Shown here: one piece after another, positions 1 to 64,000 of the stretch
How positions within the stretch are numbered: position 1 is the first letter of the stretch
How the letters are laid out: every line of letters starts with the position of its first letter
From: Planobispora longispora
Lineage (GTDB): Bacteria; Actinomycetota; Actinomycetes; Streptosporangiales; Streptosporangiaceae
NCBI RefSeq assembly: GCF_016863135.1
Contig: NZ_BOOH01000054.1
Span: 1-64,000, forward strand
Length of the DNA: 64,000 bases
Reading direction: 5' to 3'
Notes under the pieces: generated by a model
Database searches by the model: none
Told to the model about the DNA's origin: nothing
Seen by the model: only the letters and a program-made list of their open reading frames with translations
Position numbers and translations under genes: made by a program

Positions 1-90
1 GAGCCCCGCCGGTTCGAGCCCCGCCGGTTCGACCCCCGCCGGTTCGAGCCCCGCCGGTTCGACCCCCGCCGGTTCGAGCCCCGCCGGTTC
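1..90. repeat. Six tandem copies of a 15-bp unit
   Basis: The unit GAGCCCCGCCGGTTC occurs at 1-15, 16-30, 46-60 and 76-90. A one-base variant (GAC for GAG) occupies 31-45 and 61-75. The array may continue left of the window. The unit length is a multiple of three, and the array lies in the partial reading frame described above. Confidence 0.95.
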
Positions 91-153
91 GTGGAAGCGG
101 TCAGCGCCTTCCTCGAGCGGGACCGATTCCGCGATTCGATAGGCATGTCATGA
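1..153 (+). CDS. C-terminal end of a protein with pentapeptide repeats (partial)
   Basis: An open frame enters from the left edge and stops at TGA 151-153. It reads six repeats of the form E/D-P-R-R-F, then an amphipathic tail (FVEAVSAFLERD and about ten more residues). That tail resembles the last helix of alpha/beta hydrolases (rF..aV..FL), so the gene may be a hydrolase with a repetitive insert just before its final helix; this is inference from about 20 residues. The repeats are six exact or one-base-variant 15-bp units, so the array keeps the reading frame. The start and main domain lie outside the window. The alternative is that the repeat is non-coding and the frame is open by chance, since a 15-bp unit without a stop is open throughout. 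Confidence 0.5.
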   Translation, partial: EPRRFEPRRFDPRRFEPRRFDPRRFEPRRFVEAVSAFLERDRFRDSIGMS

Positions 154-178
154 CTTTTCCGGCATTCTTCTCATCGAT

Positions 179-1237
179 ATGGGAACCGCAACGCAGGTGC
201 CGCAGACGCAGAGCATGAGCGGCGAAGAGCTCTCCGCCGACCACGCTTGGGCGACGCTGCGTGCTTACGGTGGCTGGCATCTGGTCCGCGACTCCTACAC
301 GCGGTTCCGCTACGGCGACGGCCTGACCAACTCCCGCGCGCTGGCCTTCCAGATCTGCCTGTCGATCATCCCCGGAGCCATCGCCCTGGTCGGGCTGAGC
401 TCGGTGATCGGCCAGGAGCGGCTGGGCCGGGTCCTGGGGCTGACGCTGAGCTACCTGTCGCCCGGGCCCGGCGTCGCGGCCGTCCAGGACGTGCTCGACG
501 GCAGCCACCGGCAGGCGGGCCAGACCGACGGCGCCCTGGCCCTGTGGCTCGGGCTGATCGTCGCCCTGGTCTCGCTGACCAGCGCCATGGCGCAGATCGA
601 GCGCGGCGCCAACCGCATCTACGGCGTCGAACGGGACCGCCCGTTCCACCGCAAGTACGGCCGGGCCCTGCTGCTGGCGCTGAGCGCGGGCGCCTTCATG
701 ACGGCGAGCTTCGTCGCGATGGTCGGCGGCGGCGCGATCGGCCGGGCCCTGGCCGAGGTCTACCGCTGGGACGAGGACATGCGGCAGGCCTTCTCGCTGG
801 CACGGTGGCCGGTCGGGTTCCTGCTGTCGCTGCTGTCGACCTCCGTGCTGTTCCGCGCCTCCCCGCGCCGCAGGCAGCCCGGTCACACCTGGCTGGCCTT
901 CGGCGCGCTGGTCGCCCTCATGCTGTGGATGGGCTTCACGTTCCTGCTGGCCCTGTACACCGAGACCAGCGGCACCTTCGGCGCCACCTACGGTCCGCTC
1001 ACCGCGGTGATGGCCCTGCTGCTGTGGTCCTTCCTGGGCTCGACGGCCCTGTTCGTCGGCCTGGCCTTCGCCGCCCAGCTGGAGGCGTGCCGGGCCGGGG
1101 ACTCCACCCCCTGCGCGCCCGATCCCGGTCCCACCGCCGAGCAGGAGCGCGAGCCCCTGGTGGGCGCGGTGGGATCGGCGGCCCTCGCGGCGCTGCAGGC
1201 CACCCTCAGATTCTGGCGGCGCAGGCGGGCCGGCTAG
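179..1237 (+). CDS. YihY/BrkB-family inner membrane protein
   Basis: This 352-residue protein has about six hydrophobic helices, near residues 55-78, 118-140, 160-190, 213-230, 243-265 and 280-305. The family landmarks are visible: a segment ALAFQICLSIIPG after an amphipathic N-terminus, and GTFGATYGPLTAVMALLLW near the fifth and sixth helices. YihY (formerly RNase BN/BrkB) proteins are polytopic membrane proteins of uncertain function, so no reaction is assigned. The C-terminal 50 residues are polar with an RRRR tail and are probably cytoplasmic. ATG 179 has no clear Shine-Dalgarno; ATG 215 is an alternative start. The gene stands alone, with the histidine kinase starting 110 bp downstream. 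Confidence 0.85.
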   Translation: MGTATQVPQTQSMSGEELSADHAWATLRAYGGWHLVRDSYTRFRYGDGLTNSRALAFQICLSIIPGAIALVGLSSVIGQERLGRVLGLTLSYLSPGPGVAAVQDVLDGSHRQAGQTDGALALWLGLIVALVSLTSAMAQIERGANRIYGVERDRPFHRKYGRALLLALSAGAFMTASFVAMVGGGAIGRALAEVYRWDEDMRQAFSLARWPVGFLLSLLSTSVLFRASPRRRQPGHTWLAFGALVALMLWMGFTFLLALYTETSGTFGATYGPLTAVMALLLWSFLGSTALFVGLAFAAQLEACRAGDSTPCAPDPGPTAEQEREPLVGAVGSAALAALQATLRFWRRRRAG

Positions 1238-1347
1238 GGCTTCGCCGGTGCGCCCGGCCGGATCCCCTGTGCCACCCCTGAGCGCGCAGTGTAGTCGATT
1301 GGGCACTTATTGTAATAGCGTGATCGGAAAGTCGCGGGAGGACGCTC

Positions 1348-3777
1348 ATGGGATCGGTGGCGCAGCTGGGCGACAGCGCCGTCCTGCAGTCGATCCTGGA
1401 GCAGGCCCACGAGGCGTTCATCTCGCTGGACGGCGCCGGCGCGGTGCGGGCGTGGAACGCCGCGGCCGAGCGGCTGTTCGGCTGGAGCGCCGACGAGGCC
1501 CTCGGCCGCGACGTGAGCGACCTGATCGCTCCCGCCGAGTCGCGCTCCCGATACCGGGAGGGCCTGGCCGCCCTGTACGAGCACGGCCCCGGCGTCCTGC
1601 CCGGCGAGCGGCTGGAGCTGGTCGTGGCCGACCGCTCCGGCCGGGAGTTCCCCGTCGAGATGTCCCTGCAGGCGGGCCGCGATTCTCACGGCGAGATGGC
1701 CGTGCACGCGTTCCTCCATGACATCAGCGCCCGGCAGGAGGCCCAGCGGCAGCTGGAGGCCGAACGCACCTTCCTGCAGGCGCTGCTGGACAGCCTGGAC
1801 GTGGGGGTGGTGGCCTGCGACGCCGAGGGCCGGGCGACCGTGACCAACCAGGCGGCGCGCGGGCTCTACCGGGACATGCCCGATCCGTCGGCGCGCCGCG
1901 AGGAGTGGCCGCGGCTCTACCACCTGTTCACCCCCGACGGGCGCACCCCGCTCCACCCCGATCAGGTGCCGCTGGCCCGGGCGCTGGCCGGCGAGCACGT
2001 CGACGGCCAGCAGCTGATGATCTGTCCGCCCGGCAGGGCGGCGCGGCGCTGCCTGGTCAACGCCCGGCCCATCGTCACCGGCGACGGGCGCCGCCTGGGC
2101 GCGGTGCTGGCCGTACGCGACATCACCCGCGAGCACCGCGCCCAGATGCTGAACGAGGCCCGGCACGCGGTGGTCCAGGCCCTGGCCGGGGCCTCCTCCA
2201 CCGAGGAGGCCGCCACCGGGGTGCTGATCGCGGTGGTGCGGGCGCTGGGATGGACCTACGGCGAATACTGGCAGGTCGCCCCCGACCGGCAGAGCATCGT
2301 GCGCACCAGCTGGTGGAGCCGGCCCGACCGGGACGTCTCCGCCTTCGCCGACGACCAGCAGGCCCGCGTCCGCTGCGGCGACGGCCTGCCCGGAGGGGTG
2401 TGGAAGGCCGGTGAGGCGACGTGGATCCGCGATCTCAGGGCCGAGGCGCGGCCCTTCCTGCTGAAGCAGGCCGCGCTGGACGCGGGCCTGCGCGCCACCA
2501 TCGCCCTGCCCGTGCGCAGCGGCGACCAGGTCCTCGGGGTGCTGATCTTCTGCGCCGACGCCGTACAGGAGCCCGACGACCAGCTGGTCGACCTGCTGGA
2601 CGGCGTCTGCGCGCACGTGGGCCGCCACCTGGAACGGCGGCGCGCCGAGGAGCTGGCCATGGACCTGGCCGAGAGCCGCCGCCACTTCGCCCGGGTCGTC
2701 TCCCAGCTCGACGACAACATCTGGACGGCGCAGATCACCCCCGACGGGCAGCTGCGCTCGCTGTTCCGGGGCTCCAACATCGCCGCCGTGCTCGGCGTCG
2801 ACCCGCCCGGCGACGTCAACGTGGGCATCCTGATCGGTGAGCGGCTCCACCCCGACGACCGGGAGCCGTGGGCCCGCTTCCAGAACGAGCTGACCGCCGG
2901 GCGGCCCGCGCAGGCCGAATGCCGCGTCCTCGGCCTGGACGGCGTCACCCGCTGGATCTGGATCCGGGGCACTCCGCGCCGGGAGGGGGAGCAGACCTTC
3001 GTCGACGGCATCTCCACCGACGTCACCGAGCGCCACCGGCTGGCCGACGAGCGCGACCGGATGAAGGACGAGCTGGTGGCGCTGGTCAGCCACGAGCTGC
3101 GCAACCCCATCGGCACGATCCGCGGCTACGTGGAGATGCTGCTGGAGACCGCCGGCCTGAGCGAGACCCAGCGCAAGTTCGCCGACATCATCGACCGCAC
3201 CAGCGCGCACCTGCTCCACCTGGTCGACGACCTGCTGGATCTGACGCGCCTGGACACCGGCCAGATCACCGTCGAGGCCCGCCCCGTGTCGCTGACCCGG
3301 CTGGTGCGCCAGGCGGTCGACGACCACCGCGGCGCCGCCGTCGCCAAGCGCCTGACCGTCGACGTCGAGACGGCCCCGCCCCTGCCGGTGCACGCCGACC
3401 CGCTGCGGCTGCGCCAGGTGCTGGACAACCTGCTGTCGAACGCGATCAAGTACACCCCCGACGGCGGAGCCGTCACCATCACCGCCGGGCCCCGCGGCGG
3501 CGACCCGGGCACCGGCGACCCGGACGGCCAGAGCGCGGTCGTCACGGTCGCCGACACCGGCATCGGCATCCCGCCGGAACAGTACGGCCAGCTGTTCTCC
3601 CGGTTCTTCCGCGCGTCCACCGCCCGCGCGGCCGGGATCAAGGGCACCGGCCTGGGCCTGGCCATCACCAAGGCCATCGTCGAAGCCCACGGCGGCACGA
3701 TCGCCGCCGGCCCGCGGGAAGGCGGCGGCACCGTGGTCACCGTCCGGTTCCCCCTCACCGTGGCCGATCCCTCCTGA
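1348..3777 (+). CDS. Multi-sensor histidine kinase (PAS-PAS-GAF-PAS)
   Basis: This is a soluble hybrid-sensor kinase of 809 residues with no membrane helix. In order it carries a PAS domain (about 14-125, NAAAERLFGWSADEALGRD), a second PAS (about 150-270), a GAF domain (about 285-440), a third PAS with PAC motif (about 455-565, WIWIRGTPRREG), a HisKA domain and a HATPase domain. The phospho-acceptor is His582 in LVSHELRNPIG. The N box is LDNLLSNAIKY (about 692-702), G1 is VADTGIGIP (about 734) and G2 is GTGLGLAI (about 766). All kinase boxes are intact. The start follows GGGAGGA at 1336-1342. No response regulator is adjacent, so it is an orphan kinase. The signal is unknown; the GAF and PAS domains suggest a small-molecule, light or redox cue. 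Confidence 0.93.
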   Translation: MGSVAQLGDSAVLQSILEQAHEAFISLDGAGAVRAWNAAAERLFGWSADEALGRDVSDLIAPAESRSRYREGLAALYEHGPGVLPGERLELVVADRSGREFPVEMSLQAGRDSHGEMAVHAFLHDISARQEAQRQLEAERTFLQALLDSLDVGVVACDAEGRATVTNQAARGLYRDMPDPSARREEWPRLYHLFTPDGRTPLHPDQVPLARALAGEHVDGQQLMICPPGRAARRCLVNARPIVTGDGRRLGAVLAVRDITREHRAQMLNEARHAVVQALAGASSTEEAATGVLIAVVRALGWTYGEYWQVAPDRQSIVRTSWWSRPDRDVSAFADDQQARVRCGDGLPGGVWKAGEATWIRDLRAEARPFLLKQAALDAGLRATIALPVRSGDQVLGVLIFCADAVQEPDDQLVDLLDGVCAHVGRHLERRRAEELAMDLAESRRHFARVVSQLDDNIWTAQITPDGQLRSLFRGSNIAAVLGVDPPGDVNVGILIGERLHPDDREPWARFQNELTAGRPAQAECRVLGLDGVTRWIWIRGTPRREGEQTFVDGISTDVTERHRLADERDRMKDELVALVSHELRNPIGTIRGYVEMLLETAGLSETQRKFADIIDRTSAHLLHLVDDLLDLTRLDTGQITVEARPVSLTRLVRQAVDDHRGAAVAKRLTVDVETAPPLPVHADPLRLRQVLDNLLSNAIKYTPDGGAVTITAGPRGGDPGTGDPDGQSAVVTVADTGIGIPPEQYGQLFSRFFRASTARAAGIKGTGLGLAITKAIVEAHGGTIAAGPREGGGTVVTVRFPLTVADPS

Positions 3778-3886
3778 ACCGGCCGGGGCCGTCACCGCCC
3801 GGTTCCCGGGGCCGCGAGCCCCGGGGTTCCGGCCACGGCGTCCGGAGGGAGCAGACCAAGCACGCCGGAGAGGGCTGATGGAACTG

Positions 3887-4345
3887 CTATCCGAAGGCAT
3901 AGACGACCGGCGCGGTCAGGGCGGCGACCGCATCCCGGTCAACGGCTCGGCGCGCCTCGAAGGTGAACCGGGCTTCCAGACCAGCCGGCTCGCCCGAGCC
4001 AAGGGTGCGCAGCCCGGGATAGTGCGGACTTCTGCTCAGCAGTCGCCACAGTTGGGCCTCATCCGTACGGGGCAGCCTCACGCTCTCCGCTGCCATCCGC
4101 ACGTCGGTGAAGCCGGCACGAACCAACGCCTGCGCGCAGCGCTGCTCGGTGCCGAGCTCGGCCATCGGATCGGCTAGATTCACGCCGAATTCAGTAGCGC
4201 ACGCGCGAAACACCCCGGCGAGCACTGGAAACCCCGCCTGCATCGCGGAGGAGCCGATCAGCCCATGCGGCCGCAGCAAAGCCCGGTCGTCGAAGTGAGC
4301 AGCCGTCCGAGAGCGGTCCATCCGATCGTCATCACGGCAGGAGGG
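3887..4345 (-). pseudogene. 3' remnant of a SAM-dependent methyltransferase
   Basis: The minus-strand frame ends at 3887 and holds about 150 residues that match only the C-terminal part of class I methyltransferases. The recognisable portion includes LGTEQRCAQALVRAGFTDVRM (the usual last beta-alpha segment) and a closing strand with FTFEARRAVDRDAVAAL. The SAM-binding half with its E/DxGxGxG loop is missing; upstream in the same frame is sequence without family character. GC at third positions also falls upstream of about 4330. I read this as a 5'-truncated gene. ATG 4345 is only a formal start. Expression of a short protein cannot be excluded. Confidence 0.5.
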
Positions 4346-4407
4346 GGAATCGATCAATGATCGTCTGGAAGCGATCTCTGGCGACGCCACTTCCCGTAGG
4401 TCAGCGG

Positions 4408-4842
4408 TCATTCGTGAACACCCCACCCGTCGCTGACCGTGACGTACATGGCCAAATAATGTTGCAGACTCCCGGCCAGAGTGCGTTGCGGGACACATCG
4501 GAATCGTCGACAAGCTTGCACGCCCGCGCGTAGGGGTGTCCCGAAAGTCCCGAAACCCTGCCCAACCGCATCGACTGCCCGCTCAGTCGGCCAGGCAGGC
4601 GTACCACGACGACGCCGGTCGGTGCCGATGGCATCCAGCCACAGCACCACTCCGGCCTCCCGCTCGGCCCAGCCCAGCGCCTGGGGGATCAGGTCGGTCA
4701 GGGGCACGGTTGGGTCGTCGACGGAGGCGGCCAGGCGCCAGGCGGACAGGTGGCTGCGCAGTGCGTGGGCCAGGGTGTGGCTGGTGCGGGCCAGGCAGGC
4801 GGCAGACCAGGTACGCCGGAAAGGGACAACGGCAGTGGGCAT
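4408..4842 (-). pseudogene. Unrecognised gene fragment, 5' part only
   Basis: From ATG 4842 the frame reads MPTAVVPFRRTWSAACLART and continues with strongly GC-biased third positions for about 80 codons, to roughly 4600. It then runs on with random-looking codon use to a stop at 4408. That pattern suggests the front part of a real gene joined to unrelated DNA. I do not recognise the family. It is divergent from the hypothetical gene at 4916. The next item leftward is another truncated gene (methyltransferase tail), so this is probably one decay scar. Confidence 0.35.
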
Positions 4843-4915
4843 AAGCGTCACTGGCCGTTCGATCGCTGCTCAAGCCCGTCTCGGTTACCGCCTGCGGTTG
4901 CGACAGACTGAGGAC

Positions 4916-5482
4916 ATGACCCAGGTGCGACCCGCTCCGAATGCCGACGCGGCTCGATGGCTGCTCCGGGCTGATGTCGAGTGGTGGGATCTTGTTCGCT
5001 ACGGCCCACCGGGCTTCGAGGTGTACGTGCGTATCGCCTTTGGCCATGGGGTGGAGGGTGTCGACTCACAGGGAGAAGATCGCGCCGTTCGCGTGGCACT
5101 GGCGACTCTCGCGACATGCACGGCCACGCCTTCCAGCGGATACGCGGCGGTCTGGGAGGGCTGGGGCGGAGACCCGCCGGCTCCCGAAGCGCCGCGGGTG
5201 GACATTCCGAATCGAGAGATGCTGCTGTTCACCGGCCCTGTCGACGTACTGAGCGAGGCGCCCGCCCTCGCCTGGTACGGCTCTGCGCGGGTCTATCAAG
5301 ACCCCCACCTCGTGTGGCCCGAAGATCAAGCCTGGTGCCTGGCCTGCGAGGTCGACGAGGAGATCGAGTTCACCGTCGGATGTTCCGTCGAGGCGTCCCA
5401 GGCTCTGGCCAAAGCCCTGCCCGGTGCTGTCCGACGGGTGCAGTACGGAGAGCCGGCACCGATGTACCTCGACCAGGTCTAG
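4916..5482 (+). CDS. Hypothetical actinobacterial protein (188 aa)
   Basis: The protein begins MTQVRPAPNADAARWLLRAD and contains the phrase VEWWDLVRYGPPGFEVYVRIAF. From memory that phrase recurs in conserved hypothetical proteins of actinomycetes; no function is known to me. There is no signal peptide or membrane helix, and the composition is acidic and Trp/Tyr-rich, as in a small cytoplasmic domain. The start at ATG 4916 is supported by GAGGA five bases upstream, although the frame stays open back to about 4481. The upstream extension overlaps the decayed fragment on the other strand and is not coding-like. The neighbours give no functional hint. Confidence 0.7.
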   Translation: MTQVRPAPNADAARWLLRADVEWWDLVRYGPPGFEVYVRIAFGHGVEGVDSQGEDRAVRVALATLATCTATPSSGYAAVWEGWGGDPPAPEAPRVDIPNREMLLFTGPVDVLSEAPALAWYGSARVYQDPHLVWPEDQAWCLACEVDEEIEFTVGCSVEASQALAKALPGAVRRVQYGEPAPMYLDQV

Positions 5483-5607
5483 CACCGGCAGCACTCGCAC
5501 ATCGGCACGAGAGTGCGTCGATCGCGTCAGGGACGTCTGACGGACGTCACAGCCGCGTCACGCCGGCCGTTGGCCCCGTCCGGCGTACTTGGTCCGCCCC
5601 CGCAGGC

Positions 5608-6246
5608 TCAGCCGGCCGTCGTGGCCGGTTTCCGGGCGGCCAGCCGCTCCACGACGCCCAGTTTGAAGCGGTCGCGGAGCTCGACGGACAGGCCGTGGCC
5701 GGCGAGATGGTCGAGGGGGCGGCGCAGGTAGTGCTCGCCCGCCATCGGCACCGTCACCGTCTCCAGCAGCCGTTGCGCCGCGCGCACCGGCCGGGACGCC
5801 CCGGCCACGTGGTCGGCGAGCAGCAGGACTCCGCCGGGGCGGAGCACCCGGACCATCTCCGCGATCGCCAGCCGGTGGTCGGGGATCGCGCACAGGGAGA
5901 AGGTGCACACGACCGTGTCGAAGACGGCGTCGCCGAACTCGAGCGCCCGGGCGTCCCCTTCGCGCAGATCGGCGTCGAGGCCGAGGCCGGCGGCGCGGAG
6001 CCGCGCCCGGGCGAGCATCGCGGGGCTCCACTCGACGCCGGTCAGCCGTACGCCGCCGGGGTAGAGGGGGAGGTTGATGCCGGTGCCCACGGCGACCTCG
6101 AGCGTGTCGCCGCGGGCCCGCCCGCAGACCCAGGACCGGGTGTCACCGAACAGCACCCGGTCCCAGAAGGCCATCTGCCGGTCGTAGGAGACAGCGGCCC
6201 TGTCCCAGAAGCGACGCAGCCGCTCGTCGTGCGGAGTGGAGTTCAT
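5608..6246 (-). CDS. Class I SAM-dependent methyltransferase (UbiE/phospholipid-type)
   Basis: The gene encodes 212 residues. The N-terminus has the FWDRAAVSYDRQM motif common in UbiE-like and phosphatidylethanolamine N-methyltransferase-like enzymes. Motif I is LEVAVGTGINLPLYP. An acidic residue after the next strand is in TGVEWSPAMLARAR, motif post-II is EGDARALEFGDAVFDTVVCTF, and VLRPGGVLLLADH closes the Rossmann fold. The acceptor is unknown; the family includes quinone and phospholipid methylases. The start at 6246 is preferred to the in-frame ATG 6258 because GGGAGG lies six bases upstream of it. The DUF1062 gene is upstream on the same strand across a 155-bp gap, so an operon is possible but not shown. 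Confidence 0.87.
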   Translation of the reverse strand: MNSTPHDERLRRFWDRAAVSYDRQMAFWDRVLFGDTRSWVCGRARGDTLEVAVGTGINLPLYPGGVRLTGVEWSPAMLARARLRAAGLGLDADLREGDARALEFGDAVFDTVVCTFSLCAIPDHRLAIAEMVRVLRPGGVLLLADHVAGASRPVRAAQRLLETVTVPMAGEHYLRRPLDHLAGHGLSVELRDRFKLGVVERLAARKPATTAG

Positions 6247-6401
6247 CGCGCCTCCCATACGGCCTCGGCGAGGACGGTCCACAGGCAATTGTCGCGCGAC
6301 CGGCCGCCGGGACGAGACGACCCGGCGGCGCGATCCCGTCATCCGGCCCGCCCGGCCTCGCGGAGGCGGCCCCCGCGGGCGGCGGCGCCGATCCGGGCGG
6401 T

Positions 6402-6992
6402 TCACCGGCCGGTCTCCGGGCCGGCGTCGGGAAGGACGACGAAGGTGAACCCCGTGCTCGTCCTGCGGTTGAGCGGGATGTCGCACTTGACCCGGCGGCC
6501 GGTCTCGCCCCGGCTGATGCCGAGGCCGCAGGCGATCAGCTGCTCGGGACGGACGGGCACGGGATCGAGGAAGCCGACCTCCACCCGGACCGGCCAGCTC
6601 GTGTCCGCGAGCGGATCCGGCGGCGTGTCCAGCCGCCACGCGCCCGTCCAGTCGAGGGCGAACCGGTTGCGCCGGGCGATCGACGGGTCCAGGAGCGCCC
6701 GGGCGACGAGCGCCGGATCGTTGTTCTCGAACGCGCGCAGCCGGACCGGATCGAGGGAGCGGACCGGGACCCGCTCGTGCACCGTGATCTTCGAGGTCTC
6801 GTCGCAGGAGACGCAGCGGACGAGCAGCCACACGTCGAGGAGCTTGCCGTTGGCGTTGACCCGGAACGAGCCCTCCGCGGCGGTGGCCGTCTCCGATCGG
6901 CACTCCAGGCAGCGCAAGGAGAGCAGCGGCAGGCGGGTGCGGCGCACCGTCCAGGACAGCACGGAATGATCTGTATGGGGTTGTGAGGACAT
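6402..6992 (-). CDS. DUF1062 family protein
   Basis: This 196-residue protein starts with a segment containing WTVRRTRLPLLSLRCLEC. It then shows the family hallmark FRVNANGKLLDVWLLVRC and a second CxxC (RCVSCDE). The two CxxC pairs could bind zinc. The remainder is a beta-rich basic domain with an RRVKCDIPLNR segment near the C-terminus. DUF1062 proteins have no established function that I know of. A weak AGAGAGA precedes the ATG at 6992. The family assignment rests on the NANGKLLDVWL and CxxC pattern recalled from memory. Confidence 0.8.
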   Translation of the reverse strand: MSSQPHTDHSVLSWTVRRTRLPLLSLRCLECRSETATAAEGSFRVNANGKLLDVWLLVRCVSCDETSKITVHERVPVRSLDPVRLRAFENNDPALVARALLDPSIARRNRFALDWTGAWRLDTPPDPLADTSWPVRVEVGFLDPVPVRPEQLIACGLGISRGETGRRVKCDIPLNRRTSTGFTFVVLPDAGPETGR

Positions 6993-7405
6993 GATCTCTC
7001 TAAGACCTGACGAAAGGCCGTCGTCACACGGCCTGGAACGCTGAGAAGCCGGGGAATGCCGGCGGAGCCGACGGCCTCGGCGGGGCGGGCCGGGACGGCC
7101 CGGCGCACCGGCGGGGTCGGCGACGAAGCGCTACGGGAAAGGCGTCAGGCGGAGAGAGCAGGCGGGGTCACGCGGGGTCCTCACGACGGGCTCGACAGAT
7201 TCGGCTATGCCGACCGCAAGTTATGTGATCGCCCGCCGGGCCGCAATCGATTTATCCGCGCGGTCCCCGGCCCCTTCGGAACCGCCGTCTCCTGACGAGC
7301 CAGATCTTTCGTAAGTGGGGTTACTTTCTCTGGACAGATAACCCCGATAGGGTTATACCTACTATGTACCCCCTCGGATAACCCTGTTGAGAGGCGGAGG
7401 GCGCC
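6993..7405. other. 413-bp intergenic region with divergent promoters
   Basis: This gap separates DUF1062 (minus strand) from the Clp-N/RHH gene (plus strand). Its right 90 bp hold the half-site cluster described separately. The left 300 bp contain only scattered short open frames without codon bias and no recognised RNA or hairpin. Confidence 0.6.
7318..7384 (+). promoter_or_regulatory. Operator cluster of GGGTTAT/ATAACCC half-sites
   Basis: A 7-bp half-site occurs four times upstream of the RHH gene: GGGTTA at 7318-7323, ATAACCC at 7338-7344, GGGTTAT at 7350-7356 and ATAACCC at 7378-7384. The middle two form a perfect inverted repeat with a 5-base centre. A weak promoter, TGGACA (7331-7336) then TATACC (7354-7359) 17 bases on, would lie within the cluster, so binding would block transcription. 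Multiple short half-sites are usual for ribbon-helix-helix repressors, which suggests autoregulation by the adjacent gene. Confidence 0.65.
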
Positions 7406-8158
7406 ATGCCGAAGATCAATGTGTATCTGCCCGACGAGCTGGCGGAAGCGGTCAAGAACGTCGGCGTGCCCGTGTCGGCGGTCTGCCAGCGCGCGCTGGA
7501 GCAGGCGGTGCGCCGGATCACCGCCATCAGGCAGACCGCCCTGGGCGAGCTGGAGGCCGGCGATCTGGGCGAACGCCTGCCCCACTTCACCGCCCGCGCC
7601 CGCGCCGTCGTCAAGATGGCGATCGACCGGGCGGGCGCCGACGCCGCGCCGAACGTCGGGACCGGGCACCTGCTCACCGGCATGGTGGCCGAGGGGCAGA
7701 ACCTGGCGCTGCACGTGCTCCGGGCGATAGAGATCGATCCCGCCCAGGCGCGACGTGACGTGGAACGGCAGACGGATCCCGAGGAGGGGGGAGCCGAGGA
7801 GGGCTCCTCCACGCACTTCAGCGGCCCGGCCGCCGGCGTGCTCGAGCTGGCGGTGACCGAGGCGACCGCGCTGGGGCACAACTACGTGGGCTGCGAGCAT
7901 CTGCTGCTCGGCCTGGTCGCCGAGCCCGACGGCGTCGCCGGGAAGGTGCTGCGGGCGCTGGGAGCCGAGCCCCGGCTGACCCGGCGGGCCGTGACGGCCG
8001 CCCTGGCCGGCTACGTGCACCTGCGCGCCCAGACCCCCGCCGCCGCGGCCGATCCCGCGCAGGCGCTGGCCACGGCCGTGAGCCGGCAGCTGGAACCGCT
8101 CGTCGCGCGGCTCGAACGCCTGGAGCGGCGTATCGGTCCCGATTCCCCCGAGCGGTGA
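7406..8158 (+). CDS. RHH-like protein with two Clp N-terminal repeats
   Basis: The 250-residue protein begins with a ribbon-helix-helix-like segment (MPKINVYLPDELAEAVKNVG, then a helix-turn-helix over about residues 1-45). Two Clp-N type repeats follow. The first is near 60-120 (FTARARAVVKMAIDRAG and VGTGHLLTGMVAEGQNLALHVL). The second is near 135-205 (VLELAVTEATALGHNYVGCEHLLLGLV). The AAA ATPase modules of ClpC/ClpB are absent, so it is not a chaperone. Clp-N repeats normally bind substrates or adaptors, so here they may sense a ligand or protein and modulate DNA binding; that is inference. The tail has a coiled region (PLVARLERLERRIG). Its GTGA stop overlaps the next gene. Likely autoregulated through the half-sites at 7318-7384. 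Confidence 0.82.
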   Translation: MPKINVYLPDELAEAVKNVGVPVSAVCQRALEQAVRRITAIRQTALGELEAGDLGERLPHFTARARAVVKMAIDRAGADAAPNVGTGHLLTGMVAEGQNLALHVLRAIEIDPAQARRDVERQTDPEEGGAEEGSSTHFSGPAAGVLELAVTEATALGHNYVGCEHLLLGLVAEPDGVAGKVLRALGAEPRLTRRAVTAALAGYVHLRAQTPAAAADPAQALATAVSRQLEPLVARLERLERRIGPDSPER

Positions 8159-8340
8159 GTACGGCCGTGCGGGCGCGAATCCACCCCGACGACCTCGGCG
8201 ACCGGCCGGGAGCCTCCGGTCGCGAGGGACTCCGGCGGCCGCCGGCCGCCGGGCGTGCCGTCCGCGTCATCCTCAGGCTGGCCGCGACGGCGGTCGTGTG
8301 GCTGCTGCTGTTGCTGCCGCTCCTGCTGGAGGCGCGATGA
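8155..8340 (+). CDS. Small membrane protein (61 aa)
   Basis: GTG 8155 overlaps the stop of the Clp-N gene (GTGA), implying translational coupling. The product has a charged N-terminal half and one hydrophobic helix near the C-terminus (VILRLAATAVVWLLLLLPLLL). I recognise no family. A stem-loop begins right after the stop, which supports a two-gene transcript ending here. It could be a membrane anchor or partner for the Clp-N protein. It is small enough that chance cannot be fully excluded. Confidence 0.55.
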   Translation: MSTAVRARIHPDDLGDRPGASGREGLRRPPAAGRAVRVILRLAATAVVWLLLLLPLLLEAR

Positions 8341-8362
8341 CCCCGGCGTCCGGCCGCCGGGG
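8341..8362 (+). terminator. Stem-loop after the Clp-N operon
   Basis: CCCCGGCG (8341-8348) pairs perfectly with CGCCGGGG (8355-8362) around a six-base loop, immediately after the stop codon. There is no T-run, as is usual in high-GC actinomycetes. Confidence 0.5.
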
Positions 8363-8375
8363 CCGATGACGAGGA

Positions 8376-8461
8376 TCTCCGCCGGACGCGCGAGGCGTAC
8401 GGGAACTGCGTGATCGTCGCAATGGACGCCAGGTCGTCTCCGCCGGGCGCGAGGCGTACGG
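8376..8461. repeat. Direct repeat of about 25 bp, two copies
   Basis: TCTCCGCCGG followed by (A)CGCGCGAGGCGTACGG-like sequence starts at 8376 and again at 8437, a period of 61 bp. The copies differ by a small indel. They lie between the operon end and the convergent pirin gene. Function unknown. Confidence 0.5.
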
Positions 8462-8486
8462 CCGGCGGTTCGCGCGGCTCCGCGGG

Positions 8487-9251
8487 TCAGGCGGCGAGGG
8501 AGGCGTGCATCTCCCACACCAGGATCTCGGCCGGCTCGGTCGCGGTCACCTTCTGCCCGCCCGTGGCGGTGAAGCGCACCGCGTCGCCGGTCTCCAGCCG
8601 TCCGGCGCCTTCGAGCTCGACGGCGCCGCGCGGCACGAACAGGTGCACGAACGGCGCCTCGGGCAGCTCGACGTGCCGGCCGGGCCGCAGGCGGGCGGCG
8701 TGCAGCGCGGCGTAGCGGTTCTTGATGCGGATGGCCGCGGCGCCGTCGTGCTTGTCCATGCCGGAGGCGACCGGCACCAGGCCGCCGCCGAGCAGCTCGG
8801 CGTCGATCTCCAGCTGCTCGTAGCCCGGGGTGATGCCGGGCTCGTCGGGCACCACCCACATCTGCACGAAATGCACCGGCTCGTCGTGGACGGCCCCGGC
8901 CAGGCGCCAGGAGTCGTTCTTCTCCGAGTGCAGAATGCCGCTTCCGGCGCTCATGCGCTGGGCCAATCCGGGGTAGATGATGCCGTTGTGCCCTTCGGAG
9001 TCCTGGTGCACCAGGGAGCCCTGCAGCACCCAGGTGACGATCTCCATGTCCCGGTGCGGGTGGGTGTCGAAGCCGAACCCGGGGCGCACGACGTCGTCGT
9101 TGTTGACCAGCAGCAGGCCGTGGTGGGTGTTGGCGTCGTCGTAGTGGTGGCCGAAGGAGAAGGAGTGCTTGGAGTCCAGCCAGCCGATCTCGGTGGTGAA
9201 GCGCTCGCTCGCGCGGCGCACGTCGACCTGCGGGGTCAGCGAGGTGTGCAT
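8487..9251 (-). CDS. Pirin family protein
   Basis: This is a 254-residue bicupin. The N-terminal cupin carries the metal ligands of pirins: His64 and His66 in FDTHPHRDMEIV, and His108 and Glu110 in GSGILHSEKND. The sequence SFGHHYDDANTHHGLLLVNNDD is also typical. Pirins are iron proteins; bacterial members show quercetin 2,3-dioxygenase activity or act as redox-responsive regulators. Start 9251 has GGAAGGA upstream. The gene diverges from marR, and the two share paired palindromic operators. That makes control by this MarR, and a role in quinone, flavonoid or oxidant response, likely. Confidence 0.9.
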   Translation of the reverse strand: MHTSLTPQVDVRRASERFTTEIGWLDSKHSFSFGHHYDDANTHHGLLLVNNDDVVRPGFGFDTHPHRDMEIVTWVLQGSLVHQDSEGHNGIIYPGLAQRMSAGSGILHSEKNDSWRLAGAVHDEPVHFVQMWVVPDEPGITPGYEQLEIDAELLGGGLVPVASGMDKHDGAAAIRIKNRYAALHAARLRPGRHVELPEAPFVHLFVPRGAVELEGAGRLETGDAVRFTATGGQKVTATEPAEILVWEMHASLAA

Positions 9252-9307
9252 GGCGGAGGTCCTTCCCGTGGGGGGCGGGCCGCTTCCGGCGCCGCCGACG
9301 ATAGAAG

Positions 9308-9319
9308 ATGATGCATCAT
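9308..9319. promoter_or_regulatory. Perfect 12-bp palindrome, predicted MarR operator
   Basis: ATGATGCATCAT is a perfect palindrome 56 bp upstream of the pirin start. The same 12-mer recurs at 53074-53085. Conserved flanking bases (G-Y-ATCT on the marR side) extend the match. Confidence 0.8.
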
Positions 9320-9365
9320 GTATCTGCCTCAACCTCCACGGTGCGTCGTTCATTCCGAAATATTA

Positions 9366-9377
9366 ATGATGTGTCAT
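9366..9377. promoter_or_regulatory. Second MarR operator, near-palindrome
   Basis: ATGATGTGTCAT lies 23 bp upstream of the marR start, and its centre is 58 bp from the centre of the first site. The preceding CGAAATA and following GCA are also present at the 53-kb locus, where the site reads ATGACGTGTCAT on the minus strand. The position, close to the expected -10 region of marR, suggests autorepression. Confidence 0.75.
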
Positions 9378-9400
9378 GCACTTTTGGGTAGGGTGGAGGC

Positions 9401-9868
9401 ATGACCACCCCTCGCTGGCTCGACGACGACCAGCAGCGCGCCTGGCGGGCCTACCTGCGCATGCAGGGACGGCTGAGCGCCGCGCTGAACCGCCAGCTGC
9501 AGACGGCCTCGGGCCTCTCCCTGGCAGACTACGACGTGCTGGTCCACCTCACCGACGCGCCCGAGGGCCGGCTGCGCCCCTACGAGCTGCAACGCGCGCT
9601 CGACTGGGAGCAGAGCCGCCTCTCGCACCACCTGAGCCGGATGCAGCGCCGCGGCCTGGTCGAGCGCCAAGAGTGCGCCGACGACGGCCGCGGCGCCTTC
9701 GTCTCGCTCACCGCGACCGGCCGGGAGGCGATCACTGCCGCCGCCCCCGGCCACGTCGAGACCGTCCGAAGCCTGTTCTTCGACATCCTCGACCCCGGCC
9801 AGGTCGACGCGCTGCGGCGGCTGTCCACCCAGGTCCTGGCCCGGCTCGACGCCGCCGACGGCGAATGA
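9401..9868 (+). CDS. MarR family transcriptional regulator
   Basis: This 155-residue winged-helix regulator starts after GGAGG. The fold is visible as an N-terminal dimerisation helix (WRAYLRMQGRLSAALNRQLQ), then the winged helix at about 57-105 (LRPYELQRALDWEQSRLSHHLSRMQRRGLV, wing with DDGRGAFVSLT). The C-terminal dimer helices follow. Many MarR proteins sense phenolics, quinones or oxidants. No Cys except Cys90 is seen; it lies in the wing (RQECADDGRG) and could be a redox switch, which is inference. It diverges from pirin, and the paired palindromes in between are probably its operators. The same operator pair precedes the CE1758/CE1759 operon 44 kb away. Confidence 0.92.
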   Translation: MTTPRWLDDDQQRAWRAYLRMQGRLSAALNRQLQTASGLSLADYDVLVHLTDAPEGRLRPYELQRALDWEQSRLSHHLSRMQRRGLVERQECADDGRGAFVSLTATGREAITAAAPGHVETVRSLFFDILDPGQVDALRRLSTQVLARLDAADGE

Positions 9869-9872
9869 GACG

Positions 9873-10664
9873 TCAGCCGGCCGCGGATCCGCCGAGCGGG
9901 GCCCGGGCCGGCGCGGGCCTCCGGGGCCGCCAGGTGACCAGCAGCGCCAGGGCGAGCAGGAGCTCGGCGATGTCGCCGCCGTAGTACATCAGCTCGGCGC
10001 CGCCCCGGCGTTGCGCGGCCGGGACGTCCAGGGAGACCAGGACCCCGGCGTACATCAGCTGCGACAGCGCGGCGTGGCCGGCGACGGCCACCCCGAGCAC
10101 GACCAGGCGGGCCGGGACCGACGGCCGGTGCGGGGCCGGGTCCGGACCGGCGATCGCCCAGGCGAACAGGTAGCCGGAGAGCAGGAAGTGCGCGTGCACC
10201 AAGTGGTGGATCCACGGGGTGGCGGCGGCGAGGCCGTACAGGGGAGTGCAGTACAGCGCGGCCAGCCCGCCCAGGGTGAGCAGCAGGGCGGTGACCGGGT
10301 GGGCGAGCAGGCGGGCCGTACGGCTGCGCAGCAGGCGGCCGAGACGCCGGCCCCGGCGCGGCGGGAGCGCGCCGAGCACCAGAGTGAGCGGCGCGGCCAG
10401 CACCAGGGCGAGCGGCGCCAGCATGCCGATCAGCAGATGCTGCAGCATGTGCCCGCGGAAGTCGCCCTCGCCGAAGGGCAGCGCGTTCCCCAGGGCCAGG
10501 GCGAGCAGGGCGCAGCCGGTCAGGAAGGCCGCCTCGCGCCGGCGACTCCACGGTCGCCCGGCGGCGCGGCGCCGGGCGGCGGTGAGCAGGTACCCGGCGG
10601 CCGGCAGGGCGAGGAGGAGCGCCGGCAGCGCGTCCGGCCCGGCGTGCGCGTGCGGAGAGGTCAT
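9873..10664 (-). CDS. CtaG-like cytochrome c oxidase assembly protein
   Basis: This is a polytopic membrane protein of 263 residues with about seven hydrophobic helices. Family landmarks are GHMLQHLLIGMLAPLALVLAAPLTLVL, PWIHHLVHAHFLLSGYLFAW and the C-terminal AELMYYGGDIAELLLALALLV. The conserved His residues (HMLQH, HHLVHAH) fit the caa3-type CtaG family, which assists copper delivery to cytochrome oxidase; copper binding here is inferred. It overlaps the upstream DUF2243 gene by four bases (ATGA), so the two are one operon. No oxidase subunits are nearby. Confidence 0.88.
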   Translation of the reverse strand: MTSPHAHAGPDALPALLLALPAAGYLLTAARRRAAGRPWSRRREAAFLTGCALLALALGNALPFGEGDFRGHMLQHLLIGMLAPLALVLAAPLTLVLGALPPRRGRRLGRLLRSRTARLLAHPVTALLLTLGGLAALYCTPLYGLAAATPWIHHLVHAHFLLSGYLFAWAIAGPDPAPHRPSVPARLVVLGVAVAGHAALSQLMYAGVLVSLDVPAAQRRGGAELMYYGGDIAELLLALALLVTWRPRRPAPARAPLGGSAAG

Positions 10665-11206
10665 GACGGTCGGCGCGCCGCCGTGTCAGGCTCGGCCGGC
10701 TCGGCCGGCTCGGCGGTCACGGGGCGGGCGCCGCGCTGCAGCAGCCAGCCCCCGGCCACCAGCAGCGCGCCCAGCGCCAGGAAGCCCAGGTCCCACCAGA
10801 GCTGGCCGGGGCCGGTGCGCACGTGGTGGATGCCCAGCAGGTGATGGTCGACGACGCCTTCGACCAGGTTGAACAGCCCCCAGCCGACCAGCACCCAGCC
10901 CCACAGCGCCCGGGAGGTCCACAGGCGGCCGCGGGCGCGGGTGACCCGGGAGTACAGCAGCGCCAGCCCGGTCAGCACCGCCAGCCAGGTGAAGGTGTGG
11001 AACAGCCCGTCCCACAGGGTGTTGATCCGCAGGCCGTGCACGGTGGTGGCCGGATAGTGGGCCACCCCGATGTTGTCGGTGTCGGTGCTGGTCAGCATGT
11101 GATGCCACTGCAGTATCTGGTGGAGCAGGATGCCGTCGAGGAACCCGCCGAGGCCGGCTCCCAGGACGATGCCGGGCAGCGTGACGGTCGGGCGTGCGGT
11201 GGCCAT
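10661..11206 (-). CDS. DUF2243 membrane protein
   Basis: The 181-residue protein has four helices and the characteristic start LPGIVLGAGLGGFLDGILLHQILQWHHMLT. Further histidines are in FHTFTW, VDHHLLGIHHVR and near the helix ends, a pattern suggesting metal or heme coordination, though the family has no proven function. GGGAGG precedes ATG 11206. It is the first gene of the operon with ctaG. The C-terminal tail carries an EPAEPAEP repeat. Confidence 0.85.
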   Translation of the reverse strand: MATARPTVTLPGIVLGAGLGGFLDGILLHQILQWHHMLTSTDTDNIGVAHYPATTVHGLRINTLWDGLFHTFTWLAVLTGLALLYSRVTRARGRLWTSRALWGWVLVGWGLFNLVEGVVDHHLLGIHHVRTGPGQLWWDLGFLALGALLVAGGWLLQRGARPVTAEPAEPAEPDTAARRPS

Positions 11207-11257
11207 GGAGCCTCCCGGTGCGAACGCTGGTATCCCTGTCGCCTACCCGGGAGAGCC

Positions 11258-11312
11258 CGATCAATCGCCCGCCGTACGACCGGCTCGATCAATCGTCCGC
11301 CGTACGGCCGGC
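11258..11312. repeat. Two direct repeats of 27 bp upstream of the DUF2243-ctaG operon
   Basis: CGATCAATCGCCCGCCGTAC (then GACCGGC) at 11258-11284 is repeated at 11286-11312 with two substitutions, a 28-bp period. Each copy contains CGAT-CAATCG, a small dyad. They lie 52-106 bp upstream of the operon start and could be tandem activator sites. Confidence 0.55.
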
Positions 11313-11378
11313 GGCGGTCGTCCTGCCGGTCCGGAAGCCGGGGACCGGCCGTCGTCCCGGGCGTCCCGGCCCCGGAGG

Positions 11379-12782
11379 TCAGTTCCCGGAGCCGGCGATG
11401 GCCAGGCCGGCGGCGGCGGCGCCGGCGTAGGCGTCGTCGATGTGCACCGCGCGCCGTCCGGCGCGGGTCAGCAGGCCGGCGGCGGCCGCGGCCCGGTAGC
11501 CGGAGCCGCAGTGCACCCACACGGTTCCGCCGGGTATCTCGGCCAGGCGGGCGGGCAGCTCGGGCAGCGGGATGTGCGTCGCGCCCTCGATGTGCCCGGC
11601 CCGCCACTCGCCGCTCATGCGCACGTCCAGCACGATGTCGGGGGCGGGCAGATGGCGTGGGATGCGGCCGGCGCGGGCGGCGGCCAGGTCGGCGAAGGTG
11701 GCCGTGGCCAGCGTGGTCAGGCGGGTCTGCTCGCCGCCGGCCCAGTCGTGGGGGGTGCCGGTCGCGGTCGCGGCCGGGCGGTCGATGCCGATGCGGGCCA
11801 GCTCGCGCTGGGCGGCGGCGATCTGCTCGGGGTCGTGGCCGAGCAGGGTGATGGGCGCGCCCCAGGGGGCCAGCCAGGCCAGCCAGGTGGCCATCGGCCC
11901 GTCCAGGCCGAAGCTGACGGTGCCGGTCAGGTGGCGGGCGGCGAAGGCCTTGCGGGAGCGCAGGTCCACCACCCACTCGCCGGCCGCGATGCGCTCCCGC
12001 AACTGCTCGGCGTCGGCCGGCTGCGCCGGGGTCAGGTCGATCAGTCCGGCCCCGGCGCTGTTGCGCGCGCCCATGTGGGCGTAGTAGGCCGGATAGGCGT
12101 CCAGCCCGGCCAGGGTCCGGGTGACGAAGGCGTCGGCTTCCAGCCGCAGCACGGGGTTGGCCTGCTTCTCGCGGCCGATGGTGGAGGCCGCGGCGTCGGA
12201 CTGGGTGGCCGAGCAGAAGCTGCCGAAGCCGTGGGTGGGCCAGATCTGGGCGCCGTCGGGAAGGAGGTCGGCCAGGCGGCGGGCCGAGGCGTGCTGGCGG
12301 TGGGCCAGGGTGCGGGCGTGCTGCTCGCCGAGCAGGTCGGTGCGGCCGGTGGTGCCGAACAGCAGCGAGCCGCCGGTGAACACCCCTTGCGGGCCGCCGG
12401 GGCCGGACAGGACGTAGGACAGGTGGTGGAAGGTGTGGCCCGGGGTGGCCACCACCGCGATCCGCATGCTCTCCGAGACGGCGATCTCGTCGCCGCCGGC
12501 CACCGCCAGCCGCTCGAAGTCCACCGCGTCGGCGCCGGCCACCAGGTAGGCCGCGCCGGTGACCCTGGCCAGGGCCAGGCCGCCGGAGACGTAGTCGTTG
12601 TGCAGGTGGGTCTCGGCCACGTGGGTGACGCGCACCCCGAGCCGGCCGGCCAGGGCCAGGATCCGGTCGATGTCGCGCTGCGGATCGACCGCCAGCGCCA
12701 CCCGCCCGTCGTGGGCCAGGTAGCTGCGGTCGCCCAGGGAGGAGGTCTCCACCACCTCGACGTGGATCGTCGTCATCGTCAT
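11379..12782 (-). CDS. MBL-fold metalloprotein fused to two rhodanese domains
   Basis: The 467-residue protein begins with a metallo-beta-lactamase domain (about 1-255). Its metal motif is THLHNDYVSGG (His59, His61, Asp63), followed by TPGHTFHHLSYV and later WPTHGFGSFC. Rhodanese domain 1 (about 275-370) lacks a catalytic Cys, its loop reading LLGHDPEQ. Rhodanese domain 2 (about 385-467) has the active-site loop VHCGSGYR. The layout is that of persulfide dioxygenase/sulfurtransferase fusions (ETHE1- or CstB-like), which oxidise persulfides and detoxify sulfide; the exact reaction is inferred. Start 12782 gives MTMTTIHVEVVET; the second ATG (12776) is possible and both have weak Shine-Dalgarno sites. 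The gene stands alone. Confidence 0.87.
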   Translation of the reverse strand: MTMTTIHVEVVETSSLGDRSYLAHDGRVALAVDPQRDIDRILALAGRLGVRVTHVAETHLHNDYVSGGLALARVTGAAYLVAGADAVDFERLAVAGGDEIAVSESMRIAVVATPGHTFHHLSYVLSGPGGPQGVFTGGSLLFGTTGRTDLLGEQHARTLAHRQHASARRLADLLPDGAQIWPTHGFGSFCSATQSDAAASTIGREKQANPVLRLEADAFVTRTLAGLDAYPAYYAHMGARNSAGAGLIDLTPAQPADAEQLRERIAAGEWVVDLRSRKAFAARHLTGTVSFGLDGPMATWLAWLAPWGAPITLLGHDPEQIAAAQRELARIGIDRPAATATGTPHDWAGGEQTRLTTLATATFADLAAARAGRIPRHLPAPDIVLDVRMSGEWRAGHIEGATHIPLPELPARLAEIPGGTVWVHCGSGYRAAAAAGLLTRAGRRAVHIDDAYAGAAAAGLAIAGSGN

Positions 12783-12942
12783 TGCTGCTTTCGCTCGTCG
12801 GCCGGTCGCCGGATTGCTCCACTCCGCGTATGCCCCCGGAGCTGCGCGCGAGACAGGTTGACGTCTTTCCGTCCGGGCGAAGACGGAGATCGCCGGGACA
12901 AATCCGGAAGGCATCATGAGATGACCTCGGAGGGCGGCCGCG

Positions 12943-13602
12943 TCATTCCGGGCGGATGAGGCGGCTTTCGTAGGCGAAGATCACGGCCTGTATCCGGTCG
13001 CGGAGTTCGAGCTTTTGTAGGATCCGTCCCAGATGGGACTTCACGGTCGCCTCCGCGAGGTACAGGGCGGACGCGATCTCGGTGTTGGACAGGCCACGGC
13101 CCACCTGGACGAGCACCTCGCGCTCACGGGCGCTGAGCCGGCTCAGCCGCTCGTCGCGGTCGGAGCCGCCGCCGGGGATGTACGGGCGGAAGTCCTCCAG
13201 CAGGCGGCGGGTGATCCGCGGGGAGAGCACCGCGTCGCCCGCGGCCACGTTGCGTATCGCGGTGAGCAGTTCCTCGGGCCTGGCGTTTTTCAGCAGGAAG
13301 CCCGAGGCTCCGGCGTGGAGCCCGGCGAAGGCGTATTCGTCCAGGTCGAAGGTGGTGAGGATCAGCACTCTGCTCTGCGGGGAGACCCGGATGAGCTGCC
13401 GGGTCGCCTCGATCCCGTCGGTCCCGGGCATCCGGACGTCCATGAGGACGACATCGGGGCGCAGCTCCCGGGCGAGGCGTACGGCCTGGGCGCCGTCCGC
13501 GGCTTCGCCGACCGGCGCCATGTCGGGCTGGGCCTCCAGAACCGTGCCGAAGGCCATCCGGAGCAGCGCTTCGTCGTCGGCGATCAGGATGCGGATCGTC
13601 AT
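12943..13602 (-). CDS. NarL/LuxR-type response regulator
   Basis: The 219-residue protein has a receiver domain with acidic pocket ADDE, phospho-acceptor Asp55 (VVLMDVRMPG), Thr in ILTTFD and Lys in FLLKNAR. A LuxR-type helix-turn-helix follows (LSAREREVLVQVGRGLSNTEIASALYLAEATVKSHLGRILQKL). It overlaps the kinase gene by four bases, the standard arrangement in which the kinase activates the regulator. The targets are unknown; the divergent hydrolase gene across the 360-bp intergenic region is a candidate. Confidence 0.92.
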   Translation of the reverse strand: MTIRILIADDEALLRMAFGTVLEAQPDMAPVGEAADGAQAVRLARELRPDVVLMDVRMPGTDGIEATRQLIRVSPQSRVLILTTFDLDEYAFAGLHAGASGFLLKNARPEELLTAIRNVAAGDAVLSPRITRRLLEDFRPYIPGGGSDRDERLSRLSAREREVLVQVGRGLSNTEIASALYLAEATVKSHLGRILQKLELRDRIQAVIFAYESRLIRPE

Positions 13603-14888
13603 GCGGACGCCGCTCCGCCGCTGCCGAGGAAGAGCCGGGTGTGGACTCCCCAGCCGCCGCCCGGAAGCGGTCCGGCCCGCAACGTCCCCCCGTAGGCGGC
13701 CGAGCGCTCGCGCATGCCGGGGATGCCGTGACCGGACGGTGTGACGCCGGGAAGCGGCGGGCACGGGCCGCTGTCGGTGACGTCCACGGTGACGGTCTCA
13801 GCCGAGCACTGGATCCGGACCTTCGCGTGTGTGCCGGCGGGTGTGTGCTTGAGGGTGTTGGTCAGGGCTTCCTGCACCAGGCGGTAGACGGTCAGCTGCG
13901 CGGTGGCGGGCACGTGGGTGTGGCCGCCCTCGACCTCGACGCGGGTCGGCAGCCCGGCGGCGCTCATCTGGTCGGCGAGGGTCTCCAGCTGTGCGATGCC
14001 GGGCAACGGGTGGCGCTCCGCGTCCGGTTCGTCGGTCCGCAGGATGCCCAGCGAACGCCGCATGTCGGTCAGGGCCTGCCGGCCCGTCTCGGAGATCTGG
14101 AGCATCGCGGCGGTGGCCTTGTCGGGCGACCGGTGCTGCGCGTAGACGGCGGCGTCGGTGAGCGCGACCATGACGGACAGGTTGTGGGTGACGATGTCGT
14201 GCATCTCCCGGGCGATACGCGTCCTCTCCTCGGCGACGGCCAGCCGCGCCTGCTGGTCCTGCTGCTGCTCCAGGCGCGCGGCCCGTTCCTCCAGGGCCGC
14301 GAGGTAGGCGCGCGTGGTCCGCGCGTTCACCCCCAGGACGGCGGCGGCGACGACCATCGCGGTCACCGCGACGAAGGGGGTCAGGAACGCGCCTTCCGTC
14401 GTCCAGCGCAGGCAGGCCAGCAGGGCCCCGCCCTCCACGACGGCAGCGGCGGCGAACGTGCCGCGCCGGTCCGAGTTCGCGGCCACCGTGTAGAGAGCCA
14501 CCAGCAAGGCGACGTCCGCCGGCAGCGGGACGTCCATCAGCCACTGGACGAAGGCCGCGGCCGCCACGGCGCCGAACACCGTGAGCGGGGCCCGGCGCCG
14601 CCATATCAGCGGCAGTGCGAGGGCGGCGGTGAGGGCCGCGGCCACCGGAAGCTCTCGCGGCGCGCGCGTGGTCATGATGGTGAGCAGGAGCAGCGCCGGC
14701 ACCAGCGAGTCCCCCACCATGGGAGGCAGCCGGAGGGCCCTGCGCCGGGCGGCTCTCACCACTCTCGCCGCTCGCACGGAGGCCAGGCCGGCGGACCCCG
14801 TCAGCCGTACGGCCGTCCTCGTCCGCCGTACGCGGTCCCGGTAGCGCACCGGATGGGCATCCCCGGGCTCTGCGGCCGCCTCGGTCAT
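13599..14888 (-). CDS. DesK-type sensor histidine kinase
   Basis: The protein has 429 residues from ATG 14888, chosen because AGGGA lies upstream; ATG 14915 is possible. It has several membrane helices at about 55-190 (LVPALLLLTIMT, VAAALTAALALPLIW, VALLVALYTVA, VAVTAMVVAAAVLG), then a coiled linker. The HisKA_3 box follows with the phospho-acceptor His in RIAREMHDIVTHNLSVMVAL. The HATPase domain has QEALTNTLKH (N box) and GHGIPGMRERSAAYGGTL (G box). It belongs to the NarL-type two-component class with a small membrane-embedded sensor, often envelope- or cell-wall-linked. Confidence 0.92.
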   Translation of the reverse strand: MTEAAAEPGDAHPVRYRDRVRRTRTAVRLTGSAGLASVRAARVVRAARRRALRLPPMVGDSLVPALLLLTIMTTRAPRELPVAAALTAALALPLIWRRRAPLTVFGAVAAAAFVQWLMDVPLPADVALLVALYTVAANSDRRGTFAAAAVVEGGALLACLRWTTEGAFLTPFVAVTAMVVAAAVLGVNARTTRAYLAALEERAARLEQQQDQQARLAVAEERTRIAREMHDIVTHNLSVMVALTDAAVYAQHRSPDKATAAMLQISETGRQALTDMRRSLGILRTDEPDAERHPLPGIAQLETLADQMSAAGLPTRVEVEGGHTHVPATAQLTVYRLVQEALTNTLKHTPAGTHAKVRIQCSAETVTVDVTDSGPCPPLPGVTPSGHGIPGMRERSAAYGGTLRAGPLPGGGWGVHTRLFLGSGGAASA

Positions 14889-15249
14889 CACACGTCCCTG
14901 TCGATTCAGCGTCATGGCGGCCCCGGTCGGGGCCGGTGCCGCGTGCGGCCGGAGCCGGGTCGGGTACGAGAAACCCGCACCCCGCGCTCCCCGGCGTGTA
15001 CCGCGGCCCTGTCACGGTAGGCCACCGGCCCGCCGAGCGCATGAGCCCACCGTCTGATCGCGTCGCGCCGAGGTACGACCGCAGGAGGAGGCCCGCTGCC
15101 TTCCGCGGTCGCAAAGCGGCCGCTCACCCGGCGTGCTCGATTGCGACTCCGGTCGCACAGGGGACATGCCTCGGATTGCGACTCCGGTCGCACGCGGTGG
15201 AGCTCCGGGAACGATGCGGCATCGCGCGCCCCGCCCCGAGGATGGCCGG
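14889..15249. other. 360-bp divergent intergenic region
   Basis: This lies between the kinase gene (minus) and the hydrolase (plus). It holds twin palindromes at 15142-15192 and extra GGTCGCA-like half-sites near 15073 and 15107. Short open frames here lack codon bias. The hydrolase frame is open through the palindromes, but I place its start at 15250. Confidence 0.6.
15142..15192. promoter_or_regulatory. Two identical palindromes TGCGAC-TCCG-GTCGCA
   Basis: The 16-bp palindrome sits at 15142-15157 and again at 15177-15192. The repeat extends to GATTGCGACTCCGGTCGCA with a 35-bp period. Two copies upstream of a start codon look like a tandem operator for a dimeric regulator. The protein is unknown; the adjacent NarL-type regulator is one candidate. 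Confidence 0.65.
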
Positions 15250-16764
15250 GTGACCGAGATCATCGCGGGACTGCACCTGTCCCCTCTGGAATTCCTCGTC
15301 CTGCTGGGGGCCGTCGCGCTGGTGGCGGCGCGCTGGTTTCCCCCCGTCGCCCGCCCGCGCGTCACGATCGCGGCGGCGGCGGTTCTCGTGCCGTCCGCGA
15401 TCGCGCTGAGCGCGGTGGGGATCCGCTGGCAGATGCTGCCGGTACTGGCAGGCGCCGCCGTCGCGTCGCCGTTCGCCTTCTCTCCTCTGCTGCGGCGCCG
15501 TGCCGGCCGGCCGGCGTGGCGGGCCCGATGGTGGCTGGCGTTGCCGGGGTCGGCGGCCTGCGTCGGCCTGATCGCCACGGGCCCGGTGGCCGCCTGGGCC
15601 TTCCCCGTGCCCGTGTTCCCCGAGCCGTCGGGCCGTTTCGCGGTCGGCGCCCACGTGGTGCAGTGGACCGACCCCCACCGCCCCGAGAGCTTCACCGCCG
15701 ATCCGCACGACCGGCGCACGGTCGTGGTCCAGCTCTGGTATCCCGCGCGGAAGAGCCCCGCAGGCGCGCGGCGCGCCCAGTACCTCGGACGCGCGGAGCG
15801 CGAGGCGCGCACCGTTTCCGGCGCCCTGGCCCGCGGGGTCGGCCTGCCCGGCTTCCTGGTCGACGGCGTCCCGCGTGCCCGCACCCATTCGGTCTTCGAC
15901 GCCCCGGTGGCCGCTGGGGACGAACGGTTCCCGATCGTGCTGTTCTCTCCCGGGTCGGGCGGAGTGCGCACCCAGAACACGGCCTGGGCGGAGGAGCTGG
16001 CCAGCCACGGCTACGCGGTCGCCGCGCTCGACCACCCGTACGACTCCGCCGCCGTCGTCCTCGCCGACGGCCGGACGATTCACGCCACGATCGCCTCCAC
16101 CGGAGACCGGGACGAGGACGCCGAGCTGGCGGCCGGCTGGACGGCTGTCCGGGCCGCCGACCTCAGCTTCGTCCTCACCCAGCTGGACCGTCTGGGCCGG
16201 GGGGAGATCACCGGCCCGCTGACCGGGCGCCTGGACACCGATCGGGTCGCGGTCACCGGCCACTCCATGGGCGGCGCCGCCGCTCTGCAGGCGGCCCGGC
16301 AGGACCGCCGGGTCGACGCCGCCATCGATCTGGACGGCTACCCCCACGGCCCCGTCTCCCCCTCCCTCCGCCAGCCGACGCTCGCGCTCACCCAGGCCGT
16401 CACCCCCGGAACCGACCCGCGCTACCTACCCCGCCTCACCGAGGTCCTCGAGCTCGGCACCGCGACGAACTACCGGCTCACCATCCCCGGCGCCGCACAC
16501 CTCACCTTCATGGACGGCCCCCTGTACCTGCCGCCTGTGCCCTCGATAGCCGGCTCCCTGGGCCGCGCCGGCAGCCCGCACGTCGTCGCCGCGACCACTC
16601 TCGCCTTCCTGGACGCCACCCTGCGTCACGAGCCCGGTGACCTGGCCGGCGTCCTGTCGGCCTACGGCGACCTCAGCGTCCACCACCCGGACGCCGGCGG
16701 CGCCGTCAAGGAACGACCAGGAAAGACCACTGCCCGTGTACCGGCCGGAGCCGAGGGTAACTGA
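15250..16764 (+). CDS. Membrane-anchored alpha/beta hydrolase (PAF acetylhydrolase/lipase-like)
   Basis: The product is 504 residues from GTG 15250, which has GAGGAT upstream; the frame is open to 15133, but that would place twin operators inside the gene. The first 130 residues contain four hydrophobic helices. The catalytic domain follows, with nucleophile Ser339 in TGHSMGGAAAL, acid candidate Asp362 in IDLDGYPHG, and His417 in PGAAHLTFMD. The oxyanion strand reads FPIVLFSPGSGG. The arrangement resembles platelet-activating-factor acetylhydrolase II-like and chlorophyllase-type enzymes, so a lipid ester substrate is likely. The active domain is probably outside the membrane. The FMN reductase follows after 53 bp. 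Confidence 0.82.
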   Translation: MTEIIAGLHLSPLEFLVLLGAVALVAARWFPPVARPRVTIAAAAVLVPSAIALSAVGIRWQMLPVLAGAAVASPFAFSPLLRRRAGRPAWRARWWLALPGSAACVGLIATGPVAAWAFPVPVFPEPSGRFAVGAHVVQWTDPHRPESFTADPHDRRTVVVQLWYPARKSPAGARRAQYLGRAEREARTVSGALARGVGLPGFLVDGVPRARTHSVFDAPVAAGDERFPIVLFSPGSGGVRTQNTAWAEELASHGYAVAALDHPYDSAAVVLADGRTIHATIASTGDRDEDAELAAGWTAVRAADLSFVLTQLDRLGRGEITGPLTGRLDTDRVAVTGHSMGGAAALQAARQDRRVDAAIDLDGYPHGPVSPSLRQPTLALTQAVTPGTDPRYLPRLTEVLELGTATNYRLTIPGAAHLTFMDGPLYLPPVPSIAGSLGRAGSPHVVAATTLAFLDATLRHEPGDLAGVLSAYGDLSVHHPDAGGAVKERPGKTTARVPAGAEGN

Positions 16765-16817
16765 TGCCGCGAACCCCCGGAACGCGGCAACGCCGGCCTT
16801 CGTAAAAGGAGCAGGGA

Positions 16818-17402
16818 ATGGTCAAGATCGCGATTGTCCTGGGGAGCACCCGGCCCGGCCGCATCGGGCAGGCGGTGGCCCAATGGGTCTACGACTTCGC
16901 CGCCAAGCGCACCGACGCGCAGTTCGAGCTGGTCGACATCGCCGACTACAGCCTGCCGCTGCTGGACGAGCCGGTCCCGCCCTCGATGGGCCAGTACAAC
17001 AACGAGCACACCAAGCGCTGGGCCGCCCGGATCGCCGAGTTCGACGGCTACGTCTTCGTGACCCCGGAGTACAACCACTCCACCTCCGGCGCGCTGAAGA
17101 ACGCCCTGGACTACCTGTACGCCGAGTGGAACAACAAGGCCGCCGGCTTCGTCGGGTACGGCAGCGCCGGGGGCACCCGGGCGGTCGAGCAGCTGCGCCT
17201 GATCATGGCCGAGCTGCAGGTGGCGACCGTGCGCACCCAGGTGGCGCTGTCGCTGTTCACCGACTTCGAGAACTTCTCCGCCTTCCAGCCGGCCGCCCAC
17301 CACGAGCAGCCCCTGACCACGATGCTGGACCAGCTGGCGGCCTGGAGCCAGGCGATGAAGCTCGTGCGCGGGCGCGACCACATGGACATGTACCGCTCCT
17401 AG
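16818..17402 (+). CDS. NADPH-dependent FMN reductase
   Basis: The 194-residue flavodoxin-fold enzyme has the phosphate-binding loop GSTRPGRIGQAV at residues 9-20 and the family motif PEYNHSTSGALKNALDYLY near 82-100. A GYGSAGGTRAVEQLR loop follows. Such enzymes reduce FMN, quinones or azo compounds with NADPH. The start follows AAAAGGAG. Neighbours are a hydrolase upstream and a RibD-type reductase 134 bp downstream; both the FMN reductase and the RibD-like pair relate to flavin chemistry, which may or may not be meaningful. Confidence 0.9.
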   Translation: MVKIAIVLGSTRPGRIGQAVAQWVYDFAAKRTDAQFELVDIADYSLPLLDEPVPPSMGQYNNEHTKRWAARIAEFDGYVFVTPEYNHSTSGALKNALDYLYAEWNNKAAGFVGYGSAGGTRAVEQLRLIMAELQVATVRTQVALSLFTDFENFSAFQPAAHHEQPLTTMLDQLAAWSQAMKLVRGRDHMDMYRS

Positions 17403-17536
17403 CTGCTGTACTGCTCGCGGTCGCGGGCTTCGGGCCGTACGGCGGGCCGCTCGGACGCCGCCGCACGGCCCCGCCGCGCGCCCGGCCGCCGTGCCGACGC
17501 GGCGGCCGGACATCCGCATTCAGGGGGTCATCGCTC

Positions 17537-18229
17537 ATGAGCAAGCGGCCGTACGTGCTGCTGAGCTGCGCGGTGTCGATCGACGGTTACATCGACGACG
17601 CCAGTGAGAACCGGCTGCTGCTGTCCAACGAGGCCGACTTCGACCGGGTCGACGCCCAGCGGGCCGGCTGCGACGCCATCCTGGTCGGCTCGGGGACGCT
17701 GCGCGCCGACAATCCCCGGCTGGCGGTGCGCTCGCGGGAGCGCCGGGAGGCCCGCCTCGCGCGCGGGCTGCCGGAGACGCCGGCGAAGGTCACCGTGACC
17801 GGCAGCGGCGACCTCGACGCCGGCGCGCAGTTCTTCACGGCCGACGAGGCCGATGTGATCGTCTACGCCGCGACGCCGGCGCTGGAGAAGGCCCGCCACA
17901 ACGTCGGCGGCCTGGCCGGCGTCGTCGACGCCGGCGACCCCGTCGATCTGGCGCGGGTGCTGGGCGACCTGGCCGACCGCGGCGTCGGCAGGCTCATGGT
18001 CGAGGGCGGATCCGGCACGCACACCCGGTTCCTCGCCCGCGGCCTGGCCGACGAGCTGCAACTGGCCGTGGCGCCGTTCTTCGTGGGCGACTCCCGCGCC
18101 CCGCGGTTCGTGGGCGACGGCTCCTTCCCGTGGACCTCGGAGCACCGTGCCCGCCTGGCCGAGGTGGTCCGGATCGACGACGTCGTACTGCTGCGTTACG
18201 CGCTGTCCGATCGGTACGGTGCGGCATGA
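17537..18229 (+). CDS. RibD C-terminal-type (dihydrofolate reductase-fold) reductase
   Basis: The 230-residue protein is equivalent to the reductase half of RibD. The N-terminus has LLSCAVSIDGYIDD; the substrate loop is VGSGTLRADNPRL; the NADPH-binding motif is GRLMVEGGSGTHTRFLARGLADELQL. The family reduces the ribosyl chain of pyrimidine intermediates in riboflavin synthesis or acts in related specialised pathways. GGGGG precedes the ATG by nine bases. Its stop overlaps the start of a deaminase gene (ATGA). Together they form a split, order-reversed RibD. No other riboflavin genes are nearby, so the substrate may not be the riboflavin intermediate. Confidence 0.87.
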   Translation: MSKRPYVLLSCAVSIDGYIDDASENRLLLSNEADFDRVDAQRAGCDAILVGSGTLRADNPRLAVRSRERREARLARGLPETPAKVTVTGSGDLDAGAQFFTADEADVIVYAATPALEKARHNVGGLAGVVDAGDPVDLARVLGDLADRGVGRLMVEGGSGTHTRFLARGLADELQLAVAPFFVGDSRAPRFVGDGSFPWTSEHRARLAEVVRIDDVVLLRYALSDRYGAA

Positions 18230-18690
18230 GCGGGCCCGCCCGGGACGACCGGCGGTGGCTGGAGTCGGCGATCGAGCTGTCGCGGCTGTCGCCTCCGGCC
18301 CCGGACCGCTACGTCGTCGGCGCGGTCGTCGTCGGCGATGACGGCGCCGTGCTGGCCACCGGCTACACCGGCGAGGCCGACCCCCTCCACCACGCGGAGG
18401 AGGTCGCGCTGAGCAAGCTCGCCGGCCGGCGGGGCCTCGACCTGTCCCGCGCCACCGTCTACAGCTCCCTGGAGCCGTGCACCGTCCGCAAGTCCCGGCC
18501 GGCCCCGTGCGCGGAGCTGATCCTGGCCGCCGGCATCGGACGGGTGGTGTTCGCCCTGCGCGAGCCGCCGCTCTTCGCCGACTGCCGCGGTGTGGAGACC
18601 CTGCGCGAGGGCGGGGCGGAGGTCGTCGAGATCGGCGAGCTGGCCGCCTCGGTCCGCCGGGTCAACGCCCACGTCCTCGACCGCCGGTGA
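18226..18690 (+). CDS. CMP/dCMP-type (RibD N-terminal-like) deaminase
   Basis: This 154-residue zinc deaminase has the metal and proton-shuttle motif HAEEVAL (His, Glu). Its two Cys ligands are in LEPCTVRKSRPAPCAELI, the PCx8-9C spacing of RibD deaminases. It is translationally coupled to the reductase upstream. In canonical RibD the deaminase precedes the reductase in one polypeptide; here the order is inverted and the genes are separate. The likely reaction is deamination of a 2,5-diaminopyrimidine-ribosyl compound or analogue, inferred from the pairing. Confidence 0.88.
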   Translation: MSGPARDDRRWLESAIELSRLSPPAPDRYVVGAVVVGDDGAVLATGYTGEADPLHHAEEVALSKLAGRRGLDLSRATVYSSLEPCTVRKSRPAPCAELILAAGIGRVVFALREPPLFADCRGVETLREGGAEVVEIGELAASVRRVNAHVLDRR

Positions 18691-18750
18691 CCGCGCCCGC
18701 TCCGACGCGTCAGCGGTTCCGGCGGGCGTCCGCTCCGGCCGGGAACGGCG

Positions 18751-18787
18751 GACGCGGCCCGGCCGGGGTTCCCGGCCGGGCCGCGTC
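18751..18787. terminator. 17-bp perfect hairpin between convergent genes
   Basis: Positions 18751-18767 (GACGCGGCCCGGCCGGG) pair perfectly with 18771-18787 around a GTT loop. The hairpin sits between the deaminase (plus) and the MMPL gene (minus), so it can terminate both transcripts. Confidence 0.85.
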
Positions 18788-18810
18788 ACGGGTGGAGCGG
18801 CGGGCGCGTC

Positions 18811-20964
18811 TCACACGAGGGAGTGCTCGCGCGGCGAGGCGGCCGAGGCGGCGGCGAGGCTCTCCCCCTCGATGTCGAGGTTGGGCAGGGCCCGGTCCAG
18901 CCGGCGGGGCAGCCACCAGGCGGAGCGGCCGAGCAGGGACATCACCGCGGGCACCAGGGTCATCCGGACGACGAAGGCGTCGATGAACACGCCGACGGCC
19001 AGGGCGAAGCCGATGGACTTGATGATGGGGTCGGGCATGAGCACGAACCCGCCGAACACCGCGATCATGATCAGGGCGGCGGCGGTGACGACGCGGGCGT
19101 TGTGGCCCAGGCCGTTGACGGTGGCCTGCTGCGGGGTGTCGCCGTGGACGTAGTCCTCGCGCATGCGTGAGACCAGGAACACCTGGTAGTCCATGGCCAG
19201 GCCGAACAGGATGCCGATCAGCAGGATCGGCAGGAAGCTGACCAGCGGGCCGGGGGTGTCGACGCCGACCAGGTCGGCCAGGTGGCCCTGCTGGAAGACC
19301 GCGACGGTGATGCCGAAGGTCGCGCCGACGGTGAGCAGGAAGCCCGCCGCGGCCTTGACCGGCACCAGGATGGACCGGAAGACCAGCATGAGCAGCAGGA
19401 CCGACAGCCCGACCACGAGCAGCAGGTAGACCGGGAGCGCGTCGGCGAGCTTCTCGGAGATGTCGATGCCGATCGCGGTGACGCCGGTGAGGGCGATGTC
19501 GGCGCCGGTGACGGTGGCGACCTTGTCGCGGATGGCGTGGACGGCCTCCTCGGTGGCGGCGTCGGTGGGCCCGGCGGTGGGGATGACGGGCAGCAGCGCG
19601 GCGGTGCCGGCGGCGTTCAGCTGCGGCGGGGCGACGGCGAGCACGCCCTCGGTGCCGGTGATCAGCTTGGCGGCCCGGGTGGCCGCGGCGGTGGTGGCCT
19701 CCTTGTCGGCGGCGGTGACGACGGCGATCAGGCGGCCGTTGAAGCCGGGGCCGAAGCCCTCGCTGGTCAGGTCGTAGGCCCGGCGGGCGGGGGAGTCCTC
19801 GGCCGCGGTGCCGGCGTCGGGCAGGGCCAGGCGCATGTCCTGCATGGGCAGCGCGAGCGCCCCCAGCGCCACCACCCCGGCCAGCAGGATCGGCACGCGC
19901 AGGCGGATGACCAGGCGGCCCCAGCGGAACCCGAACGCCTCCCGCGTCGCCTGCCGGGCCTGCCCGGTGCGGTGCCTGCGGGGCAGGACGCGCTCGCCGA
20001 CGAAGCCGAGAACGGCCGGGAGCAGGGTCAGCGCGACGGCCACGGCCACGGCCACGGTGGCGGCGGCGGCCAGGCCCATGGCGGTCAGGAACGGGATGCC
20101 CACCACCGACAGGCCGGCCAGGGCGATGATCACGGTGACGCCGGCGAACACCACGGCCGATCCGGCGGTGCCGGTCGCGCGACCGGCGGCTTCGCGGGCC
20201 TCCATGCCCTCGGCCAGGAACTGCCGGTAGCGGGAGGTGATGAACAGAGAGTAGTCGATGCCCACGGCCAGGCCGAGCATCAGCGCCAGGGTCGGGGCGG
20301 CGCTGTTGAGCTCCACCACGCCGGTCAGGGCGAACAGCCCGGCCATGCCCGCGCCCACGCCGACCAGAGCGTTCACCATCGTCATGCCGGCGGCCACCAG
20401 GGAGCCGAAGGTGACGACCAGCACCACCGCGGCGACCAGCACGCCCAGCGCCTCGGACGAGCCGACCTCCGGCGCGCCGCCGCTGACCGGTTCGCCGCCG
20501 GGCTCGACGCGCAGGCCCGTCACGCCCTCGCCGACGTTCTCGTACGCCTCGCGCTGGGCGTCGGTCAGATCCGTGACCTTGGCCGAGAACTGCACCTGGA
20601 CCAGGGCGTAGCGGCCGTCGGGGGAGAGCGATCGGGCGGTGAACGGGTCGACGGCGGCCAGCACGCCGGGCACGGCCGCGGCCTGGGCCACCACGGGCTT
20701 GACCTGGTCGGGGGTCAGCTTCTCCGCCGTGGCCGAGGCGATGACGACGGTGCCGGTCGCGCCGCCGGCCTGCGGGAACTGCTGGCGCAGGACGTTCATC
20801 GCCCGCTGGGACTCGGTCCCGGGCATCGTGAACTCACTGCTGGTGGAGCCGCTGAACGCCGCGGCGGCGCCGCCGAGCAGCGCCAGCAGCAGCAGCCAGA
20901 CGGCCACCACCCGGCCCCGCCGGTGGAAGGAGAACCGGCCGAGCCGGTAGAGCAGAGTCGCCAC
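18811..20964 (-). CDS. MMPL/RND family transporter
   Basis: This 717-residue transporter has two copies of the RND repeat. There is an N-terminal helix after a basic cap (FSFHRRGRVVAVWLLLLALLGG), a periplasmic loop (about 35-170), then helices 2-6 with LALMLGLAVGIDYSLFITSRYRQF. The second half repeats this, with LVSFLPILLIGILFGLAMDYQVFLVSRMRE. The GxxxD(Y) elements GIDYSLF and AMDYQVF are the proton-relay signatures of MMPL proteins. Family members export lipids, glycolipids or drugs. GTG 20964 has AAAGG nine bases upstream. It lies downstream of a tetR gene on the same strand, so it is probably TetR-controlled; the substrate is unknown. Confidence 0.92.
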   Translation of the reverse strand: MATLLYRLGRFSFHRRGRVVAVWLLLLALLGGAAAAFSGSTSSEFTMPGTESQRAMNVLRQQFPQAGGATGTVVIASATAEKLTPDQVKPVVAQAAAVPGVLAAVDPFTARSLSPDGRYALVQVQFSAKVTDLTDAQREAYENVGEGVTGLRVEPGGEPVSGGAPEVGSSEALGVLVAAVVLVVTFGSLVAAGMTMVNALVGVGAGMAGLFALTGVVELNSAAPTLALMLGLAVGIDYSLFITSRYRQFLAEGMEAREAAGRATGTAGSAVVFAGVTVIIALAGLSVVGIPFLTAMGLAAAATVAVAVAVALTLLPAVLGFVGERVLPRRHRTGQARQATREAFGFRWGRLVIRLRVPILLAGVVALGALALPMQDMRLALPDAGTAAEDSPARRAYDLTSEGFGPGFNGRLIAVVTAADKEATTAAATRAAKLITGTEGVLAVAPPQLNAAGTAALLPVIPTAGPTDAATEEAVHAIRDKVATVTGADIALTGVTAIGIDISEKLADALPVYLLLVVGLSVLLLMLVFRSILVPVKAAAGFLLTVGATFGITVAVFQQGHLADLVGVDTPGPLVSFLPILLIGILFGLAMDYQVFLVSRMREDYVHGDTPQQATVNGLGHNARVVTAAALIMIAVFGGFVLMPDPIIKSIGFALAVGVFIDAFVVRMTLVPAVMSLLGRSAWWLPRRLDRALPNLDIEGESLAAASAASPREHSLV

Positions 20965-21121
20965 TGTGAGACACCTTTTATAGGGAACGACGGTGAGTCG
21001 TGCGGGTCTGGGACTGGATGGTGCAAGGTCTGGGTCGGGGCCGCGCTCCGGTCCGGTGAGGTCCCGGCGCGCTCCGGCGCGGCGGCTCCGCCGGAACGGG
21101 GCTGCCGTGCTCTTCCCGGGT

Positions 21122-21709
21122 TCAGCGGCCGGCGGGGTCCGGGTGGCCCAGGGCGTCGTAGCTGACGCCGATGAGATGGCCGAGGGCGTCGGAGGGCAGG
21201 TGCGCGCCCAGCGCGGTGCGGGCCACCGCCAGCGCGCCGACCGCGCCGGCGACCCGGACCAGCCGGCCCGGGTCCGTGTCGGGGCTGAGCAGGAACGCCT
21301 CGACGATCACCTCGGCCACGGGCTCCAGCGGGGTGCTCCCGCCGCTGCCGGGATCGTTCGTGCCGTCCGGCAGGTCGCGGAGCAGGATCGACAGCAGCAG
21401 CGCGATGAAGCCCGGCCGGCGCAGCGCCAGCCGCGCCAGAGCGGTCAGCGCGGCGCGGTCGCGTTCCGGCCCGGGAGCGTGGCCGGCGGCCTGGCGGGTG
21501 ATGTCCTGCAGTTCGGACAGGCACCGGGCGGCGACCTCCTCCTGCAGCGCCTCCTTGGAGGGGTAGTGGCGCAGCAGGCCGCTCTTGGAGTAGCCCACCG
21601 CGTCGGCGACGCGCTGGATCGACGTCTCCTGGAAACCGTGGCGGGCGAACAACATGGCGGCGCAGTCGATGATCTCCTCATCGATCTGCTCCCGGGTCTG
21701 ACGCGGCAT
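21122..21709 (-). CDS. TetR family transcriptional regulator
   Basis: The protein has 195 residues from ATG 21709 (MPRQTREQIDEEIIDCAAML). The HTH is at about 20-55 (GFQETSIQRVADAVGYSKSGLLRHYPSKEAL), followed by a helical ligand domain. No Shine-Dalgarno precedes the ATG; a TATTGT element lies about ten bases upstream, so the mRNA may be leaderless. The operator at 21730-21748 would overlap its promoter. It diverges from the acyl-CoA synthetase gene and precedes the MMPL gene, so it probably controls both directions. An acyl-CoA or exported lipid may be the ligand (inference). Confidence 0.9.
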   Translation of the reverse strand: MPRQTREQIDEEIIDCAAMLFARHGFQETSIQRVADAVGYSKSGLLRHYPSKEALQEEVAARCLSELQDITRQAAGHAPGPERDRAALTALARLALRRPGFIALLLSILLRDLPDGTNDPGSGGSTPLEPVAEVIVEAFLLSPDTDPGRLVRVAGAVGALAVARTALGAHLPSDALGHLIGVSYDALGHPDPAGR

Positions 21710-21729
21710 AGGACCACAATAGACGCTAT

Positions 21730-21748
21730 GCGACCATATTGGTCGCAA
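21730..21748. promoter_or_regulatory. 19-bp palindromic TetR operator
   Basis: TGCGACC-ATATT-GGTCGCA is a perfect dyad with seven-base arms. It lies 21 bp upstream of tetR and 95 bp upstream of the divergent acyl-CoA synthetase start. Length and symmetry fit a TetR dimer site. Confidence 0.8.
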
Positions 21749-21843
21749 TGAGACCGTGATGGTTCCCACAGGGGGAAATCCTCAGATCGCGTGTCCCCGC
21801 ACGGGGGGTGGCGCGGTCACCGGCTCTGTCTGATGCTCGGAAC

Positions 21844-23475
21844 ATGGCTCACTCACCGCTCTCCTACTCCTGCGGCATTTCCACCACGCCCCTGCTGGGC
21901 GAGACGATCGGGGAGAACCTGGAGCGCACCGCGGCGCGCTTCCCCGACCGCGAGGCGCTGGTGGACGTGGCCGCCGGCCGGCGCTGGACGTACGCCGAGT
22001 TCGACGCCGCCGTCGACGAGCTGGCCCTCGGCCTGCTGGCCGGGGGCGTCGCCAAGGGCGACCGGGTCGGCATCTGGGCGCCGAACTGCGCCGAGTGGGT
22101 GCTGACGCAGTACGCCACCGCGAAGATCGGCGCGATCCTGGTCAACGTCAACCCCGCCTACCGCAGCCACGAACTGGACTACGTGGTCCGCCAGTCCGGC
22201 ATGCGCCTGCTCATCAGCGCCGTCGCGCACAAGGGCAGCGACTACCGGGCGATGCTCGCCGGGATCGGCTTCGAGCCGGTGGTGTTCGTCGGCGAGCCCG
22301 GATGGGACGAGCTGGTGGAGGCCGGGCGCCGTGCCGACCCGGCCGCCCTGCGTGACCGGGCGGCCGCGCTGGCCTTCGACGACCCGATCAACATCCAGTA
22401 CACCTCGGGCACCACCGGCTTCCCCAAGGGCGCCACGCTGTCGCACCACAACATCCTCAACAACGGCTACTCCGTCGCCCAGGGGCTCGGGTACACCGAG
22501 GCCGACCGGGTCTGCCTGCCGGTGCCGCTGTACCACTGCTTCGGCATGGTCATGGGCAACCTGGCGGCGACCTCGCACGGCGCGTGCGTGGTGCTGCCGT
22601 CGCCCGGCTTCGACCCGGAGGCCGCGCTGCGGGCCGTACAGCAGGAGCGCTGCACCTCTCTGTACGGCGTGCCCACCATGTTCATCGCCGAGCTCGCGGT
22701 GGCCGCGGAGTACGACCTGTCGTCGCTGCGCACCGGCATCATGGCCGGCTCGCCCTGCCCGGTGGAGGTGATGAAGCGGGTCGTCGGCGAGATGCACATG
22801 AGCGAGGTGGCCATCTGCTACGGCATGACGGAGACCTCCCCGGTGTCCACGATGACCGGGCGCGACGACGGGCTGGAGCGCCGCACCGGGACCGTCGGCC
22901 GGGTCGTGCCGCACCTGGAAGTCAAGATCGTCGATCCCGACACCGGGCGGCCGGTGCGCCGCGGCGAGCCCGGCGAGCTGTGCACCCGCGGCTACTCCGT
23001 GATGCTCGGCTACTGGCAGGAGCCGGACAAGACCGCCGAGGCCGTCGACGCCGCCCGCTGGATGCACACCGGCGACCTGGCCACCATGGACGCCGAGGGC
23101 TACGTCAACATCGTCGGCCGGATCAAGGACATGGTCATCCGGGGCGGCGAGAACGTCTACCCGCGCGAGATCGAGGAGTACCTGTACACCCACCCCGACA
23201 TCGCCGACGTCCAGGTGATCGGCGTCCCCGACGCGAAGTACGGCGAGGAGCTGATGGCCTGGATCGTCATGCGCCCCGGCGCCGAGCCGCTCACCGCCGA
23301 GGCGGTCAGGGAGTTCTGCGCGGGCCGCCTGGCGCACTACAAGATCCCCCGGTACGTGCATCCGGTGGAGGGGTTCCCGATGACCGTCACCGGCAAGATC
23401 CGGAAGGTCGAGATGCGGGACATGGCCGTGGATCTGCTGGGACTGCACGACGCGGCGGACATCGCCGGGGCGTGA
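21844..23475 (+). CDS. Acyl-CoA synthetase (AMP-binding, FadD-like)
   Basis: This is a 543-residue ANL-superfamily ligase. Visible motifs are P-loop [22 protein letters not shown], the hinge/GD motif [38 protein letters not shown], and the catalytic Lys in [12 protein letters not shown]. It should activate a fatty or aryl acid as acyl-AMP and transfer it to CoA. ATG 21844 gives the usual family start ([11 protein letters not shown], then [12 protein letters not shown]); GTG 21808 in frame is an alternative. It diverges from tetR, with the TetR operator between them. Confidence 0.92.
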
Positions 23476-23548
23476 CCGCCGGGGCCGCGCCGGCGGGGGA
23501 GGAGGGAGGCCGTCCCGGCGCGCGGCGACGCCGTGCGAGCCCTCCCTC
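23476..23548. terminator. Hairpins between convergent synthetase and cyclase genes
   Basis: CCGCCGG (23476-23482) pairs with CCGGCGG (23490-23496). Next, GAGGGAGG (23502-23509) pairs with CCTCCCTC (23541-23548) as an outer stem around a GC-rich loop. They could stop transcription from both sides. Confidence 0.5.
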
Positions 23549-23556
23549 GCCTCCGG

Positions 23557-24564
23557 TCAGCCTCTGGTGACGGTGGAGGGCACCAGCTCGCCCAGCCCTC
23601 GCACGACGAGGCGGTCCATCGGCCGGAGCGCGAACGCGCCGTCGCCGGCCAGCTCCTCCGCCATCGCGGGGTCGACCAGCACGGCGTCGGCGGCGGCGAG
23701 GGCGGTGAGCCTGCTGGCCAGGTTGACCGTGGTGCCGAACACGTCGCCCATGCGGCCGATCACCTGGCCGATCGCGAGCCCCACCCGCAGCGCGGGCGTG
23801 TTCTTGGAGCGGGAGTGGACCTCCACGAGCCGCAGGGCGATGTCGGCCGCCACGGCCGCGGTGTCGGCGACGAACAGCACGGAGTCGCCGAGCGTCTTCA
23901 CCACCCGGCCCTGCGAGGAGGTGACGACGTCGGCCGAGCGGCTCTCGAACCGCTCGACGAGGGCGGCCAGCTCCTTCTCGGAGATCTGGCGGCTCAGCCG
24001 GGTGAACCCGACCAGGTCGGCGAAGCCCACGGCCAGCCGTACGGTGCCGGTCTCCTGGTCCACGACGCGCCCCGCGGCGCCGGCCAGCTGCCGCCGCCAG
24101 GCGTAGACGAGCAGCCGCTCCAGGTCCGGCACCACCCGGTCGGCCCGCGTGCGCCAGGTGTCCGCGCGCTCCCGCAGGGGGACGCCGGCCTGGTCGAGCG
24201 CCTCGACGCCGATCACGGCCTGCGACTCCGCGAGCCGGGCGGTGGCCCTGCCCAGCGACCGGGTCACCAGGAGCGCGTGCTCCTCGTCGTAGGTCCCGTC
24301 GCGCACCAGGCCGATCAGGGTCAGGAGCGCCTCGACGTCGGAGTCGGTGAACTCCACCGCGTCGTCGGCGACGTCGGCGAAGCCGAAGGCGCGCCAGAAC
24401 CGCCGCGCGCGGTACATCGGTATGCCGGTCATCGCGGCTACCTGGCGGCTTGTGTAGCGGCGGTGCTGTCGGAGGAACGCCCCCGCCAGATCGTCGGCCA
24501 CCCTGTCCTCGACTGTCGTCAGCTCTTCCCGTGAATCCCATAAGGGAGGAATCGCACCATACAT
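23557..24564 (-). CDS. Class III adenylate cyclase with N-terminal regulatory domain
   Basis: The protein has 335 residues. The N-terminal about 160 residues are helical with a MerR-like stretch (YTSRQVAAMTGIPMYRARRFWRAFGF) and resemble the autoinhibitory domain of mycobacterial Rv1264-type cyclases. The catalytic domain carries metal Asp residues in FADLVGFTRLS and KTLGDSVLF, the base-selecting Lys (VVKTLGD) and Asp (MGDVFGTTVNLASRL), and transition-state Asn/Arg in VNLASRL. The set is complete, so cAMP synthesis is expected. In Rv1264 the regulatory domain is pH-sensing; whether that holds here is unknown. ATG 24564 has only a poor ribosome site. Confidence 0.87.
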   Translation of the reverse strand: MYGAIPPLWDSREELTTVEDRVADDLAGAFLRQHRRYTSRQVAAMTGIPMYRARRFWRAFGFADVADDAVEFTDSDVEALLTLIGLVRDGTYDEEHALLVTRSLGRATARLAESQAVIGVEALDQAGVPLRERADTWRTRADRVVPDLERLLVYAWRRQLAGAAGRVVDQETGTVRLAVGFADLVGFTRLSRQISEKELAALVERFESRSADVVTSSQGRVVKTLGDSVLFVADTAAVAADIALRLVEVHSRSKNTPALRVGLAIGQVIGRMGDVFGTTVNLASRLTALAAADAVLVDPAMAEELAGDGAFALRPMDRLVVRGLGELVPSTVTRG

Positions 24565-24639
24565 CCCGTGGGCCGCGGGACGCCAGGACGGCCGGTGCCC
24601 CGGCCGCCGGAGCCCGGCGGTGCCGCTACCCTGCACAGG

Positions 24640-25239
24640 GTGTACGTGAAGATCTGCGGGCTGCGCGAGCCCGGGCATGTGGCGGCCGCCGTGGAGGCGG
24701 GCGCGGACGCGGTCGGTTTCGTCCTCACCCGCAGCTCCCGGCGGGTCACCCCCGAGCGGGCGCGGGAGCTGGCCGCGGCGGTGCCCCCGCACGTGCTGAC
24801 CGTGGCGGTGTTCGCCGGGGAGAGTCCGGAGCAGATGCGGGAGGACGCCCTGGCCTCGGGGGTGCGCGCCGTCCAGCTGCACGGCGACCATCCGCACGAG
24901 GACTTCACCGCGCTGCGCGACCTCGGCCTCACGCTGGTGCGCGCCGGGGCGGCGGGGGTGGACCTGCGCTGCGGGGCCTTCGACGAGGACCTGCTCATCG
25001 TCGACGCGCCCCGGCCCGGCTCGGGCGAGCCGTGGGACTGGGCGGCGGTGCGCGGGCGCCCGTCGGGCCGCTGGATGCTCGCCGGGGGACTGGACCCGGC
25101 GAACGTGGCCGGGGCGATCGCCGCGGCCCGCCCGTGGGGGGTGGACGTGTCGAGCGGGGTGGAGAGCGCGCCCGGGGTCAAGGACGCCGGGCGCATCGGG
25201 GAGTTCGTCGCCGCCGCCCGCGGGGCCGCCACGGGATAG
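24640..25239 (+). CDS. trpF: Phosphoribosylanthranilate isomerase
   Basis: This is a 199-residue TIM-barrel enzyme for the third step of tryptophan synthesis, the Amadori rearrangement of PRA to CdRP. The start VYVKICGLREPGHVAAAVEAG carries the catalytic general-base Cys (KICG), and LLIVDAPRPGSG carries the general-acid Asp. Phosphate loops are MLAGGLDPANV and VDVSSGVESAPGVKD. GTG 24640 gives the family-typical MYVKICG start; GTG 24646 is possible because AGGG precedes it. No other trp genes are adjacent. Many actinobacteria lack TrpF and use the dual-function PriA, so a free-standing copy is notable. Confidence 0.92.
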   Translation: MYVKICGLREPGHVAAAVEAGADAVGFVLTRSSRRVTPERARELAAAVPPHVLTVAVFAGESPEQMREDALASGVRAVQLHGDHPHEDFTALRDLGLTLVRAGAAGVDLRCGAFDEDLLIVDAPRPGSGEPWDWAAVRGRPSGRWMLAGGLDPANVAGAIAAARPWGVDVSSGVESAPGVKDAGRIGEFVAAARGAATG

Positions 25240-25288
25240 GGCCCCGCGGGGCCGCCACGGGACGGGGGAGCCGCGCGGCGACTCCGGC

Positions 25289-27004
25289 TCATCCCCTCGC
25301 CGCGTGCGTCAGGGAGGCTTCCCAGAAATCGGCGTAGCGGCCACCGCGGCGCAGCAGCTCGTCGTGGCCGCCTTCCTCCACGAGCCGGCCGCCGTCCAGG
25401 AAGACGATGCGGTCGGCGCGCCGGACGGTCCGCAGCCGGTGCGCCGCCATCACCACCGTCCGCCCCGCCATCAGGCGCTCGACGCCCTCGTGGACGGCCG
25501 CCTCGTTCACCGGGTCCAGCGCGGAGGTGACCTCGTCCAGCAGCACGATGGGCGCGTTCTTCAGCAGCGCCCGGGCGATCGAGACGCGCTGGCGCTCACC
25601 GCCCGACAGCAGCGCGCCGCCCTCGCCGACGTTCGCCGCCCATCCGCCGGGCAGTCGCTCGACGACCTCGTCCAGCCGGGCGGCGGCCGCCGCCGCCCGC
25701 ACGTCGGCGTCGTCGGCGTCGGGACGGCCGAGGCGCACGTTCTCCTCGATCGTGCCGTCGAAGAGGTAGACGTCCTGGAAGACGATGGCGATCCGCTCCA
25801 TCAGCACCCGGGTGCTGATGGAGCGCACGTCCACGCCTCCCACGCGCACCGCGCCCGCGTCCACGTCGTAGAACCGTGCGAGCAGCTGGAGCAGCGTGCT
25901 CTTACCGGCGCCCGAGGGGCCGACGACGGCCAGCCGCTGCCCCTGGGGCACGGACAGCGACACGTCGTCGATCACCGTGCGGTCGCCGTGCCGGAAGGTG
26001 ACGGAGTCGAGCTCCAGGTCGTGGCGGGCCGGCCGGATCGGTTCGCGGGCCTCCGGCAGCGGTTCGGTGCGCAGCACCGTGTCGAGTCTGGCCAGTACGG
26101 AGCGCGCGCCGCGCAGTTTGCCGGCGATGTCCGACAGCGACAGCAGTGGATCGGCGCAGCGGGCGGCGAGCACCAGGATCGCCAGAAGCTCCGCCGCGCC
26201 GATGTCCCCGCCGAGTGCGAGGTGGGCGCCCAGCGCCAGCACCAGGGTGAACATCGCCTGCACCGTGAGCGTCAGGCCCAGCACGCCGGGCAGCGCCGAC
26301 AGCACGGTGCGGCGGGATGCGCGCTGGAGTTCCCGCAGTGAGCCGTCGAGCAGCTCGAAGCGTTCGCCGGTCCGGCCGCCGGCGCGCAGCACGGGCTGGG
26401 CCTGGAGGTATTCGATGACCCGCCCGGCGGCCTCGTGGTCGCGCCGGTGGCGTTCCGCGTCGGCGGCGGTCGCCGAGCGCGCCGTCCAGATCTGGATCGC
26501 CGCCACGACGGGGGCGGCGGCCAGCGCGGCCAGGCCCAGCCGCCAGTCGGAGGCGAGCATGACGGCGACGATCGTCAGGGGTGTCACCAGGGCGGAGACG
26601 AACGGCGCCAGCAGATGCGCCGCCACGCCCATCGCCTCCAGGAGGCCGCGGCTGGCCAGGACGGACACCTCGCCGACCCGGCCGGGGCTGTACCAGCCGA
26701 TGGGCAGGCGGGCCAGGTGATCGCCGAGCCGGTGGTACATGCCGCGCAGCAGCGTGGTCCCGACGCGCATGCCGGACAGGTCGCTGAGGTAGCGGAGTGC
26801 CGCGTAGACCGCGATGGCGGCCCCGAAGGCGATCAGCCAGGGCCGGGCGGCCGCGGGGTCGCCTCCGAAGAGCGCTCGCAGCACGGGGACCAGCAGGGCG
26901 TAGGAGAGGCCCTCGGCTGTCGCGGTCGCCGTCATCAGGGCCACGGTGCGGCGCATCGGCCGGGCGTGCTCGTGTCCCAGCACGCGCAGCAGCATTCGGA
27001 TCAT
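25289..27004 (-). CDS. ABC exporter half-transporter B (TMD-NBD)
   Basis: This 571-residue fusion of six-helix membrane domain (about 1-310) and nucleotide-binding domain has Walker A GPSGAGKST with Lys368, signature LLSGGERQR, and Walker B IVLLDEVTSALDP. The H-loop is in MAAHRLRT. It overlaps the preceding half-transporter gene by four bases (ATGA), and the two should form a heterodimer. IrtA/IrtB-like and lipid or drug exporters share this layout. The D-loop SALD is canonical here but degenerate in the partner. The substrate is unknown. Confidence 0.92.
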   Translation of the reverse strand: MIRMLLRVLGHEHARPMRRTVALMTATATAEGLSYALLVPVLRALFGGDPAAARPWLIAFGAAIAVYAALRYLSDLSGMRVGTTLLRGMYHRLGDHLARLPIGWYSPGRVGEVSVLASRGLLEAMGVAAHLLAPFVSALVTPLTIVAVMLASDWRLGLAALAAAPVVAAIQIWTARSATAADAERHRRDHEAAGRVIEYLQAQPVLRAGGRTGERFELLDGSLRELQRASRRTVLSALPGVLGLTLTVQAMFTLVLALGAHLALGGDIGAAELLAILVLAARCADPLLSLSDIAGKLRGARSVLARLDTVLRTEPLPEAREPIRPARHDLELDSVTFRHGDRTVIDDVSLSVPQGQRLAVVGPSGAGKSTLLQLLARFYDVDAGAVRVGGVDVRSISTRVLMERIAIVFQDVYLFDGTIEENVRLGRPDADDADVRAAAAAARLDEVVERLPGGWAANVGEGGALLSGGERQRVSIARALLKNAPIVLLDEVTSALDPVNEAAVHEGVERLMAGRTVVMAAHRLRTVRRADRIVFLDGGRLVEEGGHDELLRRGGRYADFWEASLTHAARG

Positions 27005-28839
27005 CGGGTCGTGTCTCCTCGCGGTGCGTCACCGTGGGCTTCGGTCTCGCCGGTCGTCGCCGACTCGTGGGATCGCCGGAAGGCGGCGAACCTCCCGTCC
27101 CGTGCCAGCAGGTCGGCGGGGCTGCCGCGCTCGGTGATCGATCCGTTCTCCAGCACCACGACGGTGTCGGCGTCGGCGATCGTCTCCGGGCGGTGGGCGA
27201 TGACCAGGATCGTCCGGTCGCCGCTCAGCGTCGCCAGGGCCCGGCGCACCGCCCGTTCGGTGTGCGGGTCGGCGAAGGCGGTGGCCTCGTCGAGGACCAG
27301 GACGGGTGTGTCGGCCAGCAGCGCGCGTGCGATCGAGATCCGCTGCGCCTCTCCGCCCGACAGTTCGGCGTCTTCGCCGATCACGGTCTCGTACCCGTGC
27401 GGCAGTTCGAGGATCCGATCGTGGATGTTCGCCAGCCGGGCGGCGTGGATCACTTCGTCGAGGCCGGCGTGGGGCACCGCCAGTGCGATGTTGTCGGCGA
27501 CCGACGCGCGCAGCAGGCGAACGTCCTGGAAGACGAAGGAGACCGTCCGGTACAGCTCGCGGCTGTCGAGATCGCGGAGATCGACGCCGCCCAGGGTGAC
27601 CGAGCCGTGGGTCGGGTCGGAGAACCGCGGCAGCAGCCGGGCCAGTGTGGACTTCCCGCTTCCCGACGGCCCCGTGATCGCGGTGATCGTGCCCGGTTCG
27701 AGTGCCAGGTCGATCCCGCGCAGCACCTCGTGGCCGGTTTCGTAGGCGAATCGGACGTCGCGCAGTTCCACCCGGTGCCCCCGCGGCACGAGCGGGCGCG
27801 CGGGCTCGGGCAGCGGCCGGACCGCGAGCACGTCCCGGATCCGTCCGACGGCGCGCCGGGCGCTCTGCAGATCGTCGAAGCCGTGGCCGAGGGCCGCCAC
27901 CGGGGCGGTCAGGCCCAGTCCGAGCAGCAGGAAGGGGAGCAGGTCGGCCGGGACCATGCCGCCGGTCGTGATCAGAACCGTGCCGCCGGTCAGCACGACC
28001 AGCAGTACGAAGGGCGGTGACAGCGCCAGCTGCATTCCGGCGGCGATCGGGGACATGCCGCGGACCCAGCGGACGAAGTCGCCGACGAAATCGTCCGCGG
28101 CCGACAGGAACGCGCGGTGGGCGCGTTCGGTCCCGCCGAACGCCTTGACGACCGAGATCCCCTGGACGAACTCGACGACGGAGCTCGCGATGCGTCCCAT
28201 GGCGGCGTCGAGCGTCTCCTGCTCGCGCAACCGGGCGGGGGTCATCATCAGGGGGACCAGGGCCACCGCCAGCGCCACCGGGATCAGTGTGATCAAGGTG
28301 AGCCGCCAGTCGACGGTGAGCAGATAGACCAGCGATACCAGCGGCACCGCGAACGCGGAGACGAGTTCGCCGGGGGCGTGGGCGATGAAGGGGTGCACCG
28401 CGCTCACGTCCTCTCCCACCACCTTGGCGAGCTCGCCGGTCCGGCGGTGGGAGAGCCAGTCCATCGGCACGCGTCCCAGCTGGGCGGCCAGGCGGCGGCG
28501 GAACGCCAGTTGCACCCGGCCGTCGAGGAGATGCCCGATTCCGGATGAGGCGGCGGTGAACAGCAGCCGGATGAACAGGCCGGCCGCGCCCGCGACCACG
28601 ACGGTCCGGACGTGGCCGTGGTCGATCGGGCCGGGCGACAGCAGGGCGCGGCCCAGTTCGGCGACCGCCAGCAGCGGCGCCAGTCCTGCGACGGCGCCGA
28701 TCACCTGCAGGATGACGACGGCGGCGAAACCGCGCGCGTGGGGGCGCAGCAGTCCTGCCATGCTCTGTTCCGCCGGGGAGCCGGTGTCCGGTGGCGGCGC
28801 GGGCTGTTCTGCCGCCGGGGCGAGGTCGGTGGTGGTCAT
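27001..28839 (-). CDS. ABC exporter half-transporter A (TMD-NBD)
   Basis: The 612-residue protein has a proline-rich N-terminal extension (about 25 residues), a membrane domain (about 30-330) and an ATPase domain. The ATPase motifs are Walker [10 protein letters not shown] (Lys396), signature ELSGGEAQR, Walker [14 protein letters not shown] and H-loop VIAHRPETI. The D-loop is AFAD instead of SALD, so the two ATP sites of the heterodimer probably differ. The start follows GGGAG five bases upstream. It is the first gene of the pair. The alpha/beta hydrolase gene upstream on the same strand ends 79 bp away and may be cotranscribed. Confidence 0.92.
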
Positions 28840-28918
28840 CGTTCTCCCGTCTCCGTTCCCGTCGATCTCGTCGCGGCCGGGCCGGTGGGGGTCGTATGCG
28901 GGACCGCCCGCGAGGGCT

Positions 28919-29815
28919 TCACCCGGCCAGGGCGCGGCGCAGGGCGGCGCCGAGTTCGGCGAGCTGCCGCTGCGACACCTCGGCGGACAGGATCGCCTGC
29001 GAGCCGTGGAAGGTGCCGGGCCACTGGTGCAGCTCGACCGAGACGCCCGCCTGCAGCAGCCGCAGCGCGTAGTCGATGCCCTCGTCGCGGCTGGGGCAGA
29101 GTTCCGCGGTGGCGAGGTAGGCCGGGGGCAGGCCGGACAGGTCGGCGGCCCGTGCCGGGGCGGCGTAGGGGGTGGCGGGTCGCGCGCCCAGGTAGTGCCG
29201 CCACGATGCGGTGACTTTGTCGCGATTCATCCAGGGGGTGTCGGTGAAGTTCCGCTGGGACCAGGTCTGCTGGCGGTCGTCGAGCCCGGGCTGGTTGAGC
29301 AGCTGGAAACGGATGGGCGGTCCCTGCTCGTCGCGTGCCCGCAGCGCCGTCGCGGCCGCGAGGTTCGCACCGGCGCTGTGGCCTCCGACCGCGATCCGCT
29401 CCGGGTCGACGCCGAGCTCGGCGGCGTTCTCGGCGGTCCAGTTCAGTACGGCCCAGGCGTCGTCCAGGGCGGCCGGGAACGGGTTCTCGGGCGCCAGGCG
29501 GTAGCCCACCGAGATCACCGTCGCGCCGGAGGCGTCCGCCAGGCGCGCGGCCCAGGGGTGTTCGGTGTCCAGGTCGCCCATGACGAATCCGCCGCCGTGC
29601 AGCCAGACGACGGCGCCCTGGGTCCGGTGCGGGCGGTAGATCCGCACCGGCACGCCCGGGTCGGCGGGGACCGTGCGGTCCTCGATTTCGAGGTTCGAGG
29701 TGTCCGGCGCCGCCACCGCCCCGGCCAGCCGGGCGAGGTTCTCGCGCTCGGTGACCGGATCGGTCAGGTCGGCCCGGGGGAACAGGGGGACGAACACTTC
29801 CAGTTCGGGATCCAT
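28919..29815 (-). CDS. HSL-type alpha/beta hydrolase (esterase/lipase)
   Basis: This 298-residue enzyme has the hormone-sensitive-lipase oxyanion motif HGGGF (VVWLHGGGFVMGD), nucleophile Ser in GGHSAGANLAAA, Asp in the ELCPSRDEG region and His in WPGTFHGSQ. Its substrate is a short- or medium-chain ester. ATG 29815 is favoured because GAGG lies nine bases upstream; ATG 29824 is nearly as good. It diverges from the PucR-like regulator (start 29933), which may control it, and it is followed by the ABC exporter. Confidence 0.88.
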   Translation of the reverse strand: MDPELEVFVPLFPRADLTDPVTERENLARLAGAVAAPDTSNLEIEDRTVPADPGVPVRIYRPHRTQGAVVWLHGGGFVMGDLDTEHPWAARLADASGATVISVGYRLAPENPFPAALDDAWAVLNWTAENAAELGVDPERIAVGGHSAGANLAAATALRARDEQGPPIRFQLLNQPGLDDRQQTWSQRNFTDTPWMNRDKVTASWRHYLGARPATPYAAPARAADLSGLPPAYLATAELCPSRDEGIDYALRLLQAGVSVELHQWPGTFHGSQAILSAEVSQRQLAELGAALRRALAG

Positions 29816-29932
29816 GTCGGCCATCCTCACGGCCGTGGCCCGCGAGATCATCCGACATCCGTCGGGTGTCCGGCCCCGATCGCGCACCGACCGGCGCGCC
29901 TCCTCGTGCCGCGGGAGCCGTATCCTCCTGCC

Positions 29933-30967
29933 ATGGAGGCTCTGGCCGCACGGCTGTCGCACCTGGATCCGCACGTCCAGGGTGTGGTCCGCGTCGTCGC
30001 GTTCTATGACACGCTGATGCGCCGGCGGGTGGATCTGCCGGCGCTAGCCCGGGCCTCGGCGGGGCTGGCCGAGTGCGTGGCCGGGATCCGGTTGTCCGGC
30101 ACGGGGCGGATCATCCGTACGGCGCCCGACGGCAGGGAGGCCTCCGTTCCGCCGGCGGCGGCGTCCACCACCGTGCCGATCCTCCTCGACGAGGAGGAGA
30201 TCGGCACGGTGTGGCTGGAGCGGCCGGGCCCGCCCGGCCCGCTCGACGAGGTGCTGCTGGACCGGCTGGCGATCGCGGCCGGGGCGGTCGTGGAGAGGTA
30301 CGGCCCGGCCCGCACCACCATGGCCGATCCCGCCCTCGTCGAGCTGGTGATCAGCGCCGACAGCGACGAGGCGGCCCGGGCCCGGGCGTTGCGGCTGCTG
30401 GGGTTCGCCGCCGATCTGCCGGTCCGCGTCGTCGCCGTGCGTTCGCCCCTCCCGCTCGACCGGGTCGGCGGCCTCATCTGCCCGGCCCGTCCGGTGAAGG
30501 CGGCGCCGCTGGCCGAGGTGGGCGTCATCTTGGCCACCACCGTGGATCCGGCCCGCTTCCCCGCGGGGGTGCGCGCGGGCATCGGCTCCGCCGAGAGCCC
30601 CGATCGATCCTGGTGGGAGGCGCGCGCCGCCCTGCGCTTCACCACCGCCCGTCAGCCGGTCGTCCACTACGGCGGCCTGGGCGCGCTGGCGCTGCTCGCG
30701 CAGGTGCCCCAGGAGGCGGCGCGCGACAACGCCGACGTGGCCGCGATCGCCCGGATGGCCGACGCCCCGGGGGACCTGGAGACGCTGGAGGCCTACTGCG
30801 CCACCGGCTCGCTGCGCCGGGCCGCCGACGTGCTCCACCTGCATCACAGCAGCGTCGCCCGGCGGCTCGAACAGATCGGGAAGGCCCTGGGCATCGAGCT
30901 GACCGAGCCCACCGGGCTGGTGCGGGCCAGGATCGCCCTCACCGCCTGGCGGCTCCTCGACGGCTGA
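29933..30967 (+). CDS. PucR/CdaR-like helix-turn-helix regulator
   Basis: The 344-residue protein has an N-terminal segment of unassigned fold and a central GGDEF-like region without catalytic motifs. The C-terminal HTH (about 290-340) reads LEAYCATGSLRRAADVLHLHHSSVARRLEQIGKALG, the PucR_C pattern. Such proteins are activators responding to metabolites. No clear Shine-Dalgarno is adjacent; GGGAG lies 15 bases upstream. It diverges from the hydrolase-ABC exporter genes, which are its most likely targets. Confidence 0.8.
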   Translation: MEALAARLSHLDPHVQGVVRVVAFYDTLMRRRVDLPALARASAGLAECVAGIRLSGTGRIIRTAPDGREASVPPAAASTTVPILLDEEEIGTVWLERPGPPGPLDEVLLDRLAIAAGAVVERYGPARTTMADPALVELVISADSDEAARARALRLLGFAADLPVRVVAVRSPLPLDRVGGLICPARPVKAAPLAEVGVILATTVDPARFPAGVRAGIGSAESPDRSWWEARAALRFTTARQPVVHYGGLGALALLAQVPQEAARDNADVAAIARMADAPGDLETLEAYCATGSLRRAADVLHLHHSSVARRLEQIGKALGIELTEPTGLVRARIALTAWRLLDG

Positions 30968-31002
30968 GGAGGGGGCACGGGCTCGCGGGGCGCTCCTCAG
31001 CC
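30962..31002. terminator. Bidirectional hairpin
   Basis: GGCTGAGGAG (30962-30971) pairs with CTCCTCAGCC (30993-31002), straddling the stop codon of the regulator gene. It faces the convergent Nudix gene, and a second imperfect stem follows. Confidence 0.6.
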
Positions 31003-31028
31003 CTCGCGCCCGACCGGAGGGGCGAGGC

Positions 31029-31655
31029 TCAGCGGTGCGTCCACTCCGGCTGGAGGAAGTCGGCCACCCGCGCGGTGCGCCCGAGCAGCACGATCTCGCG
31101 GAACTGCCACAGCAGCGCCCCGGTGGGGGCGTGTATCACCATCCGGGGGCCCAGGTGCATCTGCAGCAGCCGCCCGCCGTCCGGCTGCGGCACCCACCGC
31201 ACCGCGTCCGGCGCGGCCAGCCGGCGCAGCGGCACGTGGTGCACGGAGTGGACCTCCTCGGCGCTGGGCGCCAGCGGTCCCGGATCCGCCACCGCCACGA
31301 CGAGCGGGGTGATCGTGAAGTTCGAGGCGGCGGGGAAGTCGTCGAGCCGTCCCAGCACGGCCTCCGGCGCGGCGGCCAGCCCGATCTCCTCGTGCAGCTC
31401 GCGCAGCGCCGCCTGCAGGGGGCTCTCGCCGTCCTCCAGGCGTCCGCCCGGCAGGGCCCACTGGCCCGCGTTGCGGCCCCGGTAGGCCCGCTTGATGACG
31501 ATCACCGAGGGCGCGCCGGAATGCTCGACCACGCACAACGCCACCGCCGCCCGCCGCACGCCCGGTGCGTCGGGCAGCGTCGTGTGCCGGTGGGCCGCCA
31601 GCCGGTCGGCGGCGCGCTCCCGCAACGCCGCCAGGTCGCCGAGGGGATCGCTCAT
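31029..31655 (-). CDS. Nudix hydrolase
   Basis: This 208-residue protein has a full Nudix box, GRLEDGESPLQAALRELHEE then IGL (GX5EX7REUXEEXGU), preceded by GQWALPGG. The enzyme cleaves nucleoside diphosphate derivatives, possibly CoA or NADH-type substrates. The C-terminal part (about 130-208) is an extra domain that holds PRMVIHAPTGALLWQFREIVLLG. The start is ATG 31655. Neighbours give no substrate hint. Confidence 0.9.
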   Translation of the reverse strand: MSDPLGDLAALRERAADRLAAHRHTTLPDAPGVRRAAVALCVVEHSGAPSVIVIKRAYRGRNAGQWALPGGRLEDGESPLQAALRELHEEIGLAAAPEAVLGRLDDFPAASNFTITPLVVAVADPGPLAPSAEEVHSVHHVPLRRLAAPDAVRWVPQPDGGRLLQMHLGPRMVIHAPTGALLWQFREIVLLGRTARVADFLQPEWTHR

Positions 31656-31845
31656 GGACGCATCATGTCAGAGGATCACCCGCCGCCCGCGCCCGGCGGC
31701 GGGTCTCCGGCCGGGGGCGGGAGCCGCCGGGAATTCGCGCGCGGTCGCCGCCGTTGTCACCGGTGCGGCCCCGATCGGGGGCCGTCCGGACGAGACGCGC
31801 CGTACCCGGCCTGCAAAGACGACGCTCCTTGGGAAGGGAGCCGTC

Positions 31846-32169
31846 GTGGCCTGGCTCATGATCATCGCCGCCGGTCTGTTCGAGGTCGTCATGGCCTACT
31901 CGCTCAAGCTCAGCGCCGGGTTCTCCGTGCCGCTGCCGAGCATCGGCTTCGCCGTGTCGGCCGTGCTCAGCTTCGGCCTCCTCGCGCTCGCCCTCAGAAG
32001 CCTCGAGGTCGGTACGGCCTACGCCGTCTGGACGGGGATCGGCGCCGTCGGCACCGCCGTCGCGGGCATGGTGGTGCTGGGAGAGAACGCGTCGCCCATG
32101 AAGATCGCCTCGATCGCCCTCATCCTCGCCGGAGTCGTCGGCCTCAACCTGGCGGGCGGCGGTCACTGA
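31846..32169 (+). CDS. SMR family exporter (SugE/Gdx-like)
   Basis: The product has 107 residues and four helices. The proton-coupling Glu13 is in LFEVVMAYSLKLS, and the subgroup signature GTAYAVWTGIGAVGTA is present. The SugE/Gdx branch exports guanidinium, while EmrE/Qac members export quaternary amines; the sequence is closer to SugE. GTG 31846 has GGGAAGGGAG five bases upstream. The gene is single; many SMR antiporters work as homodimers. I looked for a guanidine riboswitch upstream and could not make one. Confidence 0.88.
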   Translation: MAWLMIIAAGLFEVVMAYSLKLSAGFSVPLPSIGFAVSAVLSFGLLALALRSLEVGTAYAVWTGIGAVGTAVAGMVVLGENASPMKIASIALILAGVVGLNLAGGGH

Positions 32170-32211
32170 CCGGCCGGCGCCCGCGCCCGGAAGATCGCGA
32201 GACATCGGGGC

Positions 32212-32242
32212 TTGACCCTGCCCCTAGGGCAGGGTTCGACGA
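32212..32242 (+). promoter_or_regulatory. MerR-type promoter/operator
   Basis: A -35 element TTGACC (32212-32217) is followed by a perfect dyad ACCCTGCCC-CTA-GGGCAGGGT (32215-32235). The -10 would lie near 32237-32243 (GACGAT), a long 19-20 bp spacer typical of MerR-activated promoters. Transcription would begin at about 32250, at or beside ATG 32251. The merR gene is directly downstream of the controlled gene. Confidence 0.75.
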
Positions 32243-32250
32243 TGGTCCGC

Positions 32251-33690
32251 ATGGACACCAACGCACTGCACACCAACGCGCTGCACACCGTCGAAGCCGG
32301 GATCCGCGAGCAGGTCGCCGCCCACTGCGAGTCCGGGGAAGTCCCCGGGTTCGTCGCCGGCGTCTACCACGCCGGCGAGCAGATCGTCGTCGCGCACGGC
32401 ATCGCGAACGTCGCCACCGGCGCGCCGATGCTCGAGGAGACCGGCTTCCTGTTCGGCTCGGTCACCAAGGTCCTGACCACCATGCTGGTCCTGCAGCAGG
32501 CCGACCGCGGAACGCTGGACCTCGACGCGCCGGTGGTGAAGTACCTCCCCGAATTCGCCCTGACCGACCCGGGCGCGGCCGGTAAGATCCTGGTCCGGCA
32601 CCTGATCTCGCACACCAACGGCATCGACGCGGACCTGTTCTTCCCCGACGCCAAGGGCCCCGACGCCCTGAAGACCTACGTCGACGGCCTCGCGAACAGC
32701 TGCGGCACCATGTTCGAGCCCGGCGAGCAGCTCAGCTACTCCAACGGCGGCATGATCGTCGCGGGCCGCCTGCTGGAGGCGGTGACCGGCGTGCCCTTCC
32801 CCGACCTGCTCGAACGCGACGTCTACGCGCCCGTCGGAATGAAGGACTCCAGCACCTCGGCCGAACGGGCCATCCTGCGCAGCACGGCCGTCGGCCACTT
32901 CCCGGACCCCGAGACCATGGCGGCCAGGCCCACGCGCATGTTCACGCTGCCCGAGACCTGGGGCCCGGCCGGCGGGACGCCGATCGGCACCGTCGCCGAC
33001 CTGCTCGCCGTCGGGCGCACCCACCTCGCGGGCGGCGTGTCCCCGTCCGGCGCGCGCGTCCTGTCGGCGGAGTCGACCGCGCTGATGCAGCGGGTCTCGT
33101 ACGACATGGCGAGCCCGAACGTCCCGCCGATGGGCCTGGGCTGGGTGCGTTACCCGTTCGGCGGCACGACCGTCCTCGCCATGTCGGGCGCGTCGCCGGG
33201 CGGGGTGTCCATCCTGTGCGTCGTGCCCGAGCACGACCTGGTCTTCACCGCCTTCGGCAACACCCCGGGGGCGATCATGCTGCAGGACCGGATCCTGCGG
33301 TGGCTGCTGAGCGAGCACCTCGGCGTCCGGATCCCCGCTCTGATCACCGAGACGGAGCAGGACGTCGACCTCACCCCGTACGCGGGCACCTACCGCTCCG
33401 ATCAGCTCCGCATCGACGTCAGCGTCGTCGACGGCCAGCTGGAGGAGCGGGTGACCTACGAACCGGCGGACGAGTCGCAGAAGCGGATCTTCACCGAGTT
33501 CGCCGGCGGGACGACCTCCGCCCCGCCGCAGCGCTACGTGCCGATCCGGCCCGGCCTCTTCGCGCCCGCCGGATACCCCATGGAGACGTTCGACGGATAT
33601 CTGCGACTGCTGCTCGTCTCCTACCACGACGTCCGTGACGGCCGGGCGCGCTTCCGCAACGGCGGCGGCCGCCTGACCCGGCGGGCCTGA
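32251..33690 (+). CDS. Beta-lactamase-related serine hydrolase
   Basis: The product has 479 residues from ATG 32251. This start is chosen because the MerR-type promoter predicts a leaderless mRNA starting there; ATG 32242 is the alternative. The class C/DD-peptidase fold shows SxxK in GSVTKVLTTM, YxN in LSYSNGGM and a C-terminal lipocalin-like domain (about 385-479, DLTPYAGTYRSDQL). There is no signal peptide, so it is probably a cytoplasmic esterase or peptidase rather than a resistance enzyme. The N-terminus has a duplicated TNALH from a 15-bp tandem repeat. The merR gene follows after 32 bp. Confidence 0.87.
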   Translation: MDTNALHTNALHTVEAGIREQVAAHCESGEVPGFVAGVYHAGEQIVVAHGIANVATGAPMLEETGFLFGSVTKVLTTMLVLQQADRGTLDLDAPVVKYLPEFALTDPGAAGKILVRHLISHTNGIDADLFFPDAKGPDALKTYVDGLANSCGTMFEPGEQLSYSNGGMIVAGRLLEAVTGVPFPDLLERDVYAPVGMKDSSTSAERAILRSTAVGHFPDPETMAARPTRMFTLPETWGPAGGTPIGTVADLLAVGRTHLAGGVSPSGARVLSAESTALMQRVSYDMASPNVPPMGLGWVRYPFGGTTVLAMSGASPGGVSILCVVPEHDLVFTAFGNTPGAIMLQDRILRWLLSEHLGVRIPALITETEQDVDLTPYAGTYRSDQLRIDVSVVDGQLEERVTYEPADESQKRIFTEFAGGTTSAPPQRYVPIRPGLFAPAGYPMETFDGYLRLLLVSYHDVRDGRARFRNGGGRLTRRA

Positions 33691-33722
33691 CCGTTCCCCA
33701 CCGGAGTGGAAGGATGTCCGGC

Positions 33723-34442
33723 ATGCTCACGATCGGCCGGCTCGCGGACTACGCCGGAGTGACCGTCAAGGCCATCCGCCACTATCACGAGCGCGGTCTG
33801 CTCGCCGAGCCCGACCGCGACTCGTCCGGCTACCGGCGCTACACCGCCGAGCATGCCGTCAAGCTCGTCAAGATCAGGACGCTGGCCCATGCGGGCGTGC
33901 CGCTGGCCCGCGTCAAGGAGCTTCTCGACGCCGACCCGGACACGCTCACGGCGGCCATCGCCGAGATCGACCACGACCTCGAGGACCGCATCGCGCAGCT
34001 GCGGCGAGCCCGCGGCCAACTCGCCCAGCTGCGCGGCGGTGACCGGCTTTTCGTCTCCCCGGAGGTCGCCGACCACCTCGACGATCTACGCGGTCTCGGC
34101 GTCAGCGAGCGCGCGATCCGGGTGGAACGCGACGGCTGGATCCTCATGCAGACGGCCTCGCCCGAGGACGCGGCCCTGTGGATCGCCGAAAAACGCGAGC
34201 TGATGGCCGATCCCGAGTTCCGCGCCCTCTACCTCGAACACGACGCCGCCTACGACTGGCCGCCGGACGATCCCCGCCTCGCCGCCCTCGCGGACCGCAT
34301 CCGGAACTGGTTCGCCGGTCGGCACAGCCGGTCCGAGGCCCGGCCCGTCCACAACCCGGCCATCGCCCGGCTGGCCGCGCAATCCCTGCCCGGAGCCTCA
34401 TCCCCGGCCTGGGACCGGCTCGCCCGGCTCGTGGAGGGCTGA
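33723..34442 (+). CDS. MerR family transcriptional regulator
   Basis: The product has 239 residues. The MerR HTH is at 1-70 (MLTIGRLADYAGVTVKAIRHYHERGLLAEPDRDSSGYRRY, with the usual wing), followed by a coiled dimer helix and a C-terminal effector domain (about 115-239). ATG 33723 is preferred to ATG 33714 because GGAAGG lies nine bases upstream and it gives the standard family start. It probably activates the beta-lactamase-like gene through the dyad at 32215-32235. The ligand is unknown; the effector domain resembles those of TipA/BltR-like multidrug regulators only loosely. Confidence 0.9.
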   Translation: MLTIGRLADYAGVTVKAIRHYHERGLLAEPDRDSSGYRRYTAEHAVKLVKIRTLAHAGVPLARVKELLDADPDTLTAAIAEIDHDLEDRIAQLRRARGQLAQLRGGDRLFVSPEVADHLDDLRGLGVSERAIRVERDGWILMQTASPEDAALWIAEKRELMADPEFRALYLEHDAAYDWPPDDPRLAALADRIRNWFAGRHSRSEARPVHNPAIARLAAQSLPGASSPAWDRLARLVEG

Positions 34443-34642
34443 GCCCGATCGCGTGGAGGGCCGACCTCGGTCCCGTGGGGGCCGGGCCCGATTCCGTGCG
34501 CCGCCCGGCCGGGAGCGTCGGGCGCGATGTCCGCCTCGCCGGGATCGCGGCAGTCCCTTCTGCTGCGCCGCGGGGGACGGCAGAATCGATCAAGGTAACG
34601 CCGGCCGCCCGACGGCCCCGGCCGGCACCGTCCGAGGAGGTC
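34443..34642. other. 200-bp gap upstream of the SDR gene
   Basis: No gene or clear hairpin is seen. A few direct repeats of CG-rich hexamers occur. It presumably holds the SDR promoter. Confidence 0.5.
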
Positions 34643-35407
34643 ATGGAAGTGGAACGGCTCACCGGCAGGCGGATTCTGATCACCGGCGCGGCTTCAGGCA
34701 TCGGCCGGGCGACGACGTTGCGGCTGCTGGCCGAGGGCGCCCGGGTGGTCGCCGCCGACGTCTCCGAGGACGGCCTGAAGGAGACCCTCGCCCTGGCCGG
34801 CACCGACCGGCTCACCGTCGCCACCGCCGACATCGCCGACGAGGCGTCCGTCGGCTCGCTGGTGAGCGCGGCGGCCGCCGAGCTCGGCGGGCTGGACGCC
34901 CTGGTCAACGCCGCCGCCATCCTGCGCGGCGCGCACACCCACGAGTGCTCGCTGGAGCTGTGGAACCGGGTCATCGGAATCAACCTGACCGGCACGTTCC
35001 TGATGACCCGGGCGGCGCTGCCGCACCTGCTGGCATCCGGCAGGGGAGTGGTGGTCAACTTCAGCTCCACCGCGGCCTTCTTCGCCCACCCGTTCATGGC
35101 CGCCTACTCGGCCAGCAAGGGCGGCATCTTCTCCTTCACCCACAGCATCGCCCAGGAGTACGGCAAGCAGGGCCTGCGCGCGGTCAACGTGGTGCCCGGC
35201 GGCATCAGCAGCGGCATCACCGCCAACATCCGCGACCTGGTGCCCGAGGACACCGACTGGGACCTGTTCGGCAAGCTCACCCCCGCCCTGCCCGGCGGCA
35301 TCCCGGGACCGGAGAAGGTCGCCGGCGTGGTGGCGATGCTCGTCTCCGACGACGGCTCCTTCATCACCGGCACCGAGATCCGCGTCGACGGAGGCGCCCA
35401 CCAGTAG
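34643..35407 (+). CDS. Short-chain dehydrogenase/reductase (SDR)
   Basis: This 254-residue classical SDR has the cofactor loop TGAASGIG (residues 14-21), Asp after beta-2 (VVAADVSED) favouring NAD(H), NAAA, catalytic Ser in NFSSTAAFF, YSASK, and C-terminal TGTEIRVDGG. The start has GAGGAGG. The function is oxidation or reduction of an unknown alcohol or ketone. It stands alone between merR and a two-component system. Confidence 0.9.
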   Translation: MEVERLTGRRILITGAASGIGRATTLRLLAEGARVVAADVSEDGLKETLALAGTDRLTVATADIADEASVGSLVSAAAAELGGLDALVNAAAILRGAHTHECSLELWNRVIGINLTGTFLMTRAALPHLLASGRGVVVNFSSTAAFFAHPFMAAYSASKGGIFSFTHSIAQEYGKQGLRAVNVVPGGISSGITANIRDLVPEDTDWDLFGKLTPALPGGIPGPEKVAGVVAMLVSDDGSFITGTEIRVDGGAHQ

Positions 35408-35438
35408 ACCGGGCGGGCCGGACCCCGAGCCGCGACGG

Positions 35439-36101
35439 TCAGGAGCCGCGCGGGACCACCAGGCCGGACTCGTAGGCGAAGATCACCAGCTGGGCGCGGT
35501 CACGGGCGCGGAGCTTGGTCATGGCCCGGTTGACGTGGGTTTTCGCGGTCTGCGGACTGATCACCATGCGGTCGGCGATCTGGTCGTTGGACAGGCCCCG
35601 CGCGACCAGGGTGACGGCCTCGCGTTCGCGGTTGGTCAGCTCCTTCAGCCCCGTGCCGGCGCCGGTGTGCGGCGGCTGGGCGACGTACCGGTCGATCAGC
35701 TTGCGGGTGATCGACGGTGCGAGCAGGGCGTCGCCGCGCGCGGCGACGCGCACGGCGTGCAGGAAGTCCTCCGGCACGATGTCCTTGACGAGGAATCCGG
35801 CCGCGCCGGCGCGCAGCGCGTTGAAGACGTACTCGTCCAGGCCGTAGTTGGTCAGGATGACGACGCGCACCCCGGCCAGGGCCGGGTCGGCGGCGATGCG
35901 CCGGGTCGCCTCGATGCCGTCGACGACCGGCATCTGGACGTCGACGAGCGCGATGTCGGGCAGGTGCCGCCTGGCCAGGGCCAGGCCCTCCTGCCCGTCG
36001 GCGGCCTCGGCCACCACCTCGATGTCGTCTTCGAGGTCGAGGAGCGCGCGGAACCCGCCGCGGATGAGCGGCTGGTCGTCGACCAGCAGGACGCGGATCA
36101 C
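35439..36101 (-). CDS. NarL/LuxR-type response regulator
   Basis: The product has 220 residues. The receiver holds VDDQ, the phospho-acceptor Asp in IALVDVQMPVVDG, ILTNYG and FLVKDIVPED. The output HTH is LTNREREAVTLVARGLSNDQIADRMVISPQTAKTHVNRAMTKL. GTG 36101 overlaps the kinase stop (GTGA), so the pair is coupled. It is the second NarL-type system in the window. Confidence 0.92.
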   Translation of the reverse strand: MIRVLLVDDQPLIRGGFRALLDLEDDIEVVAEAADGQEGLALARRHLPDIALVDVQMPVVDGIEATRRIAADPALAGVRVVILTNYGLDEYVFNALRAGAAGFLVKDIVPEDFLHAVRVAARGDALLAPSITRKLIDRYVAQPPHTGAGTGLKELTNREREAVTLVARGLSNDQIADRMVISPQTAKTHVNRAMTKLRARDRAQLVIFAYESGLVVPRGS

Positions 36102-37225
36102 GGAGTCCGGTCCACGGGGAGCTCGGCCTGCACGGAGAAGCCGCCCTCGCTGCGCGGCGCCGCCCGCAGGCTGCCGCCGAGGGCGGCGACGCGTTCGCGC
36201 ATCCCGAGCAGTCCGACGCCGGGCACGGGCGCGGCGCCGGGCGTGGCCCTGCCGTCGTCGTCGACCTGTATGACCAGGACGTCGGGACGGTAGTCGATCC
36301 GGACCGACGCCGTCGCGGCGGCGGCGTGACGGGCGACGTTGGTCAGCGACTCCTGGACGATCCGGTAAGCGGTCCGCTCCACCGCGTCCGGCACGTCGGG
36401 TCGCCGTCCCTCGATCGTCAGCTTGGCGTCCAGGCCGGTCGTCCGGGCCCGTTCCACCAGTTGCGGGACGTGGTCGAGCCCGTGCGGCGGGCTCTTGCCG
36501 TCCTCGCGCAGCACCTCCAGGGTCGCCCGCAGTTCCCGGGCCGCCTCGCGACCGGCCTCCCGGATCGCCAGCAGCGCCTCCGGCACCTGCTCGCCCCGCT
36601 TGCGGGCCACGTGGACGGCGACCTCGGCCTGCACCTTGATGATCGAGATCTGGTGGGTGAGCGAGTCGTGCAGCTCCCGGGCGATGTGCAGCCGCTCCTC
36701 GTCGGCGCGGCGGCGCGCGGTCTCCTCCCGGGTGCGCTCGGCTTCGTCCGCCCGCCGCTCGGCCTGCCGCAGCGCCTCGCCCGCGGCGCCGGCCGCGATC
36801 AGCCAGGCCAGCTCCAGGGCGCCCCGGGCCTGCGCGAACGCCTCGCCCGTGTCGTGCAGGCCCGAGGCCATGGCCGCGAGGGGGAGGAGGGCCAGCACGA
36901 TCACGCTCGCCGCCACCGTGACGGCGCGGTGTCCCGCCCGCACGGCGGCGTACACCGCGAACAGGTAGGCGACGGCGGGCACGTCGAACCCGGCGGCCTG
37001 GTGACCCGCCGCGCACAGCCCGGTGACGGCCAGGACGGGAACCGGGGCCCGGCGGCGCGCGGCCAGCGCCAGGCCGCCGGACGCCAGCAGCGCGTAGCCG
37101 AGCAGGTCGAGGTAGGTGCCGGAGTGCCGTCCGGACAGCCCGGTGACCAGCAGCGCCGCCGCCACGCCGACGGCGATCGCCCAGTCTCCGGCAGTGGCCG
37201 GGAAACCGGGCCGTCCTGTGCTCAT
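36098..37225 (-). CDS. NarL-type sensor histidine kinase
   Basis: The product has 375 residues. Five to six membrane helices lie in residues 15-140 with very short loops, followed by a coiled linker and a HisKA_3 box RLHIARELHDSLTHQISIIKVQAEV with the acceptor His. The HATPase has QESLTNVARHA and GVGLLGMRERVAALGGSL. The sensor is membrane-embedded, as in the DesK/LiaS style. The divergent neighbour, a DUF6223 membrane protein, may be a target gene. Confidence 0.92.
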   Translation of the reverse strand: MSTGRPGFPATAGDWAIAVGVAAALLVTGLSGRHSGTYLDLLGYALLASGGLALAARRRAPVPVLAVTGLCAAGHQAAGFDVPAVAYLFAVYAAVRAGHRAVTVAASVIVLALLPLAAMASGLHDTGEAFAQARGALELAWLIAAGAAGEALRQAERRADEAERTREETARRRADEERLHIARELHDSLTHQISIIKVQAEVAVHVARKRGEQVPEALLAIREAGREAARELRATLEVLREDGKSPPHGLDHVPQLVERARTTGLDAKLTIEGRRPDVPDAVERTAYRIVQESLTNVARHAAAATASVRIDYRPDVLVIQVDDDGRATPGAAPVPGVGLLGMRERVAALGGSLRAAPRSEGGFSVQAELPVDRTP

Positions 37226-37285
37226 GCGCGCACCTTAGCCGGATACCGCCGCGGGCGACTCCTGCCGTGGGGTGATCGGTCGCCT

Positions 37286-37301
37286 ACCGCGCACGCGGTA
37301 T
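37286..37301. promoter_or_regulatory. Palindrome TACCGCG-CA-CGCGGTA
   Basis: A dyad with seven-base arms lies in the 225-bp divergent region between the kinase gene and the DUF6223 gene, 60 bp upstream of the kinase start. Its position suggests an operator; the cognate regulator is unknown. Confidence 0.5.
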
Positions 37302-37450
37302 CTCCGCGACTTCTGCGGCATCGGCGGTACCCGGCTGCGGCGTCGGCGGCAGCACGGATTGTCCGCGTCCGCCGGACGACCGGTGGTGGGGCCGGCGGAC
37401 AGGATCAGGTGACGTCCAGTCGCAGGAAGCCCAGTGGAAAGGACCATCCC

Positions 37451-37936
37451 ATGCCCGTCCGTCATCTGTTCGCCGCCGCGGCCGCCCTCCCCGGAGGTCT
37501 CCATCTCGCCGTGCCGGCGGTCGCGCACGTTCTGGCCCAGCCGGATTCCCCCGGTGCCTACACCCTGACCTCGGGGCGTCTCTGGTCGCTGGTGGCCGCG
37601 GCGCTGGGGCTGGCCGGCGCGGCCGTCGGCGGGCTGGCCCTGACCCGCTCCGCCGGCCGTGCCGGGGCCGGCACCGGGCGAAGGGGCGCCGTCGCGGCGC
37701 TGGCGGCGGGGCTGGCCGGCGCGCTCATCGGCGGGCTGGTCGTGGCCGCCGCCGAGGGCGGTCCCGGCACCGGCTACGGAATAGTCGGGGGCTTCGCGGC
37801 CCTGGCGGTGGGACTGGTCGCCATGGTGCTCGGCGGGCTGGCGCTGGCCCGCTCCCGCCGTATCGCGCCCGGCCCCGGCGACGATCAGCCCGTCGGGATG
37901 AGGACGGATCCCGGCACGTCGCGGCAGACGCGCTGA
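37451..37936 (+). CDS. DUF6223 family membrane protein
   Basis: The 161-residue protein has a signal-like N-terminus and three hydrophobic helices. The repeated glycine-rich phrase LWSLVAAALGLAGAAVGGLAL recurs as a related segment in the third helix (LVAMVLGGLALARS), consistent with DUF6223. No function is known. AAAGGA precedes the start. Location next to a two-component system suggests it is regulated by it. Confidence 0.75.
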   Translation: MPVRHLFAAAAALPGGLHLAVPAVAHVLAQPDSPGAYTLTSGRLWSLVAAALGLAGAAVGGLALTRSAGRAGAGTGRRGAVAALAAGLAGALIGGLVVAAAEGGPGTGYGIVGGFAALAVGLVAMVLGGLALARSRRIAPGPGDDQPVGMRTDPGTSRQTR

Positions 37937-37952
37937 CGGCGCCCGCCGGGCG

Positions 37953-39248
37953 TTACGCCGGCGCCGGACCGCCGTCCGGTTCGCCCGCCGCCGGCTTCCG
38001 ACCCGGTTCGTCCGCCACCGGTTCGCTCGTCACCGGCTTCCGGCCCGGTTCGCCCGTCCCCGGCTTCCGGCCCGGTTCGCCCGTCCCCGGCTCCGGGGCC
38101 GGCTTGCTCGCCACCGGCTTCTGACCTGGTTCGCCCGTCCCCGGCTCCGGGGGCGGTCCGCTCGTCACCGGTTCCGGTTCCGGGTTCGGTTCGCCGAGCT
38201 GCTCGCGCAGATAGTTCCAGAGCACGGCGATCAGCGCGGCCGCCGGCACGGCGAGCAGGCTGCCGATGATGCCCGCCAGGCTGCCGCCGAGGACGACCGC
38301 GAGCAGCACCACCGCCGCGTGCAGGCCCAGGCCGCGGCTCTGCACGATGGGCTGGAAGACGTTGCCTTCGAGCTGCTGCACCACGACGATGAGGGCCAGC
38401 ACGATGAGCGCGTCGGTCAGGCCGTTGGAGACCAGGGCGATGAGCACGGCCACCAGGCCGGCGAAGAGGGCGCCGATGATCGGCACGAACGCCGACACGA
38501 ACGTCAGCACGGCCAGCGGAAGGACCAGGGGCACGCCGATGATCCACAGGCCGAGCCCGATGAAGACGGCGTCCAGCAGGCCGACGAAGGCCTGGGAGCG
38601 GACGAACGCCCCCAGGGTGTCCCAGCCGCGCTCGGCGATGGTCGGAAGGTCGACCGCGAGCCGGCCGGGCAGCTGGCGGGTCAGCCAGGGCAGGAAGCGG
38701 GGACCGTCCTTGAGGAAGAAGAACATCAGGAAGAGGGCCAGCACCGCGGTGACGATGCCGTTGGCCACCGTGCCCACGCCGCTGACGGTGGCGGTGAGGA
38801 TGCTGCCGACGCTGTCCTGGATGCGGGCGACCGCCGTGTCGAACGCCCGGGTGATCTGATCGTCGCCGATGTTCAACGGCGGGCCGGCCGCCCATTCCCG
38901 CACCTGCTGGATGCCCTTGACCACGCCGGCGGTCAGCTCGCCGGACTGGGACGCGACCGGCACCGCGATCAGCACGACGATGCCCGCCGCCAGTATGAGG
39001 AACAGTATGGTCACGACTGACGCGGCCAGGGCCGGGGGCCATCCGTGCCGGCGCAGGAATCGGGCCGGCGGCCACGTCAGCGTGGTCACCAGCAGCGCGA
39101 CGACCACCGGCCACACGACCGACCACATCTTGCCCAGCGTCCACAACGTCACGGCGGCCAGCAGCAGGACCAGAAGCAGCCGCAGGGAGACGCGGGCCGA
39201 GACGCGCAGTGCCGACCGGGTCTTCGCTGAGCTCAGCGGGGCAGACAT
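37953..39248 (-). CDS. AI-2E family transporter with repetitive C-terminal tail
   Basis: This is a 431-residue PerM/AI-2E exporter-like protein. The core (about 1-360) has eight helices, including VVWPVVVALLVTTLTWPPARFL and the conserved loop with FGFL-like elements (PIIGALFAGLVAVLIALVSNG). The family includes Na+/H+ antiporters and autoinducer-2 exporters, so the substrate is unknown. Residues about 362-431 form a cytoplasmic tail of repeats such as GEPGRKPV/GTGEPG. The DNA repeat (about 37985-38160) has 33- to 36-bp units. The tail is absent from ordinary family members as I recall them. Confidence 0.85.
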   Translation of the reverse strand: MSAPLSSAKTRSALRVSARVSLRLLLVLLLAAVTLWTLGKMWSVVWPVVVALLVTTLTWPPARFLRRHGWPPALAASVVTILFLILAAGIVVLIAVPVASQSGELTAGVVKGIQQVREWAAGPPLNIGDDQITRAFDTAVARIQDSVGSILTATVSGVGTVANGIVTAVLALFLMFFFLKDGPRFLPWLTRQLPGRLAVDLPTIAERGWDTLGAFVRSQAFVGLLDAVFIGLGLWIIGVPLVLPLAVLTFVSAFVPIIGALFAGLVAVLIALVSNGLTDALIVLALIVVVQQLEGNVFQPIVQSRGLGLHAAVVLLAVVLGGSLAGIIGSLLAVPAAALIAVLWNYLREQLGEPNPEPEPVTSGPPPEPGTGEPGQKPVASKPAPEPGTGEPGRKPGTGEPGRKPVTSEPVADEPGRKPAAGEPDGGPAPA

Positions 39249-39302
39249 GAGATCACCTTAAGGTGCCGGGCGAGCGGGATCGCTCGCCTGGAGACCGGAG
39301 AC

Positions 39303-39380
39303 ATGATGGCGTGTCAGGACAAACATATAAATCTACATAGTAAAGGGCATCTCTCGAATCTAAACAAGATCAACAAAACC
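39303..39380. other. AT-rich segment foreign to its surroundings
   Basis: About 78 bp that are only about 37% GC, in a window near 70% GC, with runs such as ACATATAAATCTACATAGTA. They lie just upstream of a broken sigma-factor gene. This could be the end of a lost element or a strongly AT-rich promoter. I see no inverted repeats or target duplication. Confidence 0.6.
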
Positions 39381-39470
39381 AAGGCGACGACGGGGGAGAG
39401 CCGCCCCGACCTGCCCGGACCCGGACGGCGGCCCCGGGCCGGTCTCGCTCCATGTCACAACTGGACCGGT

Positions 39471-40241
39471 CTCCTCGTCTTAGACGATCTGCGGGATGCG
39501 CGGGCCTGGCTGATCACGGTGGTCGCCCGGATCTGCCTGGACGAGCTGGGCTCCGCCCGGGTAAGGCGCGAGAGCTGCGTCGGGCCGTGGTTGCCCGAGC
39601 CGCTCGTCGGGGCCGCCGGGGATCGTGCTCTGTCGTGCCCGGGGCCGGGTCCGGAGGATCGGGTGACCCTGGACGAGTCGGTCAGCATGGCGATGCTCGT
39701 CCTGCTCGAGTCGCTCAGCCCTGCGGAGCGGACCGCCTTCGTGCTGTATGAGGTCTTCGGCCTGTCCGATCCGGAGGTCTCGGCGGTCGTGGGCCGCAGT
39801 GAGGCGGCCTGCCGTCAGCTGGTGGCCAGGGCGCGGGGGCATGTCCGCCGTCGCGCGCCCCGTTTCACTCCCGATCACGGTCAGCACGTCCAGGCGGTCG
39901 AGGCGTTCTTGAAGGCGTGCTTCCACGGAAGCGTCGAGGAACTGGTCCGGGTCCTGGATCCGGGTGTCGTCCTGCGCTCCGATGGCGGCGGTCTGGTTCC
40001 CGGCGTGGCGCGGCGGCCCGTCGTCGGCGCGGTCAACGTCGCGCGGCTGCTGTCCGGCGTCGCGGCCAGGCATGCCGTCACGCCGCGGTTCAGTGCGGTC
40101 AACGGCTCGACCGGCCTGGTCTTCGAAAGCGGCGGGGTCGTGGTCGGGGTGATGGGGTTCACCGTGGCGGAGAGCTTGATCACTGAGATCGATTTCGTGG
40201 TCAACCCCGACAAGCTTCAGCGGGTCGCCCGTCGGCGGTGA
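39471..40241 (+). pseudogene. 5'-truncated ECF41 (SigJ-like) sigma factor
   Basis: The homologous part begins abruptly with VLDDLRDARAWLITVVARICLDELGSARVRRE, the end of sigma region 2. It continues through region 4 (LLESLSPAERTAFVLYEVFGLSDPEVSAVVGRSEAACRQLVARARGHV) and the SnoaL-like C-terminal domain of ECF41 factors (HVQAVEAFLKACFHGSVEELV to the VVNPDKLQRV end). About 70 residues of region 2, including the -10-recognising helix, are missing. Upstream in frame is non-homologous, partly AT-rich sequence, so the factor cannot bind promoters normally. The frame is open to 39303, but that does not restore the domain. Confidence 0.7.
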
Positions 40242-40301
40242 TCCGTACGGCTGCGGGCGGATCCTGCCGAACGCTGCTATCGGGCGGGGGCGCCCCTCGG
40301 C

Positions 40302-40493
40302 GTGCCGACGACCGTCGCGTTCGGGTCGCGCGACCTCCTGCTCGTGCGCCGGTCCCGTCATCTCGATCAGCTCCCGCCGGGTACTCGTGCCGGGGCGCTT
40401 CCCGGCTGCGGGCACGTCGCCATGAGTGATGATCCCGCCGCTGTCGTCGCGCTGATCATCGGATCCGCCCGTGTCGTGGATCATCCGGCATGA
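40302..40493 (+). pseudogene. C-terminal fragment of an alpha/beta hydrolase
   Basis: This frame encodes about 63 residues, beginning VPTTVAFGSRDLLLVRRSRH and containing LPGCGHVAMSDDPAAVVALI. That is exactly the last third of a typical hydrolase, with the catalytic Asp (GSRD) and His (GCGH) but no nucleophile part. A GTG is available at 40302, but no ribosome site is seen. It follows another truncated gene, so the stretch looks like a deletion scar. Confidence 0.6.
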
Positions 40494-40587
40494 GCGGCGT
40501 GGGCGGGCGGTCGTTCGGGCGGGGAGCCCAGGTCCGCCCGGGTGAATCCGTCGGGCAGCGCGCCGATCCCTGAGCCCGGATCCGCGA

Positions 40588-41568
40588 TCAGGTGAGAGGA
40601 GGTTCCGATCGGAGCAAGGTGTCTCCCGCCTCGGCTCGCTGGTACCGCACGTTGGCTCCCTGCCGGGTGCGGGCCACCAGACCGGCGTTGAGCAGCACGC
40701 CGAGGTGATAGGAGACCGTGGAGGCGGCGAGATCGTGGCGGTGGCTCAGTTCGGTGGTCGATCTGGGCACGTCGAGATCTCGCAGGATCGCGGCCCGGCT
40801 GGGTCCCAGGAGATCGGGCAGTGCCGAGCGCCGTCCCGGTCTGGCGGGGAACGGCTCTCTGACTGGATAGGAGATGACCGCGTTGTCCGGGTCGCACAGC
40901 TGGACGCGCAGGACCGGCCAGGCCAGCAGGGAGGGCGACAGGACCAGTTCGTGGCCGCGTAGTTCGCCGATCTCGTCGTACGGTTTGTCGATGCGCAGCT
41001 CCTGTCCGGTCCAGGTGAGGTCGGGGTGGAGGGTGTGGAGCACGTGGCCGACGCCGTGCGTGGCCATGGTCCGCGCGCGGTCGGCCATGTCGGCGGCTGC
41101 GTTCTCGCTCAGCGCCTTCCACTGGTCGGCGAGTGTGATCGACCAGAAGCGGCGGAGGCCGTCGACGGCTCGCCGGGCGAAGGCGCCCGATTCCATCGCC
41201 CGGCGTATCCCGTCCGGCATGGGGTTGTTGGGGTAGCGGCCCAGGAGCAGTTGCCGCGCCACGTCGGTGTCCGGGGTCTCTCTGATGATCTCCAGTTGTT
41301 CGCGCAGGGCCCGTGGCCAGGCGGTGGTGATCGAGGGCCGTGGTGTCAGCATGTCGAGGGTGTAGCCGGTACGGCCGGGCAGCACCGCGGCGATCATCGC
41401 CACGTCGGGATCGCGTAACGCGCATCGGGCGCCGGCTCCGGGCAGTCCGAAGTGCGGGTGGCGCTGGTTGAAGGCGGTGAATCCCAGCCAGGAGGTGACC
41501 TCGGCGGCGGGAGAGGGTGCGAACCTGGTCCGAGAAAGACTCAAGACATCCACTCTTACAGTGATCAC
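40588..41568 (-). CDS. ArsR-like winged-helix regulator with N-terminal DUF5937-type domain
   Basis: The product has 326 residues. The N-terminal 230 residues form a conserved domain of unknown function (VDVLSLSRTRFAPSPAAEVTSWLGF typical start). The C-terminal winged helix (about 245-315) reads LLGPSRAAILRDLDVPRSTTELSHRHDLAASTVSYHLGVLLNAGLV. GTG 41568 is used; GTG 41553 is possible. Upstream sequence is AT-rich, suggesting a promoter. It is probably a transcriptional regulator of unknown target. Confidence 0.82.
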   Translation of the reverse strand: MITVRVDVLSLSRTRFAPSPAAEVTSWLGFTAFNQRHPHFGLPGAGARCALRDPDVAMIAAVLPGRTGYTLDMLTPRPSITTAWPRALREQLEIIRETPDTDVARQLLLGRYPNNPMPDGIRRAMESGAFARRAVDGLRRFWSITLADQWKALSENAAADMADRARTMATHGVGHVLHTLHPDLTWTGQELRIDKPYDEIGELRGHELVLSPSLLAWPVLRVQLCDPDNAVISYPVREPFPARPGRRSALPDLLGPSRAAILRDLDVPRSTTELSHRHDLAASTVSYHLGVLLNAGLVARTRQGANVRYQRAEAGDTLLRSEPPLT

Positions 41569-41729
41569 GACTCATTGTAAAACACATGCGAATCTCTATT
41601 TATGAGTATTTCCTCTTTGATTCGCTTTCGCGGAACCGGCAATTCTCATGGAGAACGACCAATCGCCCGGCGGCTGGATGAACGACATCATTGATGCCGT
41701 CGACGCCGGGCGGCCGGTGGCCGGTCGTG
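41569..41729. other. 160-bp AT-rich intergenic region
   Basis: The region between the two minus-strand genes includes an AT-rich patch near 41571-41635. It likely contains the ArsR-type gene promoter. No repeats or RNA gene were seen. Confidence 0.5.
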
Positions 41730-42191
41730 TCAGTCCAGGCAGAACTCGTTGCCCTCGGGGTCGGTCATCACGATGAAGCCGGCGCTCATCGGGGGAGCGG
41801 GCTCGTGGCGGCGCACCCGCTTGGCTCCCAGCGCGACGAGCCGGTCGCACTCGGTCTCCAGCGCCGCCATCCGCTCCTGTCCCTGCAGTCCGGGAGCCGC
41901 GCGGACGTCGAGGTGGACGCGGTTCTTGGCGACCTTGTCCTCCGGGACCCGCTGGAAGAACAGCCGCGGGCCGTGCCCGTCGGGGTCCTCGATGGCCGAT
42001 GCCGTGTTGCGCTCCTCCTCCGGCACGCCGGCCCGCGCCAGGAAATCGTCCCAGGCGGCGAGCGGGTCGGCGTCCTCGGGCAGGTCGACTCCGGGCGGTC
42101 CGGGGTGGACGTAGCCCAGCGCGTCGCGCCAGAAGGACGACAGTTCCCGCGGGTCGTGGGCGTCGAAGGTGACCTGGATGTGGCGGCTCAT
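41730..42191 (-). CDS. VOC family (glyoxalase/bleomycin resistance-like) protein
   Basis: This 153-residue protein has two beta-alpha-beta-beta-beta units. The metal-site-type residues are His (HIQVTFDAHDP), His (RVHLDVRA) and Glu (DPEGNEFCLD). This is the short VOC type often seen in actinobacteria, with no assigned substrate. GGAG lies seven bases upstream of ATG 42191. The gene diverges from a WYL regulator, which probably controls it. Confidence 0.87.
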   Translation of the reverse strand: MSRHIQVTFDAHDPRELSSFWRDALGYVHPGPPGVDLPEDADPLAAWDDFLARAGVPEEERNTASAIEDPDGHGPRLFFQRVPEDKVAKNRVHLDVRAAPGLQGQERMAALETECDRLVALGAKRVRRHEPAPPMSAGFIVMTDPEGNEFCLD

Positions 42192-42333
42192 CGGGCTGCT
42201 CCGTTCGTAGCGGGTCTCGTGTGCGGGCGGAACTCCGGCGGGCGGTGGATCGGCCCGCGGTGGATGCGCGGCGCCGGATTCCCCGGACCGCGGCCGGGTT
42301 CCGCTGCGTCCGTGGGACTACTCTGACACCTCT

Positions 42334-42354
42334 AGCGGACAGGATCGGTCCGCT
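42334..42354. promoter_or_regulatory. Operator upstream of the WYL regulator gene
   Basis: AGCGGAC (42334-42340) and GTCCGCT (42348-42354) form a perfect dyad with a 7-base spacer, 21 bp before the regulator start. TGACACCTCT just upstream resembles the repeat seen at WYL/YafY promoters. Probably shared by the divergent VOC gene. Confidence 0.65.
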
Positions 42355-42375
42355 TTCTCTGGCAGAGTGGGTGTC

Positions 42376-43374
42376 GTGGACGCGGCGAGCGGTGACGAGC
42401 GGGGGACGACGGAGCGGGTTCTCACTCTGCTCGGGCTGCTGCAGCAGCGTCAGCTCTGGACCGGCCCCGAGCTCGCCGAGCGGCTCGGGGTCACGCCGCG
42501 CACGGTACGGCGCGACGTCGAGCGGCTGCGCGCGCTCGGCTACCCGGTGCACGCCGGTCACGGCGTCGGCGGCGGCTACCGGCTCGGCCCGGGGAAGGAC
42601 CTGCCGCCGCTGCTGCTCGACGACGAGGAGGCGATCGCCACCGCGGTCTCGCTGCTCGCCGGTGCGGGGGGCGCGGTCGCCGGCGCCGGTGACGCCGCGC
42701 TGCGGGCGCTGACCAAGCTCGACCGGGTGCTGCCCACGCGGCTGCGGCACGAGGTGCGCGCGCTCTCCGGTTCGGTGGAGTCCTTCGGCGGGGGCCGTAC
42801 GCCGGTCGATTCCGAGGTGCTCATGACGCTGGCCAGAGCCTGCCGCGACGGGGTCGAGGCCGGCTTCGGCTACCCGTCCGGGGGCGAGGTGCGGCAGCGG
42901 CGGGTCGAGCCCTACCGCCTGGTCGCCTCCGACCGGCGCTGGTACCTCCTGGCCTACGATCTCGACCGTGACGACTGGCGCAGCTTCCGCGTCGACCGGA
43001 TGACCGGTGTGGCCGCGCGGACCTGGCGCTTCCGCCCGCGCGTGGCGCCCGACGCGGCGACGTACGTGCAGGAGAGCGTGGCGAGCCGGGTCTACCCGCA
43101 CCGGGCGCGTTTCCTCGTGCACGCGCCGGCCGACACGGTCCGCGCGCAGATTCCGGCGGCGGCGGCCGTCGTACGGCCGCGGGGGGACGCGCGCTGCGAG
43201 GTGCTCAGCGGCGGCGGTGACCTCGACTTCGTGCTCATGCACGTGCTCCTGCTGGGGCACGATTTCGAGGTGCTCGACCCGCCGGAGCTCGGCAGGCGTT
43301 GCCGCGCGCTGGCGGAGAGGCTGCTGTCGGCCGGTGCGTCGATCCCGCCGGTGACGGGTCCCGCGGATCGGTGA
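42376..43374 (+). CDS. WYL domain (YafY-type) transcriptional regulator
   Basis: The product has 332 residues from GTG 42376 (GTG 42367 possible; neither has a good Shine-Dalgarno). The HTH is at about 10-60 (ERVLTLLGLLQQRQLWTGPELAERLGVTPRTVRRDVERLRALGYPV). The WYL domain is at about 135-200 (RVEPYRLVASDRRWYLLAYDLDRDDWRSFRVDRM), with a C-terminal extension. WYL proteins respond to nucleic-acid or small-molecule ligands. It is divergent to a VOC gene, a frequent pairing for YafY-like repressors. Confidence 0.9.
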   Translation: MDAASGDERGTTERVLTLLGLLQQRQLWTGPELAERLGVTPRTVRRDVERLRALGYPVHAGHGVGGGYRLGPGKDLPPLLLDDEEAIATAVSLLAGAGGAVAGAGDAALRALTKLDRVLPTRLRHEVRALSGSVESFGGGRTPVDSEVLMTLARACRDGVEAGFGYPSGGEVRQRRVEPYRLVASDRRWYLLAYDLDRDDWRSFRVDRMTGVAARTWRFRPRVAPDAATYVQESVASRVYPHRARFLVHAPADTVRAQIPAAAAVVRPRGDARCEVLSGGGDLDFVLMHVLLLGHDFEVLDPPELGRRCRALAERLLSAGASIPPVTGPADR

Positions 43375-43621
43375 CGGAGGCCGTGCGCGCGCGCCCTCCA
43401 GGTCCCGGGTGTCCGGAGATGTGTCGCGGGCGGGGGTCGCCGGCTCGTCGGTGCGGTACGGGCGACCTCCGGTGTGGCCATCTCCGGGTCGGAAGGGGTA
43501 CGGGCGGCCTCCGGGTCGGAAAGGCGCCTCCTCCCCAGGGTGGAGGCGGCCTCGGACCCGCGGCCGCAAGAGCGGCCCCAGGGTTGGCGATCCGTCCGGG
43601 CCGCGCCGACAGGCTGAGGAC
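43375..43621. repeat. Intergenic region with imperfect direct repeats
   Basis: GGTACGGGCGACCTCCGG at 43455-43472 recurs at 43497-43514 with one change, and CTCCGGGTCGGAA recurs at 43482 and 43509. The region separates two plus-strand genes; its function is unclear. Confidence 0.5.
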
Positions 43622-44572
43622 ATGACTCGTTGGAACCGTCCGCTGCTCGTCCTGTCGGGGATCATGGCCGTCCTCGCCCTCGTCGCCCTCGTCGGCGTCT
43701 TCGCCGACGACCGGGTCCTGACCGGTGCGCCCGTCTGGCTGAAGGTGTTCAAGTTCGCCGTCTCGTTCACCCTCTACGGCGTGACCCTGGCGTGGATGTT
43801 GTCGGTGCTGCCGACCCGCGGCAGGGTGGTCGGAGGGGCCGCCGTCCTGATCACCGCGACGTCCGCCGTCGAGATGCTCATCATCACCGCCCAGGCGGCC
43901 CGGGGGCGCGCCAGCCACTTCAACGAGACGACGAGTCTCGACACGGTGCTCTGGCAGATCATGTCCGTGTCCATCATGATCCTGTGGCTGTCGCAGCTGG
44001 CCCTCGCCGTGGCGGCGGCCCGCCGGCCGATCCCCGATCGGACGGCCGCGCGCGGGATCCGCCTCGGTCTCGCCGTCTCGCTGCTGGGGATGCTGGTGGC
44101 CTTCCCGATGACCATGCCGTTCCAGGCCGCCAGCGATGTGATCACCGGTGCGCACAGCGTCGGCGTTCCCGACGGAGGCCCCGGACTGCCCGTCACCGGC
44201 TGGAGCACCACCGGAGGCGACCTGCGCGTCGCCCACTTCGTCGGACTGCACGCCCTGCAGGCGCTCCCGCTGCTGGCCTGGTGGCTGACCGGGCGGGCCG
44301 GGCGGGTGGCGCGCCTGGACGAGGCGACCCGGGGCAGGCTCCTGGCCGTCGCGGCGGTCTCCTACTCCGTGCTCGTGGGGGGACTGACCTGGCAGGCCCT
44401 GCGCGGCCAGCCGCTGCTGCGTCCCGACGCCCTGACCCTCGCCGCGCTGGCCGTGCTGGTCGCGGCGACCGCGGCCGCCGTCGCGGCCGTGCTCCGGGCG
44501 GGACGGCGGCCCGCCCGGGTGGAGCGCCCGGAGCGCCCGGAGCGCCGCGCGGCCGTCGAGGCGGTCCGGTGA
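43622..44572 (+). CDS. Polytopic membrane protein of unknown function
   Basis: The protein has 316 residues and about eight hydrophobic helices (for example LLVLSGIMAVLALVALVGVF, FKFAVSFTLYGVTLAWMLS, AVLITATSAVEMLIITAQAARG, LRVAHFVGLHALQALPLLAWWL). I recognise no family. The His in AHFVGLHALQ and the Glu in SAVEMLI might be functional. GAGGAC precedes the ATG. The next gene is a sensor kinase 60 bp on, possibly in the same operon, and the protein may act as its cofactor or target. Confidence 0.75.
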   Translation: MTRWNRPLLVLSGIMAVLALVALVGVFADDRVLTGAPVWLKVFKFAVSFTLYGVTLAWMLSVLPTRGRVVGGAAVLITATSAVEMLIITAQAARGRASHFNETTSLDTVLWQIMSVSIMILWLSQLALAVAAARRPIPDRTAARGIRLGLAVSLLGMLVAFPMTMPFQAASDVITGAHSVGVPDGGPGLPVTGWSTTGGDLRVAHFVGLHALQALPLLAWWLTGRAGRVARLDEATRGRLLAVAAVSYSVLVGGLTWQALRGQPLLRPDALTLAALAVLVAATAAAVAAVLRAGRRPARVERPERPERRAAVEAVR

Positions 44573-44632
44573 CCGCGGCGGCGGCTCACCCGGCCCGGCG
44601 CCGGGCATCCGCGAGCGCCTAAGGTGTTCGGC

Positions 44633-45838
44633 GTGCGGTGGATGGGACGGCTCTTCGACGAACGGGACACACTGGTCCGGCTCGTGCTGCTCGTCCTCAG
44701 CGGTCTGAGCTACCTGCTGTTCGGAATGCACGACGGGCAGCCGTCCGCGGCGCAGTGGTGGCTGGCCGTCACGGCCTTCGCGGCCGTCCTGGCGCTGCAC
44801 CGGCTGCCGCTGCCGTCCCTGGTGGTGCAGACGGCGCTGCTCGGCGCGGCCTTCGCCGTGCTGGACGACCCCACGGTCAATCAGGTGGGGGCGAGCTGGG
44901 CGCTGCTGGAGCTCGTCATGTCCTCCCGCGCGCCGGCGGCGCTCTGGCCGGCGGTCGCCCTGCTCACCGGTGTCCACGTGGCGGACGGGGCGGCCGGCTG
45001 GCCCGGGGCCCTCGCCGACACGGCCCTGGGCATCGGCACCGCGGTCGGCCTGCCCGTCCTGTCCGGCCTGCTGGTTCGCAGTTCCCGGGAGCTGGAGCGG
45101 CAGGCCGGACGGCAGGCCGAGGAGGAGCGCCGCCGCCGCGAGTCCGAGGCCCGCGTGGCCGTCGCCCGCGAGCGCGGCGCCATCGCCCGTGAGCTGCACG
45201 ACGTCGTCGCCCACCACGTCGCGTCGATGGTGCTGCGGGTCGGCGTGGCCCAGCACGTGCTGCCCGGCGTCGACCCCCGGGTGGCCGAGGTCTTCGACGA
45301 CCTGCACGCCACCGGCACCGCGGCCCTCACCGACCTGCGCCGGCTGGTGGCGCTGCTGCGCGACCCCGACGGGGCGCGCCCGGACGCCGCGACCGCGGCG
45401 ATCGAGGCCGACGCGCTGCCGCAGGCCCTGCGTGCGGCCGTCGACACCGCGCGGCGCGCGGGGCTCACCGTCGAGACCGTCATCGCGCCGGAGACCGGCG
45501 CGCTCGACGCGGTGCGCGGCCTGGCCGTGCTCCGCCTGACCCAGGAGGCGCTGACCAACGTGGCCAAGCACGCGGGGCCGACGGCACGGGCCCGGCTGAC
45601 GATCTCGGTGGCGGACGGCGACGTGCACGTCGAGGTCACCGACGAGGGACGTCCCGACGGCGGCCCCGGCGGGCATCCGGCCGACCGGCTCACCGGCGGC
45701 GGGCACGGCCTGACCGGTATGCGTGAGCGCGTGGAGCTGTTCGGCGGCCGGTTCGAGGCGGGCCCGGCGGGCGGCGGCTGGCGGGTCGCCGCGGTGCTGC
45801 CGGCCGTACCGGCCGGTGAGAGCGGAGGCGCGGCGTGA
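44633..45838 (+). CDS. NarL-type sensor histidine kinase
   Basis: The product has 401 residues from GTG 44633, selected because AAGG is eight bases upstream. The N-terminal 140 residues contain five to six helices. A coiled linker (ELERQAGRQAEEERRRRESEARV) leads to the HisKA_3 box RGAIARELHDVVAHHVASMVLRVGVAQHV with acceptor His. The HATPase has TQEALTNVAKHAG and GHGLTGMRERVELFGGRF. It overlaps the response-regulator gene by four bases. Confidence 0.92.
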   Translation: MRWMGRLFDERDTLVRLVLLVLSGLSYLLFGMHDGQPSAAQWWLAVTAFAAVLALHRLPLPSLVVQTALLGAAFAVLDDPTVNQVGASWALLELVMSSRAPAALWPAVALLTGVHVADGAAGWPGALADTALGIGTAVGLPVLSGLLVRSSRELERQAGRQAEEERRRRESEARVAVARERGAIARELHDVVAHHVASMVLRVGVAQHVLPGVDPRVAEVFDDLHATGTAALTDLRRLVALLRDPDGARPDAATAAIEADALPQALRAAVDTARRAGLTVETVIAPETGALDAVRGLAVLRLTQEALTNVAKHAGPTARARLTISVADGDVHVEVTDEGRPDGGPGGHPADRLTGGGHGLTGMRERVELFGGRFEAGPAGGGWRVAAVLPAVPAGESGGAA

Positions 45839-46458
45839 TCCGGGTGCTGCTGGTGGACGACCAGCAGCTCATCCGGGCGGGACTGCGGATGTTGTGCGAG
45901 TCCCAGCCCGACATCGAGGTCGTCGGCGAGGCCGGCAACGGCCACGACGCGACCCGCCTCGTCGAGCGGCTCAGTCCCGACGTGGTGGTGATGGACCTGC
46001 GCATGCCCGGGGTCGACGGGATCACCGCCACCGGCCGCATCGTCGCCGAACGGCCGAGCGTGCGGGTCGTCGTGCTCACCACGTTCGGCGACGACGACCA
46101 CCTCTACCCCGCGCTGACCGCCGGGGCGTGCGGTTTCCTGCTCAAGGACGCGCCGCCCGTGCAGCTGCTGGACGGCATCCGGCGCGCGGCCGCCGGCGAC
46201 AGTCCCTTCAGCCCGGAGGTGCTCCAGCGGCTCGTGCGCCGGGCGGTGCACGCCCGGACGGTCACTCCGCCGCTGCCCGGCCTCACCGCCCGCGAGCGCG
46301 ACATCCTGGAACTGGTCGCCGAGGGCCTGTCGAACACGGAGATCGCCGAGCGGCTGCACATCGGCGTCACCACCGTGAAGACCCACATCACCAGCTTGAT
46401 GGCCAAGACCGGCAGCCCCAACCGGGTCCGCCTGGCGTTGTGCTGGACGGGCGGCTAG
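45835..46458 (+). CDS. NarL/LuxR-type response regulator
   Basis: The 207-residue protein has a receiver with VDDQ, phospho-acceptor in VVVMDLRMPGVDG, LTTFGDDDH and LLKDAPPV. The LuxR HTH is LTARERDILELVAEGLSNTEIAERLHIGVTTVKTHITSLMAK. GTG 45835 overlaps the kinase stop. It is the third NarL-type system of the window. A strong terminator follows. Confidence 0.92.
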   Translation: MIRVLLVDDQQLIRAGLRMLCESQPDIEVVGEAGNGHDATRLVERLSPDVVVMDLRMPGVDGITATGRIVAERPSVRVVVLTTFGDDDHLYPALTAGACGFLLKDAPPVQLLDGIRRAAAGDSPFSPEVLQRLVRRAVHARTVTPPLPGLTARERDILELVAEGLSNTEIAERLHIGVTTVKTHITSLMAKTGSPNRVRLALCWTGG

Positions 46459-46487
46459 CCGTATCCGGCCGTGACGCCGGTGACGGC

Positions 46488-46526
46488 CCGCCGAGGCGGC
46501 GGGCACGTCGTCCGCCGCCTCGGCGG
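46488..46526 (+). terminator. 15-bp perfect stem after the two-component operon
   Basis: CCGCCGAGGCGGCGG (46488-46502) pairs with CCGCCGCCTCGGCGG (46512-46526) around a 9-base loop, 29 bp after the stop. It separates the operon from the SARP gene. Confidence 0.8.
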
Positions 46527-46561
46527 TCCGGGCGGGCGGGGCGTGCTGCGATAGTGGACGG

Positions 46562-49500
46562 ATGCGCGTCGGCATCCTCGGTCCCCTGGTGCTGGAGACC
46601 GCCGCCGGCCCGGCGCGGGTCGGCGGCGCGCGGCTGCGGGCGTTGCTGACCCGGCTGGTGCTGGACGCCGGGCGTTCCGTCCGCCCGGCGACCCTGGCCG
46701 AGGCGCTGTGGGGCGAGGAGGCGCCGGCCGACCACCTGCACGCGCTGCAGTCGCTGGTGTCCCGGCTACGGCGCGTCCTGGGCGATCCCGGGCTGCTCAC
46801 CTCGGGTCCGGCCGGGTACCGGCTGGCCGTCGAGCCGGACGCGGTCGACGCCGTCAGGTTCGAGCGGCTGGTCCGCGAGGGCCGGCGCTCGCACGCGCAG
46901 TCCCGGCCCGCGGAGGCCGCCGCCGCCTTGCGTGAGGCCCTGAGCCTGTGGCGCGGCCCGGCCCTGGCGGACGTGCGTGAGGCGCCGTTCGCCGCCGCCG
47001 AGGCCGAACGGCTCGAGCGGGCCCGGCTGGCCGCGCTCGAGGACCGGATCGAAGCCGAACTCGCGCTGGGCGCGGACCTCGACCTGGTCGCCGAGCTCGA
47101 GGCGCTGGCCGCCGCCCACCCGTTGCGCGAACGGCTGCACGCCCAGCTGATCCGGGCACTGGCGGGCAGCGGCCGCGGCGCCGAGGCGCTGGCCGCCTAC
47201 CAGCGGATCCGCGGCCTGCTGGCCGACAGTTTCGGCAGCGACCCCGGTCCGCAGCTCCAGCAGGCCCATCTGGCGGTGTTGCGCGGTGAGGCTCCCCGGC
47301 CCCGCCGCCCGCACGGCAACCTGGACGTCCCGCTCACCAGTTTCGTGGGCCGTGACGACGACGTAGACCGCGTGGCCGGACTGCTCGGCCGGGTCCGGCT
47401 GGTCACGCTGGTCGGTCCCGCGGGAGCGGGCAAAACCCGGCTGGCCAGCACCGTCGGGCGGCGGCTCACGCCGTCCGGCGGGGTGTGGTCGGTCCCGCTG
47501 GCCCCGGTCGGCGCGGACGACGTGCCCCGCGTGGTGCTCGATCTGCTGCGGGCGCGCGAGGGGGGCGCGCCGGCACGGCCCGTCGCCCCGGGGGCGGTCC
47601 TGGACCACCTGGTCGAGACGCTCGCGGACGACGACCTGGTGCTGGTGCTGGACAACTGCGAGCACGTGATCGAGGCCGCCGCGGCGCTCGCCGGGGCGCT
47701 GCTCGGCCGGTGCCCGGGGCTGCGGGTGCTGGCCACCAGCCGGGAGCCCCTGCGGATCGACGGTGAGACCCTGCACCCGGTGCTCCCGCTGGAGCTGCCC
47801 GAGCCGGGGGCGACGGCCGAGCGGGCCCGCGCCTGCGCGGCGGTCCGGCTGTTCTGCGACCGCGCCGCCGCGGTGCGGCCGGACTTCACCGCGGACGGCG
47901 GCGCGCTGGCCGCGGCGGTGGAGATCTGCCGCCGCCTGGACGGCCTGCCGCTGGCGATCGAGCTGGCCGCGGCACGGGTGCGCGCCCTGCCGGTCGAGGT
48001 GGTCGCGGCCCGGCTGGACGACCGGTTCCGGCTGCTCACCGGGGGCAGCCGCACCGCGCTGCCGCGGCACCGGACCCTGGACGCCGCGGTGGCCTGGAGC
48101 TGGGGCCTGCTCGAGGCCGACGAGCGCCTGCTGCTGGAACGGCTGTCGGTCGTGCCCGGCGCCTTCACCGAGGACGCGGCGGAGGCGATCGGCCGGTCGG
48201 GAGACGCCTCCGCAGACGTCTCGGGTGATGTCTCAGGCGATGTGCGGGAGCTGCTGACGGCGCTGGTCGACAAATCCCTGCTGCACCCGGCCGAGACCGC
48301 CGACCCGGCCGAGCCGCGCTACCGCATGCTGGAGACCATCCGGGAGTACGGCCTCGGGCGGCTGGCCCGGCGCGCGGAGGTCGGCCTCGCGCGCGGGCGG
48401 CACGCCGGGTTCCTCCTCCGGCTGGCCGAGACCGCCGACCCGCACCTGCGCACCTCCGACCAGCTGCGCTGGCTGGCCCGCCTGTCCGCGGAACGGGACA
48501 ACCTGTCGGCCGCGATCCGCTGGGCGGTGGAATCCGGCGACGCCGCTCTGGCCGTCCGCTTCGGCGTGGCGCTGTGCTGGTTCTGGTTCCTGCGGGATCA
48601 CCCACCGGAGTCGCTGGACCTGCTCGGCCGGGTGCTGCGGGCCCGCGGCCCGGCCGAGCCGCGGGCACGCGCGCTGGTCGCCGCCGCGCACGCGCTCGCC
48701 ACCACCGAGGCGGTCAGCCGCCCGGACGAGGCCGGAGCGGCCTTCGAGCGGATCAGGGAGGCGCTGGAGCGCATCGGCCCCGGCGCCCACGGCGTCCATC
48801 CGATCGCGGAGATGGCCGGGCTGGCGCTCGCCATCGGCTCGGGAGGCGATCGGCTCCCGCCGGGCCCGCTCGACTCCCCGGACGGGCAGGCGGATCCCTG
48901 GAGCCGGTCGCTGGCGCTGCTGGCCCGGGGCGTGCTGGCGATGAACACCGGCCGCGCCGCCGAGGCGGTGCGGCTGCTGTCGCGTGCGCTGACCGGTTTC
49001 GAGGAACTCGGCGAGCGGTGGGGCCTGGCGATCACGCTGAGCACCCTGAGCTCGGCGTTGCAGCGGGCCGGCGAGCCGGCCGGCGCGCCCGCGCTGGCCG
49101 AGCGGGCCACCGGCTGCTTCCGGGAACTCGGCATGCCCGAGCACACGATGGAGAACGAGGTGGCGGCCGCGCTGCACCGGGCCCGGGCCGGCGACGCGGA
49201 CGGCGGGCGGCGGCGGCTGACGGACCTGCTCGGCCAGGCCGAGCGGAGCGGGTCGGCGGAGTCGCAGGCCCAGGTGCGCCTGGGCCTGGCCCGGCTGGAG
49301 TGGCGGGCCGGGCGGCCCGGGCCGGCCCGCGAACACGCCCGGGCCGGCCTGGCCGAGGGGCCGCCCGGCCGGTCGACCCCGCACCTGACCGCACTGCTGC
49401 TGGGCGTGCTCGCCCAGGCGGACGCCGCGGAGGGGCTCCCGGAGGAGGCGGTGCGCCGGCTCGACCATCCGGCGGTGCACCTGACGCTGACCTGGAACAC

Positions 49501-49789
49501 GCCGGTCGCGGCCGGGACCGCGGTCGCGGCCGCCGCGATCGAGCTGTGCCGCGACCGGCCGGAGCGGGCGGGACGGCTCCTGGGGGCCGCCGCCGTGCTG
49601 CGGGGCCGGGACGACCCCGACGACGCCGACGTGCGGGCGATCGCGCAGCGGGTCGCGGCGGCTCTGGGCATCGCCGGGTTCGCGGCCGCGCACGCCGCGG
49701 GCGCGGAGATGTCGCGGGCCGAGGCCGAGGAGCTGGTGTCCGCGGTCGTCACCGCGCCCGCGGCGGACCGCGCCGGTCAGCCGGCGTGA
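46562..49789 (+). CDS. AfsR/SARP family regulator (BTAD + NB-ARC-like ATPase + TPR)
   Basis: This is a 1075-residue STAND regulator. The N-terminal winged helix (about 1-90, GGARLRALLTRLVLDAGRSV) with the BTAD domain (about 95-245, AAALREALSLWRGPALADVREAPFAAAEAERLERARLAALEDRI) is the SARP module. The ATPase (about 255-560) has Walker A GPAGAGKTRL with Lys291 and Walker B LVLVLDNCEHVIEAAAAL. TPR-like helical repeats fill the C-terminal half. SARPs activate antibiotic gene clusters, so this may control the NRPS genes about 8 kb downstream; that link is inference. The 3' end overlaps the convergent serine hydrolase gene by 13 bp. Confidence 0.92.
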   Translation: MRVGILGPLVLETAAGPARVGGARLRALLTRLVLDAGRSVRPATLAEALWGEEAPADHLHALQSLVSRLRRVLGDPGLLTSGPAGYRLAVEPDAVDAVRFERLVREGRRSHAQSRPAEAAAALREALSLWRGPALADVREAPFAAAEAERLERARLAALEDRIEAELALGADLDLVAELEALAAAHPLRERLHAQLIRALAGSGRGAEALAAYQRIRGLLADSFGSDPGPQLQQAHLAVLRGEAPRPRRPHGNLDVPLTSFVGRDDDVDRVAGLLGRVRLVTLVGPAGAGKTRLASTVGRRLTPSGGVWSVPLAPVGADDVPRVVLDLLRAREGGAPARPVAPGAVLDHLVETLADDDLVLVLDNCEHVIEAAAALAGALLGRCPGLRVLATSREPLRIDGETLHPVLPLELPEPGATAERARACAAVRLFCDRAAAVRPDFTADGGALAAAVEICRRLDGLPLAIELAAARVRALPVEVVAARLDDRFRLLTGGSRTALPRHRTLDAAVAWSWGLLEADERLLLERLSVVPGAFTEDAAEAIGRSGDASADVSGDVSGDVRELLTALVDKSLLHPAETADPAEPRYRMLETIREYGLGRLARRAEVGLARGRHAGFLLRLAETADPHLRTSDQLRWLARLSAERDNLSAAIRWAVESGDAALAVRFGVALCWFWFLRDHPPESLDLLGRVLRARGPAEPRARALVAAAHALATTEAVSRPDEAGAAFERIREALERIGPGAHGVHPIAEMAGLALAIGSGGDRLPPGPLDSPDGQADPWSRSLALLARGVLAMNTGRAAEAVRLLSRALTGFEELGERWGLAITLSTLSSALQRAGEPAGAPALAERATGCFRELGMPEHTMENEVAAALHRARAGDADGGRRRLTDLLGQAERSGSAESQAQVRLGLARLEWRAGRPGPAREHARAGLAEGPPGRSTPHLTALLLGVLAQADAAEGLPEEAVRRLDHPAVHLTLTWNTPVAAGTAVAAAAIELCRDRPERAGRLLGAAAVLRGRDDPDDADVRAIAQRVAAALGIAGFAAAHAAGAEMSRAEAEELVSAVVTAPAADRAGQPA

Positions 49790-51063
49790 GCCGCGGCCGG
49801 GACGGGTTTGCCGAACATCGCGCAGATCACGGCGCTCTGGAGCGCGCCGGCGGCCTTGGCGATCTTCGGGTCGGCGTCGAATTCCGCCCAGAGCTCCGTG
49901 GAGACCAGGACGGTCGCCGTGCGGCCGCCGGCGCGGTCGGTGACGTTGGTGGTGAGATAGCCGGGGATGCCGCCGTCGTGACCCCAGAACGTGCCGCACG
50001 GGGTGGCGCCGGTCTGGATGCCCAGCCCGTAGCCGGGCCCGTCCGGCTGCCGCGGGTCCACCGGCACGGTGGTGCGCATCTGCGCCAGCTGGGCGGCGGG
50101 CAGCAGTTCGCCGGACATCAGCGCGGTGGAGAAGCGGGCCCAGTCCTGCGCGGTGGACACCACCGCCCCGGCCGCCCCGCCCCACCCGGGATCGTTGCCG
50201 GAGACGTCCACGTGGCCGTGGCGGCGCTGCCCGGCGAAGTGCCTGAACCCGGCCGGCACCTGCGGCGGCATGTGGGCGGCGTCCCGTTCGTAGCCGTGGG
50301 CGTGGGGGCCGCGCCAGGTGGAGTCCGTGGCGTAGTAGGTGCGCTTGAGGCCGAGCGGCCGGGCGATCCGGTCGCGGACCAGCTCGGCCAGGCTCGCGCC
50401 GGTGACCCGTTCCAGGACGGCGCCGAGCGCGGCGTAGTCGGTGTTGCTGTACGACCATTCCGTGCCCGGCGCGAACAGCGGATCGTGCTTGACGCCGAGG
50501 GCGAGCAGCTGCGCCGAGGTCCAGCGCCGCCGGTCCGTGCCGAGGATCGACGGCCGGAGAGCGGGGTCCTCGGTGTAGTCGAACAGGCCGCTGGTGTGGT
50601 TCAGCAGCATGCGCAGTGTGATCGCCTCGCCGTCGGGCACCTTGCCGGGCAGCCACTTGTCCACCGGGTCGGTCAGGGCGAGCCTGCCCTCGGCGGCCAG
50701 CTGCAGCACGAGCGTGGCCACCATGGTCTTGGTGTTGGACCCCATCCGGAACTCGTCACCCGCCGTGAGCCGGTGATCCCGTCTGCTCCAGGGGGCCTGC
50801 TCGGCGATCTCGATCGGACGGCCGCGGCCGTCGTCCACTCGCACGATCACGCCGGGCGCCCCGGCGTCGACCAGCTTGCGGGCCAGCTGCCGCAGCTGGG
50901 CGCGCTGTGGCTCGGCGTCGCTGCGGGCCGTGGACGGCGCGGCCGCGGCGGCGGCCGGGAACACCGCGGCCACGGCCAGGCTCACGGCCAGCGCCGCGGC
51001 CGTGAGCGTGCGCGGACGGCGCGGACGCATCGTGCGGTCCGACGGGAGAAGGCGTTGGGACAT
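49777..51063 (-). CDS. Secreted serine hydrolase (DD-carboxypeptidase/beta-lactamase family)
   Basis: The product has 428 residues. The signal peptide has basic RPRRPRT, then a long hydrophobic stretch ending near AAAAAPSTA. The catalytic motifs are SxxK (MGSNTKTMVATL), YxN (WSYSNTDYAALG) and HxG-like (WGHDGGIPGY). The active-site residues support a penicillin-binding-type esterase or peptidase acting outside the cell. ATG 51063 has GGAGGAA eight bases upstream; a longer frame to 51105 is not used. It is convergent with the SARP. Confidence 0.9.
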   Translation of the reverse strand: MSQRLLPSDRTMRPRRPRTLTAAALAVSLAVAAVFPAAAAAAPSTARSDAEPQRAQLRQLARKLVDAGAPGVIVRVDDGRGRPIEIAEQAPWSRRDHRLTAGDEFRMGSNTKTMVATLVLQLAAEGRLALTDPVDKWLPGKVPDGEAITLRMLLNHTSGLFDYTEDPALRPSILGTDRRRWTSAQLLALGVKHDPLFAPGTEWSYSNTDYAALGAVLERVTGASLAELVRDRIARPLGLKRTYYATDSTWRGPHAHGYERDAAHMPPQVPAGFRHFAGQRRHGHVDVSGNDPGWGGAAGAVVSTAQDWARFSTALMSGELLPAAQLAQMRTTVPVDPRQPDGPGYGLGIQTGATPCGTFWGHDGGIPGYLTTNVTDRAGGRTATVLVSTELWAEFDADPKIAKAAGALQSAVICAMFGKPVPAAAHAG

Positions 51064-51200
51064 CGACCGGTTCCTCCGGGTGATAGGTGAGGCGGACGAC
51101 CTCACCCTTCACCTCGCCGCTCACAGGGCGCACACAGCGCGCTGTCAGCGGCCTGGCCGGCGTCCTGATCCGGTGCCGGCGTCCGGCCGGCGCACGGCGG

Positions 51201-51818
51201 TCACAGGCCGGCCAGGAGCGTCTCGAAGGGGGTGGGGTCGGCGAACGGGTCGGCGACGGCGGCCCGCGGGCGCTGCGCGACCAGAGCGGCCAGTTCGCCG
51301 GCGGCGCGCCGGATGCGGTCGCTCAGCGCCGCGCTGGTCGCGTCGCCGCCGGCCCAGTCCTCCGACGCGGCGAAGACGGCGGTGGGTGCGACGACGGCCC
51401 GCAGGTAGGCGAACAGCGGCCGCATCGCGTGCTCCAGGGCCAGGGAGTGCCGCGCGGTCCCGGCGGTCGCGCCCATCAGCACGGGCTTGCCGGTCAGCGC
51501 CTCCTTGCCGAGCACGTCGAAGAACGTTTTGAACAGGCCGCTGTAGGAGGCGGAGAAGATCGGCGTCACGGCGATCAGGGCGTCGGCGCCGGCCACCGTG
51601 TCGACGGCCGTGCGCAGCGCGGTGTTCGGGAACCCGGTGACGAGGTTGTCGGCCAGGTCGCGGGCGTGCCCGCGCAGCTCGACGACCTCGACGCCGGCCT
51701 CCAGGCCCAGCGCGGCCAGCGCCTCGGCGCTGGCCTGGGCGAGCCGGTCGGCCAGCAACCGGGTGGAGGAGGGGACCGACAGGCCGGCGCTGACGACGGC
51801 CAGGGTGCGGGTGCTCAT
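51201..51818 (-). CDS. CE1759-type FMN reductase
   Basis: This 205-residue flavodoxin-fold reductase has the FMN phosphate loop SAGLSVPSSTRLLADRL near the N-terminus. The PIFSASYSGLFKTFFDVL segment and GATAGTARHSLALEHAMRPLFAYLRA follow, the hallmark of the CE1759 family of FMN reductases. It supplies reduced flavin to its partner. It overlaps the CE1758-like monooxygenase gene by four bases (ATGA), giving a two-gene operon under the operators at 53 kb. Confidence 0.88.
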   Translation of the reverse strand: MSTRTLAVVSAGLSVPSSTRLLADRLAQASAEALAALGLEAGVEVVELRGHARDLADNLVTGFPNTALRTAVDTVAGADALIAVTPIFSASYSGLFKTFFDVLGKEALTGKPVLMGATAGTARHSLALEHAMRPLFAYLRAVVAPTAVFAASEDWAGGDATSAALSDRIRRAAGELAALVAQRPRAAVADPFADPTPFETLLAGL

Positions 51819-52963
51819 CGGGACTGGACCTCCTGACGGGACTGGCCGGTCACGTCGTCGGCGGGCGCGTGCACGGTGGCGTCCTTGGCGCCGCCCGCCG
51901 CGGCGACCCGGGCGGCGTGCGTGGGCGCGTCGGGGACGTGGGCGGGCTTGAGCGCCGCGAACTCCTTGCGCAGCACCGGAACGACCTCCTCGCCGAGGAT
52001 GTCGAGCTGCTCCAGCACGGTCTTCAGCGGCAGGCCGGCGTGGTCGATGAGGAACAGCTGCCGCTGGTAGTCGCCCACGTAGTCGCGGAAGGTCAGGGTG
52101 CGGTCGATGACCTGCTGCGGGCTGCCGACGGTCAGCGGCGTCTCACGCGTGAACTCCTCCAGCGAGGGGCCGTGGCCGTACACCGGGGCGTTGTCGAAGT
52201 AGGGGCGGAACTCGCGCACCGCGTCCTGGCTGTTCTTGCGCATGAACACCTGCCCGCCGAGCCCGACGATCGCCTGGTCGGCCGAGCCGTGGCCGTAGTG
52301 CTCGAAGCGCTGCCGGTACAGGCCGACCATCCGCTGGGTGTGCTCCTTCGGCCAGAAGATGTGGTTGTGGAAGAAGCCGTCGCCGTAGTAGGCGGCCTGC
52401 TCGGCGATCTCGGGGCTGCGGATCGAGCCGTGCCAGACGAACGGCGCGACGCCGTCCAGCGGCCGCGGGGTGGAGGTGAAGCCCTGCAGCGGCGTGCGGA
52501 AGCGGCCCTGCCAGTCGACCACGTCCTCGCGCCACAGCTTGTGCAGCAGGGCGTAGTTCTCCACCGCGAGCGCGATGCCGTTGCGGATGTCCTGGCCGAA
52601 CCAGGGGTAGACCGGGCCGGTGTTGCCGCGGCCCAGCATGAGGTCGACGCGGCCGCCGGCGAGGTGCTGCAGCATCGCGTAGTCTTCGGCGATCTTCACG
52701 GGGTCGTTGGTGGTGATCAGCGTGGTCGCGGTGGACAGCTGCAGCCGCCGCGTCTGCGCGGCGATGTAGCCCAGTGTGGTGGTGGGGGAGGAGGAGAAGA
52801 ACGGCGGATTGTGGTGCTCACCCAGGGCGAACACGTCCAGGCCGACCTCCTCGGCCTTCTTGGCGATCGTGACGACCGCCTGGATCCGCTCGGCCTCGCT
52901 GGGCACCCGCCCGGTCGTGGGGTCGGCGGTGATGTCGCTGACCGAAAAGACACCGAACTGCAT
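51815..52963 (-). CDS. CE1758-type FMN-dependent luciferase-like monooxygenase
   Basis: The product has 382 residues in the bacterial luciferase-like TIM-barrel fold. The N-terminus reads MQFGVFSVSDITADPTTGRV, and the flavin environment is LDVFALGEHHNPPFFSSSP. Other conserved parts are LGRGNTGPVYPWFGQDIRNG and FHNHIFWPKEHTQRMVGLYRQR. It belongs to the CE1758 group, which is usually encoded with its own FMN reductase. It probably oxidises small aromatic, sulfur or electrophilic compounds; this is not established. ATG 52963 has GGGGAG upstream, while ATG 52975 is less likely. It is controlled by the paired palindromes upstream. Confidence 0.88.
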   Translation of the reverse strand: MQFGVFSVSDITADPTTGRVPSEAERIQAVVTIAKKAEEVGLDVFALGEHHNPPFFSSSPTTTLGYIAAQTRRLQLSTATTLITTNDPVKIAEDYAMLQHLAGGRVDLMLGRGNTGPVYPWFGQDIRNGIALAVENYALLHKLWREDVVDWQGRFRTPLQGFTSTPRPLDGVAPFVWHGSIRSPEIAEQAAYYGDGFFHNHIFWPKEHTQRMVGLYRQRFEHYGHGSADQAIVGLGGQVFMRKNSQDAVREFRPYFDNAPVYGHGPSLEEFTRETPLTVGSPQQVIDRTLTFRDYVGDYQRQLFLIDHAGLPLKTVLEQLDILGEEVVPVLRKEFAALKPAHVPDAPTHAARVAAAGGAKDATVHAPADDVTGQSRQEVQSR

Positions 52964-53015
52964 GATGCTCCCCATTTGCGTATGTGCCCTGTCATGTTCT
53001 TCCCCGTCAACATGC

Positions 53016-53027
53016 ATGACACGTCAT
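53016..53027. promoter_or_regulatory. MarR-type operator at the CE1758/CE1759 promoter
   Basis: The plus strand reads ATGACACGTCAT, which is ATGACGTGTCAT in the direction of the CE1758-like gene. It differs by one base from the marR-proximal site at 9366-9377. The flanks CGAAATA and GCATG also match. It lies 52 bp before the CE1758-like start. Confidence 0.75.
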
Positions 53028-53073
53028 TTATTTCGTGGACGGGGTGCCCCGCCCGCCCGGACCGCCTAGATGC

Positions 53074-53085
53074 ATGATGCATCAT
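53074..53085. promoter_or_regulatory. Second MarR-type operator, perfect palindrome
   Basis: ATGATGCATCAT is identical to the site at 9308-9319. Its centre lies 58 bp from the first operator, exactly as at the pirin-marR locus, and the orientation toward the downstream gene also agrees. A TATATATT element next to it could be the -10 of the plus-strand VOC gene. Confidence 0.8.
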
Positions 53086-53205
53086 ATATATTGAGACGAC
53101 CAGGGAAGGCGTCTTCTGGCTGGAGCCGTACCAGACATCGGGGCATAAACGGTGTGCGCCATCTGCCGTCGTCAGCCAGATCGTCAGCCAGTGAGTGAGG
53201 ACCCC

Positions 53206-53493
53206 ATGACCGAGACCGACCCGGCCTCGCTGGAAGCCGAGCGCCGCCGCATCCGGGACGCCCACCTCCGCCCGGCCGCCGAGCGCCCGCCGTCCACCGC
53301 CCGGGGCCTGCACCACCTGGCGATCTCGGTGGAGCCGCGGCGCTGGGAGGAGATCGTGCGCCGCCTCGGCGACGCGGGCGTCGAGTACGCGATCCACAGC
53401 GGTGTCTCGGTGTACTTCCGCGACCCCGACGGCGCCCGCGTCGAACTCATCGCCGACCCGCTCGGCGAGATGTACGGCGACAAGGTGCTGTGA
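53206..53493 (+). CDS. Shortened VOC protein (internal deletion)
   Basis: The product has 95 residues. It begins with a helical N-terminus (SLEAERRRIRDAHLRPAAERPPSTARG), then GLHHLAISVEPRRWEEIVRRLGDAGVEYAIHSG and the closing strand FRDPDGARVELIADPLGEMYG. Full-length relatives that I recall have GLHHTAL plus a first beta-alpha-beta unit of about 70 residues between the N-terminal helix and this second GLHH. Here the first unit is missing without a frameshift, as if recombination between the two GLHH codon stretches removed it. The metal site would be incomplete. ATG 53206 has GAGG. It diverges from the CE1758/CE1759 operon. Confidence 0.7.
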   Translation: MTETDPASLEAERRRIRDAHLRPAAERPPSTARGLHHLAISVEPRRWEEIVRRLGDAGVEYAIHSGVSVYFRDPDGARVELIADPLGEMYGDKVL

Positions 53494-53513
53494 GGCGAGC
53501 GGGCCGCCGGGCC

Positions 53514-53891
53514 TCACCGGCGGGCGCCGACGGCCAGCAGCGCCTGCACCCGCGTGAGCAGCTCGCGCGGGCTGAACGGCTTGGTCATGTAGTCGTCGAC
53601 GCCGGCGCGGAAGCCCTCCTCCACGTCACCGGGCAGGAACTTGGCGGTGAGCATCAGCACCCGCACACCCGCCAGCGGCGGCAGGGCGCGCAGGTGGCGG
53701 CACACCTCCGGCCCCGACAGCCCCGGCATCATCCAATCCAGGACCACCAGGTCCGGCCGGAGCCGGTCCAGCGCGGCCAGGGCCTGGTTGCCGTCGGCGG
53801 CGGTGTGCACCTCATAGCCGGCCGTCCGCAGCCGGAAGGTGATCAGGTCCCGGACGTCGTCATCGTCGTCCACCACGAGTACCGCCGGCAT
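53514..53891 (-). CDS. CheY-like single-domain response regulator
   Basis: This 125-residue protein consists only of a receiver domain. The acidic pocket is VDDDDD, the phospho-acceptor Asp is in LVVLDWMMPGLSG, Thr is in LTAKFLP and Lys is in MTKPFSPREL. It has no output domain, so it probably acts by protein contact with another kinase or regulator. ATG 53891 has a G-rich upstream element; GTG 53897 is possible. It could be a partner of an orphan kinase such as the one at 1348. Confidence 0.88.
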   Translation of the reverse strand: MPAVLVVDDDDDVRDLITFRLRTAGYEVHTAADGNQALAALDRLRPDLVVLDWMMPGLSGPEVCRHLRALPPLAGVRVLMLTAKFLPGDVEEGFRAGVDDYMTKPFSPRELLTRVQALLAVGARR

Positions 53892-54111
53892 CCCCACCCC
53901 CGATGACGTCCGTCGTATCCGGCAGACTGCCCTTTCGCGGCGCTGTCATGCCTGTTCCGGAGGCCCTCAAGCGACACGACCGATATTCACGGGGAAGTAC
54001 GAAAAATCCGGGCTTGTCGGAGCTTGTGCGCCTCAGGAAGGATGCGTAGTGCCGGACGGTGATCCCGCCGGCAGGAGGCTTCAGTCTTCAGGCTCAGACA
54101 AAGGATGCCGG
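53892..54111. promoter_or_regulatory. 220-bp region upstream of the biosynthetic genes
   Basis: This is likely the promoter region of the plus-strand NRPS operon. I see AAAAATC and a GC-poor patch near 53990-54010, but no confident -10/-35 pair or SARP direct repeats. Confidence 0.4.
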
Positions 54112-54447
54112 ATGACCCATGCCAGTCGGCCGACGGACCACCAGCGCCTGGTGGCGGGACTCGCGGAGCTCGTGGAAAGGCGGCTGGACCGCCCCCTCGA
54201 CCCGGACCTGAACTTCTTCGAAGCGGGACTGAACTCCCTGGCCCTGGTCGAGTTGCACGACGAGATCACCACCACCCTCGGCATCGACCTGCCGGCCACC
54301 GCGCTGTTCACCCACCCCAACCTGGCGGCGCTCGCCCGCCTGATCGCCCAGGGCGGCGCGCCGGCGCGAGCCGACGCCGCCAGGCGGCGGCCGGTCGCCG
54401 GCAACCGCCGCGACATCCGCGCCCGCCTCCGGGAGGGCGGCCGGTGA
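54112..54447 (+). CDS. Free-standing acyl carrier protein
   Basis: This 111-residue carrier protein has the phosphopantetheine Ser in NFFEAGLNSLALVELHDEI. That GLNSL motif resembles type I PKS ACPs more than NRPS PCPs. The ALFTHPNLAALARLIAQ helix follows. The last 30 residues are basic and disordered. AAGGA lies six bases upstream. Its stop overlaps the NRPS start (GTGA), so it is the first gene of the operon. It probably carries the starter or acyl unit to the C domain of the next protein. Confidence 0.88.
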   Translation: MTHASRPTDHQRLVAGLAELVERRLDRPLDPDLNFFEAGLNSLALVELHDEITTTLGIDLPATALFTHPNLAALARLIAQGGAPARADAARRRPVAGNRRDIRARLREGGR

Positions 54448-57400
54448 CCACTCCCGAGCCGCGGTCCGAGCCCGTGCTCGAACCCGTTCCAGCCCCCGCG
54501 CACGAGTCCGTGACCGCCGGGCCCGAGACCGGGCTGGAGGAGAGGCCGGTCGCGGTCATCGCCCAGGGCCGGTTCACCGGGCCGGACGACGCCGTCGAGG
54601 AGGCGGGACACGACCCGGCGGCGCAGACCGTCCGCGCGTTCGACGGGGTGCGCAAGGCGTGCGCCGCGCTGCTGGCGGGAGAGTGCGAGCTGGCCGTCGC
54701 GGAAAGCGCCGACGTCGCCGCGCTCACCGGGACGCTGGTGCTGCGGCTGCTCGACCGGGCGTTGCTCGACGGCGACATCGTGCACCGGATCATCTGGCCG
54801 GACGACGCGTCGGTCGAGGACGGTTACCCGCCCGTTCACGTCCCCGCCGCCGCCGGGCCGCGCGTGGTGGTGTGGTCGGGCCGCACCCCCGAGGAGGCGG
54901 ACGCCGTACGGCGCGGCCTGGCGGGCTTCTTCGCCGGCCTGCCCGAGAACCTGTTCGCCGACGCCGTCGGCACCCTGCAGCGGGGCAGGGCGGCGCACCC
55001 GGTGCGCGGAGCGGCGGTATGCGAGAGCGCGGCCGAGGCGGCCGCGGTCCTGACCGCGGCGACCCCTCAGAGCTCGCAGGCCGCTCAGAGCGCGCAGGCC
55101 GCTCCTGGACCGGCGGATGCCGCCGCCCGCGCGGCCGAGGTCTTCCACGGCCGCGCCGGCGCCGCCCCGGCCGTCGCCCCGGGCGCGGTGTCCCCCGAGC
55201 TGGCGGCGGCGCTGTACGGCGCCGACCGGATCTTCACCGAGACGGCGGACGTCTGCGCGGAGGCCTTCGAGGCCCACGACGTCGAGCTGCCGGCCGACTG
55301 GACGGGCTCGGCCGCGGCCTTCACCATGCGCTACGCGCTGACCGCGACCCTCGCGGATCTGGGCGTCGCCGCGCCGATCACGCGCCCGCTCGGCGAGCTG
55401 GTCGCGGACGTGGTGCGGGAGGACCGGGCGGCCCGCGACGATCAGGAGCCCCCCGGAGAGGACGTCTGGGGGCGGGACCGGCGCGGATTCCTGGCCGCCC
55501 TCGCCCGGCTCTGGGTCGCCGGCTGCCCGGTGGACTGGCGGGCGCTGGACCCCGATCACCCGCTGCAGCGCATCCCGCTTCCGAGGCCGGGCAGCGAGCT
55601 GCCGCCGTCCATGGAACCGGCCCGCCCGCTCGCGGCGGTGCCGTACTCCTTCTGGGTCCTGGAGCAGCTCGCCCCGGACAGCGGCGTCTCCAACCTGGCC
55701 GTGGCGTTCAGGACGCGCGAGCCCCTGCGCAGGCTGCCGCTGCAGATCGCGGTGAACCGCCTGGTCAAACGGCATCCGGCGCTGCGTCTCCGGTTCCCCG
55801 TCGTGGGCGGCGCACCGGTCAGGCACCTCACCGCGCCGCAGGACGCGCAGCTCAAGCTCGTGACCCGGTCCACGACCGAGGAGACGCTGGTCGCCGACCT
55901 GCAGCGCTTCCTGGACGAGCCGTTCGACCTGGGCCGCGACCTGTTGATCAGGGCCGGCCACTTCACCCTGCCCGGCGACGGCGGCAGCGTCGTCTGCCTG
56001 GTCGGCCATCACATCGTCATCGACGCCCACTCCATGCAGTTGCTGGTGGAGGAGCTGGGCCGCTTCTACGACAGCCAGACGGGTCACGATCCGCTGCCCG
56101 CCGAGCTGACCGGCACCGCGCCCATGCTGGAGCCCGGCAGCCCGTCGCGGGAGTCGCTGGACTACTGGCTGGAGCGGCTCGACGGCGCGGACCCGGCCGC
56201 CATGGTGCTGCCCGGCAGCAGGCACTCCCCGTCCAGCCCGACCTTCGCCGGGCACACCTGCTCGTGGGAGGTGGACGAGGAGACCGTCGCGGCCCTCGAC
56301 GAGCTCCGCGCGAGGCTGCGGACCACCGGCAACATCGTGCTGGCCACCGCCTTCCTGCTGACGCTGCGCGGCCACGGGGCCGGGCCCGACCTGGTGGTGG
56401 GCATGCCGGTCAGCACCAGGACCGCCACCGGGCGCGGGCACGTCGGCTACGGCGTCAGCACGCTGCCGCTGCGCGTGCGCGCCGAACTGGACGAGGACTT
56501 CGGCCAGGTCGCCAGGCGGGTCGAGGAGGCCTGGGCGGAGGGCGTCGAGCACGCCGACGCGTCGGTGGAGGCGGTGCTGGCCCACCGCGGGCACGGCACC
56601 GGCGACTGGCGGGTGCCGCTGTTCCGGCACATGTTCAACTACCGGCCGTGGAGCGACGAGCAGGTGAGCATCCGCGGCGAGGTGCCCGGCTACATCGAGG
56701 ACCTGTTCGACCGCAGCCGCCTCGACCTGCAGGTCGTCGCCGTGCAGGAGCCGGACAGGCTGACGATCAGGGCCTGGCACAGCACCGAGGTGCACGACGA
56801 GGCCGAGATCGAGGCGTTCGCGGCCCGGATGGCGTCGGTGCTCCGGCAGGCCGCCGCGGGAGCGGTGGCCGACGTGCTGTCCCCGGCGGACCGGGCGCTG
56901 CTCGATCGGGTCAACGACACCGCGCGCGAGTGGCCGGAAACGCCGGGAGCGCCGGGCACGCTGCTCTCGCGGATCGGGCCCGGGCAGGCGGTCGCGGTGC
57001 GGGAGGGCGCGCGCGAGGTCACCTACGACGAGCTGCTCGGGCGCGCCGCCGCCGTCCGCGAGCTCCTCCACGAGCGGGGAGTACGGCGGGGCGACCTGGT
57101 GGCGCTGGGCCTGGACCGCTCGTCCGACCTGGTGGCCGCCGTGCTCGGGACGTGGCAGGCCGGGGCGGCGTTCCTGCCGCTGGACGTCCGCCAGCCGGAG
57201 ATGCGGCTGGCGTACCAGGTGGCGGACTCCGGCGCCCGCCTGGTGATCACCGGCGTGGAGCGGCCGGAGTGGGCGGGCCGTACGCCCGTGGCGGCGATGC
57301 CGGAGGCCGCGGCCGTCCTCCGGGAACCCGGATCGGCGCCGGGCGGGGCCGATTCCGGGGAGGCCGGGGACACCGCCGGTCCCGGAGGAGCCGTCTCCGG

Positions 57401-58715
57401 GAGGCCGGGGCCGGAGGACATCGCGTATGTGATCTACACCTCGGGCTCCACCGGCAGGCCCAAGGGCGTCCGGGTCACCCATGCCAACCTGGCGAACCTC
57501 GTGCTCGACTTCGCCGACCGGCTGGGCGCGCCGCGCTCGGCGCTGTGGTCCACCACCCCCTCCTTCGACATCTCCTGGCTGGAGCTGCTGCTGCCGCTGG
57601 CCGTCGGCGGCACGGTCGTGGTGGCCTCGGACGAGGACCAGGTGCAGCCCCGCAGGTTCCTGCAGCTGGCCGGGGCGGTCGAGGTCGTGCAGGCCACGCC
57701 GACCGCCTGGCGGATCGTCGTGCCCGAGGCGGGAGGGGAACTGGCCGGGCGCACGGTCCTGTGCGGCGGCGAGCCGATGCCCGCCGCGCTGGCCAGGGAC
57801 CTGCTCGCACTCGGCTGCCGGGTCTTCAACGTGTACGGGCCCACGGAGACCACCATCTGGTCCACGGCCGCCGAGCTGGTGGAACCGCCCGGCGACCCGG
57901 TCCCGGTGGGGGCGCCGCTGGCCAACACCCGGATCCTCATCCTCGACGGCCACGACCGCGAGGCGCCGCCGGGCGTGCCGGGGGAGCTGTGCATCGCGGG
58001 CGACGGGGTGAGCGCCGGCTACCTCGGCCGGCCGGAGCTGACCGCCGAGCGCTTCGGGCGGCACGGGCGCCACGGTCGCTTCTACCGCACCGGGGACCGG
58101 GCCAGGCTCCGCCACGACGGCGTCCTGGAACTGCTGGGCCGCGACGACCGGCAGGTCAAGCTGCGCGGCCACCGCATCGAGCTGGGCGAGGTCGAGGCGG
58201 TCCTGCACGAGCACGCGGCGGTCCGCGCGGCGGCCGTCGTCCTGGACGGCGATCCGCAGACCGACGGCCGCCTGGTGGCCTTCGTCGAAACCGCCCGTGA
58301 GGCCGCTCCCGATCCCGCCCGCGAGGACCTGCGTGAGGAACTCTGGCGCTTCGCCAGGACCCGGCTGCCCGACTACGCGGTGCCCACCGGGTACGTCCTC
58401 ACCGATCGCCTGCCCACCACCGCCAACGGCAAGATCGCCTACCTGGAGCTGGTCGTTCCGCAGGAGCGGCGGGACGCCCCGCCCGAGGCGGGCGAGGGGC
58501 TCGTGCGGCAGGTCGTGGACCTGTGGCGGGACGCGCTGGGCCGCCCCGGCCTCGGCCCGCACGACAACTTCTTCCTCAACGGCGGCCACTCCGTGCTCGC
58601 CGTCCGCCTGATCTCTCCGCTCGAGGAGCTGGCCGGCCGCTCCCTGCCGGTCCGGGTCGTGTTCGACCACCCGACAGCCGCCGAGCTGGCCGCCCACCTG
58701 GGAGGCGCCCGATGA
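54444..58715 (+). CDS. NRPS with vestigial KS-AT N-terminus: [KS-AT]-C-A-PCP
   Basis: This 1423-residue protein has five regions. Residues about 34-390 align with a much shortened PKS KS-AT: LLAGECELAVAESADVA and LLDRALLDGDIVHRI match KS segments, and VRGAAVCESAAEAAAVL and ALYGADRIFTETADVCAEAF match linker and AT segments. The catalytic Cys, KS His residues and the AT GHSxG Ser are all absent. The C domain (about 399-825) has HHIVIDA at 522-528 in place of HHxxxDG. The A domain (about 850-1335) has YTSGSTGRPKG at 998, FDISW at 1041, YGPTETTIW, YRTGDRAR and Lys1330 in NGK. The PCP Ser1383 is in GGHSVL. The A-domain code reads D-I-L-Q-L-G-V-I-W-K, close to the published glycine code DILQLGLIWK. 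The next gene, a type II thioesterase, overlaps the stop. Confidence 0.92.
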   Translation: MTTPEPRSEPVLEPVPAPAHESVTAGPETGLEERPVAVIAQGRFTGPDDAVEEAGHDPAAQTVRAFDGVRKACAALLAGECELAVAESADVAALTGTLVLRLLDRALLDGDIVHRIIWPDDASVEDGYPPVHVPAAAGPRVVVWSGRTPEEADAVRRGLAGFFAGLPENLFADAVGTLQRGRAAHPVRGAAVCESAAEAAAVLTAATPQSSQAAQSAQAAPGPADAAARAAEVFHGRAGAAPAVAPGAVSPELAAALYGADRIFTETADVCAEAFEAHDVELPADWTGSAAAFTMRYALTATLADLGVAAPITRPLGELVADVVREDRAARDDQEPPGEDVWGRDRRGFLAALARLWVAGCPVDWRALDPDHPLQRIPLPRPGSELPPSMEPARPLAAVPYSFWVLEQLAPDSGVSNLAVAFRTREPLRRLPLQIAVNRLVKRHPALRLRFPVVGGAPVRHLTAPQDAQLKLVTRSTTEETLVADLQRFLDEPFDLGRDLLIRAGHFTLPGDGGSVVCLVGHHIVIDAHSMQLLVEELGRFYDSQTGHDPLPAELTGTAPMLEPGSPSRESLDYWLERLDGADPAAMVLPGSRHSPSSPTFAGHTCSWEVDEETVAALDELRARLRTTGNIVLATAFLLTLRGHGAGPDLVVGMPVSTRTATGRGHVGYGVSTLPLRVRAELDEDFGQVARRVEEAWAEGVEHADASVEAVLAHRGHGTGDWRVPLFRHMFNYRPWSDEQVSIRGEVPGYIEDLFDRSRLDLQVVAVQEPDRLTIRAWHSTEVHDEAEIEAFAARMASVLRQAAAGAVADVLSPADRALLDRVNDTAREWPETPGAPGTLLSRIGPGQAVAVREGAREVTYDELLGRAAAVRELLHERGVRRGDLVALGLDRSSDLVAAVLGTWQAGAAFLPLDVRQPEMRLAYQVADSGARLVITGVERPEWAGRTPVAAMPEAAAVLREPGSAPGGADSGEAGDTAGPGGAVSGRPGPEDIAYVIYTSGSTGRPKGVRVTHANLANLVLDFADRLGAPRSALWSTTPSFDISWLELLLPLAVGGTVVVASDEDQVQPRRFLQLAGAVEVVQATPTAWRIVVPEAGGELAGRTVLCGGEPMPAALARDLLALGCRVFNVYGPTETTIWSTAAELVEPPGDPVPVGAPLANTRILILDGHDREAPPGVPGELCIAGDGVSAGYLGRPELTAERFGRHGRHGRFYRTGDRARLRHDGVLELLGRDDRQVKLRGHRIELGEVEAVLHEHAAVRAAAVVLDGDPQTDGRLVAFVETAREAAPDPAREDLREELWRFARTRLPDYAVPTGYVLTDRLPTTANGKIAYLELVVPQERRDAPPEAGEGLVRQVVDLWRDALGRPGLGPHDNFFLNGGHSVLAVRLISPLEELAGRSLPVRVVFDHPTAAELAAHLGGAR

Positions 58716-59446
58716 CACCGTGGTTCGTGCAGATCAAGGAGGGCGAGCGGGCCCTGGTCGCCTTCCCGCACGCCGGCGGCGGCCCCTCCTCGCTCACCGG
58801 TCTGGCCGAGCACTTCCCGCCCGAGGTGGGCCTGTGGGCGGTGAACCTCCCGGGCCGCCAGGCCAGGCTCGCCGAACCGCCGCGCACCGACCTCGACGGG
58901 CTGGTCGACGACCTGGCCCGGGACCTGGCCGGGTGGCGCGAGCCGTACACGCTGTTCGGATACTGCAGCGGCGCGCTGCTGGCCTACCTCGTCTGCCGCC
59001 GGGTCGTGGAGCTCGGCGGCGCGCCGGAGCGGCTGGTCGTGGCCTCGTTCGCGGCGCCGGACATCACGCCGCTGCTGCGCCGGCTGCCCTCGCTGCCGTC
59101 GTGGCTGTTCTGGGAGCAGTTGATCGACCTCGGCGGCGTCCCCCCCGAGCTGGCCGGGCGCGAGGCGCTCTGGCCGGTGCTGGAGCCGGCGCTGCGCGCC
59201 GACTTCGGGCTGCTGGCCGGTTACCGGCACCGGGCGGCGCCGCCGCTGCCCGTCCCCGTCACGGTCCTGTACGGGACCCGGGACCGTTCGCTGAGCAGGG
59301 GCGGCCTGCTGGGCTGGCGCAGGCACAGCGCGCACCGGCCGGCGCTGCGCCCGCTCGACAGCACTCACTGGCTGGCCGAGGAGACCCCCGGTCCGCTGGC
59401 CGCCGTGATCGCTCAGGAGATGGGATGCGCCTCGGTTACAGCATGA
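58712..59446 (+). CDS. Type II thioesterase
   Basis: The product has 244 residues in the alpha/beta hydrolase fold. The N-terminus holds FPHAGGGPSSLTGLA, the oxyanion-side motif of type II thioesterases. The nucleophile motif is GYCSG with Cys85 in the place of the usual Ser, and the His is in DSTHWL. It is thought to clear misloaded carrier proteins in the NRPS system. Its Cys nucleophile is unusual for an editing thioesterase. Coupled to the NRPS by an ATGA overlap. Confidence 0.88.
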   Translation: MTPWFVQIKEGERALVAFPHAGGGPSSLTGLAEHFPPEVGLWAVNLPGRQARLAEPPRTDLDGLVDDLARDLAGWREPYTLFGYCSGALLAYLVCRRVVELGGAPERLVVASFAAPDITPLLRRLPSLPSWLFWEQLIDLGGVPPELAGREALWPVLEPALRADFGLLAGYRHRAAPPLPVPVTVLYGTRDRSLSRGGLLGWRRHSAHRPALRPLDSTHWLAEETPGPLAAVIAQEMGCASVTA

Positions 59447-60444
59447 GCTACTGGGGCGGCGCGGGGCTCGGCCCCGCCGACCACCTCGCGCTGGTCCGCG
59501 AGGCGGAGGCGCTGGGCTACGAGTCGGTGTGGGCGGCCGAGACCTACGGCACCGATCCGGCGAGCCTGATGGCCTGGATCGCCGGCCAGACCGAGCGGAT
59601 CGCGCTGGGCACCGGCGTGCTGCAGATGTCGGGGCGCAAGCCGGTGGTCGCGGCGATGACGGCGGCCACCATCGACCAGGTGTCCGGCGGCCGGGCCAGG
59701 CTCGGGGTGGGGGTTTCGGGACCGCAGGTGGTGGAGGGCTGGCACGGCGAGCGCTTCGAGCGGCCGCTGGCCCGCGCCCGGGACTACCTGGAGGTCGTAC
59801 GGCTGGCGCTGGCCGGCGCCCCGGTGAGCCACCGGGGCGAGACGCTCACGCTGCCGCTGGACGGCGGCGAGGGCAAGGAGCTGGCGCTGGCCGTCTCGCC
59901 GGTGCAGGAACGGCTGCCGGTGTACCTGGCGGCGATGAGCCCCGGGATGATCGCGCTGGCGGGGGAGCTGGCCGACGGCTGGCTGGCCATCCACTTCCCG
60001 CCCGAGCACCTCGCCGCGATGCGGGCCCATCTGAAGGGACGGGACATCGACGTCGCGCCGATGCTGCTCACGCTGGTCGAGGAGGACCAGGAGCTGGCCT
60101 ACGACATGATGCGGCCGATGTTGTCCCTCTACCTCGGCGGCATGGGCTCGCGGCGCACCAACTTCTACAACCGGCTGGCCGCCTCGCTCGGCTTCGAGAA
60201 GGAGGCGTCCGTGATGCAGGAGGCCTTCCTGGAGGGACGGCAGGGCGAGGCCATGGCCATGCTGCCGGACGCGCTCATCGACGCCATGACCCTGTGCGGC
60301 CCGGCCGGGAAGTTGCGCGAGCGGGTCGCCGCCTACCGCGAGGCGGGCGCGACCAGCCTGATCGTCGGCCTGGTCACGCCCACCCGGCGGTTGCGCAGCC
60401 GGCAGCTGCGGCTCATCGCTCAGCTGGTTCGGGCATCTGCTTGA
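59425..60444 (+). CDS. Luciferase-like flavin-dependent monooxygenase (cluster enzyme)
   Basis: The 339-residue LLM-fold enzyme begins MRLGYSMSYWGGAGLGPADH, with LGYESVWAAETYG and VLQMSGRKPVVAAMTAATIDQVSGGR. The family uses FMN or F420. Its location in the NRPS operon, starting inside the thioesterase gene (22-bp overlap), suggests it tailors the peptide or an intermediate, for instance by N- or C-hydroxylation. GGAG lies five bases upstream of ATG 59425. The gene overlaps the convergent MFS gene by 32 bp. Confidence 0.86.
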   Translation: MRLGYSMSYWGGAGLGPADHLALVREAEALGYESVWAAETYGTDPASLMAWIAGQTERIALGTGVLQMSGRKPVVAAMTAATIDQVSGGRARLGVGVSGPQVVEGWHGERFERPLARARDYLEVVRLALAGAPVSHRGETLTLPLDGGEGKELALAVSPVQERLPVYLAAMSPGMIALAGELADGWLAIHFPPEHLAAMRAHLKGRDIDVAPMLLTLVEEDQELAYDMMRPMLSLYLGGMGSRRTNFYNRLAASLGFEKEASVMQEAFLEGRQGEAMAMLPDALIDAMTLCGPAGKLRERVAAYREAGATSLIVGLVTPTRRLRSRQLRLIAQLVRASA

Positions 60445-61681
60445 GCCTGGCCAGCGGCGACCACGCCAGTGCGGCGATCGGCACCAGCGCGCCGATCGTG
60501 ATGATCGCCCACAGTGCCGGCCGGATGCCCACCGCCCCGGCCAGCAGCCCGGCGCCCAGCGCGCCCAGCGGCGCGGGGATCAGGCCGAGCGAGTAGATGG
60601 AGGCCACCACCCGGCCCTGGAGGTGCGGCGGAGTGATCGTCTGCACGAGCGTGGTGTTGGTGACGAAGAAGATCTGCGCGGTGACGCCGTTGACGACCTG
60701 CGAGGCCACCAGCATGGTGATCTTCAACCAGGTCGGCCCGGCGGCCAGCGGGATGAGGAAGAGCGCCACGTTGCCGTACACGATCGACCAGAGCAGCACC
60801 CCGCCGACGGAGAAGCGCCGCATCACGCGTACGGCCAGCAGCGCCCCGATGATGGCGCCCACGCCGCCGCCGGCCAGGATGCTGCCGAACCAGGCCGCGG
60901 GCACGCCCAGCTCGCGGATCACGTACAGCGCGTAGACGGAGTTCATCGCGCCCAGGATGAACAGGGAGAACACCGCGGAGGAGATCGCCAGCGGGCGGAT
61001 CAGCGGGTGCTTCATCACCCATATGACGCCCTCCCAGATGGCCCGGTGGATCTGCCGCGCCGTGGTGTCGTCGGCCTCCGGCCGGTCCTCGGGCCGCTTG
61101 ATCAGCGCGATCGCGACGGCCGAAGCCAGGTAGGAGACCGCGTCGATGATCAGCAGTACCGGCGCGGCGATCACCTTCAGCAGCGCCGCGGCGACGCCGG
61201 GGCCGAGGGTGTTGGCCAGCGACTCGGTCAGCTGCAGCTTGGAGTTGCCCTCGAGGAAGTTCTCCGGCGGCACCAGGAACGGGAAGTAGCTGCGGTAGGC
61301 GACCTGGAACATGGTCCCGAGCAGTCCGATCGTGAAGACCACGACGTACAGCCAGGCGAGCGTGAGCATGTCGGCGAACCAGGCGACCGGGATCAGCGCG
61401 AGCAGCACGGCGCGCGCCACGTCGGTCCAGATCAGGATGGGCCGCTTGCGCACCCGGTCGGCGAGCACCCCGAACAGCAGGAACAGCACCATCGGCGCCC
61501 GCAGCAGGAAGCCGACCACGCCCATCTCCTCGGGTGAGGCGTTGAGCACGGTGACGGCGATGACGGGGATCGCGAAGTAGGTGACGAACGACCCGAGCTG
61601 CGACAGGCTCTGCCCGGCCCATAACCGGAGGAAGTCGGCGTTGTGCCACAGGCTCGTCTGCTCACTGGTGGGGGATGCCAT
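60413..61681 (-). CDS. MFS exporter in the NRPS cluster
   Basis: This 422-residue, 12-helix transporter has the MFS motif FLLFGVLADRVRKRPILIW between helices 2 and 3. Its N-terminal LWHNADFLRLWAGQSLSQLGS is typical of enterobactin-exporter-like (EntS-type) proteins. It likely exports the peptide product or a siderophore, or gives self-resistance; this is inference. ATG 61681 overlaps the small ORF upstream, so the two may be coupled to the NRPS on the right. Confidence 0.88.
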   Translation of the reverse strand: MASPTSEQTSLWHNADFLRLWAGQSLSQLGSFVTYFAIPVIAVTVLNASPEEMGVVGFLLRAPMVLFLLFGVLADRVRKRPILIWTDVARAVLLALIPVAWFADMLTLAWLYVVVFTIGLLGTMFQVAYRSYFPFLVPPENFLEGNSKLQLTESLANTLGPGVAAALLKVIAAPVLLIIDAVSYLASAVAIALIKRPEDRPEADDTTARQIHRAIWEGVIWVMKHPLIRPLAISSAVFSLFILGAMNSVYALYVIRELGVPAAWFGSILAGGGVGAIIGALLAVRVMRRFSVGGVLLWSIVYGNVALFLIPLAAGPTWLKITMLVASQVVNGVTAQIFFVTNTTLVQTITPPHLQGRVVASIYSLGLIPAPLGALGAGLLAGAVGIRPALWAIITIGALVPIAALAWSPLARLKQMPEPAER

Positions 61682-61802
61682 GGTCCATCCACTTTCTGAT
61701 GTTCTCGGCCGCATCGGCGACCAGGGGCTCGTAGAGGGTCGGGACGCGGAGGATCGGGGCGCCACCGTCGCGGGGCTCGCGCCGGAGGCCGCCGATGATC
61801 AT
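61662..61802 (-). CDS. Small ORF (46 aa) between NRPS and MFS genes
   Basis: ATG 61802 overlaps the stop of the right-hand NRPS (ATGA), and the ORF ends at 61662, inside the first codons of the MFS gene. The peptide begins MIIGGLRREPRDGGAPILRV and ends KWMDHGIPHQ. It is charged and has no signal peptide or Cys. I recognise no family. The double overlap is the usual sign of translational coupling, so it may be translated. Whether it is a product, an accessory protein or only a coupling leader is open. Confidence 0.5.
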   Translation of the reverse strand: MIIGGLRREPRDGGAPILRVPTLYEPLVADAAENIRKWMDHGIPHQ

Positions 61803-64000
61803 CTCGTGAACCTTTCCCGGTCCGCGGGGCTGAGCAGGGCGAACGCCCCCGTTTCCGGCTTCGGTACGGCCCGGCGCGGGCGCAGCGCCGCAGCCAGCTC
61901 CGCCACGGACCGGTGCGTGAACAGGTCCCGCAGCTCCACGTCGTAACCCGCCGCGCGCAGCCCGGCCACCACCTTGAGGCTGCGGATGGAATCGCCGCCG
62001 ACCGCGAAGAACGAGTCGTTCCGGCCGGGCCGTTCCAGCCCGAGCACCTCCTGCCAGACGTGTGCCACGGCCTGCTCGGCGCCGGCGCGCGGCGGCTCCC
62101 ACGGCAGGTCCGCCCGCCACTCCGGGGCGGGCAGCGCGGCCCGGTCGAGCTTGCCGTTCGCGGTGAGCGGCAGCTCGTCGAGGTGCACCCACGCGACGGG
62201 GATCATGAAATCCGGCAGGACGGCCCGCAGGTCCGGGACGCCGCCGTCCCCGACGAGGTAGCCGACCAGGCGGCCGTCGACGAGCCCGGCGGCGGCCTGG
62301 CGGACGCCGGGCCGCTCCCGCAGCACCGCCTCGACCTCGCCGAGTTCGACGCGCATGCCGCGGATCTTGACCTGGTGGTCGGTGCGGCCGAGGTATTCGA
62401 GTTCGCCGGTGGGCAGCCAGCGGGCCAGGTCGCCGGTGGCGTACAGGCGGGAGCCGGGCGGTCCGTAGGGGTCGGGCAGGAAGCGTTCGGCGGTCAGGGC
62501 GGGGCGGCCGGCGTAGCCACGGGCCAGCTGCACGCCGCCGATGTGGAGCTGGCCCGGCGCCCCGATCGGCACCGGCTGGAGCGACTGATCGAGCACGTAC
62601 AGCCGGGTGTTGTCGACGGGCCGTCCGATCGGCACGACCGTCTCGCCCGGCAGGCAGCGGTGCCAGGAGACGTCGATCGCGGCCTCGGTCGGGCCGTACA
62701 GGTTGTGCAGCTCGGTCTCCGCCGGCCACTCGATCCCGACCGGGAGCGCCTCGCCGGAGCAGATGACGCGGGCGGGCAGGCGGATGTCCTCCTCGAGGAG
62801 GAAGGCCTCCAGCATGGAGGGCACGAAGTGCGTCGTGGTGACCCCGTGCCGTTCGATCAGGTCGCGCAGGTAGGTGGTGTCGCGGTGGCCGCCGGGGGCG
62901 GCGACGACCATGGTGGCGCCGGTCATCAGGGGCCAGAACAGCTCCCACACCGACACGTCGAAGGTGGTGGGGGTCTTGTGCAGGACGCGGTCGGCGGGGG
63001 TGAGGCGGAAGGCGGCCTGCATCCAGTGCAGCCGGTTGACGATGGCGCGGTGGGAGACGGCCACGCCCTTGGGGCGGCCGGTGGAGCCGGAAGTGAAGAT
63101 CACATAGGCCAGGTTGTCCGGGTGGACCTCGGGCATCGCGTGATCGCCGGGGAAGTCGGTGTCGGTCGGGGGGAGGGGGGCGGTGGCGCCGGTGGCGGTC
63201 CGGGTGAGCTGAAGGCGGCCGCCGGGGGCGCCGGTGATCAGCAGGGTGGCGCCGGCGTCGGTGAGCATGGCCTGGCGGCGGGCGGACGGGTCGGCGGGGT
63301 CCAGGGGCAGGTAGGCGCAGCCGGCGGTGAGGACGCCCAGCAACACGGCGGGCAGGTGCAGGCCGCGCTCCAGGCACACGCCGACGGGCTCATCGGGGCG
63401 GGCGCCGGCGGCGTGCAGGTGGCGGGCCAGGTGGCGGGCGTATCGGGCCAGCTCCCGGTAGGTCAGCTGCCCCGCGCCGGTGCCCGTGCCGCCGTCAGCG
63501 CCCGTGCTCGTACCCGTGTCCGTGCCGCCGTTTGTGCCCGTGTCCGTACCCGCGCCGGCGTCGTAGCGGACGGCGGTGGCCTGCGGGGTGCGCGCCGCCT
63601 GGGCGAAGATCAACTCGTGCAGGGTGCCGCCGGGATGCTCCCGATCGGTGGCGTTCCAGCGGGACACCACCAGCTCCCGCTCCTGCGGCGGCAGGAGGTC
63701 CAGCTCGCCCACGGGCACCTCGGGCCCGGCGGTGACCGCCCGCAGCAGCGCCTCGAACCGCAGCGCCAGCCGCCGCACCGTCTCCGGCAGGAACAGCTCC
63801 CGGTTGTAGACGAACCGCCCCGCCAGCCCGTCGCCGGATTCGGTGAGGTACAGCTCCAGGTCGAAGCGGGTGGTCGTGGTGTCCAGCTCGAAGCCCTCGC
63901 CGCCGTCCCGGTAGTTCTGCAGCGCGAACAGCACCTGCAGGTACGGCCTGCTCACGTCGCGCACCGGGTCCAGCTCGGCCACCAGCTTCTCGAACGGCAG
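61799..64000 (-). CDS. NRPS, partial: C (end)-A-PCP, continuing past the right edge
   Basis: The visible part has 733 residues and no start in the window. The C-terminal end of a condensation domain (about 1-105) is followed by an A domain (about 120-620) with FTSGSTGRPKGVAVSH, FDVSVWELFWPL, YGPTEAAIDVS, YATGDLARW and NGK. The PCP Ser671 is in VGGDSIRSL. The code D-V-W-H-I-S-L-I-D-K is one change from the published serine code. There is no thioesterase domain; the protein ends shortly after the PCP with LLSPADRERFTR, a linker-like tail. A low-complexity insert (residues about 146-176) sits in the A domain. Confidence 0.92.
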   Translation of the reverse strand: MPFEKLVAELDPVRDVSRPYLQVLFALQNYRDGGEGFELDTTTTRFDLELYLTESGDGLAGRFVYNRELFLPETVRRLALRFEALLRAVTAGPEVPVGELDLLPPQERELVVSRWNATDREHPGGTLHELIFAQAARTPQATAVRYDAGAGTDTGTNGGTDTGTSTGADGGTGTGAGQLTYRELARYARHLARHLHAAGARPDEPVGVCLERGLHLPAVLLGVLTAGCAYLPLDPADPSARRQAMLTDAGATLLITGAPGGRLQLTRTATGATAPLPPTDTDFPGDHAMPEVHPDNLAYVIFTSGSTGRPKGVAVSHRAIVNRLHWMQAAFRLTPADRVLHKTPTTFDVSVWELFWPLMTGATMVVAAPGGHRDTTYLRDLIERHGVTTTHFVPSMLEAFLLEEDIRLPARVICSGEALPVGIEWPAETELHNLYGPTEAAIDVSWHRCLPGETVVPIGRPVDNTRLYVLDQSLQPVPIGAPGQLHIGGVQLARGYAGRPALTAERFLPDPYGPPGSRLYATGDLARWLPTGELEYLGRTDHQVKIRGMRVELGEVEAVLRERPGVRQAAAGLVDGRLVGYLVGDGGVPDLRAVLPDFMIPVAWVHLDELPLTANGKLDRAALPAPEWRADLPWEPPRAGAEQAVAHVWQEVLGLERPGRNDSFFAVGGDSIRSLKVVAGLRAAGYDVELRDLFTHRSVAELAAALRPRRAVPKPETGAFALLSPADRERFTR
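63472..63562. repeat. Low-complexity repeat inserted in the NRPS A domain
   Basis: Degenerate units of GTGCCCGTGTCCGTGCC-like sequence encode a run of Gly, Thr, Asp and Asn (GTDTGTSTGADGG and similar) near the N-terminus of the A domain, before LTYRELARYARHL. The length is a multiple of three. It is probably a surface loop. Confidence 0.75.

Follow-up and report, generated by a model that had tools for sequence, protein, structure and literature searches.

Genes and palindromic sites at the two loci

The window, that is, the whole stretch of 64,000 nucleotides of Planobispora longispora analysed here, carries paired palindromes at two loci. At the first, a gene for a pirin, with its cupin domain confirmed (Pfam PF02678, E 5.7e-32, plus Pirin_C_2), is divergent from a marR gene encoding a MarR winged-helix domain (Pfam MarR_2 PF12802, 8.5e-14, and PF01047, 3.6e-06). 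At the second, the gene of a luciferase-like monooxygenase (LLM) of the CE1758 family is adjacent to that of a CE1759-family FMN reductase, both proteins scoring far above the NCBIfam cut-offs, and a small VOC/glyoxalase-like gene is transcribed away from them. The features are the following:

8487-9251, minus strand: pirin gene, divergent from marR, with its start placed by homology at 9251
9308-9319, strand not assigned: candidate distal operator ATGATGCATCAT on the pirin side (sequence reading, motif search)
9338-9349, strand not assigned: putative decayed middle operator ACGGTGCGTCGT (alignment; intact ATGA....TCAT in relatives)
9366-9377, plus strand: candidate proximal operator ATGATGTGTCAT on the marR side (sequence reading, motif search)
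9389-9394, plus strand: putative -10 element TAGGGT, separated by 6 nt from the ATG of marR, its function proposed from sequence
9401-9868, plus strand: marR, encoding an AbsC/SCO3205-type MarR with a WEQSRLSHH recognition helix (Pfam, PDB homology)
51201-51818, minus strand: CE1759-family FMN reductase (NCBIfam TIGR04037, 275.6 bits, cut-off 175.9)
51815-52963, minus strand: CE1758-family FMN-dependent LLM (NCBIfam TIGR04036, 727.8 bits, cut-off 479.1)
52984-52995, minus strand: putative decayed proximal LLM operator ATGACAGGGCAC, a two-mismatch remnant where relatives have ATGA....TCAT
53016-53027, minus strand: candidate conserved LLM operator ATGACGTGTCAT, found at -64 to -68 in six genomes
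53074-53085, strand not assigned: extra perfect palindrome ATGATGCATCAT, missing from all five other closely related LLM promoters that were read
53206-53493, plus strand: small VOC/glyoxalase-like gene, divergent from the LLM gene

The VOC-like gene had no match in the Pfam search, and its matches to Fos-family NCBIfam models were weak and far under the cut-off; an equivalent divergent start was seen by eye in three related loci (L090, L091, and L092). Direct reading of the letters bore out the four palindromes that the earlier note had placed at 9308, 9366, 53016, and 53074, and also the start-to-start distance of 58 bp at both the marR and the LLM locus. The flanks GYATCT and CGAAATA, likewise described as shared, fared differently from each other. 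GYATCT is common to both loci, and since NYA follows 90 of 120 sites of the MarR group, part of it belongs to a wider motif. CGAAATA is out of register by 2 bp, standing 10 bp before the site at the first locus and 8 bp before it at the second; GAAATAA is kept in all six aligned monooxygenase promoters, and CGAAATA in only one of seven aligned marR promoters, the window's own. A shared CGAAATA flank was rejected on account of this register shift and of its lack of conservation at marR.

Rarity of the paired sites

The 8.84 Mb, 120-contig genome has four copies of the strict motif ATGAYGYRTCAT, every one of them inside the window; allowing one mismatch adds 20 places, no two near each other (control, 2 forward and 2 reverse). 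A whole-genome search for ATGANNNNTCAT occurring twice with a gap of 30–70 bp, which the earlier note had called for, returned only these two loci (control, 0). Within the window, the perfect palindrome with up to two mismatches has 4 matches against 0.43 expected from shuffles, one of which, at 10437, lies outside both pairs. Sixteen of the 20 one-mismatch places were read (L005–L020); nine appear intergenic by a crude gene call based on third-position G+C, and no common function was seen among the 16. This genome may thus hold weak additional sites.

A short palindrome could recur by chance, and singletons of the strict motif do exist, at 15 places in 24 genomes of the family in which no MarR of the WEQ type (named after the first three residues of the recognition helix) was seen, either because the best MarR match was weaker than E 1e-38 or because its triad proved to be of a different type (G012, G028, and G031). 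All 15 are single, with no pairs. Because the strict motif is found four times in the window only, the ATGANNNNTCAT pairs at two loci only, and the sites of the family genomes singly, the pairs are not a product of chance. That explanation is further refuted by the sites being conserved at orthologous loci across the genus and in two genomes from outside it, and in our judgement has a negligible probability. The strict sites of other genomes with a WEQ protein (15 regions, L234–L248) give a mixed picture, some lying within genes; in two Streptosporangium genomes (L244 and L247), such a site is near an NAD(P)-binding gene, NmrA-like by eye, which is a candidate for an extra target.

The MarR protein and its solved relatives

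The nearest solved relatives of the MarR over the whole domain (phmmer) are SCO3205 of Streptomyces coelicolor (PDB 3zpl, E 1.8e-28) and AbsC (PDB 3zmd, E 8.7e-27), and among named relatives the closest proteins are those of Planobispora takensis (86%) and P. siamensis (85%). The homology to SCO3205 runs without gaps over residues 3–143 and puts Gln71, Ser72, and His76 at the positions of its Arg72, Ser73, and His77, which are its only major-groove base contacts according to PMC3737563. The base-contacting Ser and His are therefore retained, whereas Arg72 is replaced by Gln, as in all 59 WEQ proteins, which are so defined; this would make the group a variant in specificity. The same paper has SCO3205 binding two operators in its divergent intergenic region, one near each gene, a layout like that of the window, and places O5533, another operator tested with SCO3205, in front of a gene encoding a homologue of polyisoprenoid-binding proteins. 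The two systems differ in consensus (TTnAAnnnTCAA for SCO3205 vs. ATGAYRYRTCAT for the MarR of the window) and in the divergent gene, which is dioxygenase-like in the former and a pirin gene in the latter.

AbsC, which is implicated in zinc-dependent antibiotic production in S. coelicolor (cited in PMC3737563), has a pocket with a Trp/His pair that binds salicylate, as that paper describes. The counterparts of this pair in the window's MarR are Trp15 and His118, and among the 59 WEQ proteins W15, S72, R73, H76, R80, and R97 are present in all and H118 in 58. Because the pocket pair is conserved, we infer the class of ligand to be an aromatic acid, a phenol, or a quinone-like compound. The sole cysteine, Cys92, is kept in 56 of the 59 WEQ proteins and in 123 of 137 other proteins; being group-wide, it neither supports nor excludes redox sensing and is not special to this regulon, so a cysteine switch peculiar to the pirin/LLM regulon was rejected.

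Covariation of the recognition helix and the outer operator base

Sites were collected upstream of marR homologues with TGA....TCA fixed and the outer bases free, leaving out those less than 15 bases from the start. From 213 loci intended (30 + 103 + 80), 196 were kept, the 17 dropped being loci with no match or duplicates, defined by an identical protein together with identical final 100 bases upstream; five WEQ loci with a stop codon within the matched stretch (L096, L097, L098, L100, and L101) were retained unchanged. The association test used the 151 of these 196 loci that offered a site, a readable triad, and a protein of 110 residues or more; operators were called A-type when A was the outer base in more than three quarters of half-sites.

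The outer base is A in 249 of 258 half-sites of the WEQ proteins (59 loci). Proteins with WDR in the triad go with CTGA or TTGA, that is, with C or T as the outer base, in 41 of 42 half-sites, SSR and QSR proteins with TTGA in 68 of 68, and SSQ proteins with TTGA in 19 of 20; WEK proteins are mixed. By locus (n = 151), A-type operators accompany 53 of 58 WEQ proteins vs. none of 93 non-WEQ proteins. The operators are mixed at five WEQ loci (L126, L129, L132, L267, and L271), and the TGA....TCA search found no site at a further one, L265. A determinant role for Gln alone was discarded, given that SSQ and ASQ proteins also pair with TTGA. In a tree built without the triad columns, WEQ changes 6 times and the operator type 7 times; on starred branches there are only 2 independent WEQ contrasts (means: 0.9 in the same direction, 0 in the opposite, and 1.1 with no difference), so that the phylogenetic test is without power.

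The marR–pirin intergenic region

One to three fully A-type ATGA....TCAT palindromes are present in the promoter of marR itself in 56 of the 59 WEQ loci (three in 22, two in 20, one in 14, and none in 3). In the other genus genomes (G001–G003) and in G018 of another genus, the marR promoter has three such sites at about -93, -63, and -35, in steps of about 30 and 28 bp, and the 9308 palindrome has its match there, at -92/-93 from the marR start. The middle site, decayed in the window, is intact in L022–L025, L093, and L094. Past the last operator, TANNNT followed by ATG or GTG 4–9 nt later is found in 51 of the 56 WEQ loci that have an A-type site, which would fit a marR promoter that is likely leaderless and autorepressed.

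Where WEQ-type marR has a divergent open reading frame (53 loci), the partner, judged by eye from N-termini, is a pirin in 34 and a YceI in 14; Pfam backed these calls in two pirin and two YceI examples, the pirin ones being distant. The pirin linkage reaches as far as loci of Mycolicibacterium (L298) and Parafrankia (L271), and in L025 and L093 the called pirin start is more than 300 bp from marR. The YceI–marR pairs of actinomycetes share the WEQ MarR and the operators with the window and differ in that YceI replaces pirin; an ATGA-type LLM gene is found in one of the eight such genomes included in the search (G083). Our literature search found no work on a MarR with YceI and pirin in actinobacteria. 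In L025 (G018), the divergent strand beside marR resembles by eye a short YceI fragment, with pirin beyond it, possibly a trace of the replacement of YceI by pirin. Elsewhere in the window, positions 16818–17402 hold an NADPH-dependent FMN reductase gene (PF03358) that by eye resembles the genes lying divergent from marR of the WDR and WSK types in L035 and L042.

The monooxygenase promoter and its probable regulator

In all four genus genomes examined, the strict motif has no occurrences other than those preceding marR and the CE1758-type monooxygenase gene, the identity of the latter in G001 and G003 resting on 64 and 60 residues since contig ends cut the gene. In two genomes of other genera, G018 and G083, the motif is at -68 and -64 of monooxygenases 94% and 93% identical. 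Upstream of 38 other LLM genes (up to 88% identity, up to 200 bp upstream) ATGA....TCAT was found in none. A full LLM match is present in 13 of 33 WEQ-type genomes, and of these 13 only G000, G018, and G083 have an ATGA-type promoter, to which G001–G003 add contig-cut copies, for six genomes in all; the second target is therefore limited to one sublineage. G002 and G083 carry both types of monooxygenase paralogue, and the ATGA-type copy looks like a duplicated monooxygenase pair that switched regulator. Both G002 paralogues (L079 and L249) end at residue 163, at contig ends, which suggests an identical repeat collapsed in assembly. We found no publication on a MarR repressor of a luciferase-like monooxygenase with an FMN reductase.

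The genome encodes eight MarR homologues at E ≤ 1e-20. A regulator other than the 9401–9868 protein may act at these sites, and one of the seven further matches could be the reader of the LLM-locus sites; TTGA....TCAA elements, presumably sites of other regulators, do occur in 11 of the 38 other LLM loci. Against such a paralogue, the WEQ triad is present in the 9401 protein only, the other seven having WSK, SSQ, QSR, VSK, WEK, SSR, and LSR, and ATGA....TCAT was found in the own promoter of none of the seven. We regard control of the LLM locus by another paralogue as very improbable.

We lean, with some reserve, towards a wider scheme in which the triad before S-R-x-S-H would act as a specificity code for the outer operator base, a change of triad would have given this MarR a private operator, and the duplicated LLM–reductase pair would then have joined the pirin regulon through gain of ATGA-type operators in one sublineage.

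Around the monooxygenase region, there are also NRPS genes at 54105–58715 and 61802–64000 and a gene with a Bac_luciferase domain at 58720–60444, the stretch 54105–64000 being possibly a biosynthetic cluster, and a large BTAD/AAA regulator of the SARP type at 46562–49789.

Origin of the equal 58-bp spacing

The equal spacing had been taken in the earlier note as a fixed looped or paired binding geometry, and this part of its proposal did not hold. At marR, 58 bp separates the two outer members of what in the relatives is an array of three operators with steps of about 30 and 28 bp; in the window the middle member has decayed. Among 22 three-site WEQ arrays the outer span is 55–61 bp, and in the 25 arrays spanning 54–61 bp the middle site is kept in 22, the three lacking it spanning 54, 55, and 58 bp. 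At the LLM locus, four relatives (L090, L091, L092, and L196) have the site at -66 with a second one 32 bp closer to the gene, and in L052 the second site, ACGACATGTCAT, has one mismatch and is 34 bp closer; the outer palindrome of the 53074 type was found in none of these five close copies and is present in this genome alone. A 58-bp geometry as a general mechanism was thus rejected, given that the spacing varies, the middle site is usually kept, and the LLM relatives differ.

It could still be argued that the 58-bp pair is a functional unit in which two MarR dimers touch or loop, with selection having set the same geometry twice. The spacing is the same at both loci, 58 bp is the commonest outer span of the three-site marR arrays (8 of 22), and by our own estimate, given the intergenic length, a new site would fall at exactly 58 bp by chance about once in 170. 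However, 58 bp is about 5.5 helical turns and would put the sites on opposite faces, which is unfavourable for direct contact, and both the range of WEQ outer spans with the middle site so often retained and the 32–34 bp spacing of the five other LLM copies without an outer site speak against it. We consider such a unit unlikely. Because each array lost one site and one of them gained another, the equal spacing is most simply, and probably, a coincidence of how each array evolved.

A probable MarR regulon linking pirin with a monooxygenase–reductase pair

The earlier proposal, of one MarR-controlled redox or electrophile regulon, is supported in part, in its linkage of pirin, marR, and CE1758/CE1759, given the restriction of strict sites to the two loci throughout the genus genomes and an operator that tracks the recognition helix. 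The sites, their restriction to the two loci, their conservation, and their covariation with the helix are direct results of the analysis; the binding, the repression, and the ligand are what we infer. We hold with considerable confidence that the four palindromes would serve as operators of the 9401–9868 MarR for the control of itself, of pirin, and of the CE1758/CE1759 pair, with the 58-bp spacing not being a shared mechanism.

In the proposed mechanism, a MarR dimer would bind ATGAYRYRTCAT, the WEQSRLSHH helix reading the sequence, and would use the 9366 site to repress the promoter of its own gene and the 9308 site, placed where a pirin promoter is expected, to repress that of the divergent pirin gene. 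Through 53016 it would repress the CE1758/CE1759 monooxygenase–reductase pair, and 53074 may serve as a further control point for the VOC gene or for the monooxygenase operon. The MarR would probably be released when its Trp15/His118 pocket takes up an aromatic acid, a phenol, or a quinone-like compound. The 58 bp at marR would reflect two back-to-back promoters that have lost the operator between them, and the 58 bp at the LLM locus a site that only this lineage was found to have. Because pirin, a flavin monooxygenase, and an FMN reductase come together here, a response to aromatic compounds or quinones is suggested, and this MarR is most likely the autorepressor of a small aromatic/quinone-stress regulon.

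In summary, this would be a small, conserved, and directly testable regulon for a type of MarR with no described function found in our searches, and it would tie pirin to a flavin monooxygenase pair. The covariation of helix and operator over 151 loci would amount to a specificity code for a large group of actinomycete MarR proteins, and the monooxygenase pair would provide a worked example in which a duplicated enzyme gene came under a different regulator through a change of operator. It would also illustrate that a striking equality of spacing can be a by-product of the decay and gain of sites in operator arrays.
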